Source: Ruegeria sp. YS9
GTDB taxonomy: Bacteria > Pseudomonadota > Alphaproteobacteria > Rhodobacterales > Rhodobacteraceae
Assembly (NCBI RefSeq): GCF_024628725.1
Contig: NZ_CP102410.1
Location: 434,001-498,000 of the forward strand
Direction of reading: 5' to 3'
DNA: 64,000 nt
The notes under the pieces are model-generated. The model ran no database searches, was not told where the DNA came from, and saw only the letters and a list, made by a program, of their open reading frames with translations. Below, one piece after another: positions 1 to 64,000 of this stretch; within the stretch, counting starts at the first letter, position 1; each line of letters starts with the position of its first letter. Both the position numbers and the translations under genes were made by a program.

Positions 1-1
1 A

Positions 2-577
2 CTGCATCCAAAGCTCTCCGCGCGCACTCTTTATGTGGACCGTGTGGTCAATCTGATTGATGAGGGCCTCGACGTCGGCATCAGGATTGGAAACCTTGCA
101 GATTCAAGCCTGATGGCCGTGAGATGCGGTGCGGTGAGGCAGGTCGTGTTTGCCGCTCCGGCATATCTCGATACGCGCGGCGAACCTGACACACCCGACG
201 ACCTGGCCAATCACGCCATCATTAATTCAACTGCCCTGCACCCCTCGGCCCAATGGCATTTTCAAAAGAGTGAGACGGTCGTGACAAAACGTGTAAGTCC
301 GCGCATCAGCATGAACACCAATGATGCGGTGATCGAGCTGGCCCTGCAAGGGCATGGCATCGGGCGGCTCTTGTCCTATCAGGTGGCACCCTACCTTGGG
401 GACGGGCGGCTCAGGACCGTTCTGAATTCGTATGAACCACCCGAGATCCCCATCCATCTTGTGCATCAAGAGGGCCGTACCGTGTCTGCAAAAGTGCGTG
501 CATTTGTCGATTTTGCGGCCAAGCGTCTCAAATCAGATCCCTATTTGGACGGATTCCAACACAGGCCTGAGAGCTAG
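2..577 (+). CDS. LysR-family transcriptional regulator, C-terminal part (truncated by window edge)
   Basis: The reading frame is open from the first bases of the window, so the N-terminal winged helix-turn-helix lies outside. About 190 residues are visible. They match the effector-binding domain of LysR regulators: a stretch reading LIDEGLDVGIRIG, typical of the inner beta-strand of the fold, followed by an 'AAPAYL..RG.P..P.DL..H' segment characteristic of the family. A GTG at position 35 is in frame but falls inside the domain, so it is not the start. The protein is a probable repressor or activator responding to a small metabolite; its target cannot be named because its usual divergent neighbour is not in the window. 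The 240 bases after it contain no gene. Confidence 0.85.
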   Translation: MHPKLSARTLYVDRVVNLIDEGLDVGIRIGNLADSSLMAVRCGAVRQVVFAAPAYLDTRGEPDTPDDLANHAIINSTALHPSAQWHFQKSETVVTKRVSPRISMNTNDAVIELALQGHGIGRLLSYQVAPYLGDGRLRTVLNSYEPPEIPIHLVHQEGRTVSAKVRAFVDFAAKRLKSDPYLDGFQHRPES

Positions 578-817
578 GCATTAGATCCGCCGAACCCCGC
601 CAGCCGGTCGCTGCCAGAGCCGGATCACGGCCTGACCGGCAGATCACTCTGGGCATGCCCTGTGAGGTGAGTCCGCGCGAAACCTGCGAACATGCGCAAC
701 ACAGCTTGCCACCGGACGGATTTGCGAGCACGAAACTGAAATTTCAGGTCCCGGGTACACACGCCTTTCGAAGCGATGGAGCCAGCATTGAGCATGCCAT
801 CACGTTTGACTGACGGC

Positions 818-1465
818 TTAGTCCGTCTTGCCCCAAGCATCGTGCGCGATCAGAGCGGCCTCGACCCGGTTTCGGGCGTGGAGCTTGGACAGGATTGCCG
901 TCATGTAGTGTTTCACGGTTTTTTCCTGAAGATCCAGTTGATCTGCGATCTCCCGATTGCTCATCCCCTTCGCCACACGTCGAAGTATTTCTTCCTCGCG
1001 ATGCGTAAGATCATCCAGGACATCACTATCCTTGGAATTCTCCGCCTCTCTGTTGATCTGAAGCAGCACGCGCGAGGCCAGCCCGGGCGACACGAATCCT
1101 TCGCCCGCGGCGATGCTGCGCAGTGAGGCGGTCAATTCGCTGGCTGTCACACCTTTGACGATGTAGCCGATTGCCCCGGCTTCCAAAGCATCCGCAACGT
1201 CACTGTTGTTTTCCGAGACCGTCAATATCGCGATGAATGGCGGGTTTGCCATAGCCGCGATTTTTCGCGTCGCATTTATGCCGCCCCCGGGCATCGAAAG
1301 ATCGAGGATGGCGATGTCAGGTTGATGAATGCCGACAAGTGAAACTGCCTCATCCGCGCTCGAGCCGGCAGCGAGAACTTCGAAACCATCGGCTTCGTCC
1401 AATGTCCGGTGCAAACCGTCCCTGAAAATCGGGTGATCATCCGCTATTACGACAGATGTTGTCAT
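818..1465 (-). CDS. Response regulator, NarL/FixJ (LuxR-type) family
   Basis: The 215-residue protein has an N-terminal receiver domain with the acidic pair D9/D10, the phospho-acceptor D55 in ILDLSMPG and the conserved K104. It ends in a LuxR-type helix-turn-helix (about residues 150-205, with LTHREEEILRRVAKGMSN followed by a recognition helix). It is therefore a DNA-binding response regulator that binds after phosphorylation. Its start codon overlaps the stop of the upstream histidine kinase gene by 4 bases, so the two are co-translated and are almost certainly cognate partners. The regulon is not evident from the neighbours. Confidence 0.93.
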   Translation of the reverse strand: MTTSVVIADDHPIFRDGLHRTLDEADGFEVLAAGSSADEAVSLVGIHQPDIAILDLSMPGGGINATRKIAAMANPPFIAILTVSENNSDVADALEAGAIGYIVKGVTASELTASLRSIAAGEGFVSPGLASRVLLQINREAENSKDSDVLDDLTHREEEILRRVAKGMSNREIADQLDLQEKTVKHYMTAILSKLHARNRVEAALIAHDAWGKTD

Positions 1466-2925
1466 GACGTACTCATCTTTCTGGGAAATAATGTCATTGT
1501 GACAGAGGTGCCTTTGCCAGGGCTTGACCAGACTTCGAACCTGCCACCGATACTCTCAACCCGATCTCGCAAACCCAGAAGCCCCTGGCCTCCATCGTCG
1601 CGCAGTACTTTTCCGTCCGAGGGGTCAAATCCGGGCCCGTCATCGTCGACATGAATGACGACCCGATCGTCATGCGCCTTGCAAATGACGGTGCATCGAG
1701 AATTCGGAGCATACCTGGCGGCATTGGAAAGCGTTTCCTGAAGGAACCGAAAAACACACAACTTGTCGGAGACGGACAACTCGATCGTCTGGCTTCCCTG
1801 AAGTGAAACTTCTGGCCGCAGCGGGCTGTGTTCCGAGTGATCTTCTATGGCTCTTTTCACCACATCAATCAGCGCCAGATTGTCGATGTCCGGAGCGGAC
1901 AAGCCCCGCGACAACGCACGAATTTCGGCCAGGGACTTCTGCAAAGACTGTTGTATTTCCTCAGCTTCCGCAGGCTTTTCTGGCCTGTCCGAGAACGCCG
2001 CCTCCAACCTGAGGGCCGCAAGGGACAGGTATTGAGCTGGGCCGTCGTGAAGTTCTGAACCAAGTTTCTTCAGAAAGCGATCCGTTTGCGTGGCATATCG
2101 TTCCGACGCTTCGACCACGCGCGACCGCAGCCTGACGTTCTGCTCTGCCATCTGCTCGCTCTCTTTCAGGCGCCGCTCCAACAGGCGCCCCTGGCGTCGA
2201 ATGGTGTTGTCACCGATTGCCACGATGGAAAACAGAACGATTGTACTTGCCGTAAACGCTGATCCGACGACCAGCCAGCTTGTCCGCCGGGCTCTGGCCA
2301 TATCAACTTCCAGCTGTTCCGCTTTTTCATAAAACTCTGCAACTGCAATGATATCGCCCGACCAGAGTTCTCGGATCGGGCTGTACACTTCAAGCAGCGG
2401 GATCCCAAGTGCTGCTTCTGCGGCGCTTTCGGCATGGTCGAGATCTTCGAACGAACCCGAAATCTCTCCACTCCAGGCTCGGCTCAGATCGTCAGTCGGA
2501 TCGAAACGGCTTCCAATGATGGTCGGATCCGACGCGTGCGCGATCACGCCGCCTTGCTTCCAAAACTTGAAGGACACAATGCGGTCACGCAGTGGCTGGG
2601 TCATGAATATTTCGTCCAGTGCCCGCCTTGCTTGATCGGAAAGACGATCCCCGTATGCAAGTTCCTGGCTGAGAGGGGATACGATGCTCTCCATATATAG
2701 CGCCGCGGAGTTGGCGGAGTTTTGGACAACTGCATTCTCGATCCGATTTGACACCCACACGCCAACTATCGCGGTGGCCGTTCCCATCACGACAATGCAG
2801 GCCGCAAGAAAAACTCGCGACAATGACCAATTGCGAACTGACAGATCGGAAATCTCGGGTCTCATTTCACGTCCAACTATGAACGACAATCCCTGTCCGC
2901 GCCACCGACCTTGGTCTGAACTCAT
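1462..2925 (-). CDS. Sensor histidine kinase, HisKA_3 (NarX/DegS-like) type
   Basis: The 487-residue membrane sensor kinase has two transmembrane segments (about residues 37-58 and 216-237) enclosing a periplasmic sensor domain of about 155 residues. Next come a cytoplasmic coiled coil, a HisKA_3 dimerisation domain with phospho-acceptor H293 in ELHDGPAQ, and a C-terminal HATPase domain with an N-box (NAARYAPN) and G-boxes (DDGPGFD, GLLGLRDRV). The HDGPAQ form of the H-box is typical of partners of NarL/FixJ regulators, which matches the overlapping downstream gene. An in-frame ATG at 2865 preceded by GGACGTGA is an alternative start. The signal sensed is unknown. Confidence 0.92.
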   Translation of the reverse strand: MSSDQGRWRGQGLSFIVGREMRPEISDLSVRNWSLSRVFLAACIVVMGTATAIVGVWVSNRIENAVVQNSANSAALYMESIVSPLSQELAYGDRLSDQARRALDEIFMTQPLRDRIVSFKFWKQGGVIAHASDPTIIGSRFDPTDDLSRAWSGEISGSFEDLDHAESAAEAALGIPLLEVYSPIRELWSGDIIAVAEFYEKAEQLEVDMARARRTSWLVVGSAFTASTIVLFSIVAIGDNTIRRQGRLLERRLKESEQMAEQNVRLRSRVVEASERYATQTDRFLKKLGSELHDGPAQYLSLAALRLEAAFSDRPEKPAEAEEIQQSLQKSLAEIRALSRGLSAPDIDNLALIDVVKRAIEDHSEHSPLRPEVSLQGSQTIELSVSDKLCVFRFLQETLSNAARYAPNSRCTVICKAHDDRVVIHVDDDGPGFDPSDGKVLRDDGGQGLLGLRDRVESIGGRFEVWSSPGKGTSVTMTLFPRKMSTS

Positions 2926-3117
2926 AAGCGTTCGGTTTCAGAACTTGGCCCCTGTCATAACCCTTGTTCGCGCAATCGCGCAGACGGCGGACGGAAGGCA
3001 CGCGTGGCCTTGCAGGAGCTAAACGGAGTTCGCCCGAACTCCGTCCAGACGATCAGCGCCTCGGCCCCGGAGCGTTTCTCGGAGGGGCCAAGCCTACTGG
3101 CGTAGTTTTTTGATATG

Positions 3118-3963
3118 TCACCCGGGCAGAGCAATGGACAGGCGTTCGACCAAAGCTCTTTGTACGATGGCAAATCTCGGAGTGCGCGCTATCTCGTCCA
3201 GTGTCGCCACCCACAGCGGAACGTCTATTCCGGGATCAATTTCTGACGACCGATGAAGCCGAGGATCCGCATTCCCAATAAACGAGGGCAGAAACGCTTT
3301 GCCCACCCCGGATGCCGCCATCTGCTGAAGCACCAAAAAGCTGTCTGCCCCGTTGGTCATCTCATCGGCGCTGACATGTTCGGCCAACCATTTGGCGGGA
3401 AGCGAGCGGCTCAACGCCCCATCAAGCCTCATCCATTTTCGGTTTGGGGAACCATCGTCAAAAACGCCGAATGACAATGTTCCCGCTCGTTCGCTGACAA
3501 GCCCTTCTTCAAGTTTGATCGAGGGTCGCACGGCGATGTCCGCAGTCAACCTCGACAGATCATGATGGCTGTTGCCACTTAACAAAGTCAGTTCCAAGCC
3601 GGGGTAAAGCCGCGATATCTCAGTCAATATTTGGGGCAGTACAAGCTGACAAAGGCTGTCCGTGGACGCAATGCGGACCTGACCCGCAGGGGACCGGTTT
3701 GCACCCACAATTGCCCGCTCTACGGAAAGTACCGCCTCTTCAACGCTTTCCATCGCCGAAAGAATTGCACTGGCCTCGGGCAGGGCGGTGTACCCTGACG
3801 GGTGTTTTTGAAAGATCACGCATCCAAAACGGTCTTCAAGCGCGGCGACTCTGCGCAGCACCGTTGCATGAGTAACACCCAGCGCCCCGGCAGCCGCATT
3901 CAGCGATCCGTGTTTCCTTACGGCCAGCGCGTACCGAAAATCATCCCAGTTTTGGTTGTGCAT
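3118..3963 (-). CDS. LysR-family transcriptional regulator
   Basis: The 281-residue protein begins with a LysR winged helix-turn-helix (MHNQNWDDFRYALAV then HGSLNAAAGALGVTHAT, residues 1-60) followed by the co-inducer binding domain. It is divergent from the cytochrome c' gene with an 86-base AT-rich gap, the usual arrangement for a LysR protein controlling its neighbour and itself. The likely target is therefore the cytochrome pair at 4050-5439; this is inferred from position only. The protein has W/F substitutions around residue 6 common to the 'DWDDLRYFLAV' subgroup of LysR regulators. Confidence 0.9.
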   Translation of the reverse strand: MHNQNWDDFRYALAVRKHGSLNAAAGALGVTHATVLRRVAALEDRFGCVIFQKHPSGYTALPEASAILSAMESVEEAVLSVERAIVGANRSPAGQVRIASTDSLCQLVLPQILTEISRLYPGLELTLLSGNSHHDLSRLTADIAVRPSIKLEEGLVSERAGTLSFGVFDDGSPNRKWMRLDGALSRSLPAKWLAEHVSADEMTNGADSFLVLQQMAASGVGKAFLPSFIGNADPRLHRSSEIDPGIDVPLWVATLDEIARTPRFAIVQRALVERLSIALPG

Positions 3964-4049
3964 AAATTAACAAGTAACGATGAATAACAAACAATTACAA
4001 GAAAAAATGTTCAGGCTAGTATTCGACGCATTGAACAGGGAGACGCACA
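3964..4049. promoter_or_regulatory. Divergent promoter/operator region between LysR gene and cytochrome c' gene
   Basis: This 86-base gap is much more AT-rich than its surroundings and separates two divergent genes. It carries repeated AACAA/TTACAA-like stretches but no clean LysR box that I can mark with confidence. A GGGAG ribosome-binding site lies just before the ATG at 4050. Its role as a shared promoter region is inferred from the arrangement. Confidence 0.45.
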
Positions 4050-4517
4050 ATGATGAAGAAAATCTCGGCCATTGCGGCAGGTTTGGTGTCGGTAGCCATC
4101 ATTGGATCAGCCATCGCCCATGAAAGCGAAAATCCTGCGGTGAAGGCTCGGACCTCAATCATGCAGCTCTATGCCTTCAATCTTGGCACATTGGGCGGCA
4201 TGGCCAAGGGAGAGGTTGAATATGATGCCGAGGCAGCAACCCGGGCCGCAAATAACCTGGTTGTTCTGACGCAGATCGATCAATCTGCGATGTGGCCTGC
4301 CGGATCCGACAATGCGTCCGACCCGTCCACCCGAGCCTTGCCAGCCATCTGGGAGAACTTCCCGGATGTAAGCGCAAAAGGTCAGGCCATGGCTGAAGCA
4401 GCCGTTGCGATGCAGGCGGCGGCAGGCCAGGATGTCGATGCCCTGAAGGCGGCGATGGGTGATCTGGGCGGATCGTGCTCGGCCTGTCACAAAGCTTACA
4501 GGGCGCCGAAAGACTAA
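4050..4517 (+). CDS. Cytochrome c' (class II c-type cytochrome)
   Basis: The 155-residue periplasmic protein has a signal peptide (residues 1-23, ending AIAH). The single heme-binding motif C143-S-A-C146-H147 sits close to the C-terminus, which is the hallmark of class II cytochromes c' with a four-helix bundle. These proteins bind NO or act as small electron carriers. GGGAG stands about 9 bases before the ATG pair; the second ATG at 4053 is an equally possible start. The gene is 13 bases from the start of a diheme cytochrome c on the same strand, so they form a transcription unit. The pair suggests a periplasmic redox module or NO protection. Confidence 0.92.
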   Translation: MMKKISAIAAGLVSVAIIGSAIAHESENPAVKARTSIMQLYAFNLGTLGGMAKGEVEYDAEAATRAANNLVVLTQIDQSAMWPAGSDNASDPSTRALPAIWENFPDVSAKGQAMAEAAVAMQAAAGQDVDALKAAMGDLGGSCSACHKAYRAPKD

Positions 4518-4530
4518 TGGAGCGCGGGCC

Positions 4531-5439
4531 ATGCGGCGTTTGTTCATTTTCGCCGCAGGTATCGCTGTACTGGTCGGGCTGGTCGGTTTGGTGCTGACCC
4601 GTCCGAAAACAGTTGACCAGACACAACTGAACGGAATTGTCCCTGATCTCAGTCGAGGTGAGGCCGTGTTTTATGCGGCTGGATGCGCGTCCTGCCATTC
4701 TGCACCGAACTCAACGGGTGAGGAAAAGCTGGTGCTCGCTGGCGGCCGTCGGTTTGCGTCGGATTTCGGCACGTTCATAGCCCCGAACATATCCAGTGAT
4801 CCGGTTACCGGCATCGGATCGTGGTCCGCATCGGATCTGGCCAATGCTCTGCTTCACGGGACCGGGCCCGAAGGACAGCACTATTTCCCCGCATTTCCCT
4901 ATACGTCCTACGCCAACATGTCAGCCGAGGACGTTGTTTCACTGCATGCCTTCCTCGGCACTCTGCCGGCGGTTCCAACCCAAAGCGCAGCGCACGAGGT
5001 TGGCTTTCCCTTCAATTTTCGACGCGGGCTGGGCGGGTGGAAGCTGTTGTATCTGAAACCGGGCTGGGTTGTGCAAGGCGATCTGACTGACCAGCAAATT
5101 CAAGGCCGATACTTGGTAGAGGCGTTGGGACATTGCGCAGAATGTCACACGCCGCGCAACGCGCTAGGGGGCCTGAAACGCGATCTCTGGCTGACAGGTA
5201 CACCAAACCCCAGCGGAAAGGGACGCATCCCCGGGCTGACTTCTGCCCAACTGGATTGGTCCGAGGCTGATATTGCCGAATATCTGAAATCCGGCTTCAC
5301 GCCGGACTATGACAGCGCGGGTGGTGAGATGGTGGAAGTCATTGAAAACACATCCCGCCTTACGGATGACGACCGTCTGGCGATTGCGGCCTATCTCAAG
5401 GCCGTGCCCGCGTCACCGACAGGCTCGCCGTCAGAGTAA
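4531..5439 (+). CDS. Diheme cytochrome c, membrane-anchored
   Basis: From the ATG at 4531 the product is 302 residues. It starts with an uncleaved-looking signal anchor (RRLFIFAAGIAVLVGLVGLVL) and carries two cytochrome c domains with motifs CASCH and CAECH, each followed by a distal Met-containing region. The layout resembles the cytochrome c subunits of periplasmic alcohol or aldehyde dehydrogenases and other small electron-transfer dihemes. The frame stays open upstream to 4459, but that extension overlaps the cytochrome c' gene and lacks a signal sequence, so 4531 is preferred. It is probably co-transcribed with cytochrome c', to which or from which it may pass electrons. Confidence 0.9.
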   Translation: MRRLFIFAAGIAVLVGLVGLVLTRPKTVDQTQLNGIVPDLSRGEAVFYAAGCASCHSAPNSTGEEKLVLAGGRRFASDFGTFIAPNISSDPVTGIGSWSASDLANALLHGTGPEGQHYFPAFPYTSYANMSAEDVVSLHAFLGTLPAVPTQSAAHEVGFPFNFRRGLGGWKLLYLKPGWVVQGDLTDQQIQGRYLVEALGHCAECHTPRNALGGLKRDLWLTGTPNPSGKGRIPGLTSAQLDWSEADIAEYLKSGFTPDYDSAGGEMVEVIENTSRLTDDDRLAIAAYLKAVPASPTGSPSE

Positions 5440-5603
5440 CCCTCTTTGGCGCCATGCGGCCGATGCCAGATGTCCTTGCCAGCAGTCAGCACGAAGCCGC
5501 AAGGCCTATTCCCTTTTCGCCAAACTCCTGTTTTACGTTCTGGTCAACGGAGCGCAGCACACGCCCGCGTTTCTGTTCAGTATTGATTGAGAGTCGTGGC
5601 CAA

Positions 5604-6494
5604 ATGACACAAAAAATCGCTCTTTGGTCCATTCCGATATCCCTGGCGGTACTGGCCCTGAAGCTGCTGGCCTGGTGGCTGACAGGTTCGGTGGCTTTGT
5701 TGTCGGACGCGATGGAATCCACCGTCAATGTCTTGGCGGCCCTGCTGGCTTATTTTGCGGTTCGGGTCGCAAACAAGCCCCCTGATGAAAACCACCCCTT
5801 TGGTCACAAGAAAGCCGAGTATCTTTCCGCCGTCGTCGAGGGCGTATTGATTGTGTTGGCGGCGTTCTTGATCATCAGAGAGGCCGTGCTGGCACTTCCC
5901 AATCCGCATCTTGAGGATGCGCCTTTTCTTGGAATCGCCGTCAATGTCATTGCAACGGGCGTGAATGGCGCATGGGCCTACTTGTTACTCAAAATCGGCA
6001 GGCGCGAGGGTTCGCCTGCATTGGAGGCAAGCTCGCGGCACATTCTTACTGATGTCATGACGTCAGCGGGTGTCATCGCGGGGCTCATACTTGCACTTGT
6101 CACCGGCTGGCTGATCCTTGACCCGATCCTAGCGATACTGGTCGCGCTGAACATCCTGTGGGAAGGTTGGAAAGTCATTCGTGCGTCCGTTGACGGGCTG
6201 ATGGATGTAAGCCTTTCTGACCATGACTTGCAGGTTGTTTCCAGCACCATTGAAAGCAATCTGGGTGAAGCGCTGGAATATCACGACCTCAAGGGGCGTA
6301 GATCCGCGAATGTCATCTTCGTCGAGTTTCACCTCGTTGTGGACGGCGCAATGTCGGTCAGCGCGGCCCATGACATCTGCAATGAAATCGAACACGCATT
6401 GGAACGTCTTTATCCGGGCTCTGTCTTTTTCATTCATCTCGAACCCGATGACGAGTTGAAGGGCAACGGAGCAAAACCCAGCCAGGTTCCTTAA
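5604..6494 (+). CDS. Cation diffusion facilitator (CDF) family metal transporter
   Basis: The 296-residue protein has the CDF layout: six transmembrane helices in the first 200 residues, the metal-site motif region SDAMEST in helix II, HPFGHKKAEYLS in the loop after helix II, TDVMTS in helix V, and a C-terminal cytoplasmic ferredoxin-like domain (about 205-290). It exports divalent metal ions such as Zn, Fe or Mn in exchange for protons. The helix-II site has E where many Zn exporters have a second D or H, so the metal cannot be assigned. The frame is open back to 5454, but the ATG at 5604 matches the family's N-terminus. Confidence 0.92.
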   Translation: MTQKIALWSIPISLAVLALKLLAWWLTGSVALLSDAMESTVNVLAALLAYFAVRVANKPPDENHPFGHKKAEYLSAVVEGVLIVLAAFLIIREAVLALPNPHLEDAPFLGIAVNVIATGVNGAWAYLLLKIGRREGSPALEASSRHILTDVMTSAGVIAGLILALVTGWLILDPILAILVALNILWEGWKVIRASVDGLMDVSLSDHDLQVVSSTIESNLGEALEYHDLKGRRSANVIFVEFHLVVDGAMSVSAAHDICNEIEHALERLYPGSVFFIHLEPDDELKGNGAKPSQVP

Positions 6495-6650
6495 ACCACT
6501 CGGTGCAATCGAATACGACGCAAGTCGTGGTCATGGATGGGACGTTCGGCCTGCAATTCATCAGACCTGAGCCCGATGTCGGGACGCAAAGCCCCGGATA
6601 ATCTGTCACCGACACCATGAGATGGGTCGAACAGAACTGGAGGCGAAAGA

Positions 6651-7487
6651 ATGAAACTTCAAGGAAAACTGGGCCAGCTTCTCAGCACCGCAGCACTGGC
6701 TTCGTTGATTGCCGCAACGCCTTACGCGCCGAAGTTTGACGCGGAAGGGCGCTTGCACCTTGAACCAGCCTATGCCTTTGCCAAAAGCGGCAGCGGAAAA
6801 GATGGGGATGGCGGCGATGACGATCGGGGGGATGATCGTGGCGGCGAACGGGACGACAACTCGGGGTCGGGCAACAGTGGTCGCGGGGGTGATCGCGACG
6901 ACGACAGGGACGATGACCGCGACGACGACAGGGACGATGATCGCGACGACAATTCCGGATCCGGCAAAGGTGGTCGCGACGATGATGACGATGATGACGA
7001 CGACGATGATGATGACTCGAAGCGGTCGAACCGAGGCAGCGGCAAAAAGGATCAATCCCGGTCAGGAGGCGGGTCATCGCGCACTGCCGGCGTAACCAAG
7101 GTTGAGACGAACGCCAACGGCATCGAAGTGCGTTATGCCGATGGAACCAAAGAAGAAATCGAAAACGGTCGGTATGAGAGAAAGAATGCTCAGAACCGCA
7201 CTGTGGAAGAACGGCTGGCGACAGGCGCCGATGTCTCAAGGCTCCGGTCATTGGCAGATGGTATCTCCATCGACAACGTGCGCGCGTCCGGCCAAGGAGG
7301 TTCTGCGGGAAGCCGCCCGACGAAGGTTGAACGTCAGGGCAACAATATCGAAGTAAACTATGCCAATGGCTGGAAAGAAGAGATCGAGTTTGGCCGTTAC
7401 GAATTGAAGGACCCGTTCAACCGAACCGTTGTCGAGAGAAATGCAACCGCCGCTGACCGCCGGAGATTGCAGGCGGCAGCCAACTAG
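6651..7487 (+). CDS. Secreted Asp-rich low-complexity protein with duplicated C-terminal domain, function unknown
   Basis: The 278-residue product starts at an ATG preceded by GGAGGCGAAAG. It has a hydrophobic N-terminus consistent with a signal peptide (about residues 8-44). Residues 46-146 are extremely acidic: DRDD repeats (82-100) and an uninterrupted run of 13 Asp (110-122), set in Gly/Ser linkers. Residues about 148-198 and 223-273 are two copies of one unit with the pattern TKVE..G.IEV.YA.G.KEEIE.GRYE.K, then NRTV.ER.AT. I do not recognise this unit as a named family. The Asp tract suggests calcium or other cation binding outside the cytoplasm (inference). The gene stands alone and ends at a strong terminator. 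Confidence 0.8.
   Translation: MKLQGKLGQLLSTAALASLIAATPYAPKFDAEGRLHLEPAYAFAKSGSGKDGDGGDDDRGDDRGGERDDNSGSGNSGRGGDRDDDRDDDRDDDRDDDRDDNSGSGKGGRDDDDDDDDDDDDDSKRSNRGSGKKDQSRSGGGSSRTAGVTKVETNANGIEVRYADGTKEEIENGRYERKNAQNRTVEERLATGADVSRLRSLADGISIDNVRASGQGGSAGSRPTKVERQGNNIEVNYANGWKEEIEFGRYELKDPFNRTVVERNATAADRRRLQAAAN
6894..6950 (+). repeat. In-frame 24-bp tandem repeat coding DRDD units
   Basis: Two near-identical 24-base units (6894-6917 and 6918-6941, differing only at the last base) and the first nine bases of a third encode the repeated Arg/Asp string of the Asp-rich protein. Conservation at the DNA level, not just the protein level, indicates recent slippage or duplication. Length variation between strains would be expected. 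Confidence 0.8.
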
Positions 7488-7510
7488 GCAACAATAACAG
7501 GTCGAAAGAC

Positions 7511-7545
7511 AAAAGGCGGCTTCTCATCGTCAGAGGCCGCCTTTT
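7511..7545 (+). terminator. Rho-independent terminator after the Asp-rich protein gene
   Basis: The inverted repeat AAAAGGCGGC...GCCGCCTTTT encloses a loop of about 15 bases and lies 24 bases after the stop codon at 7487. The flanking A and T tracts mean it could stop transcription in both directions, but the opposing nucleobase operon ends 200 bases further on. Confidence 0.85.
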
Positions 7546-7744
7546 CCTATCGTCATTGCCGCCGGTTATTGGCGTACTGCATTGCGATCAAGGGCTTCTT
7601 GCCCAAAGTGCTGACGCAAGATCCCGCCTAATACGACAGGCACGGGTTTAAATGTCGCAACCCGCCATGACCCGAAGTTTCATGTATGTCCTGCCCCTTT
7701 CGCGCTTGCAACAACAACCCATCCACTGGTTGTAAACCCTGATC

Positions 7745-8686
7745 TTAGCGTTCACCGCGCCGATAGGGTGCCATCAGCGCAGCAGGCACCTCGGCCCTGC
7801 GGGCGACGAGAACGAGCGCGACGATGGAAAGCACATAGGGCGCCATCAGGAAGAGTTGATATGGCACGCCTTCAATCGCCGTTTGCAGCCGCAATTGGTA
7901 TGCATCGAAAAAGGCAAACAACACGGCGCCAATCAACGCCTTACCGGGCCGCCAGCTTGCGAACACAACCAGCGCGATGCAGATCCAGCCGCGTCCTTGA
8001 ACCATGCCCGGAAAAAAACTGTTGAACGCCGTTGTCGTCAGGAACGCGCCACCCACTGCCATCAACGCTGATCCGACAACCACTGCACCAATGCGAATGC
8101 GAATGGGGTTCAGCCCCTGCGCCTCGACCGCGTGCGGGTTTTCGCCGGTCATGCGAATGGCCAGCCCCAACGGTGTCCGGGCAAGGACGTAAGCCATCAC
8201 AGCCACCGCAAACAGCGCCAGATAGGTCGGCAGGGCCTGGGAAAACAGGATCGGACCCAGAATGGGGATGTCGGAAACACCCGGAACATCGAGTGGCTGG
8301 AAAGGTTCTATCGTCGGAGGCAGATCGCCCACTTCAACAAGCAACCGGTAAAGGTAGTAGGCCAGCGCGGACGCAAACAGCGTAATGCCAAGCCCCGATA
8401 CATGTTGCGACAAACCAAGCGGGACCGTCAGCATGGCGTGCAGCAATCCCATCACCGCGCCGCAAAGCGCGGCAATCATCAGGCCCACCAGCAAAGGTGC
8501 GCCCAAGTAGACGGCAAGCCAACCGCTCATCGCGCCCATGGTCATGATCCCCTCGATCCCCAGATTGAGAACACCCGAACGTTCACAGAGCAACGCGCCG
8601 AGGACTCCGAAAATAAGCGGCGTTGCAATGCGCAGCACGGACGCCCAGAGGCTGGTATTCAGCAGCAGATCAATTGCATCACTCAT
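7745..8686 (-). CDS. ABC transporter permease, BMP/nucleoside-type (second permease)
   Basis: The 313-residue integral membrane protein has about eight to nine helices and matches the YufQ/NupQ-like permeases of BMP-family importers (start LLNTSLWASVLRIATPLIFG, then LCERSGVLNLGIEGIM, a conserved signature of this permease class). It is the last gene of the minus-strand operon that starts with the deaminase at 14932. Its start overlaps the upstream permease gene by 4 bases. It would form the membrane channel with the permease at 8683-9732. Confidence 0.92.
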   Translation of the reverse strand: MSDAIDLLLNTSLWASVLRIATPLIFGVLGALLCERSGVLNLGIEGIMTMGAMSGWLAVYLGAPLLVGLMIAALCGAVMGLLHAMLTVPLGLSQHVSGLGITLFASALAYYLYRLLVEVGDLPPTIEPFQPLDVPGVSDIPILGPILFSQALPTYLALFAVAVMAYVLARTPLGLAIRMTGENPHAVEAQGLNPIRIRIGAVVVGSALMAVGGAFLTTTAFNSFFPGMVQGRGWICIALVVFASWRPGKALIGAVLFAFFDAYQLRLQTAIEGVPYQLFLMAPYVLSIVALVLVARRAEVPAALMAPYRRGER

Positions 8687-9732
8687 CGGCGCACCCGGTA
8701 AGTTGTGAAAAGAAGGGCCACGATCATGGTGAGCAGGCAGAGCGCCACGATCACATCGGCAATGAAGCTGGGAACGCCGGTTGCGCGGCTCATGGCGTCG
8801 GCCCCGACAAAAACTGTGGCAACGAATACGGCGGCGGCAACCACACCGGCCGGATGCAATGCGGCAAGCATTGCGACGACGATGCCGGCATAGCCGAATC
8901 CGGGGCTCATGGTCGTGGTGACCCCGGCTGTAACACCCATGACTTCGACGGAACCTGCCAGACCCGCCAAAGCACCGGAAAGCAGAGCCACACCCATGAT
9001 CGTTCGGGGCAGAGAAACTCCGGCAAAGGCAGCGGCACTGGCGTTCAAGCCTGCGGCGCGTGTTTCAGCGCCAAAAACCGTGCGGGCCAGGATCAGCCAA
9101 ACAACACCTGCTGCCGCGATGGCAAAAAGCAGCCCGATATGAAGGCGCGTGCGGGGGATAAGATCCGGCAGGCGGTACTCTCCGCTCACTGGCACGGAGG
9201 AAGGCCAGCCAAAGGCCATCGGATCGCGCATCGGGCCTTCGATCATGAGGCCGACGAAAAGGATCACAATGAAGTTGAGCAGCAGGGTCGTCACCACCTC
9301 ATCCACCCCGAAACGCAGGCGCAAAAATGCGGGGCCTGCTAACAGGGCCGCGCCCGCCGCCATGCCCGCCAGCATCAAAATCGGAATACCGATCCACCCG
9401 GGAACCCCGAGTGAATGCCCGATCCACGCGGTGATCAACGCGCCAACGAAAAACTGCCCCTCGCCGCCGATGTTCCAAAGCCGCGCACGAAAAGCGACGG
9501 CCGCGGCAAGCCCGGTGAGTATCAGTGGCGTGGCGCGGGTCAGCATCTCGGTGATCGAAAGGCGCGAACCAAGGGCGCCGGTCAGCATTTCACCATAAGC
9601 AGTCAGCGGGTTCACACCCGCCGCTGCGATTAGTCCCGCAGCCAATAACAAGGCGGTAATGATCGCGGCCAGCGGCGCAATGACCACAAGGTACAGCGGT
9701 ACATATGTGCGTCGTTCAAGCCGCATCATCAT
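8683..9732 (-). CDS. ABC transporter permease, BMP/nucleoside-type (first permease)
   Basis: The 349-residue permease is of the YufP/NupP type with an N-terminal hydrophobic helix, the motif LWNIGGEGQFFVGA typical of branched-chain/BMP permeases, and about ten transmembrane helices. It overlaps the ATPase gene upstream by 17 bases and the second permease downstream by 4 bases, so translation is coupled. With the downstream permease it should form a heterodimeric pore for a nucleobase or nucleoside. Confidence 0.92.
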   Translation of the reverse strand: MMMRLERRTYVPLYLVVIAPLAAIITALLLAAGLIAAAGVNPLTAYGEMLTGALGSRLSITEMLTRATPLILTGLAAAVAFRARLWNIGGEGQFFVGALITAWIGHSLGVPGWIGIPILMLAGMAAGAALLAGPAFLRLRFGVDEVVTTLLLNFIVILFVGLMIEGPMRDPMAFGWPSSVPVSGEYRLPDLIPRTRLHIGLLFAIAAAGVVWLILARTVFGAETRAAGLNASAAAFAGVSLPRTIMGVALLSGALAGLAGSVEVMGVTAGVTTTMSPGFGYAGIVVAMLAALHPAGVVAAAVFVATVFVGADAMSRATGVPSFIADVIVALCLLTMIVALLFTTYRVRR

Positions 9733-11236
9733 CTTCCTTCCAGACTCCTGCCATCATCAGGCCAAGGCGTTGCGGATCAGCCTCATCAGCGGATATCGGT
9801 TTCGACAATCGACCCTTTACGATGGCCTGTATCCGATCGGACAGGGCCACGGCTTCTTCCAGTTCCTCTGAAATAAGCAGAATCGCGGCACCCTCGGCCC
9901 GCGCGGCCAAAAGCTCGGCATGAACAGCGGCAATTGCCCCTTCATCAAGGCCCCGCGTCGGCTGGTTGGCGAGTACAAAACGCGGTCCGTTGGTCAGGAC
10001 TCGCCCCAGGATCAGCTTTTGCATGTTGCCGCCAGACAGCAGCCGTGTTCGCGTGTCGGGACTGGCCCCTCGGATGTCAAATCGTTCGATAAGACCTGCG
10101 GTGTATTCTCGGGCGGCGCGTTGTCGGACAAAGCCTCGGCGCGAAAACTCCGGTGTGCGCAGACGTTCAAGAACTGCGTTTTCCCACAGGCTCAATTCAC
10201 CCACGACACCTTCTGCATGGCGGTCTTCCGGTACCCTGCCGGCGCCAGCCCGGATCATGCCACGCGGGCCCAGATGGCCGATATCCTGATTCAGCAGCGT
10301 CAACTGCCCGGCGCTTGGGTGGATCAATCCGGACAACAGCCCGCCAAGCGAGGCCTGACCGTTGCCTGATACGCCAACGATACCAAGGATCTCGCCAGCG
10401 TGGACGGTGAATGACACGTCGTCCAGCCGCAATTCACCGTCTTCTTCCACGCGCACATCGTTTGCGACCAGAACCGGCGCGCCAATCTCGTGGTCTTGAC
10501 GAATAGGCCGTTCCACTTTGCGGCCAACCATCAGTTCCGCCAACTCTCCGGGGGTTGTTTCAGAGGTCCTGCGTTCCGCAACCAACCTGCCACCACGAAG
10601 AACGGCCACACGGTCAGAGGCCGCCATGACCTCATGCAGCTTGTGACTTATGAAGATAAGCGACAGACCCTCTTTCGTCATGTCGCGCAGCGTCTCGAAC
10701 AGGCGCATTGCCTCGGGCCGGGCCAGAACGGCCGTGGGTTCATCCAGGATCAGTATGCGCGCGTCTCGATACAGCGCTTTCAGAATTTCGACGCGTTGAC
10801 GCTCACCCACGGATAGGGACTTGATCCTGTCGTCGGGGTTCACGGGCAGACCAAACCGATCTGCGATCTGCAACAACTTTGCGCGCGCCTCGCCACGTGC
10901 GGACCGTGCGCGTGTCAGGGGTTCTGAACCAAGCATGACGTTTTCAAGAACCGTGAGGTTGCCCGCAAGCGTAAAGTGCTGGTGTACCATGCCCACACCC
11001 ACCTCGATCGCTGCGCGGGGCAGGCCAGGTGGCAGCTCTTCGCCGAACACCCTGACAGTGCCTTCATCGGCTGCGTAATGACCGAACAGGATGTTCATCA
11101 GCGTCGTTTTTCCCGCGCCATTTTCACCCAACAATGCAAGGATTTCACCCTCGGCCAGTGTCAGGGTCACATCATCATTGGCGGTAAGCGTTCCAAAACG
11201 CTTTGTAATGCTGTGAAGTTCCAGAACCTTGTTCAT
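9716..11236 (-). CDS. ABC transporter ATP-binding protein, tandem nucleotide-binding domains (BMP/nucleoside type)
   Basis: The 506-residue protein has two ABC domains. The first has Walker A GENGAGKTT, signature LSVGERQRVEI and Walker B LILDEP. The second is degenerate: the Walker A position reads GVSGNGQASL (no Lys) and the signature reads LSGGNMQKL, as is usual for the YufO/NupO and RbsA-like group. It powers the importer formed with the two downstream permeases and the BMP protein at 12608. The start overlaps the amidase stop by 4 bases. Confidence 0.93.
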   Translation of the reverse strand: MNKVLELHSITKRFGTLTANDDVTLTLAEGEILALLGENGAGKTTLMNILFGHYAADEGTVRVFGEELPPGLPRAAIEVGVGMVHQHFTLAGNLTVLENVMLGSEPLTRARSARGEARAKLLQIADRFGLPVNPDDRIKSLSVGERQRVEILKALYRDARILILDEPTAVLARPEAMRLFETLRDMTKEGLSLIFISHKLHEVMAASDRVAVLRGGRLVAERRTSETTPGELAELMVGRKVERPIRQDHEIGAPVLVANDVRVEEDGELRLDDVSFTVHAGEILGIVGVSGNGQASLGGLLSGLIHPSAGQLTLLNQDIGHLGPRGMIRAGAGRVPEDRHAEGVVGELSLWENAVLERLRTPEFSRRGFVRQRAAREYTAGLIERFDIRGASPDTRTRLLSGGNMQKLILGRVLTNGPRFVLANQPTRGLDEGAIAAVHAELLAARAEGAAILLISEELEEAVALSDRIQAIVKGRLSKPISADEADPQRLGLMMAGVWKEDDDAA

Positions 11237-12591
11237 GTAGGCAGGCCTGCGATTGGAGACGGAAAGGTTAGTTCGGGCGCACGCGCCTCGATCAGAGCGC
11301 CAAGTTTCAGCAGCGCAACATCCGAACCGGGTGGTCCCATCAGTTGCACACCGATTGGCAGGCCATTTGCCATGCCAAACGGCAATGCCAAAGCCGGCAA
11401 GCCTGCGACATTGGCAAGTGCCGCGTTCGGGGCAAAGGCCTCCAGCCGCGCCATGTGTTCATCTGCGGAGGCACCAGACAGATCCAAAGTGCCAATAACG
11501 GGCGGCGCAGACGATAGGACCGGCATCAGCACGGCATCGGCAGAACTTAAAGTCTTGCGAGCACGATATGTCAGACGCGCAAGCTGCCGTGAGGCCGCAA
11601 AAAGCGCGGTGGCAGATGTGGCACGGCCTTCGGCGGCCAAGGCGGCGGCAAGCGGTGGAACCTGGTCATCGCGGATCCCGAGTGCAATGAGCCACTCGGC
11701 CAGCGAAACAGCCAGTATCGTGCGGGCAATTGCATGAGCCTCGGCCCCCATCTCGTCCGGGGCGCAAATGTCATGCACTTCGCAACCTGCATCGCGCAGA
11801 GCGTCAGCCGCATCTTTGGCGGCTTCGCACTGGTCAGATCCGCAACGCTCGGGCAATGCCAATGCGATGCGGGGGAGGTCCGCCGGATATACCGGGGCCA
11901 TGGGCTGGGCTACGGCTTGAAAGGCGGTTTCCACATCGCGAACGGACCGTGCCAGAACCAGTTCTGACGCTATCCCCATCAGGTGATTGGTAAAATCAGG
12001 GCCTCCGGGCACCGCACCACGTGACGGCTTGAGCCCGGTCAAGCCGCAGCACGCGGCAGGTACTCTTATAGATCCGGCCGCGTCCGTGGCATGAGCAATG
12101 GCGACGATGCCGCCTGCAACCGCAGCCGCAGCGCCGCCAGATGAGCCACCGGGCGTCAACGCGGGATTCCACGGATTGCGGGCCGCAACCATGCCATCTG
12201 GTTCACATGTCAGGGAAAGGCCGAATGGCGGTGTTGCCGACACGCCAAAAGGGATCAGGCCGGTCTGTCGCCATTCATGCAGCAGGCAGCTGTCAGTTTC
12301 GGATTTTCGCCCTTGCGCGCGGATTGCCGCAGACCCGGCAGCAGCGAGCAGCCCTTTAGCGGAACCGCCGAGGTCTTTGACCAGGAACGGAACCCCGTGA
12401 AAGGGCCCGCGCTGGTCCGATGGCGCTGCATCTGCTGCCCTCGCGCCGGCGCGGGCCATGTCTTCGTCCAGAAACACCACGGCGCCCAGATCCGCCTGCG
12501 CGTGGCAGGCGGAAAGGCTTGCTTCCATCGCGTCGGCGGCAGTGATCTGCCCTGCCGAAACGGCAGCTGCAAGAGCCGTGGCATCGGTCAC
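11233..12591 (-). CDS. Amidase signature family hydrolase
   Basis: The protein carries the amidase signature: catalytic Lys in FLVKDLGG, the Gly/Ser-rich core GGSSGGAAAA and the nucleophile Ser in DAAGSIRVPAA, forming the Ser-Ser-Lys triad. Counting from the GTG at 12591 it is 452 residues, the normal family length. The frame continues upstream to 12717, but that part lies inside the BMP gene and has no family similarity. GTG 12591 stands 17 bases after the BMP stop with a GGGGG stretch before it. Set between a binding protein and its ATPase, and downstream of a pyrimidine deaminase, it may cleave an amide or ureide made during base breakdown. The substrate is not known. Confidence 0.88.
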   Translation of the reverse strand: MTDATALAAAVSAGQITAADAMEASLSACHAQADLGAVVFLDEDMARAGARAADAAPSDQRGPFHGVPFLVKDLGGSAKGLLAAAGSAAIRAQGRKSETDSCLLHEWRQTGLIPFGVSATPPFGLSLTCEPDGMVAARNPWNPALTPGGSSGGAAAAVAGGIVAIAHATDAAGSIRVPAACCGLTGLKPSRGAVPGGPDFTNHLMGIASELVLARSVRDVETAFQAVAQPMAPVYPADLPRIALALPERCGSDQCEAAKDAADALRDAGCEVHDICAPDEMGAEAHAIARTILAVSLAEWLIALGIRDDQVPPLAAALAAEGRATSATALFAASRQLARLTYRARKTLSSADAVLMPVLSSAPPVIGTLDLSGASADEHMARLEAFAPNAALANVAGLPALALPFGMANGLPIGVQLMGPPGSDVALLKLGALIEARAPELTFPSPIAGLPT

Positions 12592-12607
12592 GTCAAAACC
12601 CCCGGGA

Positions 12608-13591
12608 TCAGGAGGGCTCGCTTTCGTCGATCGGAACGTCCCATTCGCCGGATTGGATCGCGGCCTGTTTGGCCTCCATCGCAGGGATGGCGTCGGCAGG
12701 CACTTCGTCAGCGACATAGATCAGCTCATTGCCGCCATGGGCCATGAAGGAATATTCAGTATAGTTGCGCCCGGTGGGTTTGCCGGCCTGAACATCCGCC
12801 ACGATGGCTTCGATGGTTGGCCCATAGTTCCATATCGCGTTTGCAAAGACCGTACCGGGATAGCGCGGTGTATAATCGATAAGTGAACCGATGGCTTTCA
12901 CACCACGCGCCTGAGCCGCATCCGCCGTACCGATCCGTTCACCAAACAGGATGTCCGCGCCCGCATCGATCTGGGCAATCGCGGCTTCCTGCGCGCGGGC
13001 GGGATCGAACCATGCTCCGATGAAACCGTTGAGGAAGGTAGCGTCAGGGTTCACTTCACTGACGCCCATCCGGAAAGCGTTGATCAGCAGGTTCACCTCG
13101 GGGATCGGATAACCGCCGACCGAACCATAGACATTGCTTTCCGACATTCGGCCGGCAAGCATTCCGGCCAAATAGGCCGCCTCGTGGTTGCGGGTGCCGA
13201 AAACACCGAAATTGTCGCCCTCCGGTCCGCCGGAAGACCCCATCAGAAACGCGGTATCGGGGTAGTCACCCGCCACTTCGCGTGCTTCGCGTTCCACCGC
13301 GTAGGACTCGCCCCAAATGATTTGCGCACCGCCTTCGGCATATTCGCGCATCGCACGGGGATAGTCGGTCGGAGCTACACCCTCGGAAAACTCATATTCG
13401 ATCAGACCAGCCTCGGCGGCTTCCTGCATCGCCACATGGATCCGGCTGTTCCATGCGTTTTCGACCGGAGACATATGCACGCCAGCGACGCGGATCGCAG
13501 ATTGTGCATTGGCGCGGCGGACATAAGCCGGCAGGGCCAGCGTGGCCGCAGCACCGACCATCAGTTGACGACGTGTTGTGGTGAGTTTCAT
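12608..13591 (-). CDS. BMP-family ABC transporter substrate-binding protein
   Basis: From the ATG at 13591 the protein has 327 residues. It begins with a Tat-like signal (TTRRQLMVGAAATLALPAYV, with a twin Arg) and continues as a Bmp-type periplasmic binding domain (IRVAGVHMSPVENAWN, then 'IIWGESY', 'GVFGTRNHEAAYLAGMLAG', 'GSVGGYPIPEVN'). Members of this family bind nucleosides, purines or pyrimidine bases. An in-frame start nine codons upstream (13618) is possible but weaker. Its neighbours (deaminase, amidase, ATPase, two permeases) make a nucleobase or its derivative the most likely ligand. Confidence 0.92.
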   Translation of the reverse strand: MKLTTTRRQLMVGAAATLALPAYVRRANAQSAIRVAGVHMSPVENAWNSRIHVAMQEAAEAGLIEYEFSEGVAPTDYPRAMREYAEGGAQIIWGESYAVEREAREVAGDYPDTAFLMGSSGGPEGDNFGVFGTRNHEAAYLAGMLAGRMSESNVYGSVGGYPIPEVNLLINAFRMGVSEVNPDATFLNGFIGAWFDPARAQEAAIAQIDAGADILFGERIGTADAAQARGVKAIGSLIDYTPRYPGTVFANAIWNYGPTIEAIVADVQAGKPTGRNYTEYSFMAHGGNELIYVADEVPADAIPAMEAKQAAIQSGEWDVPIDESEPS

Positions 13592-13618
13592 CGGAGTATC
13601 CTCTTCTGTTGGTGGCAA

Positions 13619-14932
13619 CTATTCTTGTTTTTGAGCTTCCTGAGTATTGGGCCTGGGCGCGTAATCCGCTGGATCCAGGGTCGAGGGGCGGCCGGGCAAA
13701 GAAAGCGCGGCCAGTCTTGGTTCGGTACGCGCCAGCACCTTGCCGTTTTTGATGACGGCAAGACGTGTGGCCTTCATGCGAACAGCTTCAATCGGGTCAC
13801 GCGCTTGCAGCACAACCATGTTGGCCGGGCCACCTTTGCGAATTGTCGGGTCAGGCAGACCCATGGTCCTGGCACCGTTCTGGGTAACGGATGTGAAAGC
13901 CCATTCCATCGCTTCGCGGGATGTCATCGGCACCGCATGCACGCCCATATGGGCCACTTCCAGCATGTCGGCGGACCCAAGAGAATACCATGGGTCCATG
14001 GTGCAATCCTGCCCGAAGGAAACGTTCACACCTGCTGCACGCAATTCTGGTACACGGGTCAGGCCACGGCGGCGCGGATAAGTGTCCGAGCGGCCTTGCA
14101 GCGTGATATTGATAAGCGGGTTCGGTACGACGTTCATGCCGCTTTCCGCGATCAGCGGAACAAGCTTCGAGGCATAGTAGTTGTCGTATGAATGCATCGC
14201 GGTGACATGGCTTGCAGTCACACGACCCCCGAGCCCAAGGCGCGTGGTTTCATAGGCGAGGGTTTCCACATGGCGCGACATCGGATCGTCGCTTTCATCA
14301 CAGTGCAGGTCCAGCATCAGCCCACGATCTGCGGCAATCTCGGCCAGCCTCGTGACCGATCGGGCGCCTTCCGACATCGTGCGTTCAAAATGCGGGATAC
14401 CGCCCACCACGTCGACCCCCATATCGAGCGCCCGGATCAGGTTTTTCTCTGCATTTTCTGCGCGATACAGTCCATCTTGCGGGAATGCCACCAATTGCAA
14501 ATCAATATACGGGGCAACCAGCTTGCGCACTTCCAGCAAAGCTTCGACACCCACCAACGGAGTTGACGAAACATCCACATGCGAACGGATGGCCAGCAAC
14601 CCCTGCGACACGGCCAGATCGCAATATCGCATGGCCCGCTCAATCACCGCTTCGGGCGTCAGCAGGGGCTTCAGTTCTCCCCAAAGCGCGATGCCCTCCA
14701 AAAGCGTGCCCGAGACATTCATACGTGGTGTCCCCAGGCTCAGGGTGGCGTCCATATGGAAGTGCGGGTCGACGAACGGAGGTGAAACCAGGCGGCCCTT
14801 TGCATCGATTTCTTCGCGCGCCTCACCCAAGATGTCAGCGGCAATTTCCGCAACACTGTCGCCCTTGATCGCAATATCCACCGGTTCGCGGCCATCCGGC
14901 AAGCTGGCCTTTCTGATGATGATGTCAAACAT
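13619..14932 (-). CDS. codA: Cytosine deaminase-family amidohydrolase, predicted 5-methylcytosine deaminase
   Basis: The 437-residue protein closely follows E. coli CodA. Metal ligands are H57 and H59 (DPHFHMD), H210 and D309; Q152, E213 (HCDESDD) and H242 (ASHVTAMHSY) match CodA Q156, E217 and H246. The decisive difference is the residue after the metal-binding Asp: CodA has GHDD (D313, D314) and this protein has GQDC, so D314 is Cys310. Loss of D314 is the published hallmark of CodA homologues that deaminate 5-methylcytosine to thymine (Klebsiella Kpn00632, Rhodobacter Rsp0341). The gene heads an operon with a BMP-type importer, consistent with base salvage. Specificity is predicted, not shown. 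Confidence 0.85.
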   Translation of the reverse strand: MFDIIIRKASLPDGREPVDIAIKGDSVAEIAADILGEAREEIDAKGRLVSPPFVDPHFHMDATLSLGTPRMNVSGTLLEGIALWGELKPLLTPEAVIERAMRYCDLAVSQGLLAIRSHVDVSSTPLVGVEALLEVRKLVAPYIDLQLVAFPQDGLYRAENAEKNLIRALDMGVDVVGGIPHFERTMSEGARSVTRLAEIAADRGLMLDLHCDESDDPMSRHVETLAYETTRLGLGGRVTASHVTAMHSYDNYYASKLVPLIAESGMNVVPNPLINITLQGRSDTYPRRRGLTRVPELRAAGVNVSFGQDCTMDPWYSLGSADMLEVAHMGVHAVPMTSREAMEWAFTSVTQNGARTMGLPDPTIRKGGPANMVVLQARDPIEAVRMKATRLAVIKNGKVLARTEPRLAALSLPGRPSTLDPADYAPRPNTQEAQKQE

Positions 14933-15016
14933 TCATCTGCCCCCTAATTTGACCACATGGTAAAAGTATTCAAAAAAATTGCCATTTATTTTTGCGATGT
15001 TTTGGAATCGGCGCCT

Positions 15017-15045
15017 TTGACAGCCTCTCAGCTGCTCATTATCAA
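15017..15045 (+). promoter_or_regulatory. Candidate sigma-70-like promoter towards the AraC gene
   Basis: TTGACA (15017-15022) and TATCAA (15040-15045) are separated by 17 bases on the plus strand, about 200 bases before the AraC-family gene. The rest of the 314-base divergent gap 14933-15246 is locally AT-rich near 14945-15000 and shows no gene or RNA structure that I can support. It must also hold the promoter of the minus-strand nucleobase operon. Confidence 0.35.
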
Positions 15046-15246
15046 AGCGCGACTGATTAAATTTTGGCCATCTATAGCCCGGGATTTGGGGCAATGGCGG
15101 CCCGAGCCAAAGAGCGCCCGGTTCATCCGCGAGATTGTTTGCCGATGCAAACAAAAGCTCCGCCCGCCACCGCACAGCGATATTCGATGACCGGTGCGGC
15201 GAACAGGGGCGCTAGCCCTCTGAATTGAGTTCAAGCAGAGCGTTGT

Positions 15247-16347
15247 TTGATGAAGACATCGACAATCCACCATCTGCACGCGCCGTGTTTCATCTCGACC
15301 GGAATTGGTGATACCTCCTTGCACGTCATGACCAATGTCGCACCAACGATCCTTTCCACGGTTTCCAGCCAGTTTATCGATGACTGGCTGACGGCATTGC
15401 GTACGCTATGCCCCGAGGCTCAGATGGCATCGCTTCTCGGCCGGTCGGGTTTGGTCGCGGATACGCGTCACCCTCATGGTCGCGTCACGCTGGATCAGAT
15501 CGTATGTCTCTATCAACTTGCCGCAGTTGAGACCGGTGATGAGATGATGGGGCTTTGGAGCCGCCCAATCCGGCCGAGGGCCCTGCAACATCTTTTGACG
15601 ACAGTCCGGGAAGCCACGTCACTTTCATCAGCACTTTATCGCTTTTCGACCTTCTGGAACTTGTTGCTGGATGACTACCAGTTTGATCTGGATGACGCCG
15701 ATAACATGTTGGTGCTTACCCTGAAGCCACGGGGCGCGGCTCAAGTTCAGCGGTTCGGGCATATGCTGATACTCAAACTTGCCCACGGGCTCATGTCTTG
15801 GCTGGCGGGGCATGAAGTTCCGGTCAGGGGCGTCGATTTCGTGTTTGACCGCCCCGACTTTGATCAGGATTACGCGGTCATCTTTCCGGCGCCGCTACGG
15901 TTTGGCCAAGGCGCCACCGCGATTTCGTTCGATCCGAATGCACTGGGTCCAGTGCAGGCGCGCAGCACATCTGATCTTGACCGGTTTTTGCAAAACGCGC
16001 CCCGAGACTGGATCTTCACCAGTTCGCGAGAGCACACCCAATCGCTGCGGGTGCGCACATATCTGGGTCAAACGGGCTGGGGCGCAGCAACCCTGACCCA
16101 GACAGCGTCCGCGATGCACATGACCCCGCGCACCCTGATCCGCAGGCTGCATGCGGATGGAACATCGTTTCAGGCCATCAAGGATGCCCTGCGGCGTGAC
16201 ATCGCAATCCGTGATCTTCAGGCGGGGCGCAAAAGCGTTGAGGCCATCGCCCATGATGTCGGATTCTCCTCGGCTGCAAACTTTCACCGGGCCTTTCAAC
16301 GCTGGACCGGCAGCACCCCCAGCTCGTATCGCAGGACGAATATCTGA
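15247..16347 (+). CDS. AraC-family transcriptional regulator with arabinose-binding-like N-domain
   Basis: The 366-residue protein has an OruR/ArgR-like N-terminal effector domain (about residues 40-220) and a C-terminal AraC-type double helix-turn-helix (about 265-365, ending DVGFSSAANFHRAFQRWTGSTPSSYR). The family is usually a positive regulator of catabolic genes. It lies between the nucleobase operon (divergent) and an acyl-CoA dehydrogenase (same strand, 194 bases on), so either could be its target. An ATG at 15328 would give a product 27 residues shorter with a more typical N-terminus, so the start is uncertain. Confidence 0.88.
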   Translation: MMKTSTIHHLHAPCFISTGIGDTSLHVMTNVAPTILSTVSSQFIDDWLTALRTLCPEAQMASLLGRSGLVADTRHPHGRVTLDQIVCLYQLAAVETGDEMMGLWSRPIRPRALQHLLTTVREATSLSSALYRFSTFWNLLLDDYQFDLDDADNMLVLTLKPRGAAQVQRFGHMLILKLAHGLMSWLAGHEVPVRGVDFVFDRPDFDQDYAVIFPAPLRFGQGATAISFDPNALGPVQARSTSDLDRFLQNAPRDWIFTSSREHTQSLRVRTYLGQTGWGAATLTQTASAMHMTPRTLIRRLHADGTSFQAIKDALRRDIAIRDLQAGRKSVEAIAHDVGFSSAANFHRAFQRWTGSTPSSYRRTNI

Positions 16348-16541
16348 GACGCGCTTTTTGTCACTTTTGGACAATACCCTGTCACCACGCGAGATAGAGC
16401 AAAGAAGTTTCTCCTGCTAAATATTGCGCAATACATGGCGTTCTCACCTGGCTCTCCTCTAGAAGCTTGACCCGCTGCCTGCTCAGCAGGTGCTGAAGTG
16501 TGGCGTCATGTGAAAAGAGCCGCTCACAAAAGGACCGACCA

Positions 16542-17720
16542 ATGTCAGACAAACTCGCCACCATACTCCAAGCCGCACGCGACCACGCCGAGCAAGTCAT
16601 CCTGCCCAATGTGGACGCCTGGAACGCCGCAAAGACATGGCCCCGTGATGCGTCTGACAAGGCCGGGGCCGCTGGCCTGACGGGGCTCTACGCCCCCGAA
16701 GAGTTTGGCGGCCAGGCCTTGCCGCTGTCCGAGGGCATTCAGGTCTACGAACAGCTGGGGCTCGGAGATGGCGCTTATGCCTTTGCCCTGTCGATGCACA
16801 ACATCTGTACCTTCGCGGGCTGCGGCTATGGCACGGATGCCTTCAAGGAAAAATGGGCGCGAGATCTGACCTCGGGCCGCAAACTGGCGAACTTTGCCCT
16901 GACCGAACCGCAATCGGGGTCGGACGCAACAAACATGTATTCGCGCGCCGTGATCAATGGTGACGGCACATGGACGATCAGCGGCGCGAAAGCATGGGTC
17001 AGCCTGGCGACCGAAGCTGATATCTATTTCACCGTGGTTAAGACCAGTGACGCACCCGGCCACAAGGATATGGCGATGATCGCCATTCCCGCCGACGCAC
17101 CGGGCCTCAGCTTTGGGCCGCTTTATGATACCCCGTCCTACAACTTCCTGCCCTTGGCCGAGATGTACATGGACAAAGTGGTGGTGAGCGAAGACAACAT
17201 CATCCTGCCCATTGGCCAGGGCCTGCAAGGCTCGCTCATGGCGATCGATATTGCCCGCGTTTCGATTGCGTCAGGATGCTGTGGATTGATGCAAGCTGCG
17301 CTGGATACGGCGTTGTCCTATTCCAAGAACCGCAAGATGTTTGGTGGCAAGAACCTCGATCTGGACGGGATCCAGTGGATGCTGGGCGAGGTTGCAACAG
17401 ACCTTGAAGCCTCAAAGCTTCTCTACCGAAAGGCGGCAGAATCCCTTGGCACGCCCGAAGGTCCATTGATGGCTGCCCATGCGAAAAGGTTCGTGCCCGA
17501 TGCCGCCGTGAAGGCTGCGAACACCTGTACGCAAGTGTTGGGTGGTGCGGGGCTGTTGCAGCCCTACGGTCTGGATCGTTTGTCCCGCCTTGCGCAAATG
17601 CTGCGGATCGTGGACGGGACGACGGAAATCAGCCGCGTGGTTATCGGGCGGGCCTTGCAAAAACGTGCGGCAACTCTGCCTGATCTGCCGGTGCCGAAAG
17701 GCTTTGGCGAGACCGACTGA
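16542..17720 (+). CDS. Acyl-CoA dehydrogenase family protein
   Basis: Counting from the ATG at 16542 (preceded by AAGGACCGACC) the flavoprotein has 392 residues. It shows the family's three-part fold: N-terminal helices, a central beta-domain with [12 protein letters not shown] and [12 protein letters not shown], and a C-terminal helical domain with QVLGGAGLL and [18 protein letters not shown]. It oxidises an acyl-CoA to the 2-enoyl-CoA, passing electrons to ETF. The nearest regulator is the AraC-type gene upstream. The acyl chain cannot be deduced. Downstream, 17790-17805 holds a perfect 6-bp hairpin without a T tract. Confidence 0.92.
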
Positions 17721-17895
17721 ATGTCCCACATCTGGCAGAACGGCGCCAATCGGAGATTCTGCGCAGACTTCAGCAAGATCGAACGGCCAGCCGCATAAGT
17801 GCGGCCGGTTGCCTGAATGGTTGACCGTGGTGCTAGCTCGCCCTGAGCAATGTCGCACAAAGCGTAAGAGGATTTGCTTTCTGACGACACTGACA

Positions 17896-18834
17896 TCAAG
17901 GCCGGTTCAAGACAAAGTTCGGCGCTATCCCTGCCTTCATGATCGCTGCTTCAACATCATGCCCTGCGAAGAAACCGTATCCCGAGATGAGAGCGGAAGC
18001 TATGCCGGCTTCTCGTGCGCCCAGTATGTCGGTGTGAAGGCTGTCGCCAACCATCAGAACCCGGGGCTTGTCGATGTGCCCGAGACGTTGGAAAGCAATA
18101 TCATAGATATTGGCAAAAGGCTTTCCAAAAAACTGAGGGGCGACGCCTGTCCGGTCTGCCAGCCGATGCGCGTAAAGACCGGGTTCCTTGGAAAAACCAT
18201 ACTCGCGCGGAGCGACAATGTCAGGGTTGCCGACCAATACCGGGCGGGGGCGCTCCAGCAAAGCGGCCTCCAACATGGCTTGCCGCGATTCAGTCCAAAC
18301 CGCCGACCCGATCATCAAAAAACCGTCGACGGTTTCGTAGGGCTTCGGATCGTCCTCCAGATAGGATAGTTTCAGCCCCTCCAGATCGCGAAGGCCGGCA
18401 CTGGGGGTCGCCATCAATCCCCAATGCAACTCACTTTGGCCGTTCAGTTCAGACAACAATGTGACCCGGCTGGTGATCACGTCTTGTGGGGCGAAATCGT
18501 AACCAAGCCTCGTGTACTTCTCCAGTAGAGTTGCGTGGGGAAACCCAGCGGCATTCGACACAACCAGAACACGTTTGCCGGCGCCTTTCAGCGACCTGAC
18601 CCGATCCGGCGTGCCCGGGATTGCCGTATCACCAATATTGAGAACCCCGAAAGCATCGAGGAGGAACACGTCAAACTCATGAGCTATGTCCTCCAGCGTG
18701 TCCGCCTGGCGATAGCTCAATTCAGTAGATCTGGTTTGCGGCAGGCGATGTCGTACAGCCTCGTAGGCGTCAAAAGCATCTTGCACAGAGAAACCGGTCA
18801 AATGATGGCCCCTCGTACTTTCGCCGAAACCCAT
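17896..18834 (-). CDS. HAD-superfamily IIA hydrolase (NagD/CECR5-like)
   Basis: The 312-residue protein resembles HAD subfamily IIA, cap type C2. Motif I is FLLDAFGVLN, with nucleophile D60 and Phe62 where classic phosphatases have the second Asp of DxD. Motif II Ser is in VVSNAAG, and motif IV is MVGDSLHTDILGA. It is the last gene of the PhnDCEE-type operon. The frame opens at 18984, but the residues before M51 of that frame have no family match. ATG 18834 (37-base overlap with the permease) is listed; a TTG at 18801 overlapping the permease stop (TTGA) is an attractive alternative. It may dephosphorylate the imported compound, which is an inference. Confidence 0.82.
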   Translation of the reverse strand: MGFGESTRGHHLTGFSVQDAFDAYEAVRHRLPQTRSTELSYRQADTLEDIAHEFDVFLLDAFGVLNIGDTAIPGTPDRVRSLKGAGKRVLVVSNAAGFPHATLLEKYTRLGYDFAPQDVITSRVTLLSELNGQSELHWGLMATPSAGLRDLEGLKLSYLEDDPKPYETVDGFLMIGSAVWTESRQAMLEAALLERPRPVLVGNPDIVAPREYGFSKEPGLYAHRLADRTGVAPQFFGKPFANIYDIAFQRLGHIDKPRVLMVGDSLHTDILGAREAGIASALISGYGFFAGHDVEAAIMKAGIAPNFVLNRP

Positions 18835-19613
18835 TCGCTGATCATAACGGCGACCAGAATTACAATCAGGATCAGGCTGACTTGCGGCCATGCCAGAACG
18901 TTGAGAGAAGCTGAAAGTTGCAACCCGATGCCTCCAGCTCCAACCAGCCCAAGCACCGTGGATTCGCGGATGTTGATATCCCAACGGAAAACGGCAATGC
19001 CTGCAAACGCAGGCAGGATTTGCGGTACGATCCCATAGGCCATGACCTGCCAGCGTGAAGCACCGGTCGCCGCGATTGCTTCGACCTGCGTGTGATCAAT
19101 TTCCTCAATCGCTTCGTAAAGAAGCTTTGCGCAAAACCCGATTGAACGAATGGCGATTGCTATGACACCGGCGAACACTCCGGGACCAATAATCGCGATC
19201 AGAAGAAGCGCCCAGATCAACGAGTTGATGGAGCGGGTCGAGACAATGACCAATAGCGCAATCGGCCGGATGAACAGAGCGGACGGCGTGGTGTTGCGGG
19301 CCGCCAAAAAGGCGACGGGGACTGCCATGCACAGGGCGATGATTGTACCCAGGGTGGCGATATTTAGCGTGTCCCAAATCGGGCGACCCAGCTGGGTGAT
19401 GTACTCCCATTTAGGAGGCGTTGCCCGGGTCCATATATCATTGGCGATACGGGGCGCGTCCCAGACGAAAAACCAAGTGGTCGATTCCGAAATCAGCTGC
19501 CAGCAGTAAACAAAGATCGCCACGCCCAACAGCCAGCCGAACCAACGAACCAAGCTCTGACCTGTTGTCCGGCGACGCCAGATTTGCGCATCGTCGCGTT
19601 CAAGTATCGGCAT
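18798..19613 (-). CDS. phnE: ABC transporter permease, PhnE type (second)
   Basis: The 271-residue permease has an N-terminal helix (about 25-43) and a binding-protein-dependent transport domain with five more helices, including the EAA-like loop (EAIAATGASRWQVMAYGIVPQILP). It matches phosphonate/phosphite-type PhnE permeases ([14 protein letters not shown] near the C-terminus). Its start shares one base with the end of the first permease gene, and the two are clearly paralogous. Together they form the pore of the PhnD/PhnC system. Confidence 0.9.
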   Translation of the reverse strand: MPILERDDAQIWRRRTTGQSLVRWFGWLLGVAIFVYCWQLISESTTWFFVWDAPRIANDIWTRATPPKWEYITQLGRPIWDTLNIATLGTIIALCMAVPVAFLAARNTTPSALFIRPIALLVIVSTRSINSLIWALLLIAIIGPGVFAGVIAIAIRSIGFCAKLLYEAIEEIDHTQVEAIAATGASRWQVMAYGIVPQILPAFAGIAVFRWDINIRESTVLGLVGAGGIGLQLSASLNVLAWPQVSLILIVILVAVMISEWVSAKVRGAII

Positions 19614-20428
19614 TACTGAACCCTCGCTCGAATAATCCCCGAAAGGTATTCCAGAGCCATCACGATGCCGATGATAAGAATGAGAATGGCCGCCGCGGTG
19701 TCGTATTCATAGCGGTCGAATGCGGTGTTCAAAGTCGCACCAATTCCGCCAGCCCCCACGAGCCCGAGGATCGCGCTTTCCCGGAAGTTGATGTCGATCC
19801 GATACATGGAAAGGCCCACAAGTCGCGGCATCACTTGCGGCTGAACTCCATAGTTGATCCATTGTGGCCAACGCGCTCCAGAGGCCTTGATCGCCTCGGC
19901 CTGAACCTTGTCCATGGCTTCGATATCTTCGGCCAGAAGTTTCGAAAGAAACCCTATGGTGGCGAAGGAAAGCGTCAGAAATCCGGCCAACGGGCCAAAG
20001 CCGAAGATCGCCACAAGCAATATGGCAACGATAATCTCTTGCAATGCCCGGCTTATCGCAACAATGCCTCGGCAAATCATGTAGATTGGCAATGGCGCGA
20101 TATTGCGTGCAGCCCCCAGCCCAATCGGGATCGATATCAGGATACCCACGACCGACGCGGCCACGGTCATGACGATACTTTCCAGAAGGCCGCTCCAAAT
20201 ATCTGACCACCGTGAAATGAAGTCCGGGCTGGTGAATGCAAGCACAAACGCCCAACCCCGATCCAGCCCTTCATAGACACGGCCCCAATCGACTTCGATG
20301 GTCATAAAGGCTGCGATCAGGTAGGCGAAAAAACCAAGAAGCAATGCCCAGCGGAGCACTGGGTTCTTGACAAAGGCAGGCTTACGCCAGCCTTTTCCCA
20401 GCATGTCGTCCAGTTCTCGATGGCTCAT
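19613..20428 (-). CDS. phnE: ABC transporter permease, PhnE type (first)
   Basis: The 271-residue paralogue of the adjacent permease carries the same signature elements ([24 protein letters not shown] and [14 protein letters not shown]) and six predicted helices. It overlaps the ATPase gene by 4 bases (ATGA). Two separate PhnE genes per system are common for phosphonate- and phosphite-type importers of alphaproteobacteria. Confidence 0.9.
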
Positions 20429-21219
20429 TCTGCGGCCTCGATATCTTCATCTTCGTCCACTTTTTCGATGGTTGCTTCCCAGTCCTCTTCCCCATAGATC
20501 TCGGTCAGCTTCTCAGGGGTAAGGCCGGTGGGAAGTCCATCATACACAATTTCGCCAAAGCGGAGTCCCACGACGCGGGGAACAAACATCTGAGCGAGCG
20601 CCACATCATGGATATTGATGATGGCCGCCAATCCGCGTTCCTGACATAACTCGGTGATCAGCCGCATGATTTGACGGCTGGTCTTTGGGTCCAGCGACGC
20701 AGTTGGCTCATCGACCAGCAACAGTTTCGGGTTCTGTATCAAGGCGCGGCAGATGCCCACCCTCTGGCGTTGACCACCCGACAGTTCATCCGCCCGTTTA
20801 TCCGCCATGTGCAACAGCCCCACCCGATCGAGCAAGCGGAAGGCTTCGTCCACATCCGACTGCGGATACCGCCGCAGAAAACTGCGCCAGAACCCTACAT
20901 AACCCAGCCTGCCGGACAATACGTTTTCCATCACTGTAAGGCGTTCGACCAAAGCATATTCCTGAAAGATCATGCCCATTTGGCGGCGCACTTTCCGCAG
21001 CGCACCCGAGCCGAGTTTGGTCACGTCTACGTCATCCAGAAGGACACCGCCGCTGGTCGGTTCAACCAACCGGTTGACACAGCGGATCATGGTCGATTTG
21101 CCCGCGCCCGAGGGCCCGATCAACGCAAGAACCTGACCTTTTGGAACCTCAAGATCAATCGCCTTCAGCGCCTGATCTCCGGTCTTGTATGTTTTCGTCA
21201 GCTTTTGAAGACGCAGCAT
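20425..21219 (-). CDS. phnC: ABC transporter ATP-binding protein, PhnC type
   Basis: The 264-residue ATPase has Walker [11 protein letters not shown]-loop MIFQEYALV, signature [11 protein letters not shown] and Walker [14 protein letters not shown], with the PhnC-specific stretch [12 protein letters not shown]. The C-terminus is strongly acidic. It energises the two PhnE permeases with which it overlaps. A GC-rich hairpin separates it from the binding-protein gene upstream. Confidence 0.92.
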
Positions 21220-21244
21220 GAAATGCCCCAGATTAGGGTGAAGA

Positions 21245-21264
21245 GCGGGCCCTTTCAGGCCCGC
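21245..21264 (-). other. Intercistronic stem-loop between phnD and phnC
   Basis: The perfect inverted repeat GCGGGCC-CTTTCA-GGCCCGC lies 16 bases after the phnD stop and has no T tract. Such structures after binding-protein genes usually protect the upstream mRNA or partly attenuate, so that the binding protein is made in excess over the membrane parts. The function here is inferred from position. Confidence 0.6.
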
Positions 21265-21279
21265 CGGATGAGCCGGAAG

Positions 21280-22254
21280 TTACTGGCAGGCGTAAGAGAC
21301 GCCATTTGCTGCGTCAATTTTACGAATGACGTCCCAGAATTCCTGATAGGTCATCTCGAGGAATTGGCCTTCGTTCGACTTCGAGAACTCCGCCTCCAGA
21401 GTCGTGCCTTCCCAGTCGAAACTGAAAAACGCATTGCGGATCTTTTCCTGCAACTCGGGCGTCAGGTTGTAGACGGTGCCAAACCCTGTGGTCGGGAAGG
21501 TCTGCGACTTGTAGATCGTAATGACATCATCTTCCTTGATCACATCGCGCGAGATCATCCGGGACTTGACGGAATTCGCAATTGAGGCCGCCAGGTAATC
21601 CTTGTTGGCGACACCCAGAATCGAGTTGTCGTGCTTGCCCGAGTAGACAGGTTCGAAATCGCGTTCGGGCAGAAGATCAAAATCGCTTTTCAGGATCGCC
21701 GAGGGCGCTTTGAATCCCGAGTTGGATGTAGGCGATGTGAAAGCCAGTTGCTTTCCCTTGATGTCTTCGACCTTTTCGATGCCCGAACCCGGATAGGTGA
21801 TGATCTCCATCTCGTAACCAAAATTTCCGTCCTTCGAAGCCATGATCGTGAACGGACGGAACCCGGCGCAGTTTACCGCAAGTGGGTTGGAACCGGTGTT
21901 GAAGCCTGCAATATGCAAACGGCCCGAACGCATCGCCTCGATCTGGGCCGCGTTGTTCTGGACTGGAAAAAAGACGACATCCTTGCCAGTTTCCGCTTTC
22001 AAATGGTCAAGAAAGTCTGACCAAGCAGTTTTGTATACGGCGGGGTCTTCAACCGGCGTATAGGCAAAAATCAAAGTGTCCGGATCTATCTGCTCGGAAG
22101 GGTCCGTGGGGATATCCGCGATCAAATCACCGTCGGCATCACAAAAACGCTCGTCCAAGTCACCGCGTGGACAATCCTGCGCCGACGCCGTTCCACTTAT
22201 CGACATGAGCGCGATTGCAGATGCCCCAAGCAATAGTTTGATATCAATCTTCAT
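21280..22254 (-). CDS. phnD: Phosphate/phosphonate-type ABC substrate-binding protein (PhnD family)
   Basis: The 324-residue periplasmic protein has a signal peptide (1-25, ending ASA). A short N-terminal Cys-framed insertion with an EF-hand-like acidic loop, CDADGDLIAD, precedes the PhnD domain (LIFAYTPVEDPAVYKTAW, then GKQLAFTSPTSNSGFKAP, where the Ser/Thr cluster is the phosphonate-binding motif of the family). It binds phosphonate, phosphite, or a phosphorylated organic ligand. First gene of the phnD-phnC-phnE-phnE-HAD operon, 58 bases downstream of the deoR gene on the same strand. Confidence 0.88.
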   Translation of the reverse strand: MKIDIKLLLGASAIALMSISGTASAQDCPRGDLDERFCDADGDLIADIPTDPSEQIDPDTLIFAYTPVEDPAVYKTAWSDFLDHLKAETGKDVVFFPVQNNAAQIEAMRSGRLHIAGFNTGSNPLAVNCAGFRPFTIMASKDGNFGYEMEIITYPGSGIEKVEDIKGKQLAFTSPTSNSGFKAPSAILKSDFDLLPERDFEPVYSGKHDNSILGVANKDYLAASIANSVKSRMISRDVIKEDDVITIYKSQTFPTTGFGTVYNLTPELQEKIRNAFFSFDWEGTTLEAEFSKSNEGQFLEMTYQEFWDVIRKIDAANGVSYACQ

Positions 22255-22312
22255 GTTTTCCTCCCAGTCATGTGCGGTGCTTTTTGTCCGCCGTTAATCA
22301 GTCATTTCACAT

Positions 22313-23122
22313 CTACCCGGCAACGAGAACGTCGACCCCGGCGCCCTCAATAGCGTTACGCAATTCTCCTGTTGGTTTTTTGTCGGTGATTATCGAATCC
22401 AGGTCACTAAGGTCTCCTACCTGAGACAGGCCTTTCCGGCCAAATTTCCCGGAATCAACAAGAAGGTGCCGTTTCTCGGCTCGCGTCAGCATCACCCTCT
22501 TTACTGCCGCAAAGCCCCGCACTGTTTCTGAAGGGCCATCCGTCGAAAACCCCGAGGAACCGATCATGCACCTGTCGACGTTGAAACGGGACAGAAACTC
22601 CAGCGTCTCGGTTCCGATCGTTGCGGACTCGGTAGCCAAAAATTCCCCTGGGCATAACAGCACTTGTGCAGCCCCATGGCCAAGGGTCATAGCTACGGGA
22701 ATGGAATTGGTGATTACCGTGCAAGGGGTATCAATATAAGCCAGTTCACGTGCCATTTCGATTGTGGTCGAGCCGGAATCGATCATGACCGTTTCACCGC
22801 TCTGGATCAGTTCCGCCGCTGTGGCGCCTATCCGTTCGCGTTCCTCAACCTGAGCGTTTGTTCGTTCATCCAGACCCGGATAGTGCCCTTGCGCGGCGGC
22901 CGACGCCCCCCCGTGTGCCCGCGCTATCAAACCGTCATTCGACAGCGCATCGAAATCTCTGCGTACCGTCTCGGTGGAGACGTTGAACCGCTGTGCAAGT
23001 TCATTGATGCGAACGTGCGGGCGCAGCTTCAGTTCCAGCAATATCTGTTGGCGCCGGTCGGACTTCTTTACCCGGCTTTGGTTCTTTTCAGACATTCTGC
23101 CGCGCGTTTTAGTTTTGGACAT
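22313..23122 (-). CDS. DeoR-family transcriptional regulator
   Basis: From ATG 23122 the product has 269 residues. It has a DeoR helix-turn-helix (about residues 20-70, VRINELAQRFNVSTETVRRDF) and a DeoRC sugar-phosphate-sensing domain (VMIDSGSTTIEMAREL, then TVITNSIPVA). ATG 23095 is nearly as likely and would give 260 residues; the frame runs open to 23581 but without similarity. Members usually repress catabolic or uptake genes until a phosphorylated metabolite binds. It lies directly before the PhnD-type transporter, which suggests that the importer's cargo or product is a phosphorylated polyol or sugar. Confidence 0.88.
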   Translation of the reverse strand: MSKTKTRGRMSEKNQSRVKKSDRRQQILLELKLRPHVRINELAQRFNVSTETVRRDFDALSNDGLIARAHGGASAAAQGHYPGLDERTNAQVEERERIGATAAELIQSGETVMIDSGSTTIEMARELAYIDTPCTVITNSIPVAMTLGHGAAQVLLCPGEFLATESATIGTETLEFLSRFNVDRCMIGSSGFSTDGPSETVRGFAAVKRVMLTRAEKRHLLVDSGKFGRKGLSQVGDLSDLDSIITDKKPTGELRNAIEGAGVDVLVAG

Positions 23123-23366
23123 CCGACGACCCGACTTGGCTTCGAAGCCTACTTTTGTGGGCTTTCGGTCATAATGCAATATTTTTTGTTGCATAACCCA
23201 CGGAAGGTTGTGAGAATTCGAGCGAACACAAGTATTTCCAAGCGCAAAGCAAAGGTGCACAGACTGACCAAATTCAGAATACGAGCCAAGGCAAAGCGTT
23301 AACCGGCCAATTTGCCAATAAGGCAGCTTTCTTTTGGTTTCTGGTCGTGTGGCATTGAGGAGCAGC

Positions 23367-23831
23367 ATGGGCGACAGCGAAACGGCAGACCAGATTGCGG
23401 CGCTTCCGATGCGCTGGGACAAGACTGGCAAGTTGCGCGTTCTTATGGTCACTTCGCGGGATACCGGCCGGTGGGTTATCCCGAAAGGATGGCTAATGGA
23501 CGGCAAAGAACCATGGCATGCCGCCGAAATCGAAGCGCAAGAAGAAGCAGGCGCTGTCGGCACCATTTCGAAACAGCCCATCGGTCATTTTTACTATGAT
23601 AAACGATACGAGGGGCGAAGCAGCGTTCGCTGCCGCGTTACTCTTTATCCCCTGGTCGTCGAAAAGCTGAAGCGACACTGGAAGGAAGAAAGTGAACGCA
23701 CACGTCACTGGTTTTCGCCGGCAAAGGCCGCAAGGTTGGTTCAAGAAAGAGACCTGTCAGATTTGCTGAACAATCTGACAGACGATCCAGAAGTCAAAAT
23801 TGTCATAAAGAAACTTCGAAAGGCTGCATGA
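23367..23831 (+). CDS. Nudix hydrolase
   Basis: From the ATG at 23367 (preceded by GAGGAGCAGC) the protein has 154 residues. The Nudix helix region reads PKGWLMDGKE then AAEIEAQEEAGAVG, close to proteobacterial Nudix proteins that resemble diphosphoinositol-polyphosphate phosphohydrolases. The core REUxEE is IEAQEEAG, with I in place of R. It would hydrolyse a nucleoside diphosphate-X or polyphosphate compound in the cytoplasm. The upstream neighbour is the divergent deoR; the AfuA-like gene follows after 57 bases and may be co-transcribed. Confidence 0.85.
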   Translation: MGDSETADQIAALPMRWDKTGKLRVLMVTSRDTGRWVIPKGWLMDGKEPWHAAEIEAQEEAGAVGTISKQPIGHFYYDKRYEGRSSVRCRVTLYPLVVEKLKRHWKEESERTRHWFSPAKAARLVQERDLSDLLNNLTDDPEVKIVIKKLRKAA

Positions 23832-23888
23832 GGAAGGGCATGAAAGAACCGGGAAACCCGGACGCATCAAGCTCAAAGGGAGGAAAAA

Positions 23889-24914
23889 ATGAGGAAATTG
23901 ATATCCACCACGGTTGGATCGGTGATCGCCCTGGCTGCGTCACTGTCGGCGGCACAGGCCGATAAACTGACACTTTACTGTTCGGCGCAAGAAGATTGGT
24001 GCCAACTGATGGCGCGCAGCTTTGAAGATGCCACGGGCATCGACGTCAACATGACGCGGAAGTCGTCAGGTGAAACTTTTGCACAAATACGCGCCGAAAG
24101 CTCGAACCCGAAAGGGGACGTTTGGTGGGGCGGTACGGGTGATCCGCATTTGCAGGCCGCCGAAGAGGGCCTGACGATGGAATACATTTCGCCGATGCGC
24201 GACCAGCTTCATGATTGGGCGATATCCCAGGCAGAAAGCGCGGGCAACAGAACGATCGGCATCTATTCGGGCGCACTCGGCTACGGCTACAATTCCGATC
24301 TTATCGCTGCCAACAACCTGCCCGAACCGGCCTGCTGGAAAGACCTGCTGAAGCCCGAATACAAGGGCCACGTTCAGATGGCGAACCCGAACTCATCGGG
24401 TACGGCCTATACCACGCTGGCGTCGATGGTGCAGATCTTCGGCGAGGATGAAGGTTTTGAGTTCATGAAAGGTCTGCATTCGAACATCAACCAATATACC
24501 AAGTCCGGGTCCGCGCCGATCAAGGCCGCCGGTCGGGGTGAGAACACCATTGGTATCGTCTTCATGCATGACGCCGTGAAGCAGGCCGTTTCAGGATTCC
24601 CGATTAAGGTCGTCGCGCCATGCGAGGGCACGGGATACGAAATCGGCTCGATGTCGATTATCAAAGGGGCGCGCAACGAAGAAGAGGCGAAAAAGTTCTA
24701 TGACTGGGCGCTGTCTCCAGAAGCTCAGAACCTTGCTCTTCAGGTCAACGCGTTTCAGGTACCGTCGAACAAGAACGCAAAAACTTCGGAGAGCGCGCCA
24801 GACATGAGCCAGATCAAGCTGATTGATTATGACTTCAAAAAGTATGGTTCCTCAGACGAACGGAAGCGCCTGTTGCAGAAATGGGACGAAGAGGTTTCGA
24901 CTCTGCCGCAGTAA
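23889..24914 (+). CDS. ABC substrate-binding protein, FbpA/AfuA-like (extracellular solute-binding family 1)
   Basis: The 341-residue periplasmic protein has a signal peptide (1-24, ending AQA) and an AGGAGGAAAAA-like ribosome-binding site. It belongs to the Fe(III)/organophosphate-binding group (LTLYCSAQEDWCQLMARSF, then GDVWWGGTGDPHLQAAEEG). Two features argue against iron: no adjacent Tyr pair of the FbpA type is present, and a His-Asp pair (H227-D228) plus Glu246 lie in the ligand-side region, reminiscent of AfuA, which binds hexose phosphates. The gene is followed directly by permease, ATPase and a phosphatase-family gene. Ligand unproven; a phosphorylated organic compound is my preferred reading. 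Confidence 0.88.
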   Translation: MRKLISTTVGSVIALAASLSAAQADKLTLYCSAQEDWCQLMARSFEDATGIDVNMTRKSSGETFAQIRAESSNPKGDVWWGGTGDPHLQAAEEGLTMEYISPMRDQLHDWAISQAESAGNRTIGIYSGALGYGYNSDLIAANNLPEPACWKDLLKPEYKGHVQMANPNSSGTAYTTLASMVQIFGEDEGFEFMKGLHSNINQYTKSGSAPIKAAGRGENTIGIVFMHDAVKQAVSGFPIKVVAPCEGTGYEIGSMSIIKGARNEEEAKKFYDWALSPEAQNLALQVNAFQVPSNKNAKTSESAPDMSQIKLIDYDFKKYGSSDERKRLLQKWDEEVSTLPQ

Positions 24915-27131
24915 ATGACTGACCGGGCTTCAAAAACGACCCATCCGGTCCTGATCTTCTGGATCACGGCCGGGTGGGTCGGATTCTGCCTGTTGCCTTG
25001 GTATATGGTCGACGGCGGCCTTTGGTCGTTCGAGTGGCTTTTGGACGGCTACCCATTCGATGAGGATTACGCGCCCGCTGCATTTTTGATCGGGCAGGGC
25101 GAAAAACTTTGGCTCGCGCCGCTCCTGATCGCACTGGCCCTGCCGCTTCTGGTGTTGAAGCGCACCAAATCTGATCCAGTTTACGCCCGCATACTGATCC
25201 TGTCAGGGGCGCTTGGCTTTGGCTGGCTGATCGCTCAGGGGTTCAGCATTGGCATCAGAGGTTTCAACTTCAATTGGTTGGAGGCGATGTTTGGCGAACT
25301 GGGCGACCGTCAGTTCGGCATGGGCTATGGCGCGATGATATGCGCCTCAAGCTTTCTGTTCCTGCTGACTCAGGGGATCGCGGCAAGGGGTGCCATTAAC
25401 GGTGACGTCTTTGCCGTAAGCGCCATCGGCGGCGTGATTACAATCGTTACCGCGTTTGTCTTTTTCCCCATCGCCAAGATGCTTTTCGCTGCCTTCATCA
25501 CCGAAGACGGCGCGTATTCCATCGCGGTTTTCTTCTCGAAGTTTTTCGATGATCGACTGTGGGGCCTGGGGTGTTTTCATGGTGCCCGATGCGGTGCGGC
25601 CTGGAACTCACTTTTCCTTGCCATCCTCGTTGGCTTCATCACAACGATCCTCGGCCTATGTTTCGCGTTGGTCGTGACGCGTTCGGGTTTCCGCTACAAG
25701 CGCGCGTTGCGCGCTCTGACCGTTCTGCCAATAATCACCCCGCCATTCGTGATCGGCCTGGCGCTGATCCTGCTTTTTGGCCTGTCCGGGTCCGTCACCC
25801 GGTTCTTTGCCGAACTGTTCGGCACGCAGCCGACACGCTGGCTGTATGGAATGCCGGGCATCCTGATCGCGCAGACACTCGCGTTTACGCCAATTGCCTT
25901 TCTTGTTCTGATCGGTGTGGTTGAAGGTGTCTCTCCGTCGATGGAAGAAGCGGCGCAAACGCTCCGCGCCAACAGATGGCAGACATTCAAAACGGTTTCC
26001 TTGCCCCTGATGCGGCCTGGTCTTGCGAACGCATTTCTTCTGGGTTTCATCGAAAGTATGGCCGATTTCGGAAATCCGCTTGTATTGGGCGGGAATTTCG
26101 ACGTGCTTTCGACCGAGATATTCTTTGCCATCGTCGGCGCTCAGTACGATCAGGGCAGGGCCGCGGTTCTGGCCATGGTGCTGCTGTTCTTTACTCTTTC
26201 CGCCTTTTACGCGCAGCGTGTCTGGCTGGGGAAGAAAAGCTATACAACCGTCACCGGCAAAGGGGATGCCGGCGTTCATCCACTGATGCCCACTGGCCTT
26301 TCTGTTCCGGTACTGCTCATCGCTCTGGGCTGGGCGCTGTTCACGATTGTTGTCTACGCGATGATCATTTACGGCAGTGTTGTCGAGCTGTGGGGCGTCG
26401 ATAACTCGCTGACGATCAAACACTACATCACTGCATTCTCGGTCCGCTTCGAAGACGAGGGAATTCGCTGGACCGGAGCCGCTTGGGACAGTTTCTGGAC
26501 CACCATAACCATCGCGGCCATTGCTGCCCCATTGACTGCCGCCGTTGGTCTGGTGACCGCTTACCTGCTGACAAGACAAAGTTTTGCAGGCAAGAACGCT
26601 TTCGAATTTGGAACAATGCTGTCCTTCGCCATCCCCGGGACAGTGATCGGCGTCAGCTACATCCTGGCCTTCAACGTTCCGCCAATTGAAATCACGGGTA
26701 CGGGTGTCATTCTCGTTGTCAGCTTCATCTTCCGCAACATGCCGGTTGGCGTTCGTGCGGGGATCGCGAGCATGTCGCAGCTTGACCACAGCCTGGATGA
26801 ATCCTCGCTGACCCTTGGTGCAAACTCGTGGCAGACGTTCCGAAACATCATTCTGCCGCTGTTGCGCCCTGCGATACTTGCTGCGCTTGTTTACAGCTTT
26901 GTGCGCGCCATGACGGCGATCTCGGCCGTCATCTTTCTGGTCAGTGCAGAATATGACATGGCGACCAGCTACATCATCGGTCGGGTCGAGAACAACGACT
27001 ATGGCCTTGCGATCGCCTATTCGACGACGCTGATCTTCGTGATGCTCGCGGCGGTCGGCTTTTTGCAACTTCTCGTCGGTCGGGTCCAGATTGGTCGGCG
27101 CACGCAGCACGGAACGGAGACATCGCCATGA
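24915..27131 (+). CDS. ABC transporter permease, fused two-domain FbpB/AfuB type
   Basis: The 738-residue membrane protein starts on the base after the binding-protein stop. It has two homologous permease domains (about residues 240-445 and 520-730), each with an EAA loop (MEEAAQTLRANRWQTFKTVSLPLMRP and LDESSLTLGANSWQTFRNIILPLLRP). They are preceded by an extra hydrophobic N-terminal region of about 200 residues with several helices. A single fused polypeptide thus supplies both halves of the pore. The long N-terminal membrane extension is more than the basic FbpB layout and matches the AfuB-like subgroup. Confidence 0.92.
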   Translation: MTDRASKTTHPVLIFWITAGWVGFCLLPWYMVDGGLWSFEWLLDGYPFDEDYAPAAFLIGQGEKLWLAPLLIALALPLLVLKRTKSDPVYARILILSGALGFGWLIAQGFSIGIRGFNFNWLEAMFGELGDRQFGMGYGAMICASSFLFLLTQGIAARGAINGDVFAVSAIGGVITIVTAFVFFPIAKMLFAAFITEDGAYSIAVFFSKFFDDRLWGLGCFHGARCGAAWNSLFLAILVGFITTILGLCFALVVTRSGFRYKRALRALTVLPIITPPFVIGLALILLFGLSGSVTRFFAELFGTQPTRWLYGMPGILIAQTLAFTPIAFLVLIGVVEGVSPSMEEAAQTLRANRWQTFKTVSLPLMRPGLANAFLLGFIESMADFGNPLVLGGNFDVLSTEIFFAIVGAQYDQGRAAVLAMVLLFFTLSAFYAQRVWLGKKSYTTVTGKGDAGVHPLMPTGLSVPVLLIALGWALFTIVVYAMIIYGSVVELWGVDNSLTIKHYITAFSVRFEDEGIRWTGAAWDSFWTTITIAAIAAPLTAAVGLVTAYLLTRQSFAGKNAFEFGTMLSFAIPGTVIGVSYILAFNVPPIEITGTGVILVVSFIFRNMPVGVRAGIASMSQLDHSLDESSLTLGANSWQTFRNIILPLLRPAILAALVYSFVRAMTAISAVIFLVSAEYDMATSYIIGRVENNDYGLAIAYSTTLIFVMLAAVGFLQLLVGRVQIGRRTQHGTETSP

Positions 27132-28198
27132 CCGACACCAAAATCGGTTCCAAGGCTGCCCCAGTACGCTTTGAGAACGTGTCGAAAGTGTTCGGCAAGG
27201 ATGTCGTCGCCGTCGACAACATCGACCTGCACGTCGAGGCAGGAAAACTCGTCACACTGCTTGGCCCGTCAGGCTGTGGGAAAACAACGACTCTGCGCAT
27301 GATTGCCGGGTTGGAAATGGCGAGCTCGGGCAAGATCCTGATCGGTGATCGGGACGTGACCAAATTGCCTGCCACCGACCGTGACGTATCCATGGTGTTC
27401 CAGTCATACGCGCTTTTCCCTCACATGAGCGTGCTGGAAAACGTGATGTACGGCCTCACTTTCTCGGGCTTTGCAAAGGATGAAGCCCGCAGCCGCGCTC
27501 TGAACGGGCTGGAACTGGTTGGTCTTCAGGGGTTCGACAACCGTCTTCCCTCTGAACTGTCAGGGGGTCAACAACAGCGTGTTGCAGTCGCCCGCGCGCT
27601 GGTTCTTGAGCCGCAGGTTCTGCTGTTCGACGAGCCGCTGTCCAATCTTGATGCCAAGCTTCGCCGTCAGGTGCGAGAGGATATTCGGGCTATCCAGCAA
27701 GATCTTGGTTTGACCGTTGTCTACGTGACCCACGATCAGGAGGAGGCACTGGCGGTCTCGGATGAGATTGTTGTCATGCGCAACGCAGCAATCGCCCAAA
27801 TGGGCACACCACGCCAGCTTTATGATGCCCCAAACGACCGATTTGTTGCGGATTTCATAGGCGAGGCAAACCTTTTGGAATGCCAAATCGTCGATATCAA
27901 TGGCGACGCGGCAACGATAGAAATAGAAGGCTATCGTCACACGCTACCACGTCGCGGATTGTCCGAAGGACCCGCGACCATTGCCGTGCGACCCTCTCGT
28001 CTGGTCATCGGCTCAGACCAAGGCATCCCAGCCACGGTGGCCAAGGCGACCTATGTTGGCGTTCGGATGGAATACACGCTGACCGGTGAATTCGGTCAGG
28101 TTTTTGCCGTTCACGATGACGTCGATGCGCCGCTTGATCCCGGCACCGAGATCAAAATGGGCTTTGCTGACAAAGGCCCCGTTCTTTTGCCGGATTAA
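27128..28198 (+). CDS. ABC transporter ATP-binding protein, FbpC/AfuC-like (MalK/PotA group)
   Basis: The 356-residue ATPase has Walker A GPSGCGKTT, signature LSGGQQQRVAV, Walker B VLLFDEPLSNLD, switch His in VYVTHDQEEAL, and a C-terminal TOBE domain (about 265-350). It overlaps the permease stop by 4 bases (ATGA) and completes the importer encoded from 23889. The gene after it starts on the next base. Confidence 0.93.
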   Translation: MTDTKIGSKAAPVRFENVSKVFGKDVVAVDNIDLHVEAGKLVTLLGPSGCGKTTTLRMIAGLEMASSGKILIGDRDVTKLPATDRDVSMVFQSYALFPHMSVLENVMYGLTFSGFAKDEARSRALNGLELVGLQGFDNRLPSELSGGQQQRVAVARALVLEPQVLLFDEPLSNLDAKLRRQVREDIRAIQQDLGLTVVYVTHDQEEALAVSDEIVVMRNAAIAQMGTPRQLYDAPNDRFVADFIGEANLLECQIVDINGDAATIEIEGYRHTLPRRGLSEGPATIAVRPSRLVIGSDQGIPATVAKATYVGVRMEYTLTGEFGQVFAVHDDVDAPLDPGTEIKMGFADKGPVLLPD

Positions 28199-28771
28199 AT
28201 GCCGAAACTCATTATCATCTCGCACCCCGAGGTCGCAATCGATCCGGCCGTCCCGATAACCGAATGGGGCTTGAACGCTGTGGGCCACAAACGCGCTACT
28301 GAATTTGCATCCGGTGAAGTCTTGTCCAACGTGACGCAGATATGGACCAGTGGCGAGCGGAAGGCCCGCGAAACAGCTGAGATTCTTGCTGCACCACGAG
28401 CGCTACCCGTGAATTGCAACTTGAGTCTTGGTGAGAACGACCGCAGCGCAACCGGTTACTTGCCTCGGGACGATTTCGAGGCCGCGGCCGATGCTTTCTT
28501 TGCTCAGCCGGATAGGAGCTATCGTGGTTGGGAAACAGCTGTCGAGGCGCAGAGACGCATTCATCGAACAGTATCAGAGATAATCCAGTCGCATGATGCC
28601 GGGGATCTTGCAATCGTGACCCATGGGGCAGTGGGCACATTGCTTTGGTGCGCACTCTCGGATTGTTCGATAGACCGCACGTACGACCAACCCTCACAAG
28701 GCCATTTCTGGCAGGCTGATCTGGCGACTCTCAAACCTGATTCATGTTGGGTCGCCTGGCATAGGCGCTAA
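28199..28771 (+). CDS. Histidine phosphatase-superfamily protein with altered RHG motif
   Basis: The 190-residue protein follows the importer ATPase without a gap, so it is part of the same operon. Fold-typical elements are a central strand leading into the catalytic motif near the N-terminus (IIISHPE, His9), TSGERKARETAE (the usual arginine/threonine substrate-binding helix) and the second His in IVTHGAVG. The canonical RHG is SHP: the catalytic Arg is Ser8 and Gly is Pro10. His9, Glu11 and the second His remain. Activity may be changed or lost. A role in dephosphorylating the imported ligand is possible from context. Confidence 0.8.
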   Translation: MPKLIIISHPEVAIDPAVPITEWGLNAVGHKRATEFASGEVLSNVTQIWTSGERKARETAEILAAPRALPVNCNLSLGENDRSATGYLPRDDFEAAADAFFAQPDRSYRGWETAVEAQRRIHRTVSEIIQSHDAGDLAIVTHGAVGTLLWCALSDCSIDRTYDQPSQGHFWQADLATLKPDSCWVAWHRR

Positions 28772-29559
28772 GCGTTCCAAGCGTTCTCTGCGATCTCACG
28801 CAACGTCTCGAATACATCTGGCGTGCCTGCGATCACGCGCCCGCCGTCTCGGATCATCGCATCCGCGTTCTGATCCTCGACAACGCCACCCGCTTCTGAG
28901 ACCAGCAATTGCCCAGCCAGGCAATCCCAAGCATTCATGTGCTCCTCGACGTAACCCAGAAGGCGCCCGGCCGCGACGTAAGCCAACGAAAGCGCTCCGC
29001 TGGCGTTTCTGTGAAACATCGCCCCGTGTTCGATCAGATCCTCGATCACAGGTAAAACATGACGGCTTTCAATCCGGTTCGAATACCCTACGGCTACAGT
29101 TCCGTCGCGCAACGCCACTCCTGATGCGACGCGTATCGGTGATCCGTTGAGTGTCGCTGTTTCCCCGCGCGTTGCGACAAATGTTTCATCCATGTTCGGA
29201 TCATGGATCACACCAATCTCCGTTTGGCCGTTGGTGACACCAGCCAGAACAATGGTCCATGCTGGAATACCGTTCACGAAATTCGTGGTTCCATCGATTG
29301 GATCAATAACCCAGTCAAAGCCACTCTCTCCCGTTGCCGCGCCATGTTCTTCACCGTAAACGCCATCTTTGGGCCAAGCCTCCGCGATCCTTTGACGAAT
29401 GAAAGTCTCGACGTTCCTGTCTGCCTCGCTAACCCAGTCCTGAGCGCCTTTTTGATCAACGACAAGATTGACCCGATCTGCAAAGAGCTTTTTGGCCATT
29501 ACCCCGGCCTGCCGGCAGACTTCGGTGGCAAAATCTCTGCGTTCTGAAAGTCGAGACAT
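28768..29559 (-). CDS. Inositol monophosphatase-family protein
   Basis: The 263-residue enzyme carries all metal-binding motifs of the Mg-dependent IMPase/FBPase/CysQ family: GEEHG, WVIDPIDGTTNF and WDCLAGQLLVSEAGG. It hydrolyses a phosphate monoester such as inositol phosphate, a sugar phosphate or 3',5'-ADP; the sequence alone does not separate these. It converges on the histidine-phosphatase-like gene with a 4-base overlap of their 3' ends. The pairing of two phosphatase families next to an AfuABC-like importer is notable. Confidence 0.9.
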   Translation of the reverse strand: MSRLSERRDFATEVCRQAGVMAKKLFADRVNLVVDQKGAQDWVSEADRNVETFIRQRIAEAWPKDGVYGEEHGAATGESGFDWVIDPIDGTTNFVNGIPAWTIVLAGVTNGQTEIGVIHDPNMDETFVATRGETATLNGSPIRVASGVALRDGTVAVGYSNRIESRHVLPVIEDLIEHGAMFHRNASGALSLAYVAAGRLLGYVEEHMNAWDCLAGQLLVSEAGGVVEDQNADAMIRDGGRVIAGTPDVFETLREIAENAWNA

Positions 29560-29844
29560 AAGTGCTCCTTTTTCGGTTGGAGAGTTGCCAGCAACATTTT
29601 CTGGCGTATCCGATCTCTTCCGCGCCCAGAGTGCTGGGGCAGGGCATTCTGCTGATCAACTATGCTCCAGTAAGATACACTACGCCGGTTTCCAGGTTGC
29701 GAAAAGGCTCACTGGTATTCCGTTTGACGTAGACTTGAAGCGCTTGAACCGTCGAAGCATTCAAAAAGCGAAAAAATCTCAAGGTGTTGAATTCAACGGG
29801 GGACGAGTCTCAATAATTCGATCCCGCTATTTTTTGCATCTAAA

Positions 29845-29866
29845 ATACGCATAATGATGATTATGG
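29845..29866 (-). terminator. Weak terminator downstream of tRNA-Leu
   Basis: CATAAT-GATG-ATTATG forms a short perfect stem (29850-29865), followed on the minus strand by a TATTTTAG tract, 11 bases after the CCA end of the tRNA gene. The stem is AT-rich and weak. The rest of the 317-base gap 29560-29876 contains no gene that I can support. Confidence 0.35.
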
Positions 29867-29876
29867 TAATTTTATT

Positions 29877-29961
29877 TGGTGCGGGTGGAGGGACTTGAAC
29901 CCCCACGCCTTGCGGCGCCAGAACCTAAATCTGGTGCGTCTACCAATTTCGCCACACCCGC
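29877..29961 (-). tRNA. tRNA-Leu (anticodon UAG), CCA encoded
   Basis: Read on the minus strand, the 85-nt sequence folds as a class II tRNA. The acceptor stem is GCGGGTG/CACCCGC, the D-arm contains AAATTGGTAGACGC, the anticodon loop TTTAGGT carries anticodon TAG, a long variable arm (GCGCCGCAAGGCGT) is present, and the T-loop is GGTTCAAGTCC. Discriminator A and CCA are encoded. The long variable arm and the anticodon identify leucine, reading CUA and related codons. A TTGACC/TAATGC promoter-like pair (29996-29970 on the minus strand) lies just upstream, with a short 15-base spacer. Confidence 0.97.
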
Positions 29962-30722
29962 ATCCAAGCGCATTAGCGCTGAATTGAAGCGGTCAATAAC
30001 AAAGCTTGCATCGGAGTGCGAGAGGGAAAATTCGAGGAGTTTAAAGTTTGTGACTTGCCAAGCTGTCTGGTCGAAAACTGCAACCTGTTTTCGACCTTAT
30101 TGATACCGCAAGCAACAAAACGGCCGCGAAACCAGAGGCGTCTGACCCCCCCTGCAACTGGATTGCAAGCAGTTGTATGACGTTGCTTTTCCGCTTTTGA
30201 GTCACAGGTTGACGCTCGGCACAGTTAAGCCGGTCAAAAACGCGCTAACGTTGAATAAACGCCAGAACTACAGGTCGAAACTTGTGCCGCCAAAAATGGT
30301 GGAGAATCAGAGTTCAACGGACCAGAGTTGGTGCAGTCTGATCCGGAAAACCGTCGCAGACTGTGATGCTGGATCTGCCCGGGCACATGGCTCCATCCGC
30401 CAGATTCGGTGCTTTCAGAAAAGCCGCACAACGTAAATATCTGTTTTTATTTGAAAGTATGAAGCCAACAGGCTTTCAACCCTCAATTCATTCGAGTGGA
30501 CCTGAAAAGACATCAGCTTTGCCCATTTGCCTGTGCCGATTATGCCTGCATACAAGCTTGCCAGACGTTTCACTGTCTGTTCTGCCGCTTTGAAATACTC
30601 GCGTCGGTTGAGGCATTCTTATGCGAGGTCGACCACATTGCCGCCATAATTCAACCGCTAAAAAATCTTATTCGCGCCAAAATAACACCGCCTTGAAGGT
30701 ACTTGTTGTTTATCAGGAGTTA
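29962..30722. other. Gene-free stretch before the dynamin operon
   Basis: About 760 bases with no convincing reading frame on either strand; the small open frames have no start context or recognisable product. A perfect 7-base inverted repeat TTGAAAG/CTTTCAA (30451-30457 and 30473-30479) encloses a smaller hairpin AAGCC-AACA-GGCTT, and could be an operator or a short transcript structure. The operon promoter should lie here, but I see no strong -35/-10 pair. Confidence 0.5.
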
Positions 30723-31214
30723 ATGAGTCTTTTTGCCACTTTGGCGCCGGTACGAGTATTTTTGCTCAACTCCAATACAAGGCTTTCTGCTGTGACCGAT
30801 TTGAATCCCTCCGCTGCCGCCGAGCAAGAAGCCGTCTTCTTCGCTCGTGAGAGTTTCCTTGGTGAGCTCAAGACTCTGAATCGCGACCATCCGACCACAG
30901 GCTTTGGCATTTCCCTTCGAACGCATTCGGGTGAACATTATCTGCTTGCGAACGCCCGCATGCCGTTACCCGCCGCAAAATCCGAAGGTTTCCCGACCGG
31001 GCGCCGCGTTGCATGCCTCGAGAACGGCGACCGCTTCAGCTCGATCGAAGTACTGGCCGATTCCAAATCGTACGAGACCATTTCACCCCGGGCCGAAGCC
31101 GAAATACTGGGCAATGCATTGGACCTGATCGCGCGAATCGACACTCTGACAAGCGTTCCGGCGGGGCGTGTTGCACACGAACCCCAAATTGCTGCAACGG
31201 GAACCGGAGGTTAA
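30723..31214 (+). CDS. Unrecognised protein, first gene of the dynamin operon
   Basis: The 163-residue product starts at an ATG behind CAGGAGTTA, a good ribosome-binding site; the open frame extends further upstream to 30621 without one. It has no signal peptide and no transmembrane helix. It looks like a mixed alpha/beta domain (residues 5-150: VRVFLLNSNTRLSAVTDL, then TTGFGISLRTHSGEHYLL). I do not recognise a family. It sits 2 bases before the first dynamin-like gene, so it is certainly co-translated and probably part of the same system, perhaps an adaptor. Confidence 0.75.
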   Translation: MSLFATLAPVRVFLLNSNTRLSAVTDLNPSAAAEQEAVFFARESFLGELKTLNRDHPTTGFGISLRTHSGEHYLLANARMPLPAAKSEGFPTGRRVACLENGDRFSSIEVLADSKSYETISPRAEAEILGNALDLIARIDTLTSVPAGRVAHEPQIAATGTGG

Positions 31215-31216
31215 GT

Positions 31217-33229
31217 ATGGCGCGCAACGATCACCTTTTGTCTGTAGGCAACGAAGCACTGGCACCGATGACGGCGACCATGGCTTCACTGACGGCTCAG
31301 ATTGATCAACTGACTGAGGTGGCTGATGCGCGCTCCTCGGCACGGCTGGCGACCCTCAAGACCCGGATGGAAAATTTTACCGCCAGCGTCACGATGGTGG
31401 GCCAGGTCAAGGCCGGAAAATCCTCGATCGTCAATATTCTTGCCGGGCGCCCTGGCCTGCTTCCGTCAGACGTCAACCCGTGGACGTCGGTGGTTACGAC
31501 CCTGAACATCAACACGCGCCCGCCCGGTGATACAAGGGCCAAGTTCACGTTTTTCGAGCAGGAAGAATGGGACAACCTGATGGTCGGCGGCGGTCGTCTT
31601 GGTGAATTGGCCAATCGCGCCGGCGCAGATGACGAGATGGAAGACATCCGCCGTCAGATCGGTGAAATGAAGGCCAAGTCAGAGGAACGTCTTGGCAAGC
31701 ATTTCGACCTGATCCTGGGCCAAAGTCATCAGTATGATCATTTCGATGAGGAACTGATTCAGCGCTATGTCTGCCTGGGCGATGAAGATGATCCCGATAT
31801 TGATCCAAAAACGGGCCGGTTTGCCGATGTTACCAAATCAGCCGAACTGTATATGGACATTCCGCAATACCCCATCGCGCTAAAACTGTGCGACACACCC
31901 GGTGTGAACGATACGTTCATGGTGCGCGAACAAATCACGCTGCGCAGCCTGCGCGGATCTGAAGTCTGCGTTGTGGTGTTGGCGGCAAGTCAGGCCCTGA
32001 CGACGATGGACATGGCCCTGATGCGCATTATCGCGCAGTTCGAGAACCGGCAGATCATCCTGTTCGTCAACCGGATCGACGAACTTTCCGATCCTGTGAA
32101 CCAGGTGCCAGAGATCCGTGACCGCATTCAGGACACGCTGAAACAGAACAATATCGACACCAATACCAGCGTCGTTTTTGGCAGCGCGTTGTGGGCCGAA
32201 GCGGCGTTGACCGGGAACCCGGATATTCTGACAGAAGAGTCGCGCCAGGCTTTGAATACGTTCTACCTGGCGGCCGGTTTCGGTGATCAGGCGGCCTCGC
32301 TCGACAAAATCTGGGCGCTTTCCGGTCTGCCCGATCTGCTGCTGGCCATGAATGAGCGCATTGCGGAAGGTGCCGGAGCGCGCCTGATGGACCGCGTCCG
32401 CCATCGGGCCCGTAACATTGCCAGTCAGATCCGCGCGACTGCGGTTGCCAAGAATCTGTCGGAAGGCGAAGGCCTTGCACGGGATCTTGACGGTGTGTCG
32501 CCCGAAGAAGCGATAAACACGGTGTCAGCTGAATACGAAAAGAAAGCAGCCGAGTTGACAAATGCGTTGCGCGGCAAAGTGTTGGAGCGTCTGAAGTCAG
32601 CCGAGGACAATTTCGTCAAACGCGCGACGGACTCTCTGATCGCGCATCTTGAAAAAAATGGCGAACAAGGCACGTGGCAATACGATCCCGCAGGTTTGCG
32701 GACGTTGCAAAAGGCTGCCTATTTCAGTTTTGCCCGCGCCATGCGAAAAGACGCCGGGGCGTTGTATGCAACCGCCGCTGCGGATGTTGAGGCGCTTTAT
32801 CACAAAATACTTGGCAACCATCTGGGCGAATTCAGCATCGAAGCACCCATTGTTCCCCGTGTTCCGCCACCTCTGGGTATCGGCCGGACGATTGCACTGG
32901 ACTTGCAAAGCACTTGGTGGCGACGTTGGTGGCAACGCCGAAAGGGGTTTGAGGCATACGCGGCGGATTACACGCGGCTGATCGCGTCCGAGGCAAATTC
33001 GATCACCAAGGATATCGAGGAAAACCAGATTGCAGCGGTGCTGGAAAACGTCCGTGCGATTCTTACGGATTTCCTGCGTGAGCAGAAGGAAACCCTGCTG
33101 AGCATCTCGTCTGCTGCCGACAAGAATCCGGGTCAGACTGCGGCAGCGATGGCGGGTTTGCAGCCTCAGAAATCCAAGGACGAGATTCTGGGCGACATAC
33201 TGAAAGATCTAAGCAACGAAGCGGCATAA
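31217..33229 (+). CDS. Dynamin-like GTPase, large type (copy 1)
   Basis: From the ATG at 31217, behind GGAGGTTA, the protein has 670 residues. It has a GTPase domain with G1 GQVKAGKS (62-69), a G2 Thr within PSDVNPWTSVVTT, G3 DTPGVND (226-232) and G4 NRID (285-288). A long helical region (about 380-670) follows, as in bacterial dynamin-like proteins that bend or fuse membranes. Near residues 567-575 a Trp/Arg cluster, WWRRWWQRR, could be the membrane-inserting paddle (inference). The frame is open from 31013, but that part overlaps the preceding gene. It pairs with the smaller GTPase gene 8 bases downstream and is homologous to the protein at 36408. Confidence 0.88.
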   Translation: MARNDHLLSVGNEALAPMTATMASLTAQIDQLTEVADARSSARLATLKTRMENFTASVTMVGQVKAGKSSIVNILAGRPGLLPSDVNPWTSVVTTLNINTRPPGDTRAKFTFFEQEEWDNLMVGGGRLGELANRAGADDEMEDIRRQIGEMKAKSEERLGKHFDLILGQSHQYDHFDEELIQRYVCLGDEDDPDIDPKTGRFADVTKSAELYMDIPQYPIALKLCDTPGVNDTFMVREQITLRSLRGSEVCVVVLAASQALTTMDMALMRIIAQFENRQIILFVNRIDELSDPVNQVPEIRDRIQDTLKQNNIDTNTSVVFGSALWAEAALTGNPDILTEESRQALNTFYLAAGFGDQAASLDKIWALSGLPDLLLAMNERIAEGAGARLMDRVRHRARNIASQIRATAVAKNLSEGEGLARDLDGVSPEEAINTVSAEYEKKAAELTNALRGKVLERLKSAEDNFVKRATDSLIAHLEKNGEQGTWQYDPAGLRTLQKAAYFSFARAMRKDAGALYATAAADVEALYHKILGNHLGEFSIEAPIVPRVPPPLGIGRTIALDLQSTWWRRWWQRRKGFEAYAADYTRLIASEANSITKDIEENQIAAVLENVRAILTDFLREQKETLLSISSAADKNPGQTAAAMAGLQPQKSKDEILGDILKDLSNEAA

Positions 33230-33237
33230 GTAGAAAA

Positions 33238-34989
33238 ATGGCAAAAGATACACAAACACGCTTTGTTTCACCGAAGGCATGGGAACGCATCGAGCAGTGG
33301 TCCCGCCGCAAGCCGGTTTTCGCCCTGATGGGCGAATTCAGCGCCGGGAAGTCCACGTTGATGAACTTTTTGCTGCGGACGCAGACCTTGCCGACGCAGG
33401 TGACGGCAACCCAGTTGCCACCGGTTTGGTTTAGCTGGGGCAATCAGGCGCCCTATATCAAACGTCATGATGGAAGTATCGAACTGATCGAGCTGGATCA
33501 GCTTGAAACCGTTGGTGTCAATGACGCACAGTTCATCCGTATCTATCTTGAGGCCGATATTCTGGAAGCAGTGGACCTGATCGACACGCCCGGCATTTCG
33601 GATCCCAAGATCTCGACGGATGTATGGCAACGTGCGGTGGGTCAGGCAAACGGCGTCTTGTGGTGTACCCACGCGACGCAAGCCTGGCGCGAAACCGAAC
33701 GCGCGACATGGGTTTCCCTGCCCGAACGGTTGCAGCACAATTCTTTGCTTCTGGTGACGCGGGCAGATGCCCTGAGCCTCAAAGACCGCCAAAAAGTACT
33801 GCGCCGCGTTAACCGCGAGGCGGGTCACCTGTTCAATCGGTCCATTCTGTTCTCGGCTCGCGACGCGATCACTGCCCGGGACAAGACAGGCGATGCCGAG
33901 ATGTGGTCACGCAGCGGCGGAGGCAAGATGATCGACAGCTTCCTGGAGATCACGGAACAGATTATGGACAACCGCGCCGACCAGCTGGCTCGGTACCAGA
34001 TCGACAAGAGCCAGGCCGACGCACCCAAAGTCAAACCTTTGCGCCCTGCCCGTTCATCAAACGAGCCGACAGCCAAAGACGAAGCCACACCCTTGAGGTT
34101 GGTAAACCCGCTTGAGGCCGCCGGGCAGTCGAACGCTGAAGGCGAAACAGTTGTTACCAGCTTCCCGGTACGGCCTGCCCGGGTCGAGCGGCGCTCGGAT
34201 GAGGCCGAGCGGGTTCGGATCGATGCGGAAGAGGCTGAACGGCTGCGCGCAGAGATGACGTCAGAGCCGGTACCGTTGCCCGTTGAACCCGACACAAGCG
34301 ATGATCTGCGTTCCTTGTTCAAGGACACGTCGAACGATCCGCTGGAATTGACGAATGTCGCGGGCCTTGAGGATGACGAAGACGAATTCGAGCTGTCCGT
34401 TGACGCCGATCTGGAAGACTCATTGGATGATGCCCCGAGCGCCCTGGAGGATGCTGAAATCAGCCCCGCGCCTCTTGCGGCTGTTGACGAGTCCGATGAT
34501 GTGCTCGCCTCGCTGAACACTTCGATGCAAGAGACCTCGATCGTGCCGGATGGGGAAGACGAGGAATCCAAGCAGGCCGATTTGGCGGAAGATCGCGGCA
34601 TAGAGGTTTCCGTATCCTCGATTACGGCATTGATGGCCGCGCAAACCGGCAACAATGCGGATGACTATGAGCCGGAACCCGAAACCAGCGGTTTGATTGA
34701 AGCTGCCACTACCGAACAGGTTGATGCAGTTGAAAGAAGCGTTGCCTCGCTGGGTGGCTTACCCGAAGTTGCGGTTGGATCGCCCCTCAGCGCGTCGGAT
34801 ATGTGGCAGGAGGTTTCGAGAAATGAAGACCTGCCGCAGGATGCAGAAGGGCTGAAGAACGTATTCAAGGCTTTTCTGGCCGAGTTCGATCAGATCGCCA
34901 TAGAACACAACGAAAAGCAGACCAAAGAGGCACTTCGAGCCATTCCGAAAGCCAAAGAAAACAGCGGCGCTGAATGGCATGTATTGTAA
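33238..34989 (+). CDS. Dynamin-like GTPase, small type with long acidic tail (copy 1)
   Basis: The 583-residue protein has an N-terminal dynamin-type GTPase domain of about 260 residues: G1 GEFSAGKST (32-40), G3 DTPGISD (116-122) and G4-like TRAD (174-177). The characteristic stretch WCTHATQAWRETER is shared with the small GTPase at 38447. Residues about 270-530 are low-complexity and very acidic, rich in Asp, Glu, Ser and Ala, probably disordered, and carry many Ser/Thr next to acids. The last 80 residues turn helical (DMWQEVSRNEDL, then FKAFLAEFDQIAIEHNEKQTKEAL). Paired with the large GTPase upstream. The acidic Ser/Thr tail could be a substrate of the kinase at 40075 (inference). Confidence 0.86.
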   Translation: MAKDTQTRFVSPKAWERIEQWSRRKPVFALMGEFSAGKSTLMNFLLRTQTLPTQVTATQLPPVWFSWGNQAPYIKRHDGSIELIELDQLETVGVNDAQFIRIYLEADILEAVDLIDTPGISDPKISTDVWQRAVGQANGVLWCTHATQAWRETERATWVSLPERLQHNSLLLVTRADALSLKDRQKVLRRVNREAGHLFNRSILFSARDAITARDKTGDAEMWSRSGGGKMIDSFLEITEQIMDNRADQLARYQIDKSQADAPKVKPLRPARSSNEPTAKDEATPLRLVNPLEAAGQSNAEGETVVTSFPVRPARVERRSDEAERVRIDAEEAERLRAEMTSEPVPLPVEPDTSDDLRSLFKDTSNDPLELTNVAGLEDDEDEFELSVDADLEDSLDDAPSALEDAEISPAPLAAVDESDDVLASLNTSMQETSIVPDGEDEESKQADLAEDRGIEVSVSSITALMAAQTGNNADDYEPEPETSGLIEAATTEQVDAVERSVASLGGLPEVAVGSPLSASDMWQEVSRNEDLPQDAEGLKNVFKAFLAEFDQIAIEHNEKQTKEALRAIPKAKENSGAEWHVL

Positions 34990-35041
34990 GGGCGCCCGAA
35001 TCGAAGTAGCGAGAAACTAATAAATGAAAACAATGGCTTAG

Positions 35042-35443
35042 ATGTCTATTCAAACCGCACTGAACTCCGCCATGGAAACGATACCCGACTGTATTGCAGC
35101 CGGGTATATCGACATGGAGACAGGGATGCTTTTGGGCAGTTCTGTTTCTGATCCTGACTGCGCGGATTCGTTGGATGTTTTGGCGGTGGCTGTGGCGAAT
35201 CTGTTTCAGGGGCAAGGGGTTGCAGCCTTTGAAGCGCTCTTGCGTCAGGCTGGCAGTGCGGACGAAGAAAACGCTGGTTTCGGGGAAGTCGCCGTTTTTT
35301 CCAAGGATAGGCTGAACATCTTTTTGCGGACCAAGGAATATCCTGATCATGTGGTCTGCTACATCTGTCGCAACAGTGCGAATGTCGGACTGGCGCTTAC
35401 CAAATCACATCTCAGTCTGGGGCCGGTCGCGGCTGCGGTTTGA
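35042..35443 (+). CDS. Roadblock/LC7-like small protein
   Basis: The 133-residue protein has the topology and typical phrases of a roadblock/longin fold: an N-terminal helix (ALNSAMETIPDCIAAGYIDMETGML), a middle helix, then strands (GEVAVFSKDRLNIFLR, HVVCYICRNSANVGLAL). Such proteins commonly bind or regulate small GTPases (for example MglB with MglA). Its place between two pairs of dynamin-like GTPases suggests that it acts on them. Its stop overlaps a TTG that could start the next frame. Family assignment is by eye and moderately sure. Confidence 0.68.
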   Translation: MSIQTALNSAMETIPDCIAAGYIDMETGMLLGSSVSDPDCADSLDVLAVAVANLFQGQGVAAFEALLRQAGSADEENAGFGEVAVFSKDRLNIFLRTKEYPDHVVCYICRNSANVGLALTKSHLSLGPVAAAV

Positions 35444-35466
35444 ACGGGACCAGAGGGGGTCACGGC

Positions 35467-36339
35467 ATGATGGACACGGACATTCTCGACCTGCTTGAAG
35501 ACATCAGGCGGACCTCGGTCGCACGGCTGTCTCCGACCGTAAGGATCGCAGGGGAAACCGCGGCCGCGCGCCGGTCTGCGGTATTGCGGGCAATCCGCGG
35601 CACAGTATTGCCACGCCGGTTGGAATTCACCGCCGCAAACGGGGATTGTCTGGCAATCGAGGTGAACAGCTCTCGGATCACGGATGTCTTCAAGGTACCG
35701 GCAGGTGAGGTTCCGGACTTTGAAACGGAACCACGCGCCGAACTGATCGAGAAGCTGGCTGGATTGGTGTCGGAGATCTCGGCCTCGCCTGCCCCGCTTG
35801 AGTTGACGTCGGGCAGGCCGGACACAGCGCTTGAAGTGGATGAGGTAGGTATCACCTTCAGCGAAATCGAGAACGCCTGCGCCGCCATCGAGCTTCCGTC
35901 CGAACCGATTGTATCCGTCGTCCCGAGCGCTGAGAAACCTGTTGATGACTTTCCGCCCGCCGAGGCAACTCCTGATGCAGCGGAAACACTTCCACAACGT
36001 TTTTTTGAAGCGTCGAGCCGCTTCGCCTCGGGGCGTGTGTTCGTGGACAGGTCGGACGAAGCCGCACCGCTTTTGGAAGGCGTATGCAAGCCATCTGAGC
36101 CGATGTATCCCGACCAGGAAACGCTGGCCCGTTTTGTGGCTGATCTTGCCGGCTGGGATGGTGATTCTCAGCATGAGAGTGAAGACCCGCAACTGATTGT
36201 CATGCGGCCATCGGGCGGGAAAGGGGCCGGTCTGGCCGTTTTGAGTGACGGTGGTCAGATCGCGGTCGCCATCCACGAAGCCCGCAAACTGGGGGCGGTC
36301 GTCAATCTGTGGACCTCTTTGCAGGAGGCAGAGAAATGA
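35467..36339 (+). CDS. Unrecognised cytoplasmic protein in the dynamin operon
   Basis: From the ATG at 35467 (behind AGAGGGGG) the product has 290 residues; a TTG at 35440 overlapping the previous stop would add nine. It has no signal peptide or membrane helix. The N-terminal part (1-90) is helical then beta (LPRRLEFTAANGDCLAIEVN). The middle (about 100-220) is acidic and proline-rich. The C-terminal 70 residues (YPDQETLARFVADLAGW, then GAGLAVLSDGGQIAVAIHEARKLG) look like a small folded domain, perhaps distantly roadblock-like. I cannot name a family. It lies between the roadblock-like gene and the second dynamin pair. Confidence 0.72.
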   Translation: MMDTDILDLLEDIRRTSVARLSPTVRIAGETAAARRSAVLRAIRGTVLPRRLEFTAANGDCLAIEVNSSRITDVFKVPAGEVPDFETEPRAELIEKLAGLVSEISASPAPLELTSGRPDTALEVDEVGITFSEIENACAAIELPSEPIVSVVPSAEKPVDDFPPAEATPDAAETLPQRFFEASSRFASGRVFVDRSDEAAPLLEGVCKPSEPMYPDQETLARFVADLAGWDGDSQHESEDPQLIVMRPSGGKGAGLAVLSDGGQIAVAIHEARKLGAVVNLWTSLQEAEK

Positions 36340-36407
36340 TTGCCTCCGTTGAATTCAAATTTTCGACTACTTCAATCTGTTTTTTATTGTAGCCAGGGTA
36401 ATGAGTA

Positions 36408-38450
36408 ATGAGTGAAACACATCGCCGCGAACTTATTCGCATAGCAGAAGAAATGAACGGGATCAGCAACGATGAAACGCGCCAGTTCATTTCCCGCATC
36501 ATTGGTGATCTTAGCAATCTGAAACCGTCAATTGCGTTTGTCGGGCAAATCAAGGCTGGCAAGTCGCGTCTGATCAACGGCTTCACCGGTCAGGCAGAGT
36601 ATTTGCCTTCGGATGTCAACCCGTGGACAACTGTTATCACCGATATGCATTTCGGGCACCCGTCCGGCAGGACGCAAGGTGCCGAATTCCATTTCTTCGA
36701 CAATTACCAATGGCAATCGCTGATCGCCGAAGGTGAAGAACTGCGCAACATGTTTCCCGATGACGAGGACAGTTACAAGCGCGAGATGATCGAGGAACAG
36801 GTCGAGGCCATGAAGGTCCGGGCGCGTCGGCGTCTGGGTGACAGCTATGAGCAGCTGCTGGGCCAACAGCACGATCTGGACGAACTGACGTCAGATGACC
36901 TGGCCAGATATGTCTGTGCCGGGGATGATCCGTCCGAGGACGGGGCTTTGGATCCGGGCAGTGATCGCGGGCTTTACAGCGACATCACCCGCAAGGCCGA
37001 GGTCTATTTTGAATTGGGCCATTTTCCGTTTCCACTGACGGTTACTGACACGCCCGGCGTGAATGACCCTCTGCTGATCCGCGAAGAAATTTCACGACAG
37101 TATCTGAAGGAATCCGATTTCTTTGTGGTGGTTCTGTCCGCGCATCAGGCATTGTCGCGCGCGGATCTGAAACTGTTCCGGTTGATGCAAGCGCTGGAAC
37201 TTGGGCAGATCGTCGTGTTTATCAACCGAGTGGATGAACTGGGCGGCGGCGCCGAAGACGCTGCCAAGGTTCGTCTGGACGTATTGGACGGGTTGGAAAA
37301 GGCGCTCGGCAACTCGAACATCGATGTCCTGATGGGCAGCGCGCAATGGGCGCACTATGCTTTGACCGGTGATGAAACAGGGGTGAACCACGACCACGTT
37401 CTGGCATGGCTGCGCGCCCACCCGGAACAGATGCAGCAATACCTCAAGGGTGTGGCCGAGATCAAACAAGGCCCCGGACCGATCAGCCGCGAAGCGGTTC
37501 TGCGCTTTGCCGCAATGATCGCGTCCGGCCTGCCCGATCTGCGCCGTCATGTCACCCAGGCTTTGACGGACGGACCGATCAACGAACAGTTGCGAATGGC
37601 CTGGCAACATCTCGACAGCTTCGCGCGCGGAGAGCTTGAGCGCTCTCAGGTTCGTTTGCGGGCGCTTCAAGATGAAGACGGCTTGGATGTTCGAAATGCC
37701 GATGAAAGCGACAAGACACTTGGCGACCTGCGCAAGCTGATTGCTGAAAAAACGCAGGAGATCACGCGTGACATGGATGATGTCCTGTCGAATCTGCGCG
37801 GGGTCATGGATGACACTGTCTCGGAATCGGTGGCTATCGTTGTGCGCGGGCCGGACGGCCAGTCGCCTCTGCTGGCAAAAGGTGGAGAGACCGAGCTCAA
37901 TTTTACACCATTGCGCGAACGTATGCGTGAACTGGTACAGGGGGCATCGCAAGTTGTTCGGCAGCGCATGCTCAGCGAGCTTTACGCGATCGACATGCAT
38001 TGCAATGCCGCCTTGCGGGCATTGCCGGGATGGCAAGAGCCGGTCGACAATCGCATGAACACCAGTGCTGTACGTTGGTTCCGGCCGGACACCACCGCCC
38101 TGACCCGTGGCATTACCGTTGAATTGCGTGTAAACTGGTTGTCGCGTCTGATCTCGCGCAATAGCGTTGTGGCGCGCGCCGAACGAATGATCGTGCAGGA
38201 GTTCGAGCTGATCGGGGATGACCTGATCGACACGACTCGCGACGATCTGTTGGAACGGCTGAACACGGTTCTGGACCACTATATGGCCCTTCTGGCCGGT
38301 CATCTTGAACACCGTTCCAACTCAGGAGAACTGAACGCCCAGGCGGAGGCGCAAGGTGCATTCGACAGGGCGCGTCGCATTGCAGCCGAGCTGGAGACGG
38401 TTTTTGGAACACCCGATGCGGATGAAAGACAAGCAAAGGCTGCGGAATGA
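36408..38450 (+). CDS. Dynamin-like GTPase, large type (copy 2)
   Basis: The 680-residue protein is homologous along its GTPase domain to the one at 31217: G1 GQIKAGKS (46-53), G2 region YLPSDVNPWTTVIT, G3 DTPGVND (214-220) and G4 NRVD (273-276). Both share a RY.C...D insertion. A long helical stalk follows. Around residue 576 the stretch NWLSRLISRNS may be an amphipathic membrane paddle in the same relative place as the Trp/Arg cluster of copy 1. It overlaps the small GTPase gene downstream by 4 bases (ATGA), so the two are made together. Confidence 0.88.
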   Translation: MSETHRRELIRIAEEMNGISNDETRQFISRIIGDLSNLKPSIAFVGQIKAGKSRLINGFTGQAEYLPSDVNPWTTVITDMHFGHPSGRTQGAEFHFFDNYQWQSLIAEGEELRNMFPDDEDSYKREMIEEQVEAMKVRARRRLGDSYEQLLGQQHDLDELTSDDLARYVCAGDDPSEDGALDPGSDRGLYSDITRKAEVYFELGHFPFPLTVTDTPGVNDPLLIREEISRQYLKESDFFVVVLSAHQALSRADLKLFRLMQALELGQIVVFINRVDELGGGAEDAAKVRLDVLDGLEKALGNSNIDVLMGSAQWAHYALTGDETGVNHDHVLAWLRAHPEQMQQYLKGVAEIKQGPGPISREAVLRFAAMIASGLPDLRRHVTQALTDGPINEQLRMAWQHLDSFARGELERSQVRLRALQDEDGLDVRNADESDKTLGDLRKLIAEKTQEITRDMDDVLSNLRGVMDDTVSESVAIVVRGPDGQSPLLAKGGETELNFTPLRERMRELVQGASQVVRQRMLSELYAIDMHCNAALRALPGWQEPVDNRMNTSAVRWFRPDTTALTRGITVELRVNWLSRLISRNSVVARAERMIVQEFELIGDDLIDTTRDDLLERLNTVLDHYMALLAGHLEHRSNSGELNAQAEAQGAFDRARRIAAELETVFGTPDADERQAKAAE

Positions 38451-39733
38451 TTGAGTTTCCCGGAACTGAAAAGGAAGTACGCCAACTGGAGCGCTTCCTG
38501 ACTGCAACTGAAAACCTGACGCCGGACGCGGCGTTGGAGGATATGCGCGCGCGGGCTCTGTCCCACGCCGAACGTCTGTCAAATGCGGTCAATATCGGTT
38601 TCGCCGGGGAATTCGGCGCAGGCAAGTCAAGTCTGGCGAACATGCTGGCTGGCGCGGACATTCTGCCAACCGGCCCGCAGCATCTGAAATTGCCTCTGGT
38701 GATCGTCGCCTACGCGGAAGCGCCTGAAACGACTGTCGGTTGGTGGAACAGGGAGCCAAAGACCTATTCAGGCATAGTGCTGGAAAAAGCCGCCCAGGAA
38801 GAGCCAGATTTCATATCGGTCGGTATCAATACACCGGCTCTCAAGGAAATATCGCTGTTTGATCTTCCGGGCTCGGGTGCTCTCGATGATACCTACAAGC
38901 CGACTTTGGATCTGCTGAAATTCGTCGATTGTGCCATCTGGTGCACAAATGGAACCAATGCCTGGCGCGAGACCGAGCGCCACTTGTGGTCTCAGGTACC
39001 CCCCGAACTGAGGGCCAACAGCCTGCTGGCCGTTACACATGCCGATCTGCCACCGGTTCAGGGTGCCCTGGACCGCGTCCTTGCGCGCCTGAACAAGGAA
39101 AAGGAAGGAATGTTCCGCGCTGTTGTCCCAATTGGTACGCCGGTTGCGGTGCGTGCCATGGCGCAGGAGCCCGAGCCCGACTTTGCGCTTTGGGAAACCT
39201 GCGGCGGACAGAACCTTGCGGAACACGTGCTGGAAGCGGCCTCTGACCGGCGTCGCGGCGATCTCGAGGCTGCGCGGAAAGATTTGCAGCAGGACTTCCT
39301 GCCTTATCTTGAGGCGCTGAAGGGCGCAGAGCCAGAGCCTGTTTCGAATGATACCGCATCGATGCAGTCAACGCTGGAGACTGCCCTGCCCCCGTTGAAC
39401 AATCCCATTCTCGAGGACTGGCTGGCCGCAATAGCAAGCATCTATGAAGATTTACGCGAAACATCCGACATTGAACCGGCAACGTTTCTGAACAGCTGTC
39501 AAGAGATCGTCGAAGATTTTGCGGAACGGCTGGAACAAGGTGGCGAAATCGACCCCGAAGCTGATTGGATTCCCGCAGAATTTGAAAAGGCGACAGATTT
39601 GCTTTTGTTGCTGCAATTCGAAAGCGGAGACGCGCCGTTGAAGGACGCAATCAGCATTTTGGCGCAGCTGGGCGACAACCTTGCCTGGGCTGGTAGCACG
39701 GTTGCGGTGGCACAGCCGAAGACCGGCACCTGA
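38447..39733 (+). CDS. Dynamin-like GTPase, small type (copy 2)
   Basis: The 428-residue protein has G1 GEFGAGKSS (54-62), G3 in the variant form DLPG (139-142), and G4-like THAD (197-200). It shares WCTNGTNAWRETERHLW with the small GTPase at 33238 but has only a short acidic linker and a helical C-terminus instead of the 300-residue acidic tail. It forms the second large/small pair with the gene it overlaps. A strong terminator 40 bases downstream ends the operon that began at 30723. Confidence 0.86.
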   Translation: MIEFPGTEKEVRQLERFLTATENLTPDAALEDMRARALSHAERLSNAVNIGFAGEFGAGKSSLANMLAGADILPTGPQHLKLPLVIVAYAEAPETTVGWWNREPKTYSGIVLEKAAQEEPDFISVGINTPALKEISLFDLPGSGALDDTYKPTLDLLKFVDCAIWCTNGTNAWRETERHLWSQVPPELRANSLLAVTHADLPPVQGALDRVLARLNKEKEGMFRAVVPIGTPVAVRAMAQEPEPDFALWETCGGQNLAEHVLEAASDRRRGDLEAARKDLQQDFLPYLEALKGAEPEPVSNDTASMQSTLETALPPLNNPILEDWLAAIASIYEDLRETSDIEPATFLNSCQEIVEDFAERLEQGGEIDPEADWIPAEFEKATDLLLLLQFESGDAPLKDAISILAQLGDNLAWAGSTVAVAQPKTGT

Positions 39734-39772
39734 CGTCTTCCCGTCAAGATTGAGCTGCATTGCAGCGATTCG

Positions 39773-39798
39773 AAGGGCCGAGGAATCGGCCCTTTATT
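39773..39798 (+). terminator. Rho-independent terminator ending the dynamin operon
   Basis: AAGGGCCGA-GGAA-TCGGCCCTT is a perfect 9-bp stem with a GNRA-type loop, followed by TATTGTTT. The remaining 276 bases to the kinase gene (39799-40074) hold no gene. They are AT-rich around 39840-39970, which is where the kinase promoter probably lies. Confidence 0.88.
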
Positions 39799-40074
39799 GT
39801 TTCGAATTCGTGGACCAACACGCTTGATTTGGGGTTTCAGTTTTCAATTAATCCATATCGCAGATCTATATGTAGTGGCCGCAACCCATCTGTGAACAAT
39901 ATCTGCCATCTCACGGAAAACGATCCATAGTGAAGCCATCAGGCGGCCCCAATAAAGTCAAATTTGAAACGTCTAACCGTTCTCAAGTGTCCTGCGGTTG
40001 TTTTTGGTTGTGAGTTCGTGGGCTGTCGGCCCGGTTTTTCTAAGCCGCAAAATGAATAGAACGGGCGGATTGAA

Positions 40075-42255
40075 ATGAGCCACAACCAGGCTGTCGGTGC
40101 GACGCACGACGAACCAAAAATTGAGGGATTGCAGCCAGGCGCAAAGCTGTTGCGCGGGCAGTATGAAATTCTCCGCTATCTCAGCAACGGTGGATTTGGG
40201 ATCACTTACCTGGCGCGCGACAGCCTGGAGCGCGACGTCGTGATCAAAGAGTGCTTCCCCGGAGCGCTGTGCCGACGCAACGGTGATCTGGTTGAGCCCA
40301 ATGATCCATCCTACAAGGACGACCTGCGCTCGATCATTGACCTCTTTATTCAGGAGGCGCGCAATCATGCGCGCCTGGTACATCCCAATATCGTGGACGT
40401 ACACCAGGTGTTCGAAGACAACGACACCGCCTATATCGCAATGGACCTGATCCGTGGGTGCGACCTGCTGGATTACGTGGAAAACCCGGAAAATGACGGC
40501 GGCCCGGATTTCATCGTTCAGGTCACCGAAAAAATGCTGTCCGCGGTATCTTTCATTCACCAGAGCGGCATGTTGCATCGGGACATTTCGCCGGACAACA
40601 TTCTGATTGATGAAAACGGAGACCCCGTCCTGATTGATTTTGGCGCCGCACGTGAGCAAGCGGCGAACAAGTCGGCAGCATTGTTGACCCTGCGCGTCAT
40701 CAAGGATGGATATTCTCCGCACGAATTCTATGTCCGGGGCGCGGATCAAGGGCCCAGCAGCGATCTCTATGTTCTGGCCGCCACGCTTTATCACGCGATC
40801 AGCGGTGAACGCCCCATCGACGGCCAGAGCCGCCTGAACGCTTTCAACAACGGGCAGGATGACCCCTACACGCCACTGACCGGTCGGTTCGAAGGATACC
40901 CAGACGGGTTCCTTGAGGCGATTGACAAGGCGATGGAAGTTCACGCCACGGATCGTCTTCAATCCGCATTGGATTGGTTGCGCATGTTCCGCGGCCCCGG
41001 TGTCATGTTTGACACTTTCGCTTATCGTCCCGTGTCCGTGATTGTCGGCATGGATCGCAAAGACAAAGAGGCAGAAAAGGCTCGGATCAAGGCCGAAAGC
41101 GAAAACGCCGAAGCCGTAGTTACGGCCCTGCTGGCCGGAAACTCGGACATCGTTCTTGGCAACGAAGACAAAAAAGATGGCGATCTGTCCAAGATTTCAA
41201 AGAAAGAGGAAACCCCGGTCGCTGTCGATACAGTGGTTCAGAGCGGGTCCGGCGGCAGCGGCAAGTTGATTGCAGGCGCGGCTGTTGTTGCAGTTGCTTT
41301 GGCCGCGGGCGGTTTCTTTGTGATGTCCGGCGACAAGACAGAAGACCAGGCAGAATCACCGGTCACGCAGCCCACGGCAGACGTACAATCCGCTGAGGCA
41401 GAGTCACCCGCTACCGATCCTTCTGTCACGGAGGCCACCGAACCCGAAGTGGCCGTCGCCCCCGAACCCAAACCGGAAGAGCCTGTCGAGCAGGCACAAC
41501 CAGTACCTGCGGAGCTAGCTGCCACAGAAACAGCCTCCGCAGACACTGAACGTTCCGAGGTTCCGTCACAGTCGGAAGAAGCGACTGAAATTGCAGCAGT
41601 GTCTGAGATTGAGACACCTGCGACTGATGCAATTGCCAACGCCGGTGTTCCGGCGGAACAGCAGGTGGCGTTTGCGCATTGGGATGTCGATATCCCCTTC
41701 CAGACATCCCGCCGCCGCGGCTCGACCGGAGCCACGATTGCAGTTACGGGGGTGGACGCCGATCAGGACATGAGCGTGATCGGCGATTGGGTGCAGCGTG
41801 GCGCTGTCATCTATACCCTGAATGGCCGCCCGGTCCGTCAGGATGTTTCTTTTGCGGCGCAGGTTCTGGATAACCTGAAAGTCGACACCGATGGGTACAC
41901 AAGGGTTGCAGCCCGCTATCGCCCGCTGGGTCAGACCCGGGCGCAAAACGGCTTGTTGGCCCTTCCCGCCATACGATCCGTTGGCTTGGAAAATGGTTAC
42001 ACCTTTACCGTCAGCGCCGATGGCGACGCCGGATGGCAAACAAGGGTGAACGCAGTTCCGGCTGAAGCGGCAGGAAACCTACAAAAAGGCGATGTCCTGC
42101 TGAATGAAAGCCTTTCCGGCATTACATTTGACGGCTCGGAAAGCCTTGATGAGATGCTGGCCGCACTCGTTTCAAGCGAGCAGTCTGAGGCAAAACTGAC
42201 AGTGTTGCGCAATGGGGCCGAGACGGCCGCCACCATGCAGCTTGCACAGGAGTAA
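40075..42255 (+). CDS. Transmembrane Ser/Thr protein kinase with periplasmic PDZ-like tail
   Basis: The 726-residue protein starts with a Hanks-type kinase domain (about 28-310): Gly loop SNGGFGITY (37-45), Lys58 in VIKE, Glu94, the catalytic HRD loop HRDISPDN (168-175) and DFG (188-190), all intact, so it should be active. A charged linker leads to one transmembrane helix (about 397-417), then a Glu/Pro/Ala-rich stretch and about 190 periplasmic residues that look like two PDZ-like units (GDWVQRGAVIYTLNGRPV; NLQKGDVLLNESLSGITF). The kinase faces the cytoplasm and the tail may sense periplasmic proteins. It is followed by FHA and PP2C genes, its likely reader and eraser. Confidence 0.92.
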   Translation: MSHNQAVGATHDEPKIEGLQPGAKLLRGQYEILRYLSNGGFGITYLARDSLERDVVIKECFPGALCRRNGDLVEPNDPSYKDDLRSIIDLFIQEARNHARLVHPNIVDVHQVFEDNDTAYIAMDLIRGCDLLDYVENPENDGGPDFIVQVTEKMLSAVSFIHQSGMLHRDISPDNILIDENGDPVLIDFGAAREQAANKSAALLTLRVIKDGYSPHEFYVRGADQGPSSDLYVLAATLYHAISGERPIDGQSRLNAFNNGQDDPYTPLTGRFEGYPDGFLEAIDKAMEVHATDRLQSALDWLRMFRGPGVMFDTFAYRPVSVIVGMDRKDKEAEKARIKAESENAEAVVTALLAGNSDIVLGNEDKKDGDLSKISKKEETPVAVDTVVQSGSGGSGKLIAGAAVVAVALAAGGFFVMSGDKTEDQAESPVTQPTADVQSAEAESPATDPSVTEATEPEVAVAPEPKPEEPVEQAQPVPAELAATETASADTERSEVPSQSEEATEIAAVSEIETPATDAIANAGVPAEQQVAFAHWDVDIPFQTSRRRGSTGATIAVTGVDADQDMSVIGDWVQRGAVIYTLNGRPVRQDVSFAAQVLDNLKVDTDGYTRVAARYRPLGQTRAQNGLLALPAIRSVGLENGYTFTVSADGDAGWQTRVNAVPAEAAGNLQKGDVLLNESLSGITFDGSESLDEMLAALVSSEQSEAKLTVLRNGAETAATMQLAQE

Positions 42256-42456
42256 TCTGACCGGTTCGAAAGTGATCTGCCAGTGTGTGTTTGCTGAGGG
42301 TGGCATCCAGCTTTGCCACCCTGGCGGGAACCGGCCCGCCGCAGAATGTACCAGTTCCCATGGGTATCCATTGAGTGGCTCTGCGCTGACGTGCAGGGAA
42401 CAGTAGCAGCTTACGACGCGGATTGTCTGCGTCACCAACTTGAAGGTGTCGACACC

Positions 42457-43497
42457 ATGTTCAAATACAAAAGCCCTCTGAGCCGGCTTCTCGAAGGTGC
42501 CGGCAAATCCAAAGAAGAAGGCGTTGCCGAGAACACGGCTGCGGTAGATGCCGCAGAAAGCGAAGAAGTAAAGCAGGAACCCATTGCGGATTTCAACGCC
42601 CTGCGCGCCGCATTGGCCGGTGGAAACATGACATCCGAATCCTATGAGGAAACGGATGAGCTGATCCCCGAAGAAAAGATGCCCGAGTTCGACGAGGCCG
42701 AGCCGGAGGCAGTGACCGAACCCGAGGAGTCGATCTTTGCCGAGGACAGTTCGGAGGAGGAAGACACGCCGGAAGAAGAAGACGCTCTGAAAAACGTTCT
42801 GGCGGAAGAGCCTGTCGAAGAACCGGTTGAGGTCGAGCAGGTTGTCACCCTGCATGTGACGGAAACACCCGCTGAAACACCGCCAGAGGAAACAACGGCC
42901 GAGGTCGTGTCCGAACCTGCCGAACCGGAAGTCGTCGAGGTTGAAGTCGCGGAAGCTGCGGTTGCGGAAGCGAAGCAGGTCGAAGACACGGCTGAACCTG
43001 TGATTGAACAGGTTGCACCAGCCCCAGCCCCGGTCGAGGATCGCCGCTCACGGGTCAAGACGACATTTCTTGGATTTGAGCGCGCCGATACGCATGTTCA
43101 GGACCTGATCGAATCCTCCGAACCCCTGGCAAAAGCAGAAGCGACACAAGCGACGTTCCCGGTGGGTTGGCTGGTGGTAACAGCAGGTCCGGGACGGGGT
43201 TCAAGCATTACGCTGACCGAAGGCCTGATGCAAATCGGGCGCAACGATGACCAGGCCATTCAGTTGGATTTCGGCGATACCGGCATTTCGCGCTCGAACC
43301 ATGCCGTGATCGCCTACGACCCCGAGGACCGGAAGTGCTATCTGGGCCATGGCGGCAAGGCCAATCTCGTTCGTCTGAACGGCAAACCCGTTCTCAGCAC
43401 CGTGGCCCTGTCCAGCGGAGACCTGATCCGCATCAGCGAAACCTCGATCCGGTTCATGGCCTTCTGTGATGACGGTTTTGATTGGCGGGATTCCTGA
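42457..43497 (+). CDS. FHA-domain protein with long acidic N-terminal region
   Basis: From the ATG at 42457 (GAAGGTGTCGACACC before it) the protein has 346 residues. Residues 1-40 are basic (MFKYKSPLSRLLEGAGKSKE). Residues about 60-210 are a Glu/Val/Pro/Thr-rich, probably disordered, string. The last 115 residues form an FHA domain with IGRND, SRSNHA and RLNGKPV, the phosphothreonine-binding loops. It should bind proteins phosphorylated by the kinase two positions upstream, or be phosphorylated in its Thr-rich acidic part. An upstream in-frame extension to 42313 has no similarity. The stop abuts the phosphatase start. Confidence 0.9.
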   Translation: MFKYKSPLSRLLEGAGKSKEEGVAENTAAVDAAESEEVKQEPIADFNALRAALAGGNMTSESYEETDELIPEEKMPEFDEAEPEAVTEPEESIFAEDSSEEEDTPEEEDALKNVLAEEPVEEPVEVEQVVTLHVTETPAETPPEETTAEVVSEPAEPEVVEVEVAEAAVAEAKQVEDTAEPVIEQVAPAPAPVEDRRSRVKTTFLGFERADTHVQDLIESSEPLAKAEATQATFPVGWLVVTAGPGRGSSITLTEGLMQIGRNDDQAIQLDFGDTGISRSNHAVIAYDPEDRKCYLGHGGKANLVRLNGKPVLSTVALSSGDLIRISETSIRFMAFCDDGFDWRDS

Positions 43498-44283
43498 TTG
43501 ATGCTGGCAACTCCGGCATATGATGTTGCGCTGATCCTGAACCAGGGTCAGCGGGAAACGCAGGAAGACGCGATTGCGGCCCGCATGTTTGATGCGTCGG
43601 ACGCGGGTTATGTTGTGATTGCAGACGGCATGGGTGGCCATGAAGCGGGCGAAATAGCGTCGGAAATGGTAGTGGCCGCATGGCGCGACGCGCTGGACGC
43701 AGAACTTGAGGCAGAAACCCTCAACGAAGGATCCGCGATGGATGCGCTTCCTTTGGCCGCCATGCAAGCCAATGCCGCGATCGCCAACTACACCGAGGCC
43801 CGGGGCCAGGGGTTCAACATGGGATCAACCATGCTGGGCGTCCTTCTTCTGGGGCGGCGTGTGTTCTGGATTTCAATCGGCGACAGCCCTCTTTACCTGT
43901 TCCGAGATGGAACGTTGACGCAGGTCAACGAAGACCACTCGATGGCACCCGTGATTGCTTCGAAATTGGCTTCGGGCAAGATTACTGAAGCGGAAGCCCG
44001 GGAAATGGACCGCAATCAATTGACGTCCGTGGTCATGGGCGGGGCCATTCCCAAAGTGGATTGCCCGGAAGATCCTTTGATCGTGTCGCCTGCCGATGTC
44101 CTGATCCTTGGAAGTGATGGGTTGCAGTACATCAGCGACGCCGAAATTCAGGACATTCTGCGGGATCACCAACAGGGGCTGGCACAAGACATTGCCGAAG
44201 CATTGCTGAGGGCCGTGCAGGCCAAGGGTGACCCTGATCAGGACAATCTTTCTATCGCAGTGGCGAAACTTACAAGAACCTAA
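43498..44283 (+). CDS. PP2C-family protein Ser/Thr phosphatase
   Basis: The 261-residue protein starts on the base after the FHA gene's stop. All PP2C metal motifs are present: QEDA (E22/D23), ADGMGGHEAG (D42), GDSPLYLFRDG, LGSDGL and DNLSIAV. It is a cytoplasmic Mg/Mn-dependent phosphatase, probably reversing phosphorylation by the kinase at 40075. Kinase, FHA and PP2C side by side form a complete phospho-signalling trio. Confidence 0.94.
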   Translation: MMLATPAYDVALILNQGQRETQEDAIAARMFDASDAGYVVIADGMGGHEAGEIASEMVVAAWRDALDAELEAETLNEGSAMDALPLAAMQANAAIANYTEARGQGFNMGSTMLGVLLLGRRVFWISIGDSPLYLFRDGTLTQVNEDHSMAPVIASKLASGKITEAEAREMDRNQLTSVVMGGAIPKVDCPEDPLIVSPADVLILGSDGLQYISDAEIQDILRDHQQGLAQDIAEALLRAVQAKGDPDQDNLSIAVAKLTRT

Positions 44284-44304
44284 ACAGGCAAAGCAACAGG
44301 ACCC

Positions 44305-45567
44305 ATGAAAAAGCACTTACTCATATCAAGCCTTGCCCTTGCTGCCGCCACGGGCGCGGCATCTGCGCAAGAAGCATGTTCAAGTTATGAAATTCAACGC
44401 GGCGATAGCTTACGGGAATTGGCAATCGAAGTGTATGCGACCGAAGACTTTCGCATCATTTTCGACGCGAACCGGGATGTTATCGGTGCCAACCCCAATA
44501 TCATCCGCGTCGGCGACGTTCTGGAACTGCCATGTCTGGAAGATGTCGGGCGGGCTCCGGCGCTGGCTGACACCGAGGCAGAGCGGCTGGCTGCCGAAAT
44601 GGCGGCAGAGCTGGTAAAAGCCGCAGAAGAGCGCGCCAAGAAAGCCGTGGCCGAAGCGGAAGCCCGCGTTGCCGCAGCGGAAGCCGAGGCAAAGAAGGCG
44701 AGTGAAGAGGCCGTCGTTGCAGCGCGGGCTGCTGCCAAGGAAGAGATCGAAGCCGCCCGTGCGGAAGCTGCCGCTTTGATCCGGAATGCCGGAACGGGTG
44801 AACGGCCCGAAATCCGGGACCGGCAATTGCTGTTGATCACTGGCGGGAACTACGCTCCGTTCACCGATGAATCTCTGCCCAACAGGGGGCTCTATACCCA
44901 TCTGGTTGAGACAGCGATGTTTCGTGCCGCTCCCGAACAGGCCTACAAGATTCAGTTCGTGAATGACTGGTCATCCCATCTGGACCTGTTGATGCCGACA
45001 CTTGCATTTGACGCCACCTTCCCCTGGTCGCGCCCCAATTGCGAAGAGGCCGTTGCACTGTCGGAAGATGATCGCAACCGGTGCGAGACCTACAATTTCT
45101 CAAACCCGTTCTACGAGGTTGTGGATACGTTCTTCGCCCGGGAAGGTTCCGGCTATGAACAGACGCTGACCTATGCCGATTTTGCCGGTGCAACGATCTG
45201 CCGGCCGGAGGGTTGGTCCTTGTCACACATGGACGCGGTCAGCCTGTACGAACCGGTCATCAAACTTCTGCGTCCGACGTCTCCGGATGATTGCTTTCAC
45301 GCTCTGATGGATGGCACCGCAGATATCGTCGCCATCGAGGCACATCTGGCAGCCGAGGCAATAGATCGGCTTGGGTACAAGCACCGGATTATCGAAAACC
45401 CCAACCTAGCGGCCATCAAGTCGCTTAACGTCATGACCCACAAAGATAATCCTGATGGGGAAGCGATCCTCGAGACGCTGAATCAGGGTCTGGCAATCAT
45501 GCAGCAATCGGGCGAATGGCGCGACATCGTGTCAACCGCCCTGCGTCATCAAATGGAAAATGGATAA
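44305..45567 (+). CDS. Secreted LysM protein with coiled coil and solute-binding (SBP_bac_3-like) domain
   Basis: The 420-residue protein has a signal peptide (1-21, ASAQ) and a LysM domain (28-77, YEIQRGDSLRELAIEVYAT through GDVLELPC) expected to bind peptidoglycan. An Ala/Glu/Lys coiled coil follows (about 89-161), then a family-3-type periplasmic binding domain (173-420, LLITGGNYAPFTDE, NDWSSHLDLLMPTLAFD). No transporter permease lies near it, so the binding domain is more likely a sensor or scaffold than a nutrient carrier. It follows the phosphatase by 21 bases and is a paralogue of the next gene. Confidence 0.87.
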   Translation: MKKHLLISSLALAAATGAASAQEACSSYEIQRGDSLRELAIEVYATEDFRIIFDANRDVIGANPNIIRVGDVLELPCLEDVGRAPALADTEAERLAAEMAAELVKAAEERAKKAVAEAEARVAAAEAEAKKASEEAVVAARAAAKEEIEAARAEAAALIRNAGTGERPEIRDRQLLLITGGNYAPFTDESLPNRGLYTHLVETAMFRAAPEQAYKIQFVNDWSSHLDLLMPTLAFDATFPWSRPNCEEAVALSEDDRNRCETYNFSNPFYEVVDTFFAREGSGYEQTLTYADFAGATICRPEGWSLSHMDAVSLYEPVIKLLRPTSPDDCFHALMDGTADIVAIEAHLAAEAIDRLGYKHRIIENPNLAAIKSLNVMTHKDNPDGEAILETLNQGLAIMQQSGEWRDIVSTALRHQMENG

Positions 45568-45611
45568 GGCCCCTATCTGGCCTCACAAACTATAGTCTGG
45601 AGGAAGTGGAC

Positions 45612-46721
45612 ATGTTTAACGAGAAGATAAAGAAGGTAGCGCTTTCAGCAACCGCGATCACCGCTCTGAGTGCGGGCGCCGTTGCGGCGCAGGAAGCTTG
45701 TACCAACTACACCGTCCAGGACGGTGACACCATGGCGACCATTGCAATCGCAGCGTACGGCACGTCGAACTATCAGCCGATCTTCAACGCGAACCGGAAC
45801 GAAATCACCAACCCCAACGCTCTGGAGCCAGGTCTTGTTCTGGCCCTTCCCTGTGAGGACGGTAGCCTGCCCAATGGTCAGAGCGCGCAGGAAATCATCG
45901 CAGCTGAAGAACAACGTGCGGCCAGTGTCAAACGATCGAGCGTCTACCAGCCACCGATCAAGCTGGTAACCGGCAATGGCTGGGCACCTTTCGCCGATGA
46001 ATCGTTGAACGGTGGCGGAGCAATCACGCGTCTGGGCACCACGGCTTTGCAGCGCGGCGGCAACGCGCGGGACTATTCCGTAAGCTTCGTGGATGATTGG
46101 AACTCGCACCTGGAAACTCTTCTGCCTCTTGGCGCCTTTGACGTGTCCATGGCGTGGAACATGCCGGATTGCACCAACCGCACTTACGAATGGTCCTGGG
46201 AAACCGAAGTGCGCTGTACCCAATTCGATTCATCTGTTCCGGTCTACGACATTGTCGTCGGTTTCTACACCATTCCGGAAAGCCCGTATGCGAGCGCGAC
46301 AACCTTTGAAGAACTGAAGGGCGCCACCATCTGCCGTATGGATGGCTGGTTCATCCACGATCTGGAACAGGAAGGTCTGCACAACGGTGAAACCATGACG
46401 CTAATGCAGCCGATCACCGCACGCGAATGCCTTGACGCGGTTCTGACCGGCACCGCAGATGTTGCAACCTTTGAAGTTCAGTTGTTCTCGGACACAATGG
46501 TTGAAATGGGCCTGAACCAGAACGACCTGGTTGAGAACCCATACGTGACCTCGCTGTCTTCGCTGCGCTTTATCAGCCACCGCAGCAATCCGTTCGGGAA
46601 GCAATACCTGGCGATGCTGAACAAAGGCCTGAACGAGATGCGTGAAACCGGGGAATGGTATGCGATCGTCTCTGACACGCTGCGCGAGCACAACGAAAAA
46701 CTGATGGCAGCTTCGAACTGA
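45612..46721 (+). CDS. Secreted LysM protein with solute-binding domain (paralogue, no coiled coil)
   Basis: Counting from the ATG at 45612 (GGAGGAAGTGGAC before it) the protein has 369 residues: a signal peptide (1-26, AVAAQ), LysM (33-81, YTVQDGDTMATIAIAAYGT), a short linker, and a solute-binding domain (about 116-365) with the same signature points as its neighbour (GWAPFADESL, DDWNSHLETLLPLGAFD, TICRMDGW). The coiled coil of the first paralogue is missing, so the two would hold their ligand-binding heads at different distances from the wall. A strong terminator follows, closing the gene run that began at the kinase. Confidence 0.87.
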   Translation: MFNEKIKKVALSATAITALSAGAVAAQEACTNYTVQDGDTMATIAIAAYGTSNYQPIFNANRNEITNPNALEPGLVLALPCEDGSLPNGQSAQEIIAAEEQRAASVKRSSVYQPPIKLVTGNGWAPFADESLNGGGAITRLGTTALQRGGNARDYSVSFVDDWNSHLETLLPLGAFDVSMAWNMPDCTNRTYEWSWETEVRCTQFDSSVPVYDIVVGFYTIPESPYASATTFEELKGATICRMDGWFIHDLEQEGLHNGETMTLMQPITARECLDAVLTGTADVATFEVQLFSDTMVEMGLNQNDLVENPYVTSLSSLRFISHRSNPFGKQYLAMLNKGLNEMRETGEWYAIVSDTLREHNEKLMAASN

Positions 46722-46744
46722 TCCCTCGGTTCAGCTGAAACTTT

Positions 46745-46774
46745 GGGGCCGGTTCTTCAATCGGCCCCTTTTTT
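46745..46774 (+). terminator. Rho-independent terminator after the LysM genes
   Basis: GGGGCCGGTT-CTTC-AATCGGCCCC forms a 10-bp stem with one G-T pair and is followed by six T residues. It lies 24 bases after the stop at 46721. Confidence 0.92.
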
Positions 46775-46915
46775 GTCAGCGTCAAACACGAGGTTTTTCA
46801 GAATGACAAATTTTGGCCTCTTATCTGCTTCATAACAGCCTCAAATGCGCAGCACCTTCTAACCCCAAGCACGATCATCATTCAATTGATGCCAATGAAA
46901 GAGCGTGATTTGCAT

Positions 46916-47950
46916 ATGATACAGGGCGCCTTCGATATTCAGAAAAACTCTCCGTCGTCCGCGACAAGATCGGATTTGGACGTTGCAGTGATCTTGCCCT
47001 GCTACAACGAGGCCGTTGCCATAGGGGAAACCGTTCGGCAATTCCGCGCGGCCCTGCCCGACGCGACGATTTACGTTTATGACAACAATTCTACCGACGA
47101 CTCCGTCAAGGTCGCGCTTGAGGCAGGCGCCCTGGTCTATTCCGAAACATACCAGGGCAAAGGCAACGTGGTCCGTCGAATGTTTGCCGACGTTGATGCG
47201 GATGTATACGTTATGGCTGACGGGGATGCGACCTATGACAGCGCGGCGGCACCGGAATTGATCGACCTGCTCGTTTCGCAGAATCTGGATATGGTCAACG
47301 GCGCTCGGGTGAATGAAGAAACCGAAGCCTATCGGCGCGGCCACAAATTTGGCAACGCGTTGTTCAGTTGGCTTGTGAAATTTTTCTTCAACAGCAAAAT
47401 CAACGATTTGCTTTCGGGTTACCGCGTTTTCAGCAGGCGCTTTGTCAAAAGCTTCCCCGCAGTATCAAACGGGTTCGAGATTGAAACAGAGCTGACAGTT
47501 CATGCGATGCAGATGCGCATGCCGATCGGTGAGGTTCAAACAAGATATTCGTCACGCCTGCCCGATTCGAACTCCAAGCTGGCAACGTTCTCTGACGGGT
47601 GGCGGATCCTCAAAATGATCGGTTTGTTGATCAAGGATGAAAAGCCCGTTGCGTTTTTCCTGTCTTTGGCCGTGATGATGTTTTTGCCTTCGCTCTTTGT
47701 GTTTGTGTCCGTATTCCGGGAATTCTTGGAAACGGGGCTTGTTGATAGAATTCCGTCTGTTGTCGTTGCAGTATCCGGTTTTGTTGCAACAATGCTGTCC
47801 ATCGTCTGTGCTTTGATTCTGGAATCTCTGGCTCTTGCCCGGAGGGAAGCACGTCGTCTTTCCTATTTGCAGCACAAAGGTGTAGCTGCGTCAGGCGATG
47901 ATCAATTCAAGCCAACACTTGTCGAGGCTGAGACCCGTCGATTTGGCTGA
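46916..47950 (+). CDS. Glycosyltransferase family 2, membrane-anchored (GtrB/DPM1-like)
   Basis: Taking the ATG at 46916, the protein has 344 residues; ATGs at 46889 and 46895 are also possible. The GT2 domain (about 20-240) shows VILPCYNEAVAI, DNNSTDDS, MADGDATYD (DxD-like metal site) and NDLLSGYRVFSRR. Two C-terminal transmembrane helices (about 253-275 and 290-315) anchor it. This is the layout of polyprenyl-phosphate glycosyltransferases, which move a sugar from a nucleotide donor to an undecaprenyl carrier. It stands alone, with terminators on both sides. The sugar is not known. Confidence 0.9.
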   Translation: MIQGAFDIQKNSPSSATRSDLDVAVILPCYNEAVAIGETVRQFRAALPDATIYVYDNNSTDDSVKVALEAGALVYSETYQGKGNVVRRMFADVDADVYVMADGDATYDSAAAPELIDLLVSQNLDMVNGARVNEETEAYRRGHKFGNALFSWLVKFFFNSKINDLLSGYRVFSRRFVKSFPAVSNGFEIETELTVHAMQMRMPIGEVQTRYSSRLPDSNSKLATFSDGWRILKMIGLLIKDEKPVAFFLSLAVMMFLPSLFVFVSVFREFLETGLVDRIPSVVVAVSGFVATMLSIVCALILESLALARREARRLSYLQHKGVAASGDDQFKPTLVEAETRRFG

Positions 47951-48053
47951 TTAAAACCATCCCCCGGTTCCCAGTCAGGCGAATGGTCAGCCTGTTCCCG
48001 CGTAAGCGCCTGAATACGCTGACGTGTTCAAGAATTTACTTAATCCAATAAGC

Positions 48054-48086
48054 AAATGGCCAGCACCCCAAATGCTGGCCATTTTT
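48054..48086 (+). terminator. Rho-independent terminator after the glycosyltransferase gene
   Basis: AAATGGCCAGCA and TGCTGGCCATTT pair in a 12-bp perfect stem around a 7-base loop, followed by a T tract. The gap 47951-48524 otherwise holds only the opposing icd terminator; I see no gene in it. Confidence 0.93.
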
Positions 48087-48452
48087 CTGAGTGAGTGATA
48101 TAGCCCTAAGGCCTCACCAGTGAAATTCTTTGTCCCCACCAAACTAACGCGGACAGAAAACCGGCGCTATTGGGGGAATCCCGTAAATCCTGAGTTTTTC
48201 CGAGGATCCGGATGTTTCGATCCGCGCCAACCGCGCTGTTTGCAGTTTCAGGACAGCGATCGAAATTTGTGCCCGACGAGCGGACGGACAAGTGTTGAAT
48301 ACCAACGTGACGCGCAGCTGTCTTCCCGGCACACACTGCGCAAGTCGTTCATGGAACCTGACAAGGTTGGTTTTAACGGCGCAGCCACGGCATGCTAAAG
48401 ATCGTCAGGCACAGGGTTCGGGGCGGGTCTTTTGGCAATCCCGCGGTCCATG

Positions 48453-48478
48453 AAAAGGACCGCGCAAAGGCGGTCCCT
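48453..48478 (-). terminator. Rho-independent terminator of icd
   Basis: On the minus strand GGACCGC-CTTTGC-GCGGTCC is followed by TTTTC. It lies about 47 bases beyond the icd stop codon. Confidence 0.85.
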
Positions 48479-48524
48479 TCGTGTTTTGATGTCGGACGAA
48501 ACTCGCCCGCATGTTCGACGGCGA

Positions 48525-50738
48525 TCAGCCGATGATTGCGTTCAGCGTAGCGCTGGGGCGCATCACAGCGGCGGTTTTGACCGGGTCAGTGTGATAGTAT
48601 CCGCCCAAATCCACCGCCGGTCCTTGGACTGCGGCCAATTCCGACAAGATCTGCTCTTCTTTGTCTGCCAGCTCTTTTGCAAGGGGTGCCATTTCAGCTG
48701 CCAGATCGGCATCGTCAGATTGGGCAGCCAAGGCTTCGGCCCAATAGCGCGCGAACCAGTAGTGGCTGTCGCGGTTGTCCGGTTCGCCAACTTTTCGACT
48801 TGGCGACCGGTTGTTGTCCAGAATGCCCTGAGTTGCCGCCTCTGCCGCAGCGCCAAGAACACCTGCCTTCGCGTTTCCTTTGGCGTCAGCCAGGAAGTTC
48901 AGGGATTCCCCAAGCGCGCAGAATTCACCCATCGAATCCCAGCGCAGATGGTTTTCCTCGACCAGTTGCTGCACGTGTTTCGGCGCCGAGCCCCCTGCCC
49001 CGGTTTCGAACAGGCCACCACCATTCATCAGCTTGACGATCGACAGCATCTTGGCCGAGGTGCCCAGTTCGAGGATCGGGAACAGGTCGGTCAGATAGTC
49101 ACGCAGCACGTTGCCGGTGATGGCGATGCTGTCCTTTCCGGCGGTGATGGTTTCCAGCGTCTGACGAGTTGCCTCGCGCGGGGCCATGATCTGGAACTTG
49201 TCGGCCACGCCCGCAGCCTCGAGCGCCGGTTGAACGTATTTGATCAGCTCGGCGTCATGGGCGCGGTTCGCGTCCAGCCAAAAGATCGCCTCGGATCCGG
49301 TCAGGCGCTGACGGTCCATCGCCAACTGGATCCAGTTCTCGATCGGCGCCTTCTTGACGGTGCAAGCCCGCCAGATGTCGCCCTTTTCGACCTCGTGCGA
49401 GTGCAGGGTCTCGCCATTGGCCAGAACGATGCGGATCGTGCCGTCGGCGGGTGCCTCGAAGGTGGTCGGGTGGCTGCCGTACTCCTCGGCCTTCTGCGCC
49501 ATAAGGCCAACGTTTGCGACCGCACCGGCAGTGGCCGGATTCAATGCACCATTGGCTTTGAAGAACTTGATGCTTTCATCATAAACAGTTGCATAGCACC
49601 GGTCGGGGATGACGCAATTGGTATCGCCCTTGGCACCGGTTTCATCCCAACCCTTGCCGCCCGCGCGGATCACCGCTGGCATCGAAGCATCAATGATCAC
49701 GTCGGAAGGCACGTGCAGGTTGGTGATGCCCTTGTCGCTATCCACCATGTACATGGATGGACGATCAGCCTTGATCGCATTTATTGCGGCGACGATCTCG
49801 GCATTGTCTTGAACCCGCTCAAGCAAGTCGCCAAGACCCGAGTTCGGATTCACACCCAGCGCATCCAGTTCCGCACCGAATTTTTCAAAAACCGGCGCCA
49901 GCCAGGCCTTGACCGCATAGCCAAAAATGATCGGGTCCGAGACCTTCATCATCGTGGCTTTCAGGTGCAGCGAGAACATTGTGCCGTCTTTCTTGGTGTC
50001 CTCGATGGCCTCTGCCAGGAAGGATGACAGCGCTTTGACCGACATGAACGTCGCATCAGTCACCGTGCCCTCCTCCAACGGCCACGCGTCCTTCAGAACA
50101 GTCACACTGCCGTCTTTACCGACAAACTCGATCCTTGCATCACCCGCCTGGGCAGCGGTGATGGTAGCCGATTTCTCGTTGGCGTAAAAATCGTTGCCCG
50201 ACATGGACGACACTTTGGTTTTGCTGTCCGAGGCCCATTCACCCATGGAATGCGGGTTCTTCCGAGCATAGTTTTTGACTGCCCGCGCTGCGCGGCGGTC
50301 ACTGTTACCTTCTCGCAGAACCGGGTTCACGGCCGAACCCTTGATGGCATCATAACGCGCGCGGATGGCCTTTTCCTCGTCGGTCGAAGGTTCTTCCGGA
50401 TAGGCCGGGATATCATAGCCTTGCGATTGCAACTCTTCTATGGCGGCCACCAGTTGCGGAACCGATGCCGAGATGTTCGGCAGCTTGATCACATTTGCAT
50501 CCGGGGTCTTTACCAGTTCACCCAACGCCGCCAGATCGTCCGAGACACGCTGCTCATCCGTCAGGTTCTCGGGGAAGGCTGCCAGAATGCGCCCGGCCAG
50601 TGAAATGTCCTTTGTACCAACGCTGACGCCAGCTGCCGAAGCGAACTTGCGAATGATGGGCAGGAACGATGCGCTGGCCAGTTCGGGCGCTTCGTCTACA
50701 ATGGTATACAATATGTCGAAGTTCGATTTATCTGCCAT
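48525..50738 (-). CDS. icd: NADP-dependent isocitrate dehydrogenase, monomeric type
   Basis: The 737-residue protein matches the large monomeric IDH (not the 420-residue dimeric form) from end to end: start '[22 protein letters not shown]', conserved blocks [43 protein letters not shown] and [14 protein letters not shown], and the C-terminal [13 protein letters not shown]. It converts isocitrate and NADP to 2-oxoglutarate, CO2 and NADPH in the TCA cycle. It is a single-gene unit with its own terminator. AAAAAGG lies just before the ATG. Confidence 0.97.
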
Positions 50739-51056
50739 ATTCTTTTACCTTTTTAAGCCTTTCGGGGCGTGCGATCCAAGAGTTGAAGCCACATATGCGT
50801 GGCGCGGGAGGGGCGCGATCATGATACCGCCCCTGGGTGACTCTGTTTTGACAGGGCCTCCCTTAAATCACGTTGGGCTGGGAATCAATCATCTGTGCCC
50901 GCGCGTTTTGCCACGGGCTGGGCGTGGATGGCCTTTGATGTCATCAGCTCAACGGTTCGCCCGCCTGTCTTGGGCGTTTCCCTTCAGGTCACGCTACATG
51001 TTTTCCATGATGCTGCACGGCTGGTCCCGCGAAGTTCTTCGGGTTGCGGCCAAGGA
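50739..51056. other. Gene-free stretch between icd and the galactoside ATPase gene
   Basis: In these 318 bases short frames are open on the plus strand but have no start context or recognisable product. The region should contain the icd promoter (minus strand) and the 3' end signals of the ATPase gene. I see no clear hairpin terminator. Confidence 0.4.
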
Positions 51057-52115
51057 TTACCGAAATCTCTGCCCTGTCTCGGGATCAAATACCATGGCAC
51101 GGTCGGGTTGAATTGATATGCCAATCCGGTCGCCGGTTTTGCTGCGCTGGTCATCCCGCTCTTCCACAATTAGTTTGTCACCATTTGGCGTCAGCAGATA
51201 GGAGTAGGAAACACCCCCAAGCGCTTCGGTCAGATCCACTGTGCAGGTGTCCGCAGACCGGTCGATGTGGATATGTTCGGGGCGCATCCCCAACGTCACC
51301 TTGTCCGTTCCGGCAGGAACAGTTGCCGAGATCGGCAATGGCTGGCCCAAAGCGGGATGGGTGACATGGCCGTCGGCATAATCGCAATCGAGAAAGTTCA
51401 TCGCAGGCGAACCGATGAAACCTGCAACAAACCGGTTGTCGGGGTCACGGTACAGATCCATCGGGGCGCCGACCTGTTCAATCCGGCCATCGCGCAGTAC
51501 GACAATCTTGTCGGCCATCGTCATGGCTTCGACCTGATCATGGGTCACATAGATCATGGTTGCGCCGATTTCCTGATGCAGACGCGCGATTTCGACGCGC
51601 ATCTCGACACGCAATTCGGCGTCCAGGTTGGACAGGGGTTCGTCGAACAGAAAAACCTCGGGCCCGCGTACAATCGCCCGCCCGATTGCAACCCTTTGCC
51701 GTTGCCCCCCGGACAGGGCCTTGGGCTTGCGCTTGAGATAGGGATCAAGCTTCAGAATGCTCGAAGCCTCCTGCACCTTCTGGTCGATCTCGGCTTTTGG
51801 GACACCATTCATGCGCAGGCCAAATCCCATATTTTCGGCCACTGACATATGCGGGTAGAGCGCATAGGTCTGGAACACCATGGCCACGCCGCGCTTGGCC
51901 GGGTCCATATGTGTCACCTCGCGCGATCCGATGTGAATCTCACCTTCCGAGGTTTCTTCCAACCCGGCAATCATCCGCAACAACGTGGATTTTCCGCACC
52001 CCGAAGGCCCTACGAAAACGCAGAACTCGCCATCTTCGATTTGCAGGTCGATCCCATGAATGACCTGTGTCTGACCGTACCGTTTGATTGCCCGATTCAG
52101 AGTTACACCTGTCAT
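51057..52115 (-). CDS. Sugar ABC transporter ATP-binding protein (MalK/UgpC type)
   Basis: The 352-residue ATPase has Walker A GPSGCGKST, signature [19 protein letters not shown], Walker B VFLFDEPLSNLD, switch His in YVTHDQVEAM, and a C-terminal OB/TOBE regulatory domain (about 240-350). It overlaps the iclR stop by 4 bases and is transcribed away from the rest of the importer (binding protein and permeases at 53060-56188), which lacks an ATPase of its own. This is therefore the missing motor of that system. Confidence 0.93.
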   Translation of the reverse strand: MTGVTLNRAIKRYGQTQVIHGIDLQIEDGEFCVFVGPSGCGKSTLLRMIAGLEETSEGEIHIGSREVTHMDPAKRGVAMVFQTYALYPHMSVAENMGFGLRMNGVPKAEIDQKVQEASSILKLDPYLKRKPKALSGGQRQRVAIGRAIVRGPEVFLFDEPLSNLDAELRVEMRVEIARLHQEIGATMIYVTHDQVEAMTMADKIVVLRDGRIEQVGAPMDLYRDPDNRFVAGFIGSPAMNFLDCDYADGHVTHPALGQPLPISATVPAGTDKVTLGMRPEHIHIDRSADTCTVDLTEALGGVSYSYLLTPNGDKLIVEERDDQRSKTGDRIGISIQPDRAMVFDPETGQRFR

Positions 52116-52918
52116 GTCATTAGCATCCTGTCGTTTTTCGAACCTGGGCCTGTTTCGGGAAACCGCCAGGCTTGTGCCTCGGTTCCGATTTGTTCAGCCA
52201 CACGCCGCAGGCGCGGCACCCAGGCTTCGAGTTGATCGAAATCCATTCGTTCGGTGGACCCGGTTATCGAAATCGCCCCAAGCATCCGCCCGTTCGACGT
52301 CAGAACTGGGCAGGCGATGCAAATGATGCCAGGCTCGTGCTCTTCATCATCGACGGCAAATCCCCGGCTGCGAATTCTGTCAAGATCAGCCCGCAACATC
52401 TTTTCGGATGTCAGAGTTTTGTCGGTGAAGCGGTGATAGCTTTGCTGCGACACCGCCCTGTTCAGCGCATCTTCGTCCAAGAAGGCCAGCATCGCCTTGC
52501 CGACCCCCGTGCAGTAGGCCGGGCCAACTTTTCCAGCCTGAGAGTACATCTCGATCGGTTGTGCGGCGTTGCGTTTGTCGACGTAAAGAACCTGACTGGA
52601 ATCAAGTTGCGCCAGGTGCACGGTTTCACCGGTTTCTTGGCTGAGGGCATCCAGAAAAGGCCGCGCTATCGGGGCCAATGAGCTTTGCGTCCATGCCGCA
52701 TGGGCCAACCGAACCAACCGCATCCCGGGCGCATAGGTCTGCCTGTCGCGGTCATAAGACAGCATTCCCTGGTTGGTCAGGGATTGCAGAAATCGGTACA
52801 GGGTCGCCTTTGGAAAATCGCTGTTTTCCAAAAGTTCAGCGAATCGAACTGGGCGCTCGAACGACGCTACATGATCCAGTACATCACATGCTTTGCCTAT
52901 AGTTCCGTCACCTGACAC
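52112..52918 (-). CDS. IclR-family transcriptional regulator of the galactoside locus
   Basis: The 268-residue protein starts with GTG. It has an N-terminal winged helix-turn-helix (residues 1-70, KACDVLDHVASFERPVRFAELLENSDFPKATLYRFLQSL) and an IclR effector domain (about 85-250, GKAMLAF, GFAVDDEEHEPGIICIACPV). The ribosome-binding site GGAGGAGA also precedes an overlapping ATG (52925) that would read only five codons before a stop, so GTG 52918 is the start. It is divergent from the binding-protein gene and shares the control region at 52966-53031. A galactose-pathway intermediate is the likely effector (inference). Confidence 0.92.
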   Translation of the reverse strand: MSGDGTIGKACDVLDHVASFERPVRFAELLENSDFPKATLYRFLQSLTNQGMLSYDRDRQTYAPGMRLVRLAHAAWTQSSLAPIARPFLDALSQETGETVHLAQLDSSQVLYVDKRNAAQPIEMYSQAGKVGPAYCTGVGKAMLAFLDEDALNRAVSQQSYHRFTDKTLTSEKMLRADLDRIRSRGFAVDDEEHEPGIICIACPVLTSNGRMLGAISITGSTERMDFDQLEAWVPRLRRVAEQIGTEAQAWRFPETGPGSKNDRMLMT

Positions 52919-52965
52919 GGGCCATCGTTCTCCTCCGATTGTCCCCCGCCATCCTCACGAGGGTC

Positions 52966-53031
52966 TTGACAACAGTAACCGAGTCGATGTGTAGTTTTCA
53001 ATATATAAAACAAGGTTTCACTATATGGAAC
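52966..53031 (+). promoter_or_regulatory. Promoter of the galactoside operon with two tandem IclR-type operator candidates
   Basis: TTGACA (52966-52971) and TGTAGT (52990-52995), 18 bases apart, form a promoter pair. The second element is overlapped by the palindrome GTTTTCAATATATAAAAC (52994-53011). Three bases later comes a related palindrome, GTTTCACTATATGGAAC (53015-53031), close to the GTTCCA-n-TGGAAC pattern common for IclR regulators. Their place on and after the -10 element suggests that the divergent IclR protein represses by blocking RNA polymerase. Confidence 0.6.
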
Positions 53032-53059
53032 CTTTCATGGGAACAACAGGGAGGAGACC

Positions 53060-54319
53060 ATGTATTCAACTTTCAAGCGCACGACGGCTGCGCTGGCGAT
53101 CGGTGTCGCGATGGCGGCACCGGCAGCTGCGGAACTCACCGGAGAGCTGCGGATCTTTCTCGACACATCAAACCCGGCGCCCCGCGCGACGATGGAAGCG
53201 ATGATCGAGCGGTTCGGAGCACAGCATCCGGGGTTGGAGATCGAAACAACGGTCATCGACCGCGAAGCATACAAGACGCAGATCCGGAATTTCCTGACGG
53301 CCGACACCCCGGACGTGGCCACATGGTACGCGGCCAACCGCATGAAACCATATGTCGAGGCGGGTCTGTTCGAGGATGTGTCGGACTTGTGGGCAGAGCC
53401 TGAGATCGCCGAAAACCTCGCTTCGACCAAGGGCGCGTTGACAATAGACGGCAAGCAATGGGGCGTACCCTATACCTACTATCAGTGGGGTGTTTACTAC
53501 CGCAAAGATATCTTTGATGAACTGGGTTTGAGCGAGCCGACAACCTGGGAAGAAGAACTGTCCAACTGCCAGAAAATCGTCGATTCGGGACGCGCCTGCT
53601 ATACCATTGGCACCAAGTTCCTTTGGACCGCCGGTGGCTGGTTTGACTATCTGAACATGCGAACGAATGGTTTCGACTTCCACCAGCAGCTCGCCAACGG
53701 CGAAGTCAGCTGGGAAGATGACCGGGTAAAACAGACTTTCGCCAACTGGAAACAGTTGATCGACATGGGCGCCTTCATCGACAATCACCAGACATATAGC
53801 TGGCAGGAAGCCCTGCCCTTCATGGTCAATGGTGAGGCAGCGGCCTATCTGATGGGCAACTTCGCAGTGGCACCGCTTCGCGATGCGGGCCTGACAGATG
53901 ACCAGCTGGATTTCTACCAGTTCGTCGCGATCAATCCCGATGTTGAGCTGGCCGAAGACGCCCCGACCGACACGTTCCACATCCCGGCCAATGCTTCGAA
54001 CAAGGAAGCTGCGCGCGAATTCCTGCGTTTTGTGGTCTCTGCTGACGAACAGACCGAAATCAACAACGGCGCGAATCTCGGCCAATTGCCGGTCAACGCG
54101 CAATCTACTGTGGATGACGACAAGTTCCTGCAACAGGGCTTTGAAATGCTTTCGTCCAACAGCCCCGGTGGGGTAGCCCAGTTCTGGGACCGCGACGCGC
54201 CTGCGGAAATGGCCAAAGTGTCCATGGAAGGTTTCCAGGAATTCATGGTCAAACCCGACAACTTGGACCGGATACTGGCCAAGCTCGAACGCGCGCGCGC
54301 GCGTATTTACGATAACTGA
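53060..54319 (+). CDS. Sugar ABC transporter substrate-binding protein (family 1)
   Basis: The 419-residue periplasmic protein has a signal peptide (1-24, APAAA) and a GGGAGGAGA ribosome-binding site. The fold is that of oligosaccharide-binding proteins (LTGELRIFLDTSNPAPRATMEAMIERF, then GVPYTYYQWGVYYRKDIFDELG and GEAAAYLMGNFA). First gene of the long plus-strand galactoside operon. An alpha- or beta-galactoside is the inferred ligand, from the two galactosidases downstream. Confidence 0.92.
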   Translation: MYSTFKRTTAALAIGVAMAAPAAAELTGELRIFLDTSNPAPRATMEAMIERFGAQHPGLEIETTVIDREAYKTQIRNFLTADTPDVATWYAANRMKPYVEAGLFEDVSDLWAEPEIAENLASTKGALTIDGKQWGVPYTYYQWGVYYRKDIFDELGLSEPTTWEEELSNCQKIVDSGRACYTIGTKFLWTAGGWFDYLNMRTNGFDFHQQLANGEVSWEDDRVKQTFANWKQLIDMGAFIDNHQTYSWQEALPFMVNGEAAAYLMGNFAVAPLRDAGLTDDQLDFYQFVAINPDVELAEDAPTDTFHIPANASNKEAAREFLRFVVSADEQTEINNGANLGQLPVNAQSTVDDDKFLQQGFEMLSSNSPGGVAQFWDRDAPAEMAKVSMEGFQEFMVKPDNLDRILAKLERARARIYDN

Positions 54320-54331
54320 CCAAGCAAGGGT

Positions 54332-54386
54332 CGGGCCAAAGCCCGGCCCACGCTCCCTTGAATCGTAGGGCGGGTTCCGACCCGCC
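54332..54386 (+). other. Two stem-loops between binding-protein and permease genes
   Basis: CGGGC-CAAA-GCCCG (54332-54345) and GGCGGGT-TCCG-ACCCGCC (54369-54386) lie in the 92-base gap. Neither has a T tract, so they probably stabilise the upstream mRNA or partly attenuate rather than terminate, as often seen after binding-protein genes. Confidence 0.55.
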
Positions 54387-54411
54387 TTGCTCCAACAGAT
54401 CCGAGTTTCCC

Positions 54412-55338
54412 ATGACAGTTGCAGCCGACGCCTCGGAACAGGAAAGCTGGTTCCATCGCAACCAACAACGTATCGCACCCTGGCTGTTTCTAGCCCCCGG
54501 GATGCTGTTCTTTTTGGTCTATGTGATTATCCCGGTATTCCAGTCCTTCAACCTGTCACTTTACGAGTGGGACGGCCTGGGCGCTGCGGAATATGTCGGC
54601 TTTCGCAATTACGAGGACCTCTATTGGGAATGGGTAGACCGAGATGCGTTCTACATCTCGATGAAGAACAATCTGATCTGGCTGATCCTGTACCTGGCAG
54701 CGATTCCGGCAGGTTTGTTCATCGCCCTGTTCCTGAATCAGACAGTTTGGGGCATCCGCCTGTATAAGTCCCTGTTTTTCTTTCCTTTCGTGATTTCTCA
54801 GGTCGTGGTGGGGCTCGTGTTCACCTGGTTCTACGATCCGACGTTCGGGTTGCTGAACGAATTCCTCGGCTTCTTCGGCCTCGGCCCGGTAAACGTGTTG
54901 GGCGATGAGCGTTTCGTGACCTATGGCATCATCTTCGCCGGCCTCTGGCCACAAACCGCCTATTGCATGATCCTGTACCTGACCGGTCTGAACGCTGTGG
55001 ACCCGGAGCAGATCGAAGCAGGACGCCTGGACGGGGCCAAGGGTTGGAAGATGCTCTGGCACATCATTATCCCGCAACTGCGGCCTGCAACCTTCATCGC
55101 GTTCGTCGTGACCATCATCGGCGCATTGCGATCTTTCGACCTGATCTCGATCATGACACAAGGCGGCCCCTTCGGATCCTCCCGAGTGCTGGCCTATTAC
55201 ATGTTCGAGGTCGCCCTGTCCGAATACGGCTTCCGCATGGGTTATGGCGCGGCCATCGCCGTGATCCTTTTCCTGATCATGCTGTGCTTCATCGCCTATT
55301 TCCTGTGGTCGATGTACCGTGAAGAGAAGGGGCGCTGA
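54412..55338 (+). CDS. Sugar ABC transporter permease (MalF/UgpA type)
   Basis: From the ATG at 54412 the protein has 308 residues and six transmembrane helices, with the EAA loop IEAGRLDGAKGWKMLWHIIIPQLRP near the C-terminal third. It forms the pore with the next permease. The frame is open to 54358, but that extension covers the hairpin region and has no similarity. Confidence 0.92.
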   Translation: MTVAADASEQESWFHRNQQRIAPWLFLAPGMLFFLVYVIIPVFQSFNLSLYEWDGLGAAEYVGFRNYEDLYWEWVDRDAFYISMKNNLIWLILYLAAIPAGLFIALFLNQTVWGIRLYKSLFFFPFVISQVVVGLVFTWFYDPTFGLLNEFLGFFGLGPVNVLGDERFVTYGIIFAGLWPQTAYCMILYLTGLNAVDPEQIEAGRLDGAKGWKMLWHIIIPQLRPATFIAFVVTIIGALRSFDLISIMTQGGPFGSSRVLAYYMFEVALSEYGFRMGYGAAIAVILFLIMLCFIAYFLWSMYREEKGR

Positions 55339-55339
55339 G

Positions 55340-56188
55340 ATGTTTCCCAAACCCATCGAAAAACAACCCCGCGCGGCGCAGATCACATATCAAGCCATGC
55401 TTCCATTGGCCCTTCTGTTGTGGCTGGGCCCCCTGCTGGCAGTTGCTCTTTTCTCGGTGAAACCCGCTGCTGACTTCACCAACGCGAATTACTGGGGGAT
55501 GCCGTCCAGCTTTGAGGGCGCCTTCAACTATGGGCAGGTGTTCTTCAATTCGGACATGCCGCGATACCTGCTGAATTCATTCATGATCACCGTCCCTACC
55601 GTGATCGGTGCGGTGGCCCTCAGCTGCATGACCGGCTTCGCGCTTGGCATCTACAAGTTCAAGTCGAACCTCTGGATCTTTTTCATGTTCGTGGCCGGGA
55701 ATTTCGTGCCCTTCCAGATCCTGATGGTGCCGGTTCGGGATCTGACCCTGCAACTTGGGCTTTATAACACAAAAACCGGGCTGGTCCTGTTCCACATCGC
55801 CTTCCAGACCGGGTTCTGCACCCTGTTCATGCGCAACTTCATCCGCGCCCTGCCCTTCGAGTTGATCGAGGCAGCACGGGTCGAAGGCATCAGCGAATGG
55901 CGCATCTTCTGGTATGTGGTCCTACCCCTGATGAAGCCCGCGATCGCCGCGCTCAGCGTGCTGATATTCACCTTCATCTGGAACGATTATTTCTGGGCCG
56001 TCGTCCTGACGCAAGGCGCAGAAAGCCAGCCTGTCACTGCCGGCATCACCAGTTTCAACGCCCAATTCCGCGCCGCTTATCAATTGATGAGCGCAGGCTC
56101 CATCGTGGCGGCTCTGCCACCGGTGGCCATGTTCTTCCTGATGCAGAAACACTTCATTGCAGGTTTGACTCTCGGAGCTGTGAAATGA
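55340..56188 (+). CDS. Sugar ABC transporter permease (MalG/UgpE type)
   Basis: From the ATG at 55340, one base after the previous stop, the protein has 282 residues and six helices, with the EAA loop IEAARVEGISEWRIFWYVVLPLMKP. It overlaps the alpha-galactosidase gene by 4 bases (ATGA), tying uptake directly to hydrolysis. Confidence 0.92.
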   Translation: MFPKPIEKQPRAAQITYQAMLPLALLLWLGPLLAVALFSVKPAADFTNANYWGMPSSFEGAFNYGQVFFNSDMPRYLLNSFMITVPTVIGAVALSCMTGFALGIYKFKSNLWIFFMFVAGNFVPFQILMVPVRDLTLQLGLYNTKTGLVLFHIAFQTGFCTLFMRNFIRALPFELIEAARVEGISEWRIFWYVVLPLMKPAIAALSVLIFTFIWNDYFWAVVLTQGAESQPVTAGITSFNAQFRAAYQLMSAGSIVAALPPVAMFFLMQKHFIAGLTLGAVK

Positions 56189-57525
56189 CCAAAATTACCT
56201 TTATCGGTGCCGGGTCCACAATATTCATGCAGAACATCGTTGGGGATGCTCTGTTGACCCCTGCGCTGGCCGACAGTCACTTTGCGCTTATGGATATCGA
56301 TCCCGAGCGCCTGGCGGAAAGCGAAACCGTTGCGCGCTCCATGATCCGTTCGGTCGGGGCCGGGGCGACCGTCTCGACCCATACCGACCGCCGCGCGGCG
56401 CTGGACGGGGCCGATTTCGTCATCACCGCGTTTCAGGTCGGGGGGTACAAGCCTTGCACAATCACCGATTTTGAGATCCCCAAACAGTATGGCTTGCGTC
56501 AAACCATCGCTGATACGCTGGGTGTCGGAGGGATCATGCGAGGTCTGCGCACGGTTCCGGTGCTTTGGGATGTCGCAGGGGACATGATGCAACTCTGCCC
56601 CAACGCGACGTTGCTGCAATACGTAAATCCGATGGCCATCAACACCTGGGCACTGGCCGAACGCTTCCCGACCCTGAAGCATGTGGGCCTTTGCCACTCG
56701 GTTCAAAACACGGTCGAGGAACTGGCCCACGATCTGGATCTGCCAAAGGATGAATTCCGCTACAAAGTCGCGGGCGTCAATCACGTCGCATTCTTTCTGA
56801 AACTGGAACATCAGGGCCGCAACCTGTATCCCGCACTGCGGCAGGGCTATCACGCGGGGAAATTCCCCAAGGCGCCGCTGCTGATGCCGCGCTGCCCCAA
56901 CAAGGTGCGCTACGAGGTGATGGATCACCTGGGCTATTTCTGCACAGAAAGCTCGGAACACCTTGCCGAATACGTACCGTGGTTCATCAAGGACGGGCGG
57001 CAGGACCTGATCGAGGAATTCTCCATCCCGTTGGACGAATACCCCACCCGCTGCGTGGAACAGGTCGCGAACTGGAAGGAACAGGCCAAGACCCTGACCG
57101 ACGGGCGCGACATCGAGGTGACCCGCAGCCACGAATTCGCCGCCGACCTGATGAACGCGATCGCTACGAACACGCCTTACATGGCCTATGGCAACCTGCC
57201 CAACACCGGCCAGATCCCGCAACTGCCCTTGGGTGCAGCGGTCGAAACCCCCTGCCTGGTCGACAGCAACGGCGTGCAGCCTTCTGTCGTGTCCGACATC
57301 CCGCCGCAGTTGATTGCCCTGATGCGCACGCAGATCAATGTACAGGAACTGACTGTTCGGGCCCTGACAGAACAGAACCCCGAATATATTTACCACGCCG
57401 CGATGATGGATCCGCACACCGCCGCCGAACTGGACCTGCGCCAGATCCGCAACCTTGTCACGGATCTGCTGACGGCCCATAACGATTGGCTGCCCGACTG
57501 GTGCCGCCCGGCCCGTGCCGCCTGA
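56185..57525 (+). CDS. Glycoside hydrolase family 4, alpha-galactosidase (MelA-like)
   Basis: The 446-residue cytoplasmic enzyme begins with the Rossmann motif of GH4 (ITFIGAGSTIF), which binds NAD. It shows the family's metal and substrate residues in YVNPMAINTWAL, the CHSVQNT signature and the GVNHVAFFLKL block; the His/Cys pattern matches MelA-type alpha-galactosidases. GH4 uses an oxidation-elimination mechanism with NAD and Mn, and acts inside the cell on imported sugar. The open frame extends back to 55897, but that part lies within the permease gene. The next gene starts 58 bases on. Confidence 0.9.
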   Translation: MTKITFIGAGSTIFMQNIVGDALLTPALADSHFALMDIDPERLAESETVARSMIRSVGAGATVSTHTDRRAALDGADFVITAFQVGGYKPCTITDFEIPKQYGLRQTIADTLGVGGIMRGLRTVPVLWDVAGDMMQLCPNATLLQYVNPMAINTWALAERFPTLKHVGLCHSVQNTVEELAHDLDLPKDEFRYKVAGVNHVAFFLKLEHQGRNLYPALRQGYHAGKFPKAPLLMPRCPNKVRYEVMDHLGYFCTESSEHLAEYVPWFIKDGRQDLIEEFSIPLDEYPTRCVEQVANWKEQAKTLTDGRDIEVTRSHEFAADLMNAIATNTPYMAYGNLPNTGQIPQLPLGAAVETPCLVDSNGVQPSVVSDIPPQLIALMRTQINVQELTVRALTEQNPEYIYHAAMMDPHTAAELDLRQIRNLVTDLLTAHNDWLPDWCRPARAA

Positions 57526-57583
57526 TCTTCATCTTTTCACAAATACTCAGATCCAACTTCAGCCAAGAAAAACAAAGCCAGAC

Positions 57584-59290
57584 ATGACAAAACGCCGCTC
57601 ACAGCATTGGTATGGAAAACTCGACAAGGATGGCTTCATCCACCGGTCGTGGATGAAAAACCAGGGCTTTCCCGACCACGCTTTTGACGGACGACCCATA
57701 ATTGGCATCTGCAACACCTGGTCAGAACTGACCCCCTGCAACTCGGGCCTGCGCGACCTGGCCGAGGGCGTAAAACGCGGCGTATGGGAGGCGGGCGGCT
57801 TTCCGGTAGAGTTCCCTGTCATGTCTCTGGGCGAAACCCAGATGAAACCCACCGCGATGCTGTTCCGCAACCTGCTGGCCATGGATGTCGAAGAATCGAT
57901 CCGCGCCTATGGAATCGATGGCGTGGTACTTCTGGGTGGCTGCGACAAGACCACACCGGGTCAGCTGATGGGGGCCGCTTCAGTCGATCTGCCTTCGATC
58001 GTCGTCAGTTCAGGCCCGATGCTGAACGGTAAATACCGCGGACAGGATATCGGGTCCGGCACCGATGTCTGGAAGTTTTCCGAAGCGGTGCGGGCTGGCG
58101 AAATGACCTTGCAGGACTTCATGAACGCCGAATCCGGCATGTCGCGCAGCGCGGGCGTATGCATGACCATGGGCACCGCGTCCACCATGGCGTCGCTGGT
58201 CGAAGCGATGGGGATGAGCCTGCCCACCAACGCCGCGCTTCCGGCGGTCGACGCCCGCCGCATGGCGCTGGCGCACATGACCGGCCGGCGCATCGTCGAG
58301 ATGGTGGATGAAGACCTCAAACCATCGGACATCCTGACCAAAGAGGCGTTTGAAAACGCCATCCTCGCCAATGCCGCCGTTGGCGGATCGACCAATGCGG
58401 TGGTTCACCTGCTGGCGCTGGCGGGACGTGTCGGGGTTGACCTGACCCTGAAAGACTTTGAAATCGGGTCCGAAATTCCACTTCTGGTCAACTGCATGCC
58501 TTCCGGCAAGTACCTGATGGAAGACTTCTGCTATGCAGGCGGCGTGCCGGTCGTGCTGAACGAACTCAAACCCTTTCTGCGCCCGGCAAAAACGGTGCTG
58601 AACAAGGACATCTCGGCCCATTTCGAAGGGGCCGAGTGTTTCAATACGGATGTGATCCGCCCCTTCAACGACCCTGTGAAACCCGCCGCAGGTTTGCGCG
58701 TTCTGCGCGGCAACCTTGCGCCGAATGGGGCAATCGTCAAGCCTTCGGCGGCCACTGACGCGCTTCTTGAAACCGAGGGCGAGGCTTTCGTGTTCGACAA
58801 CATCGAAGACCTGAAGGCCAATATCGACCGTGAAGACCTGCCAGTCACGGCCAAGAGCATTCTGGTGCTCAAGGGGTGTGGCCCCAAGGGGTATCCGGGT
58901 ATGCCCGAGGTCGGCAACATGCCAATTCCGGCGAAACTGGTGAAAGAGGGTGTACGAGACATGATCCGGATCTCGGACGCCCGCATGTCGGGAACAGCAT
59001 ATGGCACCGTCATTTTGCATGTCAGCCCCGAAGCGCAAGCGGGTGGCACGCTGGCGCTGGTCAAAACCGGAGACCGCATCCGTGTTTCAGCCAGAAGCGG
59101 CGAACTGGAACTGCTTGTGAACGAAAACGAACTAGACGCCCGTCGCGCCGCGTGGCAACCGGATGATCCGCACTATACCCGCGGCTATGCGAAGCTTTAC
59201 ATCGACCACGTGCTGCAAGCGGATCAGGGGGCGGATCTGGATTTCCTTGTGGGCAAAGACACCCGCCTCGTGACCAGAGAGAGCCACTGA
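57584..59290 (+). CDS. IlvD/Edd-family dehydratase, probable D-galactonate (sugar-acid) dehydratase
   Basis: From the ATG at 57584 the protein has 568 residues. It contains the cluster- and metal-binding motifs of the family (NTWSELTPCNSGL, GGCDKTTPGQLMGA, C-terminal AGGTLALVKTGDRI) and belongs with the sugar-acid dehydratases of the L-arabonate/D-xylonate type rather than IlvD. Placed among GalDH-like, DgoK and DgoA genes, it should turn galactonate into 2-keto-3-deoxygalactonate, the step that enolase-type DgoD performs in E. coli. The stop overlaps the next start by one base. Confidence 0.9.
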   Translation: MTKRRSQHWYGKLDKDGFIHRSWMKNQGFPDHAFDGRPIIGICNTWSELTPCNSGLRDLAEGVKRGVWEAGGFPVEFPVMSLGETQMKPTAMLFRNLLAMDVEESIRAYGIDGVVLLGGCDKTTPGQLMGAASVDLPSIVVSSGPMLNGKYRGQDIGSGTDVWKFSEAVRAGEMTLQDFMNAESGMSRSAGVCMTMGTASTMASLVEAMGMSLPTNAALPAVDARRMALAHMTGRRIVEMVDEDLKPSDILTKEAFENAILANAAVGGSTNAVVHLLALAGRVGVDLTLKDFEIGSEIPLLVNCMPSGKYLMEDFCYAGGVPVVLNELKPFLRPAKTVLNKDISAHFEGAECFNTDVIRPFNDPVKPAAGLRVLRGNLAPNGAIVKPSAATDALLETEGEAFVFDNIEDLKANIDREDLPVTAKSILVLKGCGPKGYPGMPEVGNMPIPAKLVKEGVRDMIRISDARMSGTAYGTVILHVSPEAQAGGTLALVKTGDRIRVSARSGELELLVNENELDARRAAWQPDDPHYTRGYAKLYIDHVLQADQGADLDFLVGKDTRLVTRESH

Positions 59291-60054
59291 TGACCCAACC
59301 AGCTACATTCCACGATCTGAACGGGGCCTCGGTCTATATCACCGGCGGAGGCTCGGGCGTTGGTGCGGCGCTGACAGATGGATTCATGGCACAGGGGGCC
59401 AATGTGGCCTTCATTGGTCGGTCGGATGCCAGCGGGTTTGTTGAAGAGATGCGTGACAAGCACGGCCGCGCGCCGCTGTTCCTGCAAGGCGACATGACGG
59501 ATACCGAACTACTGCACGCGACGATGGCCAAAGCTGCCGAAGCTCATGGCCCTTTGAACGTCTTGGTAAACAACGCAGCCAACGACCAACGTCATACGCT
59601 TGAGGAAACCACGACGGAGTTCTGGGACTGGATGATCGAGGTGAACCTGAAAGCCTATTATTTCGCGTGTCAGGAAGCCGCCCGGCAAATGAAAGATGGC
59701 GGGGCAATCATCAATTTCAGCTCGATCAGTTACATGATGGGCAATGCTGGCTATCCGATCTATACGACCTCGAATGCCGGGATTACGGGGATGACGCGGT
59801 CATTGGCACGTGAACTGGGGCCGAGAAAAATCCGGGTAAACGCACTGGCCCCCGGCTGGGTTCTGACGCAAAAACAGTTGGATAAATGGGCCACACCCGA
59901 GGATCTGGCGGCCCATTTGGACCGGCAATGTCTGAAAGAGCACCTGAAGCCCGAGGATATGATAGCACCAACACTTTTTCTGGCGTCCAGGGCCAGCCAT
60001 GCGATGACCGGGCAATGTATGGCTGTTGATGGCGGCGTCGTGGTTTCGGGGTGA
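59290..60054 (+). CDS. Short-chain dehydrogenase, XylB/galactose-dehydrogenase-like, with altered catalytic motif
   Basis: The 254-residue protein has the NAD-binding TGGGSGVG motif (18-25), NNAAN (94-98), active-site Ser145 and Tyr158. Its sequence follows Caulobacter D-xylose 1-dehydrogenase along most of its length (ITGMTRSLARELGP, QCLKEHLKPED). It would oxidise galactose to the lactone as the first step of the De Ley-Doudoroff route. Oddly, the YxxxK motif reads Y158-TTS-N162: the catalytic Lys is Asn (AAT at 59773-59775). The fold is otherwise intact. Either activity is altered or lost, or a base call is wrong. Confidence 0.88.
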   Translation: MTQPATFHDLNGASVYITGGGSGVGAALTDGFMAQGANVAFIGRSDASGFVEEMRDKHGRAPLFLQGDMTDTELLHATMAKAAEAHGPLNVLVNNAANDQRHTLEETTTEFWDWMIEVNLKAYYFACQEAARQMKDGGAIINFSSISYMMGNAGYPIYTTSNAGITGMTRSLARELGPRKIRVNALAPGWVLTQKQLDKWATPEDLAAHLDRQCLKEHLKPEDMIAPTLFLASRASHAMTGQCMAVDGGVVVSG

Positions 60055-60058
60055 TGTT

Positions 60059-60952
60059 ATGAATACTGAATGGATCGCCGTCGACTGGGGAACATCTCAT
60101 TTACGGGCCTGGGCCATGCAGGGTGCGACTGCGCTGGACCATGCGCAATCCGACAAGGGCATGGCGCATGTCGGACCTGACGGGTTTCAAGCCGCCCTGC
60201 TGGATCTGATAGAAAACTGGTTGCCCGGCGCGCCGGTGGATGTGGTCGCCTGCGGAATGGTCGGCGCACGACAGGGCTGGGTGGAAGCCCCATATTCGAC
60301 GGTGCCGTCGGACCCCTTGCCGGATGTCCCGATCCGCGTTCCCGGATCAGACCCGCGTATCCGGGCCTTTGTCATACCCGGTCTGAAACAGACAACCCCG
60401 CCGGATGTGATGAGGGGTGAGGAAACCCAGATTGCCGGATTTCTGGGCGCGCGTCAGAATTGGGACGGCGTCATCTGCCTGCCCGGAACCCATACGAAAT
60501 GGGTTCAGGTAAGCGCTGGCGAGGTTGTAAGCTTTCGTACCTTCATGACGGGTGAGTTGTTCGACCTGCTGTGTGGTCAGTCCGTGCTGCGACACTCTGT
60601 AGGTCCGGGCTGGGACGAAATCGCCTTCGCCGAGGCGGTTGCGGATACGTTGTCAAAACCCGAACAATTGGCTGCCCGTCTTTTCAACCTCCGAGCGGCG
60701 GACTTGCTGCAAGGCCAGGCCAAAGCCACCGCACGCGCGCGCCTTTCCGGAATGTTGATCGGAGCCGAACTGGCCGCGACACGGCCCTATTGGCTGGGGC
60801 AGCAACTGGCCATTATCGGAGCGGAAGGCGTGTCGCAGACATATGCAACAGCCCTGCAACGGCAAGGTGCATTCGTAGAAACCGCGAACGCCACCGAGGC
60901 AACTCTGGCCGGGCTTGCGCTGGCCCGAAACATGACAAGGCAAACCGCATGA
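60059..60952 (+). CDS. dgoK: 2-dehydro-3-deoxygalactonokinase
   Basis: The 297-residue protein starts at ATG 60059, 4 bases after the SDR stop. It has the DgoK N-terminal phosphate loop WIAVDWGTSHLRAWA, the ACGMVGARQGW block, LPGTHTKWV and TGELFDLL, all typical of KDGal kinases. It phosphorylates 2-keto-3-deoxygalactonate at O6. It overlaps dgoA by 4 bases. Confidence 0.95.
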   Translation: MNTEWIAVDWGTSHLRAWAMQGATALDHAQSDKGMAHVGPDGFQAALLDLIENWLPGAPVDVVACGMVGARQGWVEAPYSTVPSDPLPDVPIRVPGSDPRIRAFVIPGLKQTTPPDVMRGEETQIAGFLGARQNWDGVICLPGTHTKWVQVSAGEVVSFRTFMTGELFDLLCGQSVLRHSVGPGWDEIAFAEAVADTLSKPEQLAARLFNLRAADLLQGQAKATARARLSGMLIGAELAATRPYWLGQQLAIIGAEGVSQTYATALQRQGAFVETANATEATLAGLALARNMTRQTA

Positions 60953-61554
60953 GCCGTCCCATCATCGCCATATTGCGGGGCTTGCAACCGCACGAAGCCA
61001 AAGCCGTTGGCCGCGCCATTATCGATGCCGGCATCGACCGGATCGAAGTACCGCTCAATTCTCCGGACCCGCTCGACAGTATCGGGATTTTGGTTGATGC
61101 GTTTGGAAACCAGGCCCTGATCGGCGCGGGTACTGTTTTGACAGTCGATCAGGTGGACGCTGTGTCGGCTGCCGGAGGCAAGTTGATCGTATCACCCAAC
61201 TATGACGCCGAGGTCATCAAGCGTTCAGTCGCGTTGGGCTTGCAAAGCTGGCCGGGGGTTTACACCCCGACCGAAGCTTTTGCGGCCCTCAAGGCCGGGG
61301 CCACCGGGTTGAAGCTGTTCCCGGGGGTGATGGCTGGTCCGGCGGGTTTGGCCGCGTTGCGCCCGGTTTTGCCCATAGGCTCGCTTGTTTTTGCCGTTGG
61401 AGGTGCCGGGCCCGAGAATTTCGGGCAATGGATCAAAGCGGGCGCAGATGGCTTTGGGATAGGCTCTGCACTTTACAAACCCGGGATGGATGTCGCCGAA
61501 ATCGCCGAGCGCGCCCGACACATCGTAACGGCCTATGACGAGGTCGCCGGATGA
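60949..61554 (+). CDS. dgoA: 2-dehydro-3-deoxy-6-phosphogalactonate aldolase
   Basis: The 201-residue class I aldolase of the KDPG/KDPGal family has the N-terminal IIAILRGL, IEVPLNSP with the catalytic Glu, GAGTVLTVDQVD and the Schiff-base Lys in GATGLKLFPG. It splits KDPGal into pyruvate and glyceraldehyde 3-phosphate. The 'ILRGLQPHEA' and LNSP forms match DgoA rather than Eda. Overlaps of 4 bases on both sides couple it to dgoK and to the lactonase gene. The frame extends upstream to 60571 only as an overlap within dgoK. Confidence 0.95.
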   Translation: MSRPIIAILRGLQPHEAKAVGRAIIDAGIDRIEVPLNSPDPLDSIGILVDAFGNQALIGAGTVLTVDQVDAVSAAGGKLIVSPNYDAEVIKRSVALGLQSWPGVYTPTEAFAALKAGATGLKLFPGVMAGPAGLAALRPVLPIGSLVFAVGGAGPENFGQWIKAGADGFGIGSALYKPGMDVAEIAERARHIVTAYDEVAG

Positions 61555-62411
61555 GCACCCTCTTTGACGACCGCCCCTGCGAGTTGGGCGAAGGCCCGTT
61601 GTGGCATCCTGAAAGACGTCAGCTTTTCTGGTTCGATATCATCGGCAAACGTCTGATGACCCGCGAGCGGGGCACGCCAAAAAGCTGGAGCTTCGATGAA
61701 CATGTCTCGGCCGCGGGCTGGGTAGACCGCGATACGCTTCTGATGGCTTCTGAAACCGGTCTTTGGCGTTTTGATTTGCAATCCGGAAAGCGGAACTTGA
61801 TCACGCCTCTGGAAGCCGACAACCCCATCACCCGTTCAAACGATGGCCGCGCTGATCCTTGGGGTGGGTTTTGGATCGGAACAATGGGCAAGCAAGCGGA
61901 ACCCGGGGCCGGATCAATCTATCGCTTCTGGAAAGGTGAGTTGAGACGGTTGGTTCCGGATGTAACAATCTCCAACGCGATCTGTTTTGCCCCCGATCGT
62001 TCGGTGGCCTATTTCTGCGACACCGCAACGAAACAGGTCAGACGCTGGCGTCTGAACGCCGAAACCGGTTGGCCGGAAGGCGACAGCGCAGTTTTTCTGG
62101 ACTTGCGCAAAGAAGGTCTGAACCCGGATGGTGCGGTCATTGATGCCCAGGGGAATATCTGGATCGCACAATGGGGCGCCAGCCGGATCGCGGCGTACAC
62201 GGCCGACGGCACATTTCTGCAGGCCGTTGCATTTGACGCATCCCATACGTCCTGCCCCGCTTTCGGGGGCGATGAACTGAATACGCTTTTTTGCACAACG
62301 GCCCGTCAGGGATTGAGCGCAGAAGCAATAGACAGCCAACCGACCAACGGCATGACCTTTGCAGCACGAAATGCAGGTCAGGGTCAGGCAGAACACAAGG
62401 TCATCTTATGA
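61551..62411 (+). CDS. SMP-30/gluconolactonase-family sugar lactonase
   Basis: The 286-residue six-bladed beta-propeller protein has the metal-binding ELGEGPLWHP, N/D residues in SNDGRADPWGGFWIGTM, and NPDGAVIDAQGNIWIAQWG. It should hydrolyse galactono-lactone made by the dehydrogenase to galactonate, filling the step between the SDR and the IlvD/Edd dehydratase. It overlaps its neighbours on both sides by 4 bases. Confidence 0.92.
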   Translation: MSTLFDDRPCELGEGPLWHPERRQLFWFDIIGKRLMTRERGTPKSWSFDEHVSAAGWVDRDTLLMASETGLWRFDLQSGKRNLITPLEADNPITRSNDGRADPWGGFWIGTMGKQAEPGAGSIYRFWKGELRRLVPDVTISNAICFAPDRSVAYFCDTATKQVRRWRLNAETGWPEGDSAVFLDLRKEGLNPDGAVIDAQGNIWIAQWGASRIAAYTADGTFLQAVAFDASHTSCPAFGGDELNTLFCTTARQGLSAEAIDSQPTNGMTFAARNAGQGQAEHKVIL

Positions 62412-64000
62412 AGCCGGAACTGGGCGTTTGTTATTATCCTGAACATTGGCCAGAGGCGATGTGGGCCGACGATGCCGCGCAAATGGTCGAAACAGGCCTG
62501 ACATGGGTGCGCATTGGCGAGTTCGCGTGGAGCCGCATCGAGCCGCAATCCGGCGTTTTACAATTCGAATGGCTCGATCGCGCGATCGAGACACTCGGTG
62601 CAGCCGGATTGAAGGTCGTGCTGGGCACGCCAACCGCAACGCCGCCGCGCTGGATGCTGGACAAACACCCGGACATGCTGGCCACCGATGAAAATGGCAA
62701 CCCGCGCAAGTTCGGATCCCGGCGGCATTACTGCTTTAGCCATCAAGGCTATATCGACGAATGTACCCGCCTCGCCCGGATATTGGGTGAACGGTACGGT
62801 AAGAACCCGCATGTGGTCGCGTGGCAGATTGACAATGAATACGGGTGTCATGACACCACTCTCAGTTACAGCGCAGCTGCCCAACAGGCGTTTCGCGATT
62901 GGTTGGCCGAACGGTATGGAACGATTGAAACGCTGAACCAGGCGTGGGGCAACGTGTTCTGGTCGATGGAATATCGCGACTTCAACGAAATCGAGCTGCC
63001 CAATCAAACCGTGACCGAGCCGAACCCGGCTCATGTGCTGGCATTCCGGCGCTTCAGTTCGGATCAGGTCGCGGCATTCAACAAATCACAGGTGGATGTG
63101 CTGCGGCCGCTGACCGATGCGCCGCTTTTGCACAATTACATGGGCCGTATTCTGGACTTCGACCATTTCAAGGTTGGCGCGGACCTGGATATCGCCACCT
63201 GGGACAGTTATCCGATCGGTTTTCTGTCGGACCGGCTGGAAGGCGGCGACGCGCACAAGACCGCCTATCTGCAACAGGGCGACCCGGACATGCAGGCGTT
63301 TCATCATGATCTCTACCGGGCGGTCGGACGCGGCCGTTGGTGGGTGATGGAACAACAACCCGGCCCGGTGAATTGGGCACCGTATAATCCGGCGCCCCTG
63401 CCCGGAATGGTGCGGCTTTGGTCTGTGGAAGCCGTGGCTCATGGTGCCGAGGTGGTGAGTTATTTCCGATGGCGGCAAGCCCCGTTTGCGCAAGAGCAAA
63501 TGCATGCCGGCTTGCTGACGTCGAACAATCACCCTGCTGCTGCACTGGCAGAGGCCCGCCAGACCGCAGATGATCTGAACAATTTGGGTGCGGTACAACA
63601 GATACAGGCCAAAGTGGCCATTTTGTTCGATTATGCCTCGGACTGGGCGTGGGCAACACAACCACAAGGCGCGGGATTTGACTATTTTCGATTGGTTTTT
63701 TCGGCTTATCGCGCACTGCGACGGGCCGGTCTGTCGGTAGACTTTGTTTCGGCGAAGGACATTCCCGCCGATTACTCGGTGATCCTTGCGCCCGGTTTGG
63801 CCACAATGGATCCTGAATTGGAACACCGCCTGGCAAAGAGATGCGATCTTGCCATTCTGGGGCCACGCAGTGGTGCGATCACCCGTGATTTTCAAATTCC
63901 TGAAAAGGGCAGACCCGGTCTGAGCAGGATCGATTGCGATGTTGATCTGGTCGAAACTCTGCCGCCCACGGTTGAACGCGCGGTCAAGGGTGGTGGCGCG
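62408..64000 (+). CDS. Glycoside hydrolase family 42 beta-galactosidase (cut by window end)
   Basis: 531 residues are visible, beginning with LGVCYYPEHWPEAMW. The TIM barrel has the acid/base Glu144 in WQIDNEYGC and the nucleophile Glu315 in WWVMEQQPGP. The trimerisation domain (from about residue 390, VAILFDYASDWAW) is partly present. It lacks a signal peptide, so it acts in the cytoplasm on an imported beta-galactoside. ATG overlaps the lactonase stop (ATGA). It is the second galactosidase of the operon, complementing the GH4 enzyme. Confidence 0.95.
   Translation, partial: MKPELGVCYYPEHWPEAMWADDAAQMVETGLTWVRIGEFAWSRIEPQSGVLQFEWLDRAIETLGAAGLKVVLGTPTATPPRWMLDKHPDMLATDENGNPRKFGSRRHYCFSHQGYIDECTRLARILGERYGKNPHVVAWQIDNEYGCHDTTLSYSAAAQQAFRDWLAERYGTIETLNQAWGNVFWSMEYRDFNEIELPNQTVTEPNPAHVLAFRRFSSDQVAAFNKSQVDVLRPLTDAPLLHNYMGRILDFDHFKVGADLDIATWDSYPIGFLSDRLEGGDAHKTAYLQQGDPDMQAFHHDLYRAVGRGRWWVMEQQPGPVNWAPYNPAPLPGMVRLWSVEAVAHGAEVVSYFRWRQAPFAQEQMHAGLLTSNNHPAAALAEARQTADDLNNLGAVQQIQAKVAILFDYASDWAWATQPQGAGFDYFRLVFSAYRALRRAGLSVDFVSAKDIPADYSVILAPGLATMDPELEHRLAKRCDLAILGPRSGAITRDFQIPEKGRPGLSRIDCDVDLVETLPPTVERAVKGGGA

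Follow-up and report, generated by a model that had tools for sequence, protein, structure and literature searches.

Dynamin-like GTPases encoded beside roadblock-type proteins and a kinase–FHA–PP2C set in Ruegeria and other Rhodobacteraceae

Described systems closest to the locus

To our knowledge, the triggering of bacterial dynamins is largely unknown. The nearest described systems are the paired dynamin-like proteins (DLPs) Cj-DLP1/2 of Campylobacter, LeoABC, and DynA/DynB of Streptomyces, and we know of no kinase, FHA, PP2C or roadblock partners for any of these sets. Excerpts of the literature give known or proposed roles in vesicle release for LeoABC (PMC4159319), and in cytokinesis and membrane repair for the DynA proteins of Streptomyces and B. 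subtilis, respectively (PMC6104087); the word 'kinase' appears 0 times in the main text of the latter paper. The locus described here, from Ruegeria sp. YS9, resembles these systems in that partner Dynamin_N GTPases are encoded in one operon, and the family profile of its first large DLP (gene B) is nearest to solved bacterial DLPs. It differs in that three or four DLPs are found, one of them often lacking the DxPG motif. The LeoA plus LeoB/LeoC-type gene set was not found in the locus.

Three other systems share parts with it. Firstly, roadblock proteins are regulators of Ras-like GTPases, and MglA/MglB and related GTPase–roadblock modules, including conservons, likewise have a roadblock gene beside a GTPase gene. 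The predicted fold of gene D matches MglB; here, however, the GTPases are Dynamin_N proteins, with no further GTPase among the twelve proteins, and no Ras-like small GTPase beside the roadblock genes, as judged with Pfam. Secondly, the threonine phosphorylation pathway of type VI secretion is PpkA–Fha–PppA, and the same three activities, kinase, FHA and PP2C, are encoded in one gene block here; among the 20 block and flank proteins, no type VI secretion family was over the Pfam cut-off. Thirdly, the GlnH–GlnX–PknG–OdhI cascade of Actinobacteria, as set out in excerpts of PMC9769921 and PMC8546545, also combines a periplasmic binding protein (GlnH), a membrane input and a Ser/Thr kinase, and its FHA proteins GarA and OdhI carry an N-terminal Thr site before the FHA domain, as does the FHA protein here with a candidate phosphosite. 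The target there is 2-oxoglutarate dehydrogenase, whereas the block here includes a PP2C gene and DLPs. No paper describing the present gene set was found in the open-licence PMC literature; PMC7016017, in the part available, deals with EHD/sarcalumenin-like dynamins and an archaeal FHA operon, unrelated to this set.

Layout of the locus and its linkage across genomes

The window (the whole 64,000-nucleotide stretch analysed) carries twelve genes on the + strand at 30723–46721, as given by an ORF listing and a reading of ribosome-binding sites (RBS). A dynamin block (A–G) is followed on the same strand by a kinase block (K, H, P, S1, S2):

30723..31214, +, gene A, 163 aa (ORF and RBS)
31217..33229, +, gene B, large dynamin-like GTPase 1, 670 aa (Dynamin_N 7.1e-11)
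33238..34989, +, gene C, small dynamin-like GTPase 1, 583 aa, long acidic tail (Dynamin_N 4.9e-10)
35042..35443, +, gene D, roadblock/LC7 (MglB-fold) protein, 133 aa (predicted fold)
35470..36339, +, gene E, 289 aa, N-terminal domain and probable second roadblock domain at about 166–289
36408..38450, +, gene F, large dynamin-like GTPase 2, 680 aa (Dynamin_N 1.7e-13)
38447..39733, +, gene G, small dynamin-like GTPase 2, 428 aa (Dynamin_N 6.3e-10)
39772..39795, +, terminator-like hairpin 3' of the dynamin block (hairpin-plus-T scan)
40075..42255, +, gene K, Hanks-type Ser/Thr kinase (Pkinase 1e-27)
42457..43497, +, gene H, FHA adaptor, 346 aa, long acidic N-terminal part (FHA 6.7e-8)
43051..43077, +, codons of the linker motif RVKTTFLGF in gene H, invariant Thr codon at 43060–43062 (79/79 FHA proteins)
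43498..44283, +, gene P, PP2C-type phosphatase, 261 aa, ATG at 43501 (PP2C_2 6e-13)
44305..45567, +, gene S1, secreted protein with LysM-like and family-3 solute-binding-like domains, 420 aa
45612..46721, +, gene S2, secreted protein with LysM and solute-binding-like domains, 369 aa
46745..46768, +, terminator-like hairpin 3' of the kinase block (hairpin-plus-T scan)

The twelve-gene layout with four DLPs, a kinase, an FHA protein and a PP2C phosphatase, as first predicted, was confirmed by the ORFs and by Pfam matches over cut-off. Starts were chosen by ribosome-binding sites for the first large DLP (31217), the FHA protein (42457) and the second LysM protein (45612); a longer ORF for gene B, from 31013, was set aside, as the RBS puts the start at 31217. 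The genes are real: orthologues occur in the same order within the genus, and the second large DLP was found in 37/37 genus genomes searched. Terminator-like hairpins had also been predicted after each block, and both were seen. Over the whole scan, terminator-like sites were in no excess (25, against a shuffle mean of 23.2) and promoter-like sites numbered 4 where shuffles gave 7.9; the two hairpins therefore count for their position only. Given the hairpin at 39772–39795, the dynamin and kinase blocks are probably separate transcription units in the window. By Pfam, the eight flanking genes scanned serve transport, metabolism and regulation.

Across 198 genomes of the family, a DLP was found in 48 and the kinase in 46, with both in 42 and within 15 kb of each other in 32; absences are soft, because at most five DLP or kinase candidates were scored per genome. 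At the cut-offs used, the FHA family was missing from 10/48 DLP genomes and the kinase from 6/48. From the FHA side, 3/41 genomes had no DLP and 38/41 had one; its distance was at most 15 kb in 34 genomes, and the strand was shared in 33. Genome G244, an assembly of two contigs, has kinase, FHA and PP2C with no DLP match. Two layouts were observed: a compact cassette with one gene order, in which genes abut or overlap on one strand, or two adjacent blocks in several arrangements. A small DLP lay directly before the large one (compact order) in 28/121 loci read; K, H or P was present on the stretch in 26 of them. The blocks stay adjacent when their order and orientation are changed relative to the window (L107, L091, L098, L099), and the kinase lies about 3.1–3.2 kb from the second large DLP in 37/37 genus genomes with both located. 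In G063 and G228 the two blocks lie apart. Co-occurrence and adjacency across diverse genera, which the original prediction had named as its check, thus support a functional link between the dynamins and the kinase set.

Other observations could be read as mere neighbourhood, with the kinase–FHA–PP2C block serving other targets. The blocks are probably transcribed separately in the window, kinase–FHA–PP2C genes occur without nearby DLPs (L025, L030), and kinase and LysM genes occur alone (L037, L040, L041, L043). All four of the latter genomes nevertheless have a DLP, and this, together with the DLPs within 15 kb in 34/41 FHA genomes and the abutting or overlapping genes of the cassette, makes such a reading improbable. 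DLPs without the kinase set were also seen (stretches L032–L034, L045, L046 and L108–L114), some of the stretches ending at contig ends. DLP distances correlated with those of the kinase, FHA and PP2C (r = 0.72, 0.77 and 0.82, 24 loci), values that could stem from co-evolution or from shared species history alike. Support for the type II group was firm in the FHA tree (99/99) but weak in the PP2C tree (77/65); in the latter, the window row forms a very long branch.

At E ≤ 1e-30, the large-DLP profile matched 2/289 class genomes, both in the family. The FHA profile matched 7/299 genomes of the phylum; the matches in two of these, which lie outside the family, were weaker, and the stretches fetched, two of them short contigs, carried no DLP of the present families. 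Five plasmid records match, two over their whole length, and all five are predicted non-mobilizable. Patchiness across genera (48/198) would suit a defence against phage or a stress-related membrane-repair system, with the dynamins triggered by the kinase set upon infection. PADLOC gave LeoA/LeoBC matches to the DLPs, which were weak, mostly partial (best 3e-10) and in a gene set that differs from LeoABC, and the kinase matched PD-T4-6 models at 1.5e-42, as expected for any Hanks kinase. The retention of the second large DLP throughout the genus genomes searched, the non-mobilizable plasmids and the flanking genes argue against this role, which we regard as quite unlikely. A factor for cell division, vesicle release or envelope biogenesis, whose dynamins pinch the membrane while phosphorylation only sets the timing, would accord with the known or proposed roles of LeoABC and the two DynA proteins. 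The set is not universal in the family, however, and conserved neighbours beyond the cassette are few in the loci grouped; this too appears unlikely, if less so than defence.

GTPases, roadblock proteins and the putative sensor genes

Dynamin_N was over the curated Pfam cut-off in 4/4 window DLPs (E = 7e-11, 5e-10, 2e-13 and 6e-10), and all four have the G1 P-loop and the G3 motif DxPG. Over the loci read, both motifs were present in 107/111 sequences for gene B (the other four have long N-terminal extensions, outside the range of the motif pattern), 52/52 for F, 103/105 for C and 52/90 for G, which retains DxPG in the window while many of its relatives have lost it. Gene B is the large DLP of the conserved core. 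The solved entries nearest to its family profile are 5owv (7.3e-10), which we take to be a Campylobacter DLP, and the bacterial dynamin-like protein 2j68 (1.1e-8), and its Trp-rich stretch has W567, W568 and W572 invariant in 21 sequences. Its paralogue, gene F, occurs mainly in the Ruegeria-like layout (46/55 such loci, versus 1/28 compact-order loci). The genome held eight Dynamin_N matches, namely the four window DLPs and four that cover only the first 34–40 positions and were taken as other P-loop GTPases.

Gene D, described as roadblock-like in the original prediction, matched nothing in Pfam at E ≤ 1 or in NCBIfam at E ≤ 0.1, and gave only chance matches against the PDB by sequence profile. 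A fold search with its predicted structure returned roadblock/MglB, and on this model D is a roadblock-fold protein. For gene E, the matches listed are taken up by its C-terminal domain, and the D and E sequence profiles are not alike. Gene A, without a Pfam match at E ≤ 1, is found in 45/55 Ruegeria-like and 0/28 compact-order loci, in the genera Ruegeria, Aliiroseovarius and Roseovarius; the idea that it is a relative of E was rejected, as profile comparison gave no match.

In the kinase block, gene K keeps the catalytic Lys, HRD and DFG motifs. A hydrophobic span lies at about 398–416, and the C-terminus, with a PDZ-like domain (PDZ_2 6.4e-5, below cut-off), is expected to lie outside the membrane. 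On compact-order stretches, 13/19 kinases lack the span and 6/19 have it, counting one kinase cut by a contig end and one near-duplicate. Gene P keeps its motifs among the 16 rows listed, and these motifs presumably form the metal site. K was the only Pkinase match in the genome, as in 20/41 genus genomes, and P the only PP2C_2 match (PF13672 being the only PP2C model used); both counts rest on the kind of six-frame search with a Pfam model that missed the FHA gene. That FHA search returned nothing, a false negative given that the gene H protein matches at 6.7e-8, and no claim of uniqueness is therefore made for FHA.

Reading by eye gives both S1 and S2 a signal sequence at the N-terminus, and the two are 37% identical in alignment. 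The prediction of two secreted LysM proteins with binding domains agrees with these signal sequences, while the domain matches were weak, with NCBIfam support from models below their cut-offs. Pfam LysM was just over cut-off in S2 only (1.7e-4), and the LysM part of S2 matched Kbp 7pvc (5.7e-6); S1 gave the LysM protein model PRK11198 (1.2e-6, below NCBIfam cut-off) and, unlike S2, SBP_bac_3 (1.6e-4, below Pfam cut-off). With LysM genes on 0/28 compact-order stretches, these proteins were rejected as core parts.

These data bear on the wiring first envisaged, in which the state of the wall or of solutes reaches the kinase through the LysM/solute-binding proteins, the kinase phosphorylates the acidic dynamin tails and the FHA protein docks there. 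All the parts are present in the window layout, the input side has the GlnH cascade as a close precedent (PMC9769921 and PMC8546545), and two Ser, S461 and S518, are conserved in the 55 Ruegeria-like small-DLP tails. However, where a small DLP follows the large one, its median length is 324 residues in compact-order loci (28) versus 571 in Ruegeria-like loci (55), and the long acidic tail of gene C is missing from the compact form. No Thr is conserved at ≥85% across the 55 tails, and the tails were rejected as conserved phospho-Thr sites, though the two Ser are conserved. Phosphorylation of the tails is thus not borne out, and sensing of the wall or of solutes falls outside the conserved core, given the compact stretches devoid of LysM genes and the spanless kinases; it is plausible for the Ruegeria form. 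As a whole, this wiring seems very unlikely.

A candidate phospho-threonine switch

The FHA protein itself offers another site. Its motif, of general form RxKTx[FL][LI]GF, occurred in 79/79 FHA proteins (77 distinct), upstream of the FHA region by the length of a short linker. The motif was never seen in shuffled linkers, all its forms were absent (0) from each of the eleven other families of the set, and at laxer inclusion the strict form was kept in 81/82 FHA rows. At the DNA level, the motif pattern had a single match in the genome. In the aligned FHA segment, Arg74, Ser90, His94 and Asn120 are invariant in 25/25 rows, and we take these to be the residues that bind phospho-Thr. The solved relatives nearest to the FHA family profile are GarA and OdhI entries, including 'Rv1827 pThr 22'; the letters around the Thr in GarA/OdhI presumably differ from RVKTTFLGF. 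We propose the Thr of this motif, on its conservation, as a candidate phospho-threonine switch. An amphipathic N-terminal anchor of the FHA protein was rejected, as hydrophobic-moment shuffles fell below 0.05 in 1/25 distinct segments, a few of the 25 having been picked at a wrong start.

We give a probability of roughly 0.55 to the locus being one functional system, in which Ser/Thr phosphorylation, via the FHA threonine, switches the activity of a DLP set at the inner membrane. The analysis shows gene linkage, families, predicted folds, conserved catalytic motifs and the Thr motif; from them we infer a phosphorylation event, an FHA partner, a switch direction, a role for D and E, an impaired state of G and a membrane output. 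The kinase would phosphorylate the invariant Thr in the FHA linker, and the FHA domain may then fold back on its own phospho-threonine, as in GarA/OdhI, or be freed or redirected. This change would release or recruit a DLP or roadblock subunit, and the PP2C phosphatase would reset the FHA protein. B and C may form the catalytic pair, with G as a regulatory subunit, often hydrolysis-impaired, while D and E may scaffold the DLPs or regulate their GTPase activity. The Ruegeria form may receive outside input through its membrane-spanning, PDZ-like kinase and the two LysM/solute-binding proteins. The output would be membrane tethering or remodelling at the envelope.

Candidate regulators are thus encoded together with a dynamin machine, and a single invariant Thr provides a testable switch. 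More tentatively, at somewhat less than even odds, the set may represent a new class of bacterial machine for membrane remodelling, a hetero-oligomeric dynamin complex with a degenerate GTPase and roadblock GAP or scaffold subunits under a dedicated kinase–FHA–PP2C set. If so, it would be, as far as literature searches show, the first bacterial dynamin system with its own write-read-erase phospho-control, a parallel to the phospho-regulated dynamins of eukaryotes, and the first roadblock–dynamin pairing; excerpts of the literature named no roadblock protein that acts on a dynamin. The set joins roadblock proteins to dynamins, and in one relative (L034) a small DLP, a DSP-type phosphatase and a roadblock domain are fused in a single ORF.

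Gene content and setting of the window

Domain scans agreed with the original prediction of four dynamin-like proteins (DLPs), a kinase, an FHA protein and a PP2C phosphatase, returning four Dynamin_N GTPases and a Hanks-type kinase, and all twelve predicted genes were present as described, apart from small start corrections. The two secreted LysM/solute-binding-type proteins were also recovered, though with weak hits. In the dynamin block (genes A–G), A, D and E had no Pfam match, nor did D and E in an NCBIfam scan that covered these two genes without A. Two features flank the blocks in the window:

29877–29961, gene for tRNA-Leu, a short distance upstream of the dynamin block, then about 760 bases with no clear gene
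48525–50738, minus strand, gene for a monomeric isocitrate dehydrogenase, downstream of the kinase block

Stretches similar to the window are carried by five Ruegeria plasmids (389–811 kb), two of which match it from end to end; identity in strain THAF33 is 95%. The kinase was the only Pkinase match found in the genome, PP2C_2 gave one match, and the window's four DLPs were the only Dynamin_N matches covering most of the domain. As the same kind of genome search missed the FHA gene, uniqueness in the genome is likely rather than proven. Within the genus, 20 of 41 genomes had a single Pkinase match, and the kinase lay 3.1–3.2 kb from the second large DLP in all 37 genomes with both genes located.

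Linkage of the dynamin and kinase blocks

The DLP, kinase and FHA searches all used the same 198 genomes, which span 197 genera of the family. Of these, 48 had the large DLP (E ≤ 1e-20), 46 the kinase and 41 the FHA family. DLP and kinase occurred together in 42 genomes, within 15 kb in 32; DLP and FHA co-occurred in 38, of which 34 had the two within 15 kb of each other and 33 had them on one strand. Four genomes had DLP and FHA unlinked, with the blocks apart in G063 and G228 and the matches on short contigs in G207 and G255. The DLP occurred without the FHA family in ten genomes and without the kinase in six, and FHA without the DLP in three; single absences of DLP or kinase are soft, because at most five candidates per genome were scored in those searches. 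Large-DLP distances correlated with those of the kinase (0.72), FHA (0.77) and PP2C (0.82) across 24 loci, a pattern that shared ancestry alone could give.

Gene order was read in 120 loci plus the window: 40 were chosen from the searches, and 80 are the best of at least 505 relatives in a named-genome scan. Ruegeria is over-represented as a result, and the set includes a few duplicates. The order G-B-C (small DLP, large DLP, small DLP) was found in 28 loci and B-C-(D)(E)(F)-G in 55. Among the 38 that fit neither rule are loci with a divergent layout, loci at contig ends, and stretches that carry only the kinase or only DLPs. In the compact cassette the order is kinase-FHA-PP2C-G-B-C-D-E on a single strand, as in L009, L012, L017, L026, L039, L118 (Yoonia), L119 (Boseongicola), L120 (Marinosulfonomonas) and L128 (Roseobacter insulae). 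Where the genes form two blocks, the one with the kinase follows the dynamin block in Ruegeria, Aliiroseovarius and Frigidibacter, precedes it in L107 (Roseovarius aestuarii), and is divergent in L091 (Actibacterium) and convergent in L098 (Defluviimonas). That adjacency survives such changes of order and orientation argues for a functional link between the blocks.

Other arrangements were also seen. Loci L037, L040, L041 and L043 carry the kinase and then two LysM/solute-binding genes, with no FHA, PP2C or DLP on the stretch; their genomes also have a DLP, and this unit is possibly a detachable sensor module. Second kinase-FHA-PP2C modules with no large DLP on the stretch occur in L139, L143 and L144, and in two of them a G-family small DLP comes next. 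FHA, PP2C and kinase sets in another layout were found in L133, L134, L140 and L142, some in genomes outside the family. In L108–L114 (Rubellimicrobium and others), some of which are short contigs, a large DLP is mostly accompanied by weak roadblock-like genes and a small DLP, and the stretch carries no kinase set. P0102, a dynamin with 55% identity to F, is labelled Gelidibacter, and P0141, a relative of E with 61% identity, Roseibium; either the genes were transferred out of the family or the records are mislabelled.

A candidate phospho-switch in the FHA protein

In the wiring originally envisaged, LysM proteins signal to the kinase, which phosphorylates acidic DLP tails, with FHA docking. 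The tail proved to be tied to the Ruegeria-like layout (median small-DLP length 571 in 55 loci, versus 324 in 28 compact-order loci), and holds two conserved Ser and no Thr conserved at 85%. LysM sensing did not hold as part of the general wiring either, LysM genes being present on 0 of 28 compact-order stretches, and 13 of 19 kinases on such stretches have no hydrophobic span. Given this evidence, we propose from sequence that the switch lies in the FHA protein, and wall sensing is treated as an added input.

The N-terminal part of the FHA protein varies in length and sequence, yet a threonine motif is present in 79 of 79 proteins (77 distinct), 23–42 residues upstream of the conserved GW at the start of the FHA region. 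All fit [RK]x[RK]T[RT][FLI][LI]GF except one, which has Val at one place, and a stricter form occurs in 42 of 43 FHA proteins outside Ruegeria-labelled loci. Shuffled linkers never gave the motif, no protein of eleven other families of the set had it or its core, and the corresponding DNA pattern matched once in the genome, in the FHA gene. In a 25-row FHA alignment the motif Arg, Thr, Gly and Phe are invariant, and the closest solved relatives are GarA and OdhI entries. By analogy, the GarA/OdhI-type case (PMC8546545) may offer a mechanism for the core, and also a precedent for an input through LysM/solute-binding proteins in the Ruegeria form. By eye, C-tails of compact-order kinases (e.g. 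L009:6690–7994, L017:6804–8150) carry similar short stretches (ISRLV..TN and VDIFGNP-like).

Novelty and putative output

The component families are known, but no description of a kinase-FHA-PP2C-dynamin-roadblock set was found in the open-licence PMC literature searched. Bacterial DLPs are mostly encoded pairwise in operons (PMC6104087), and roadblock proteins are known together with Ras-like GTPases (PMC9481161); the kinase-FHA-PP2C-dynamin-roadblock cassette brings the two together. Judged by DLP family membership, the cellular output would be membrane tethering or remodelling. In a further locus, one ORF (L034:5250–7094, minus strand) fuses small dynamin, DSP-type phosphatase and roadblock domains.
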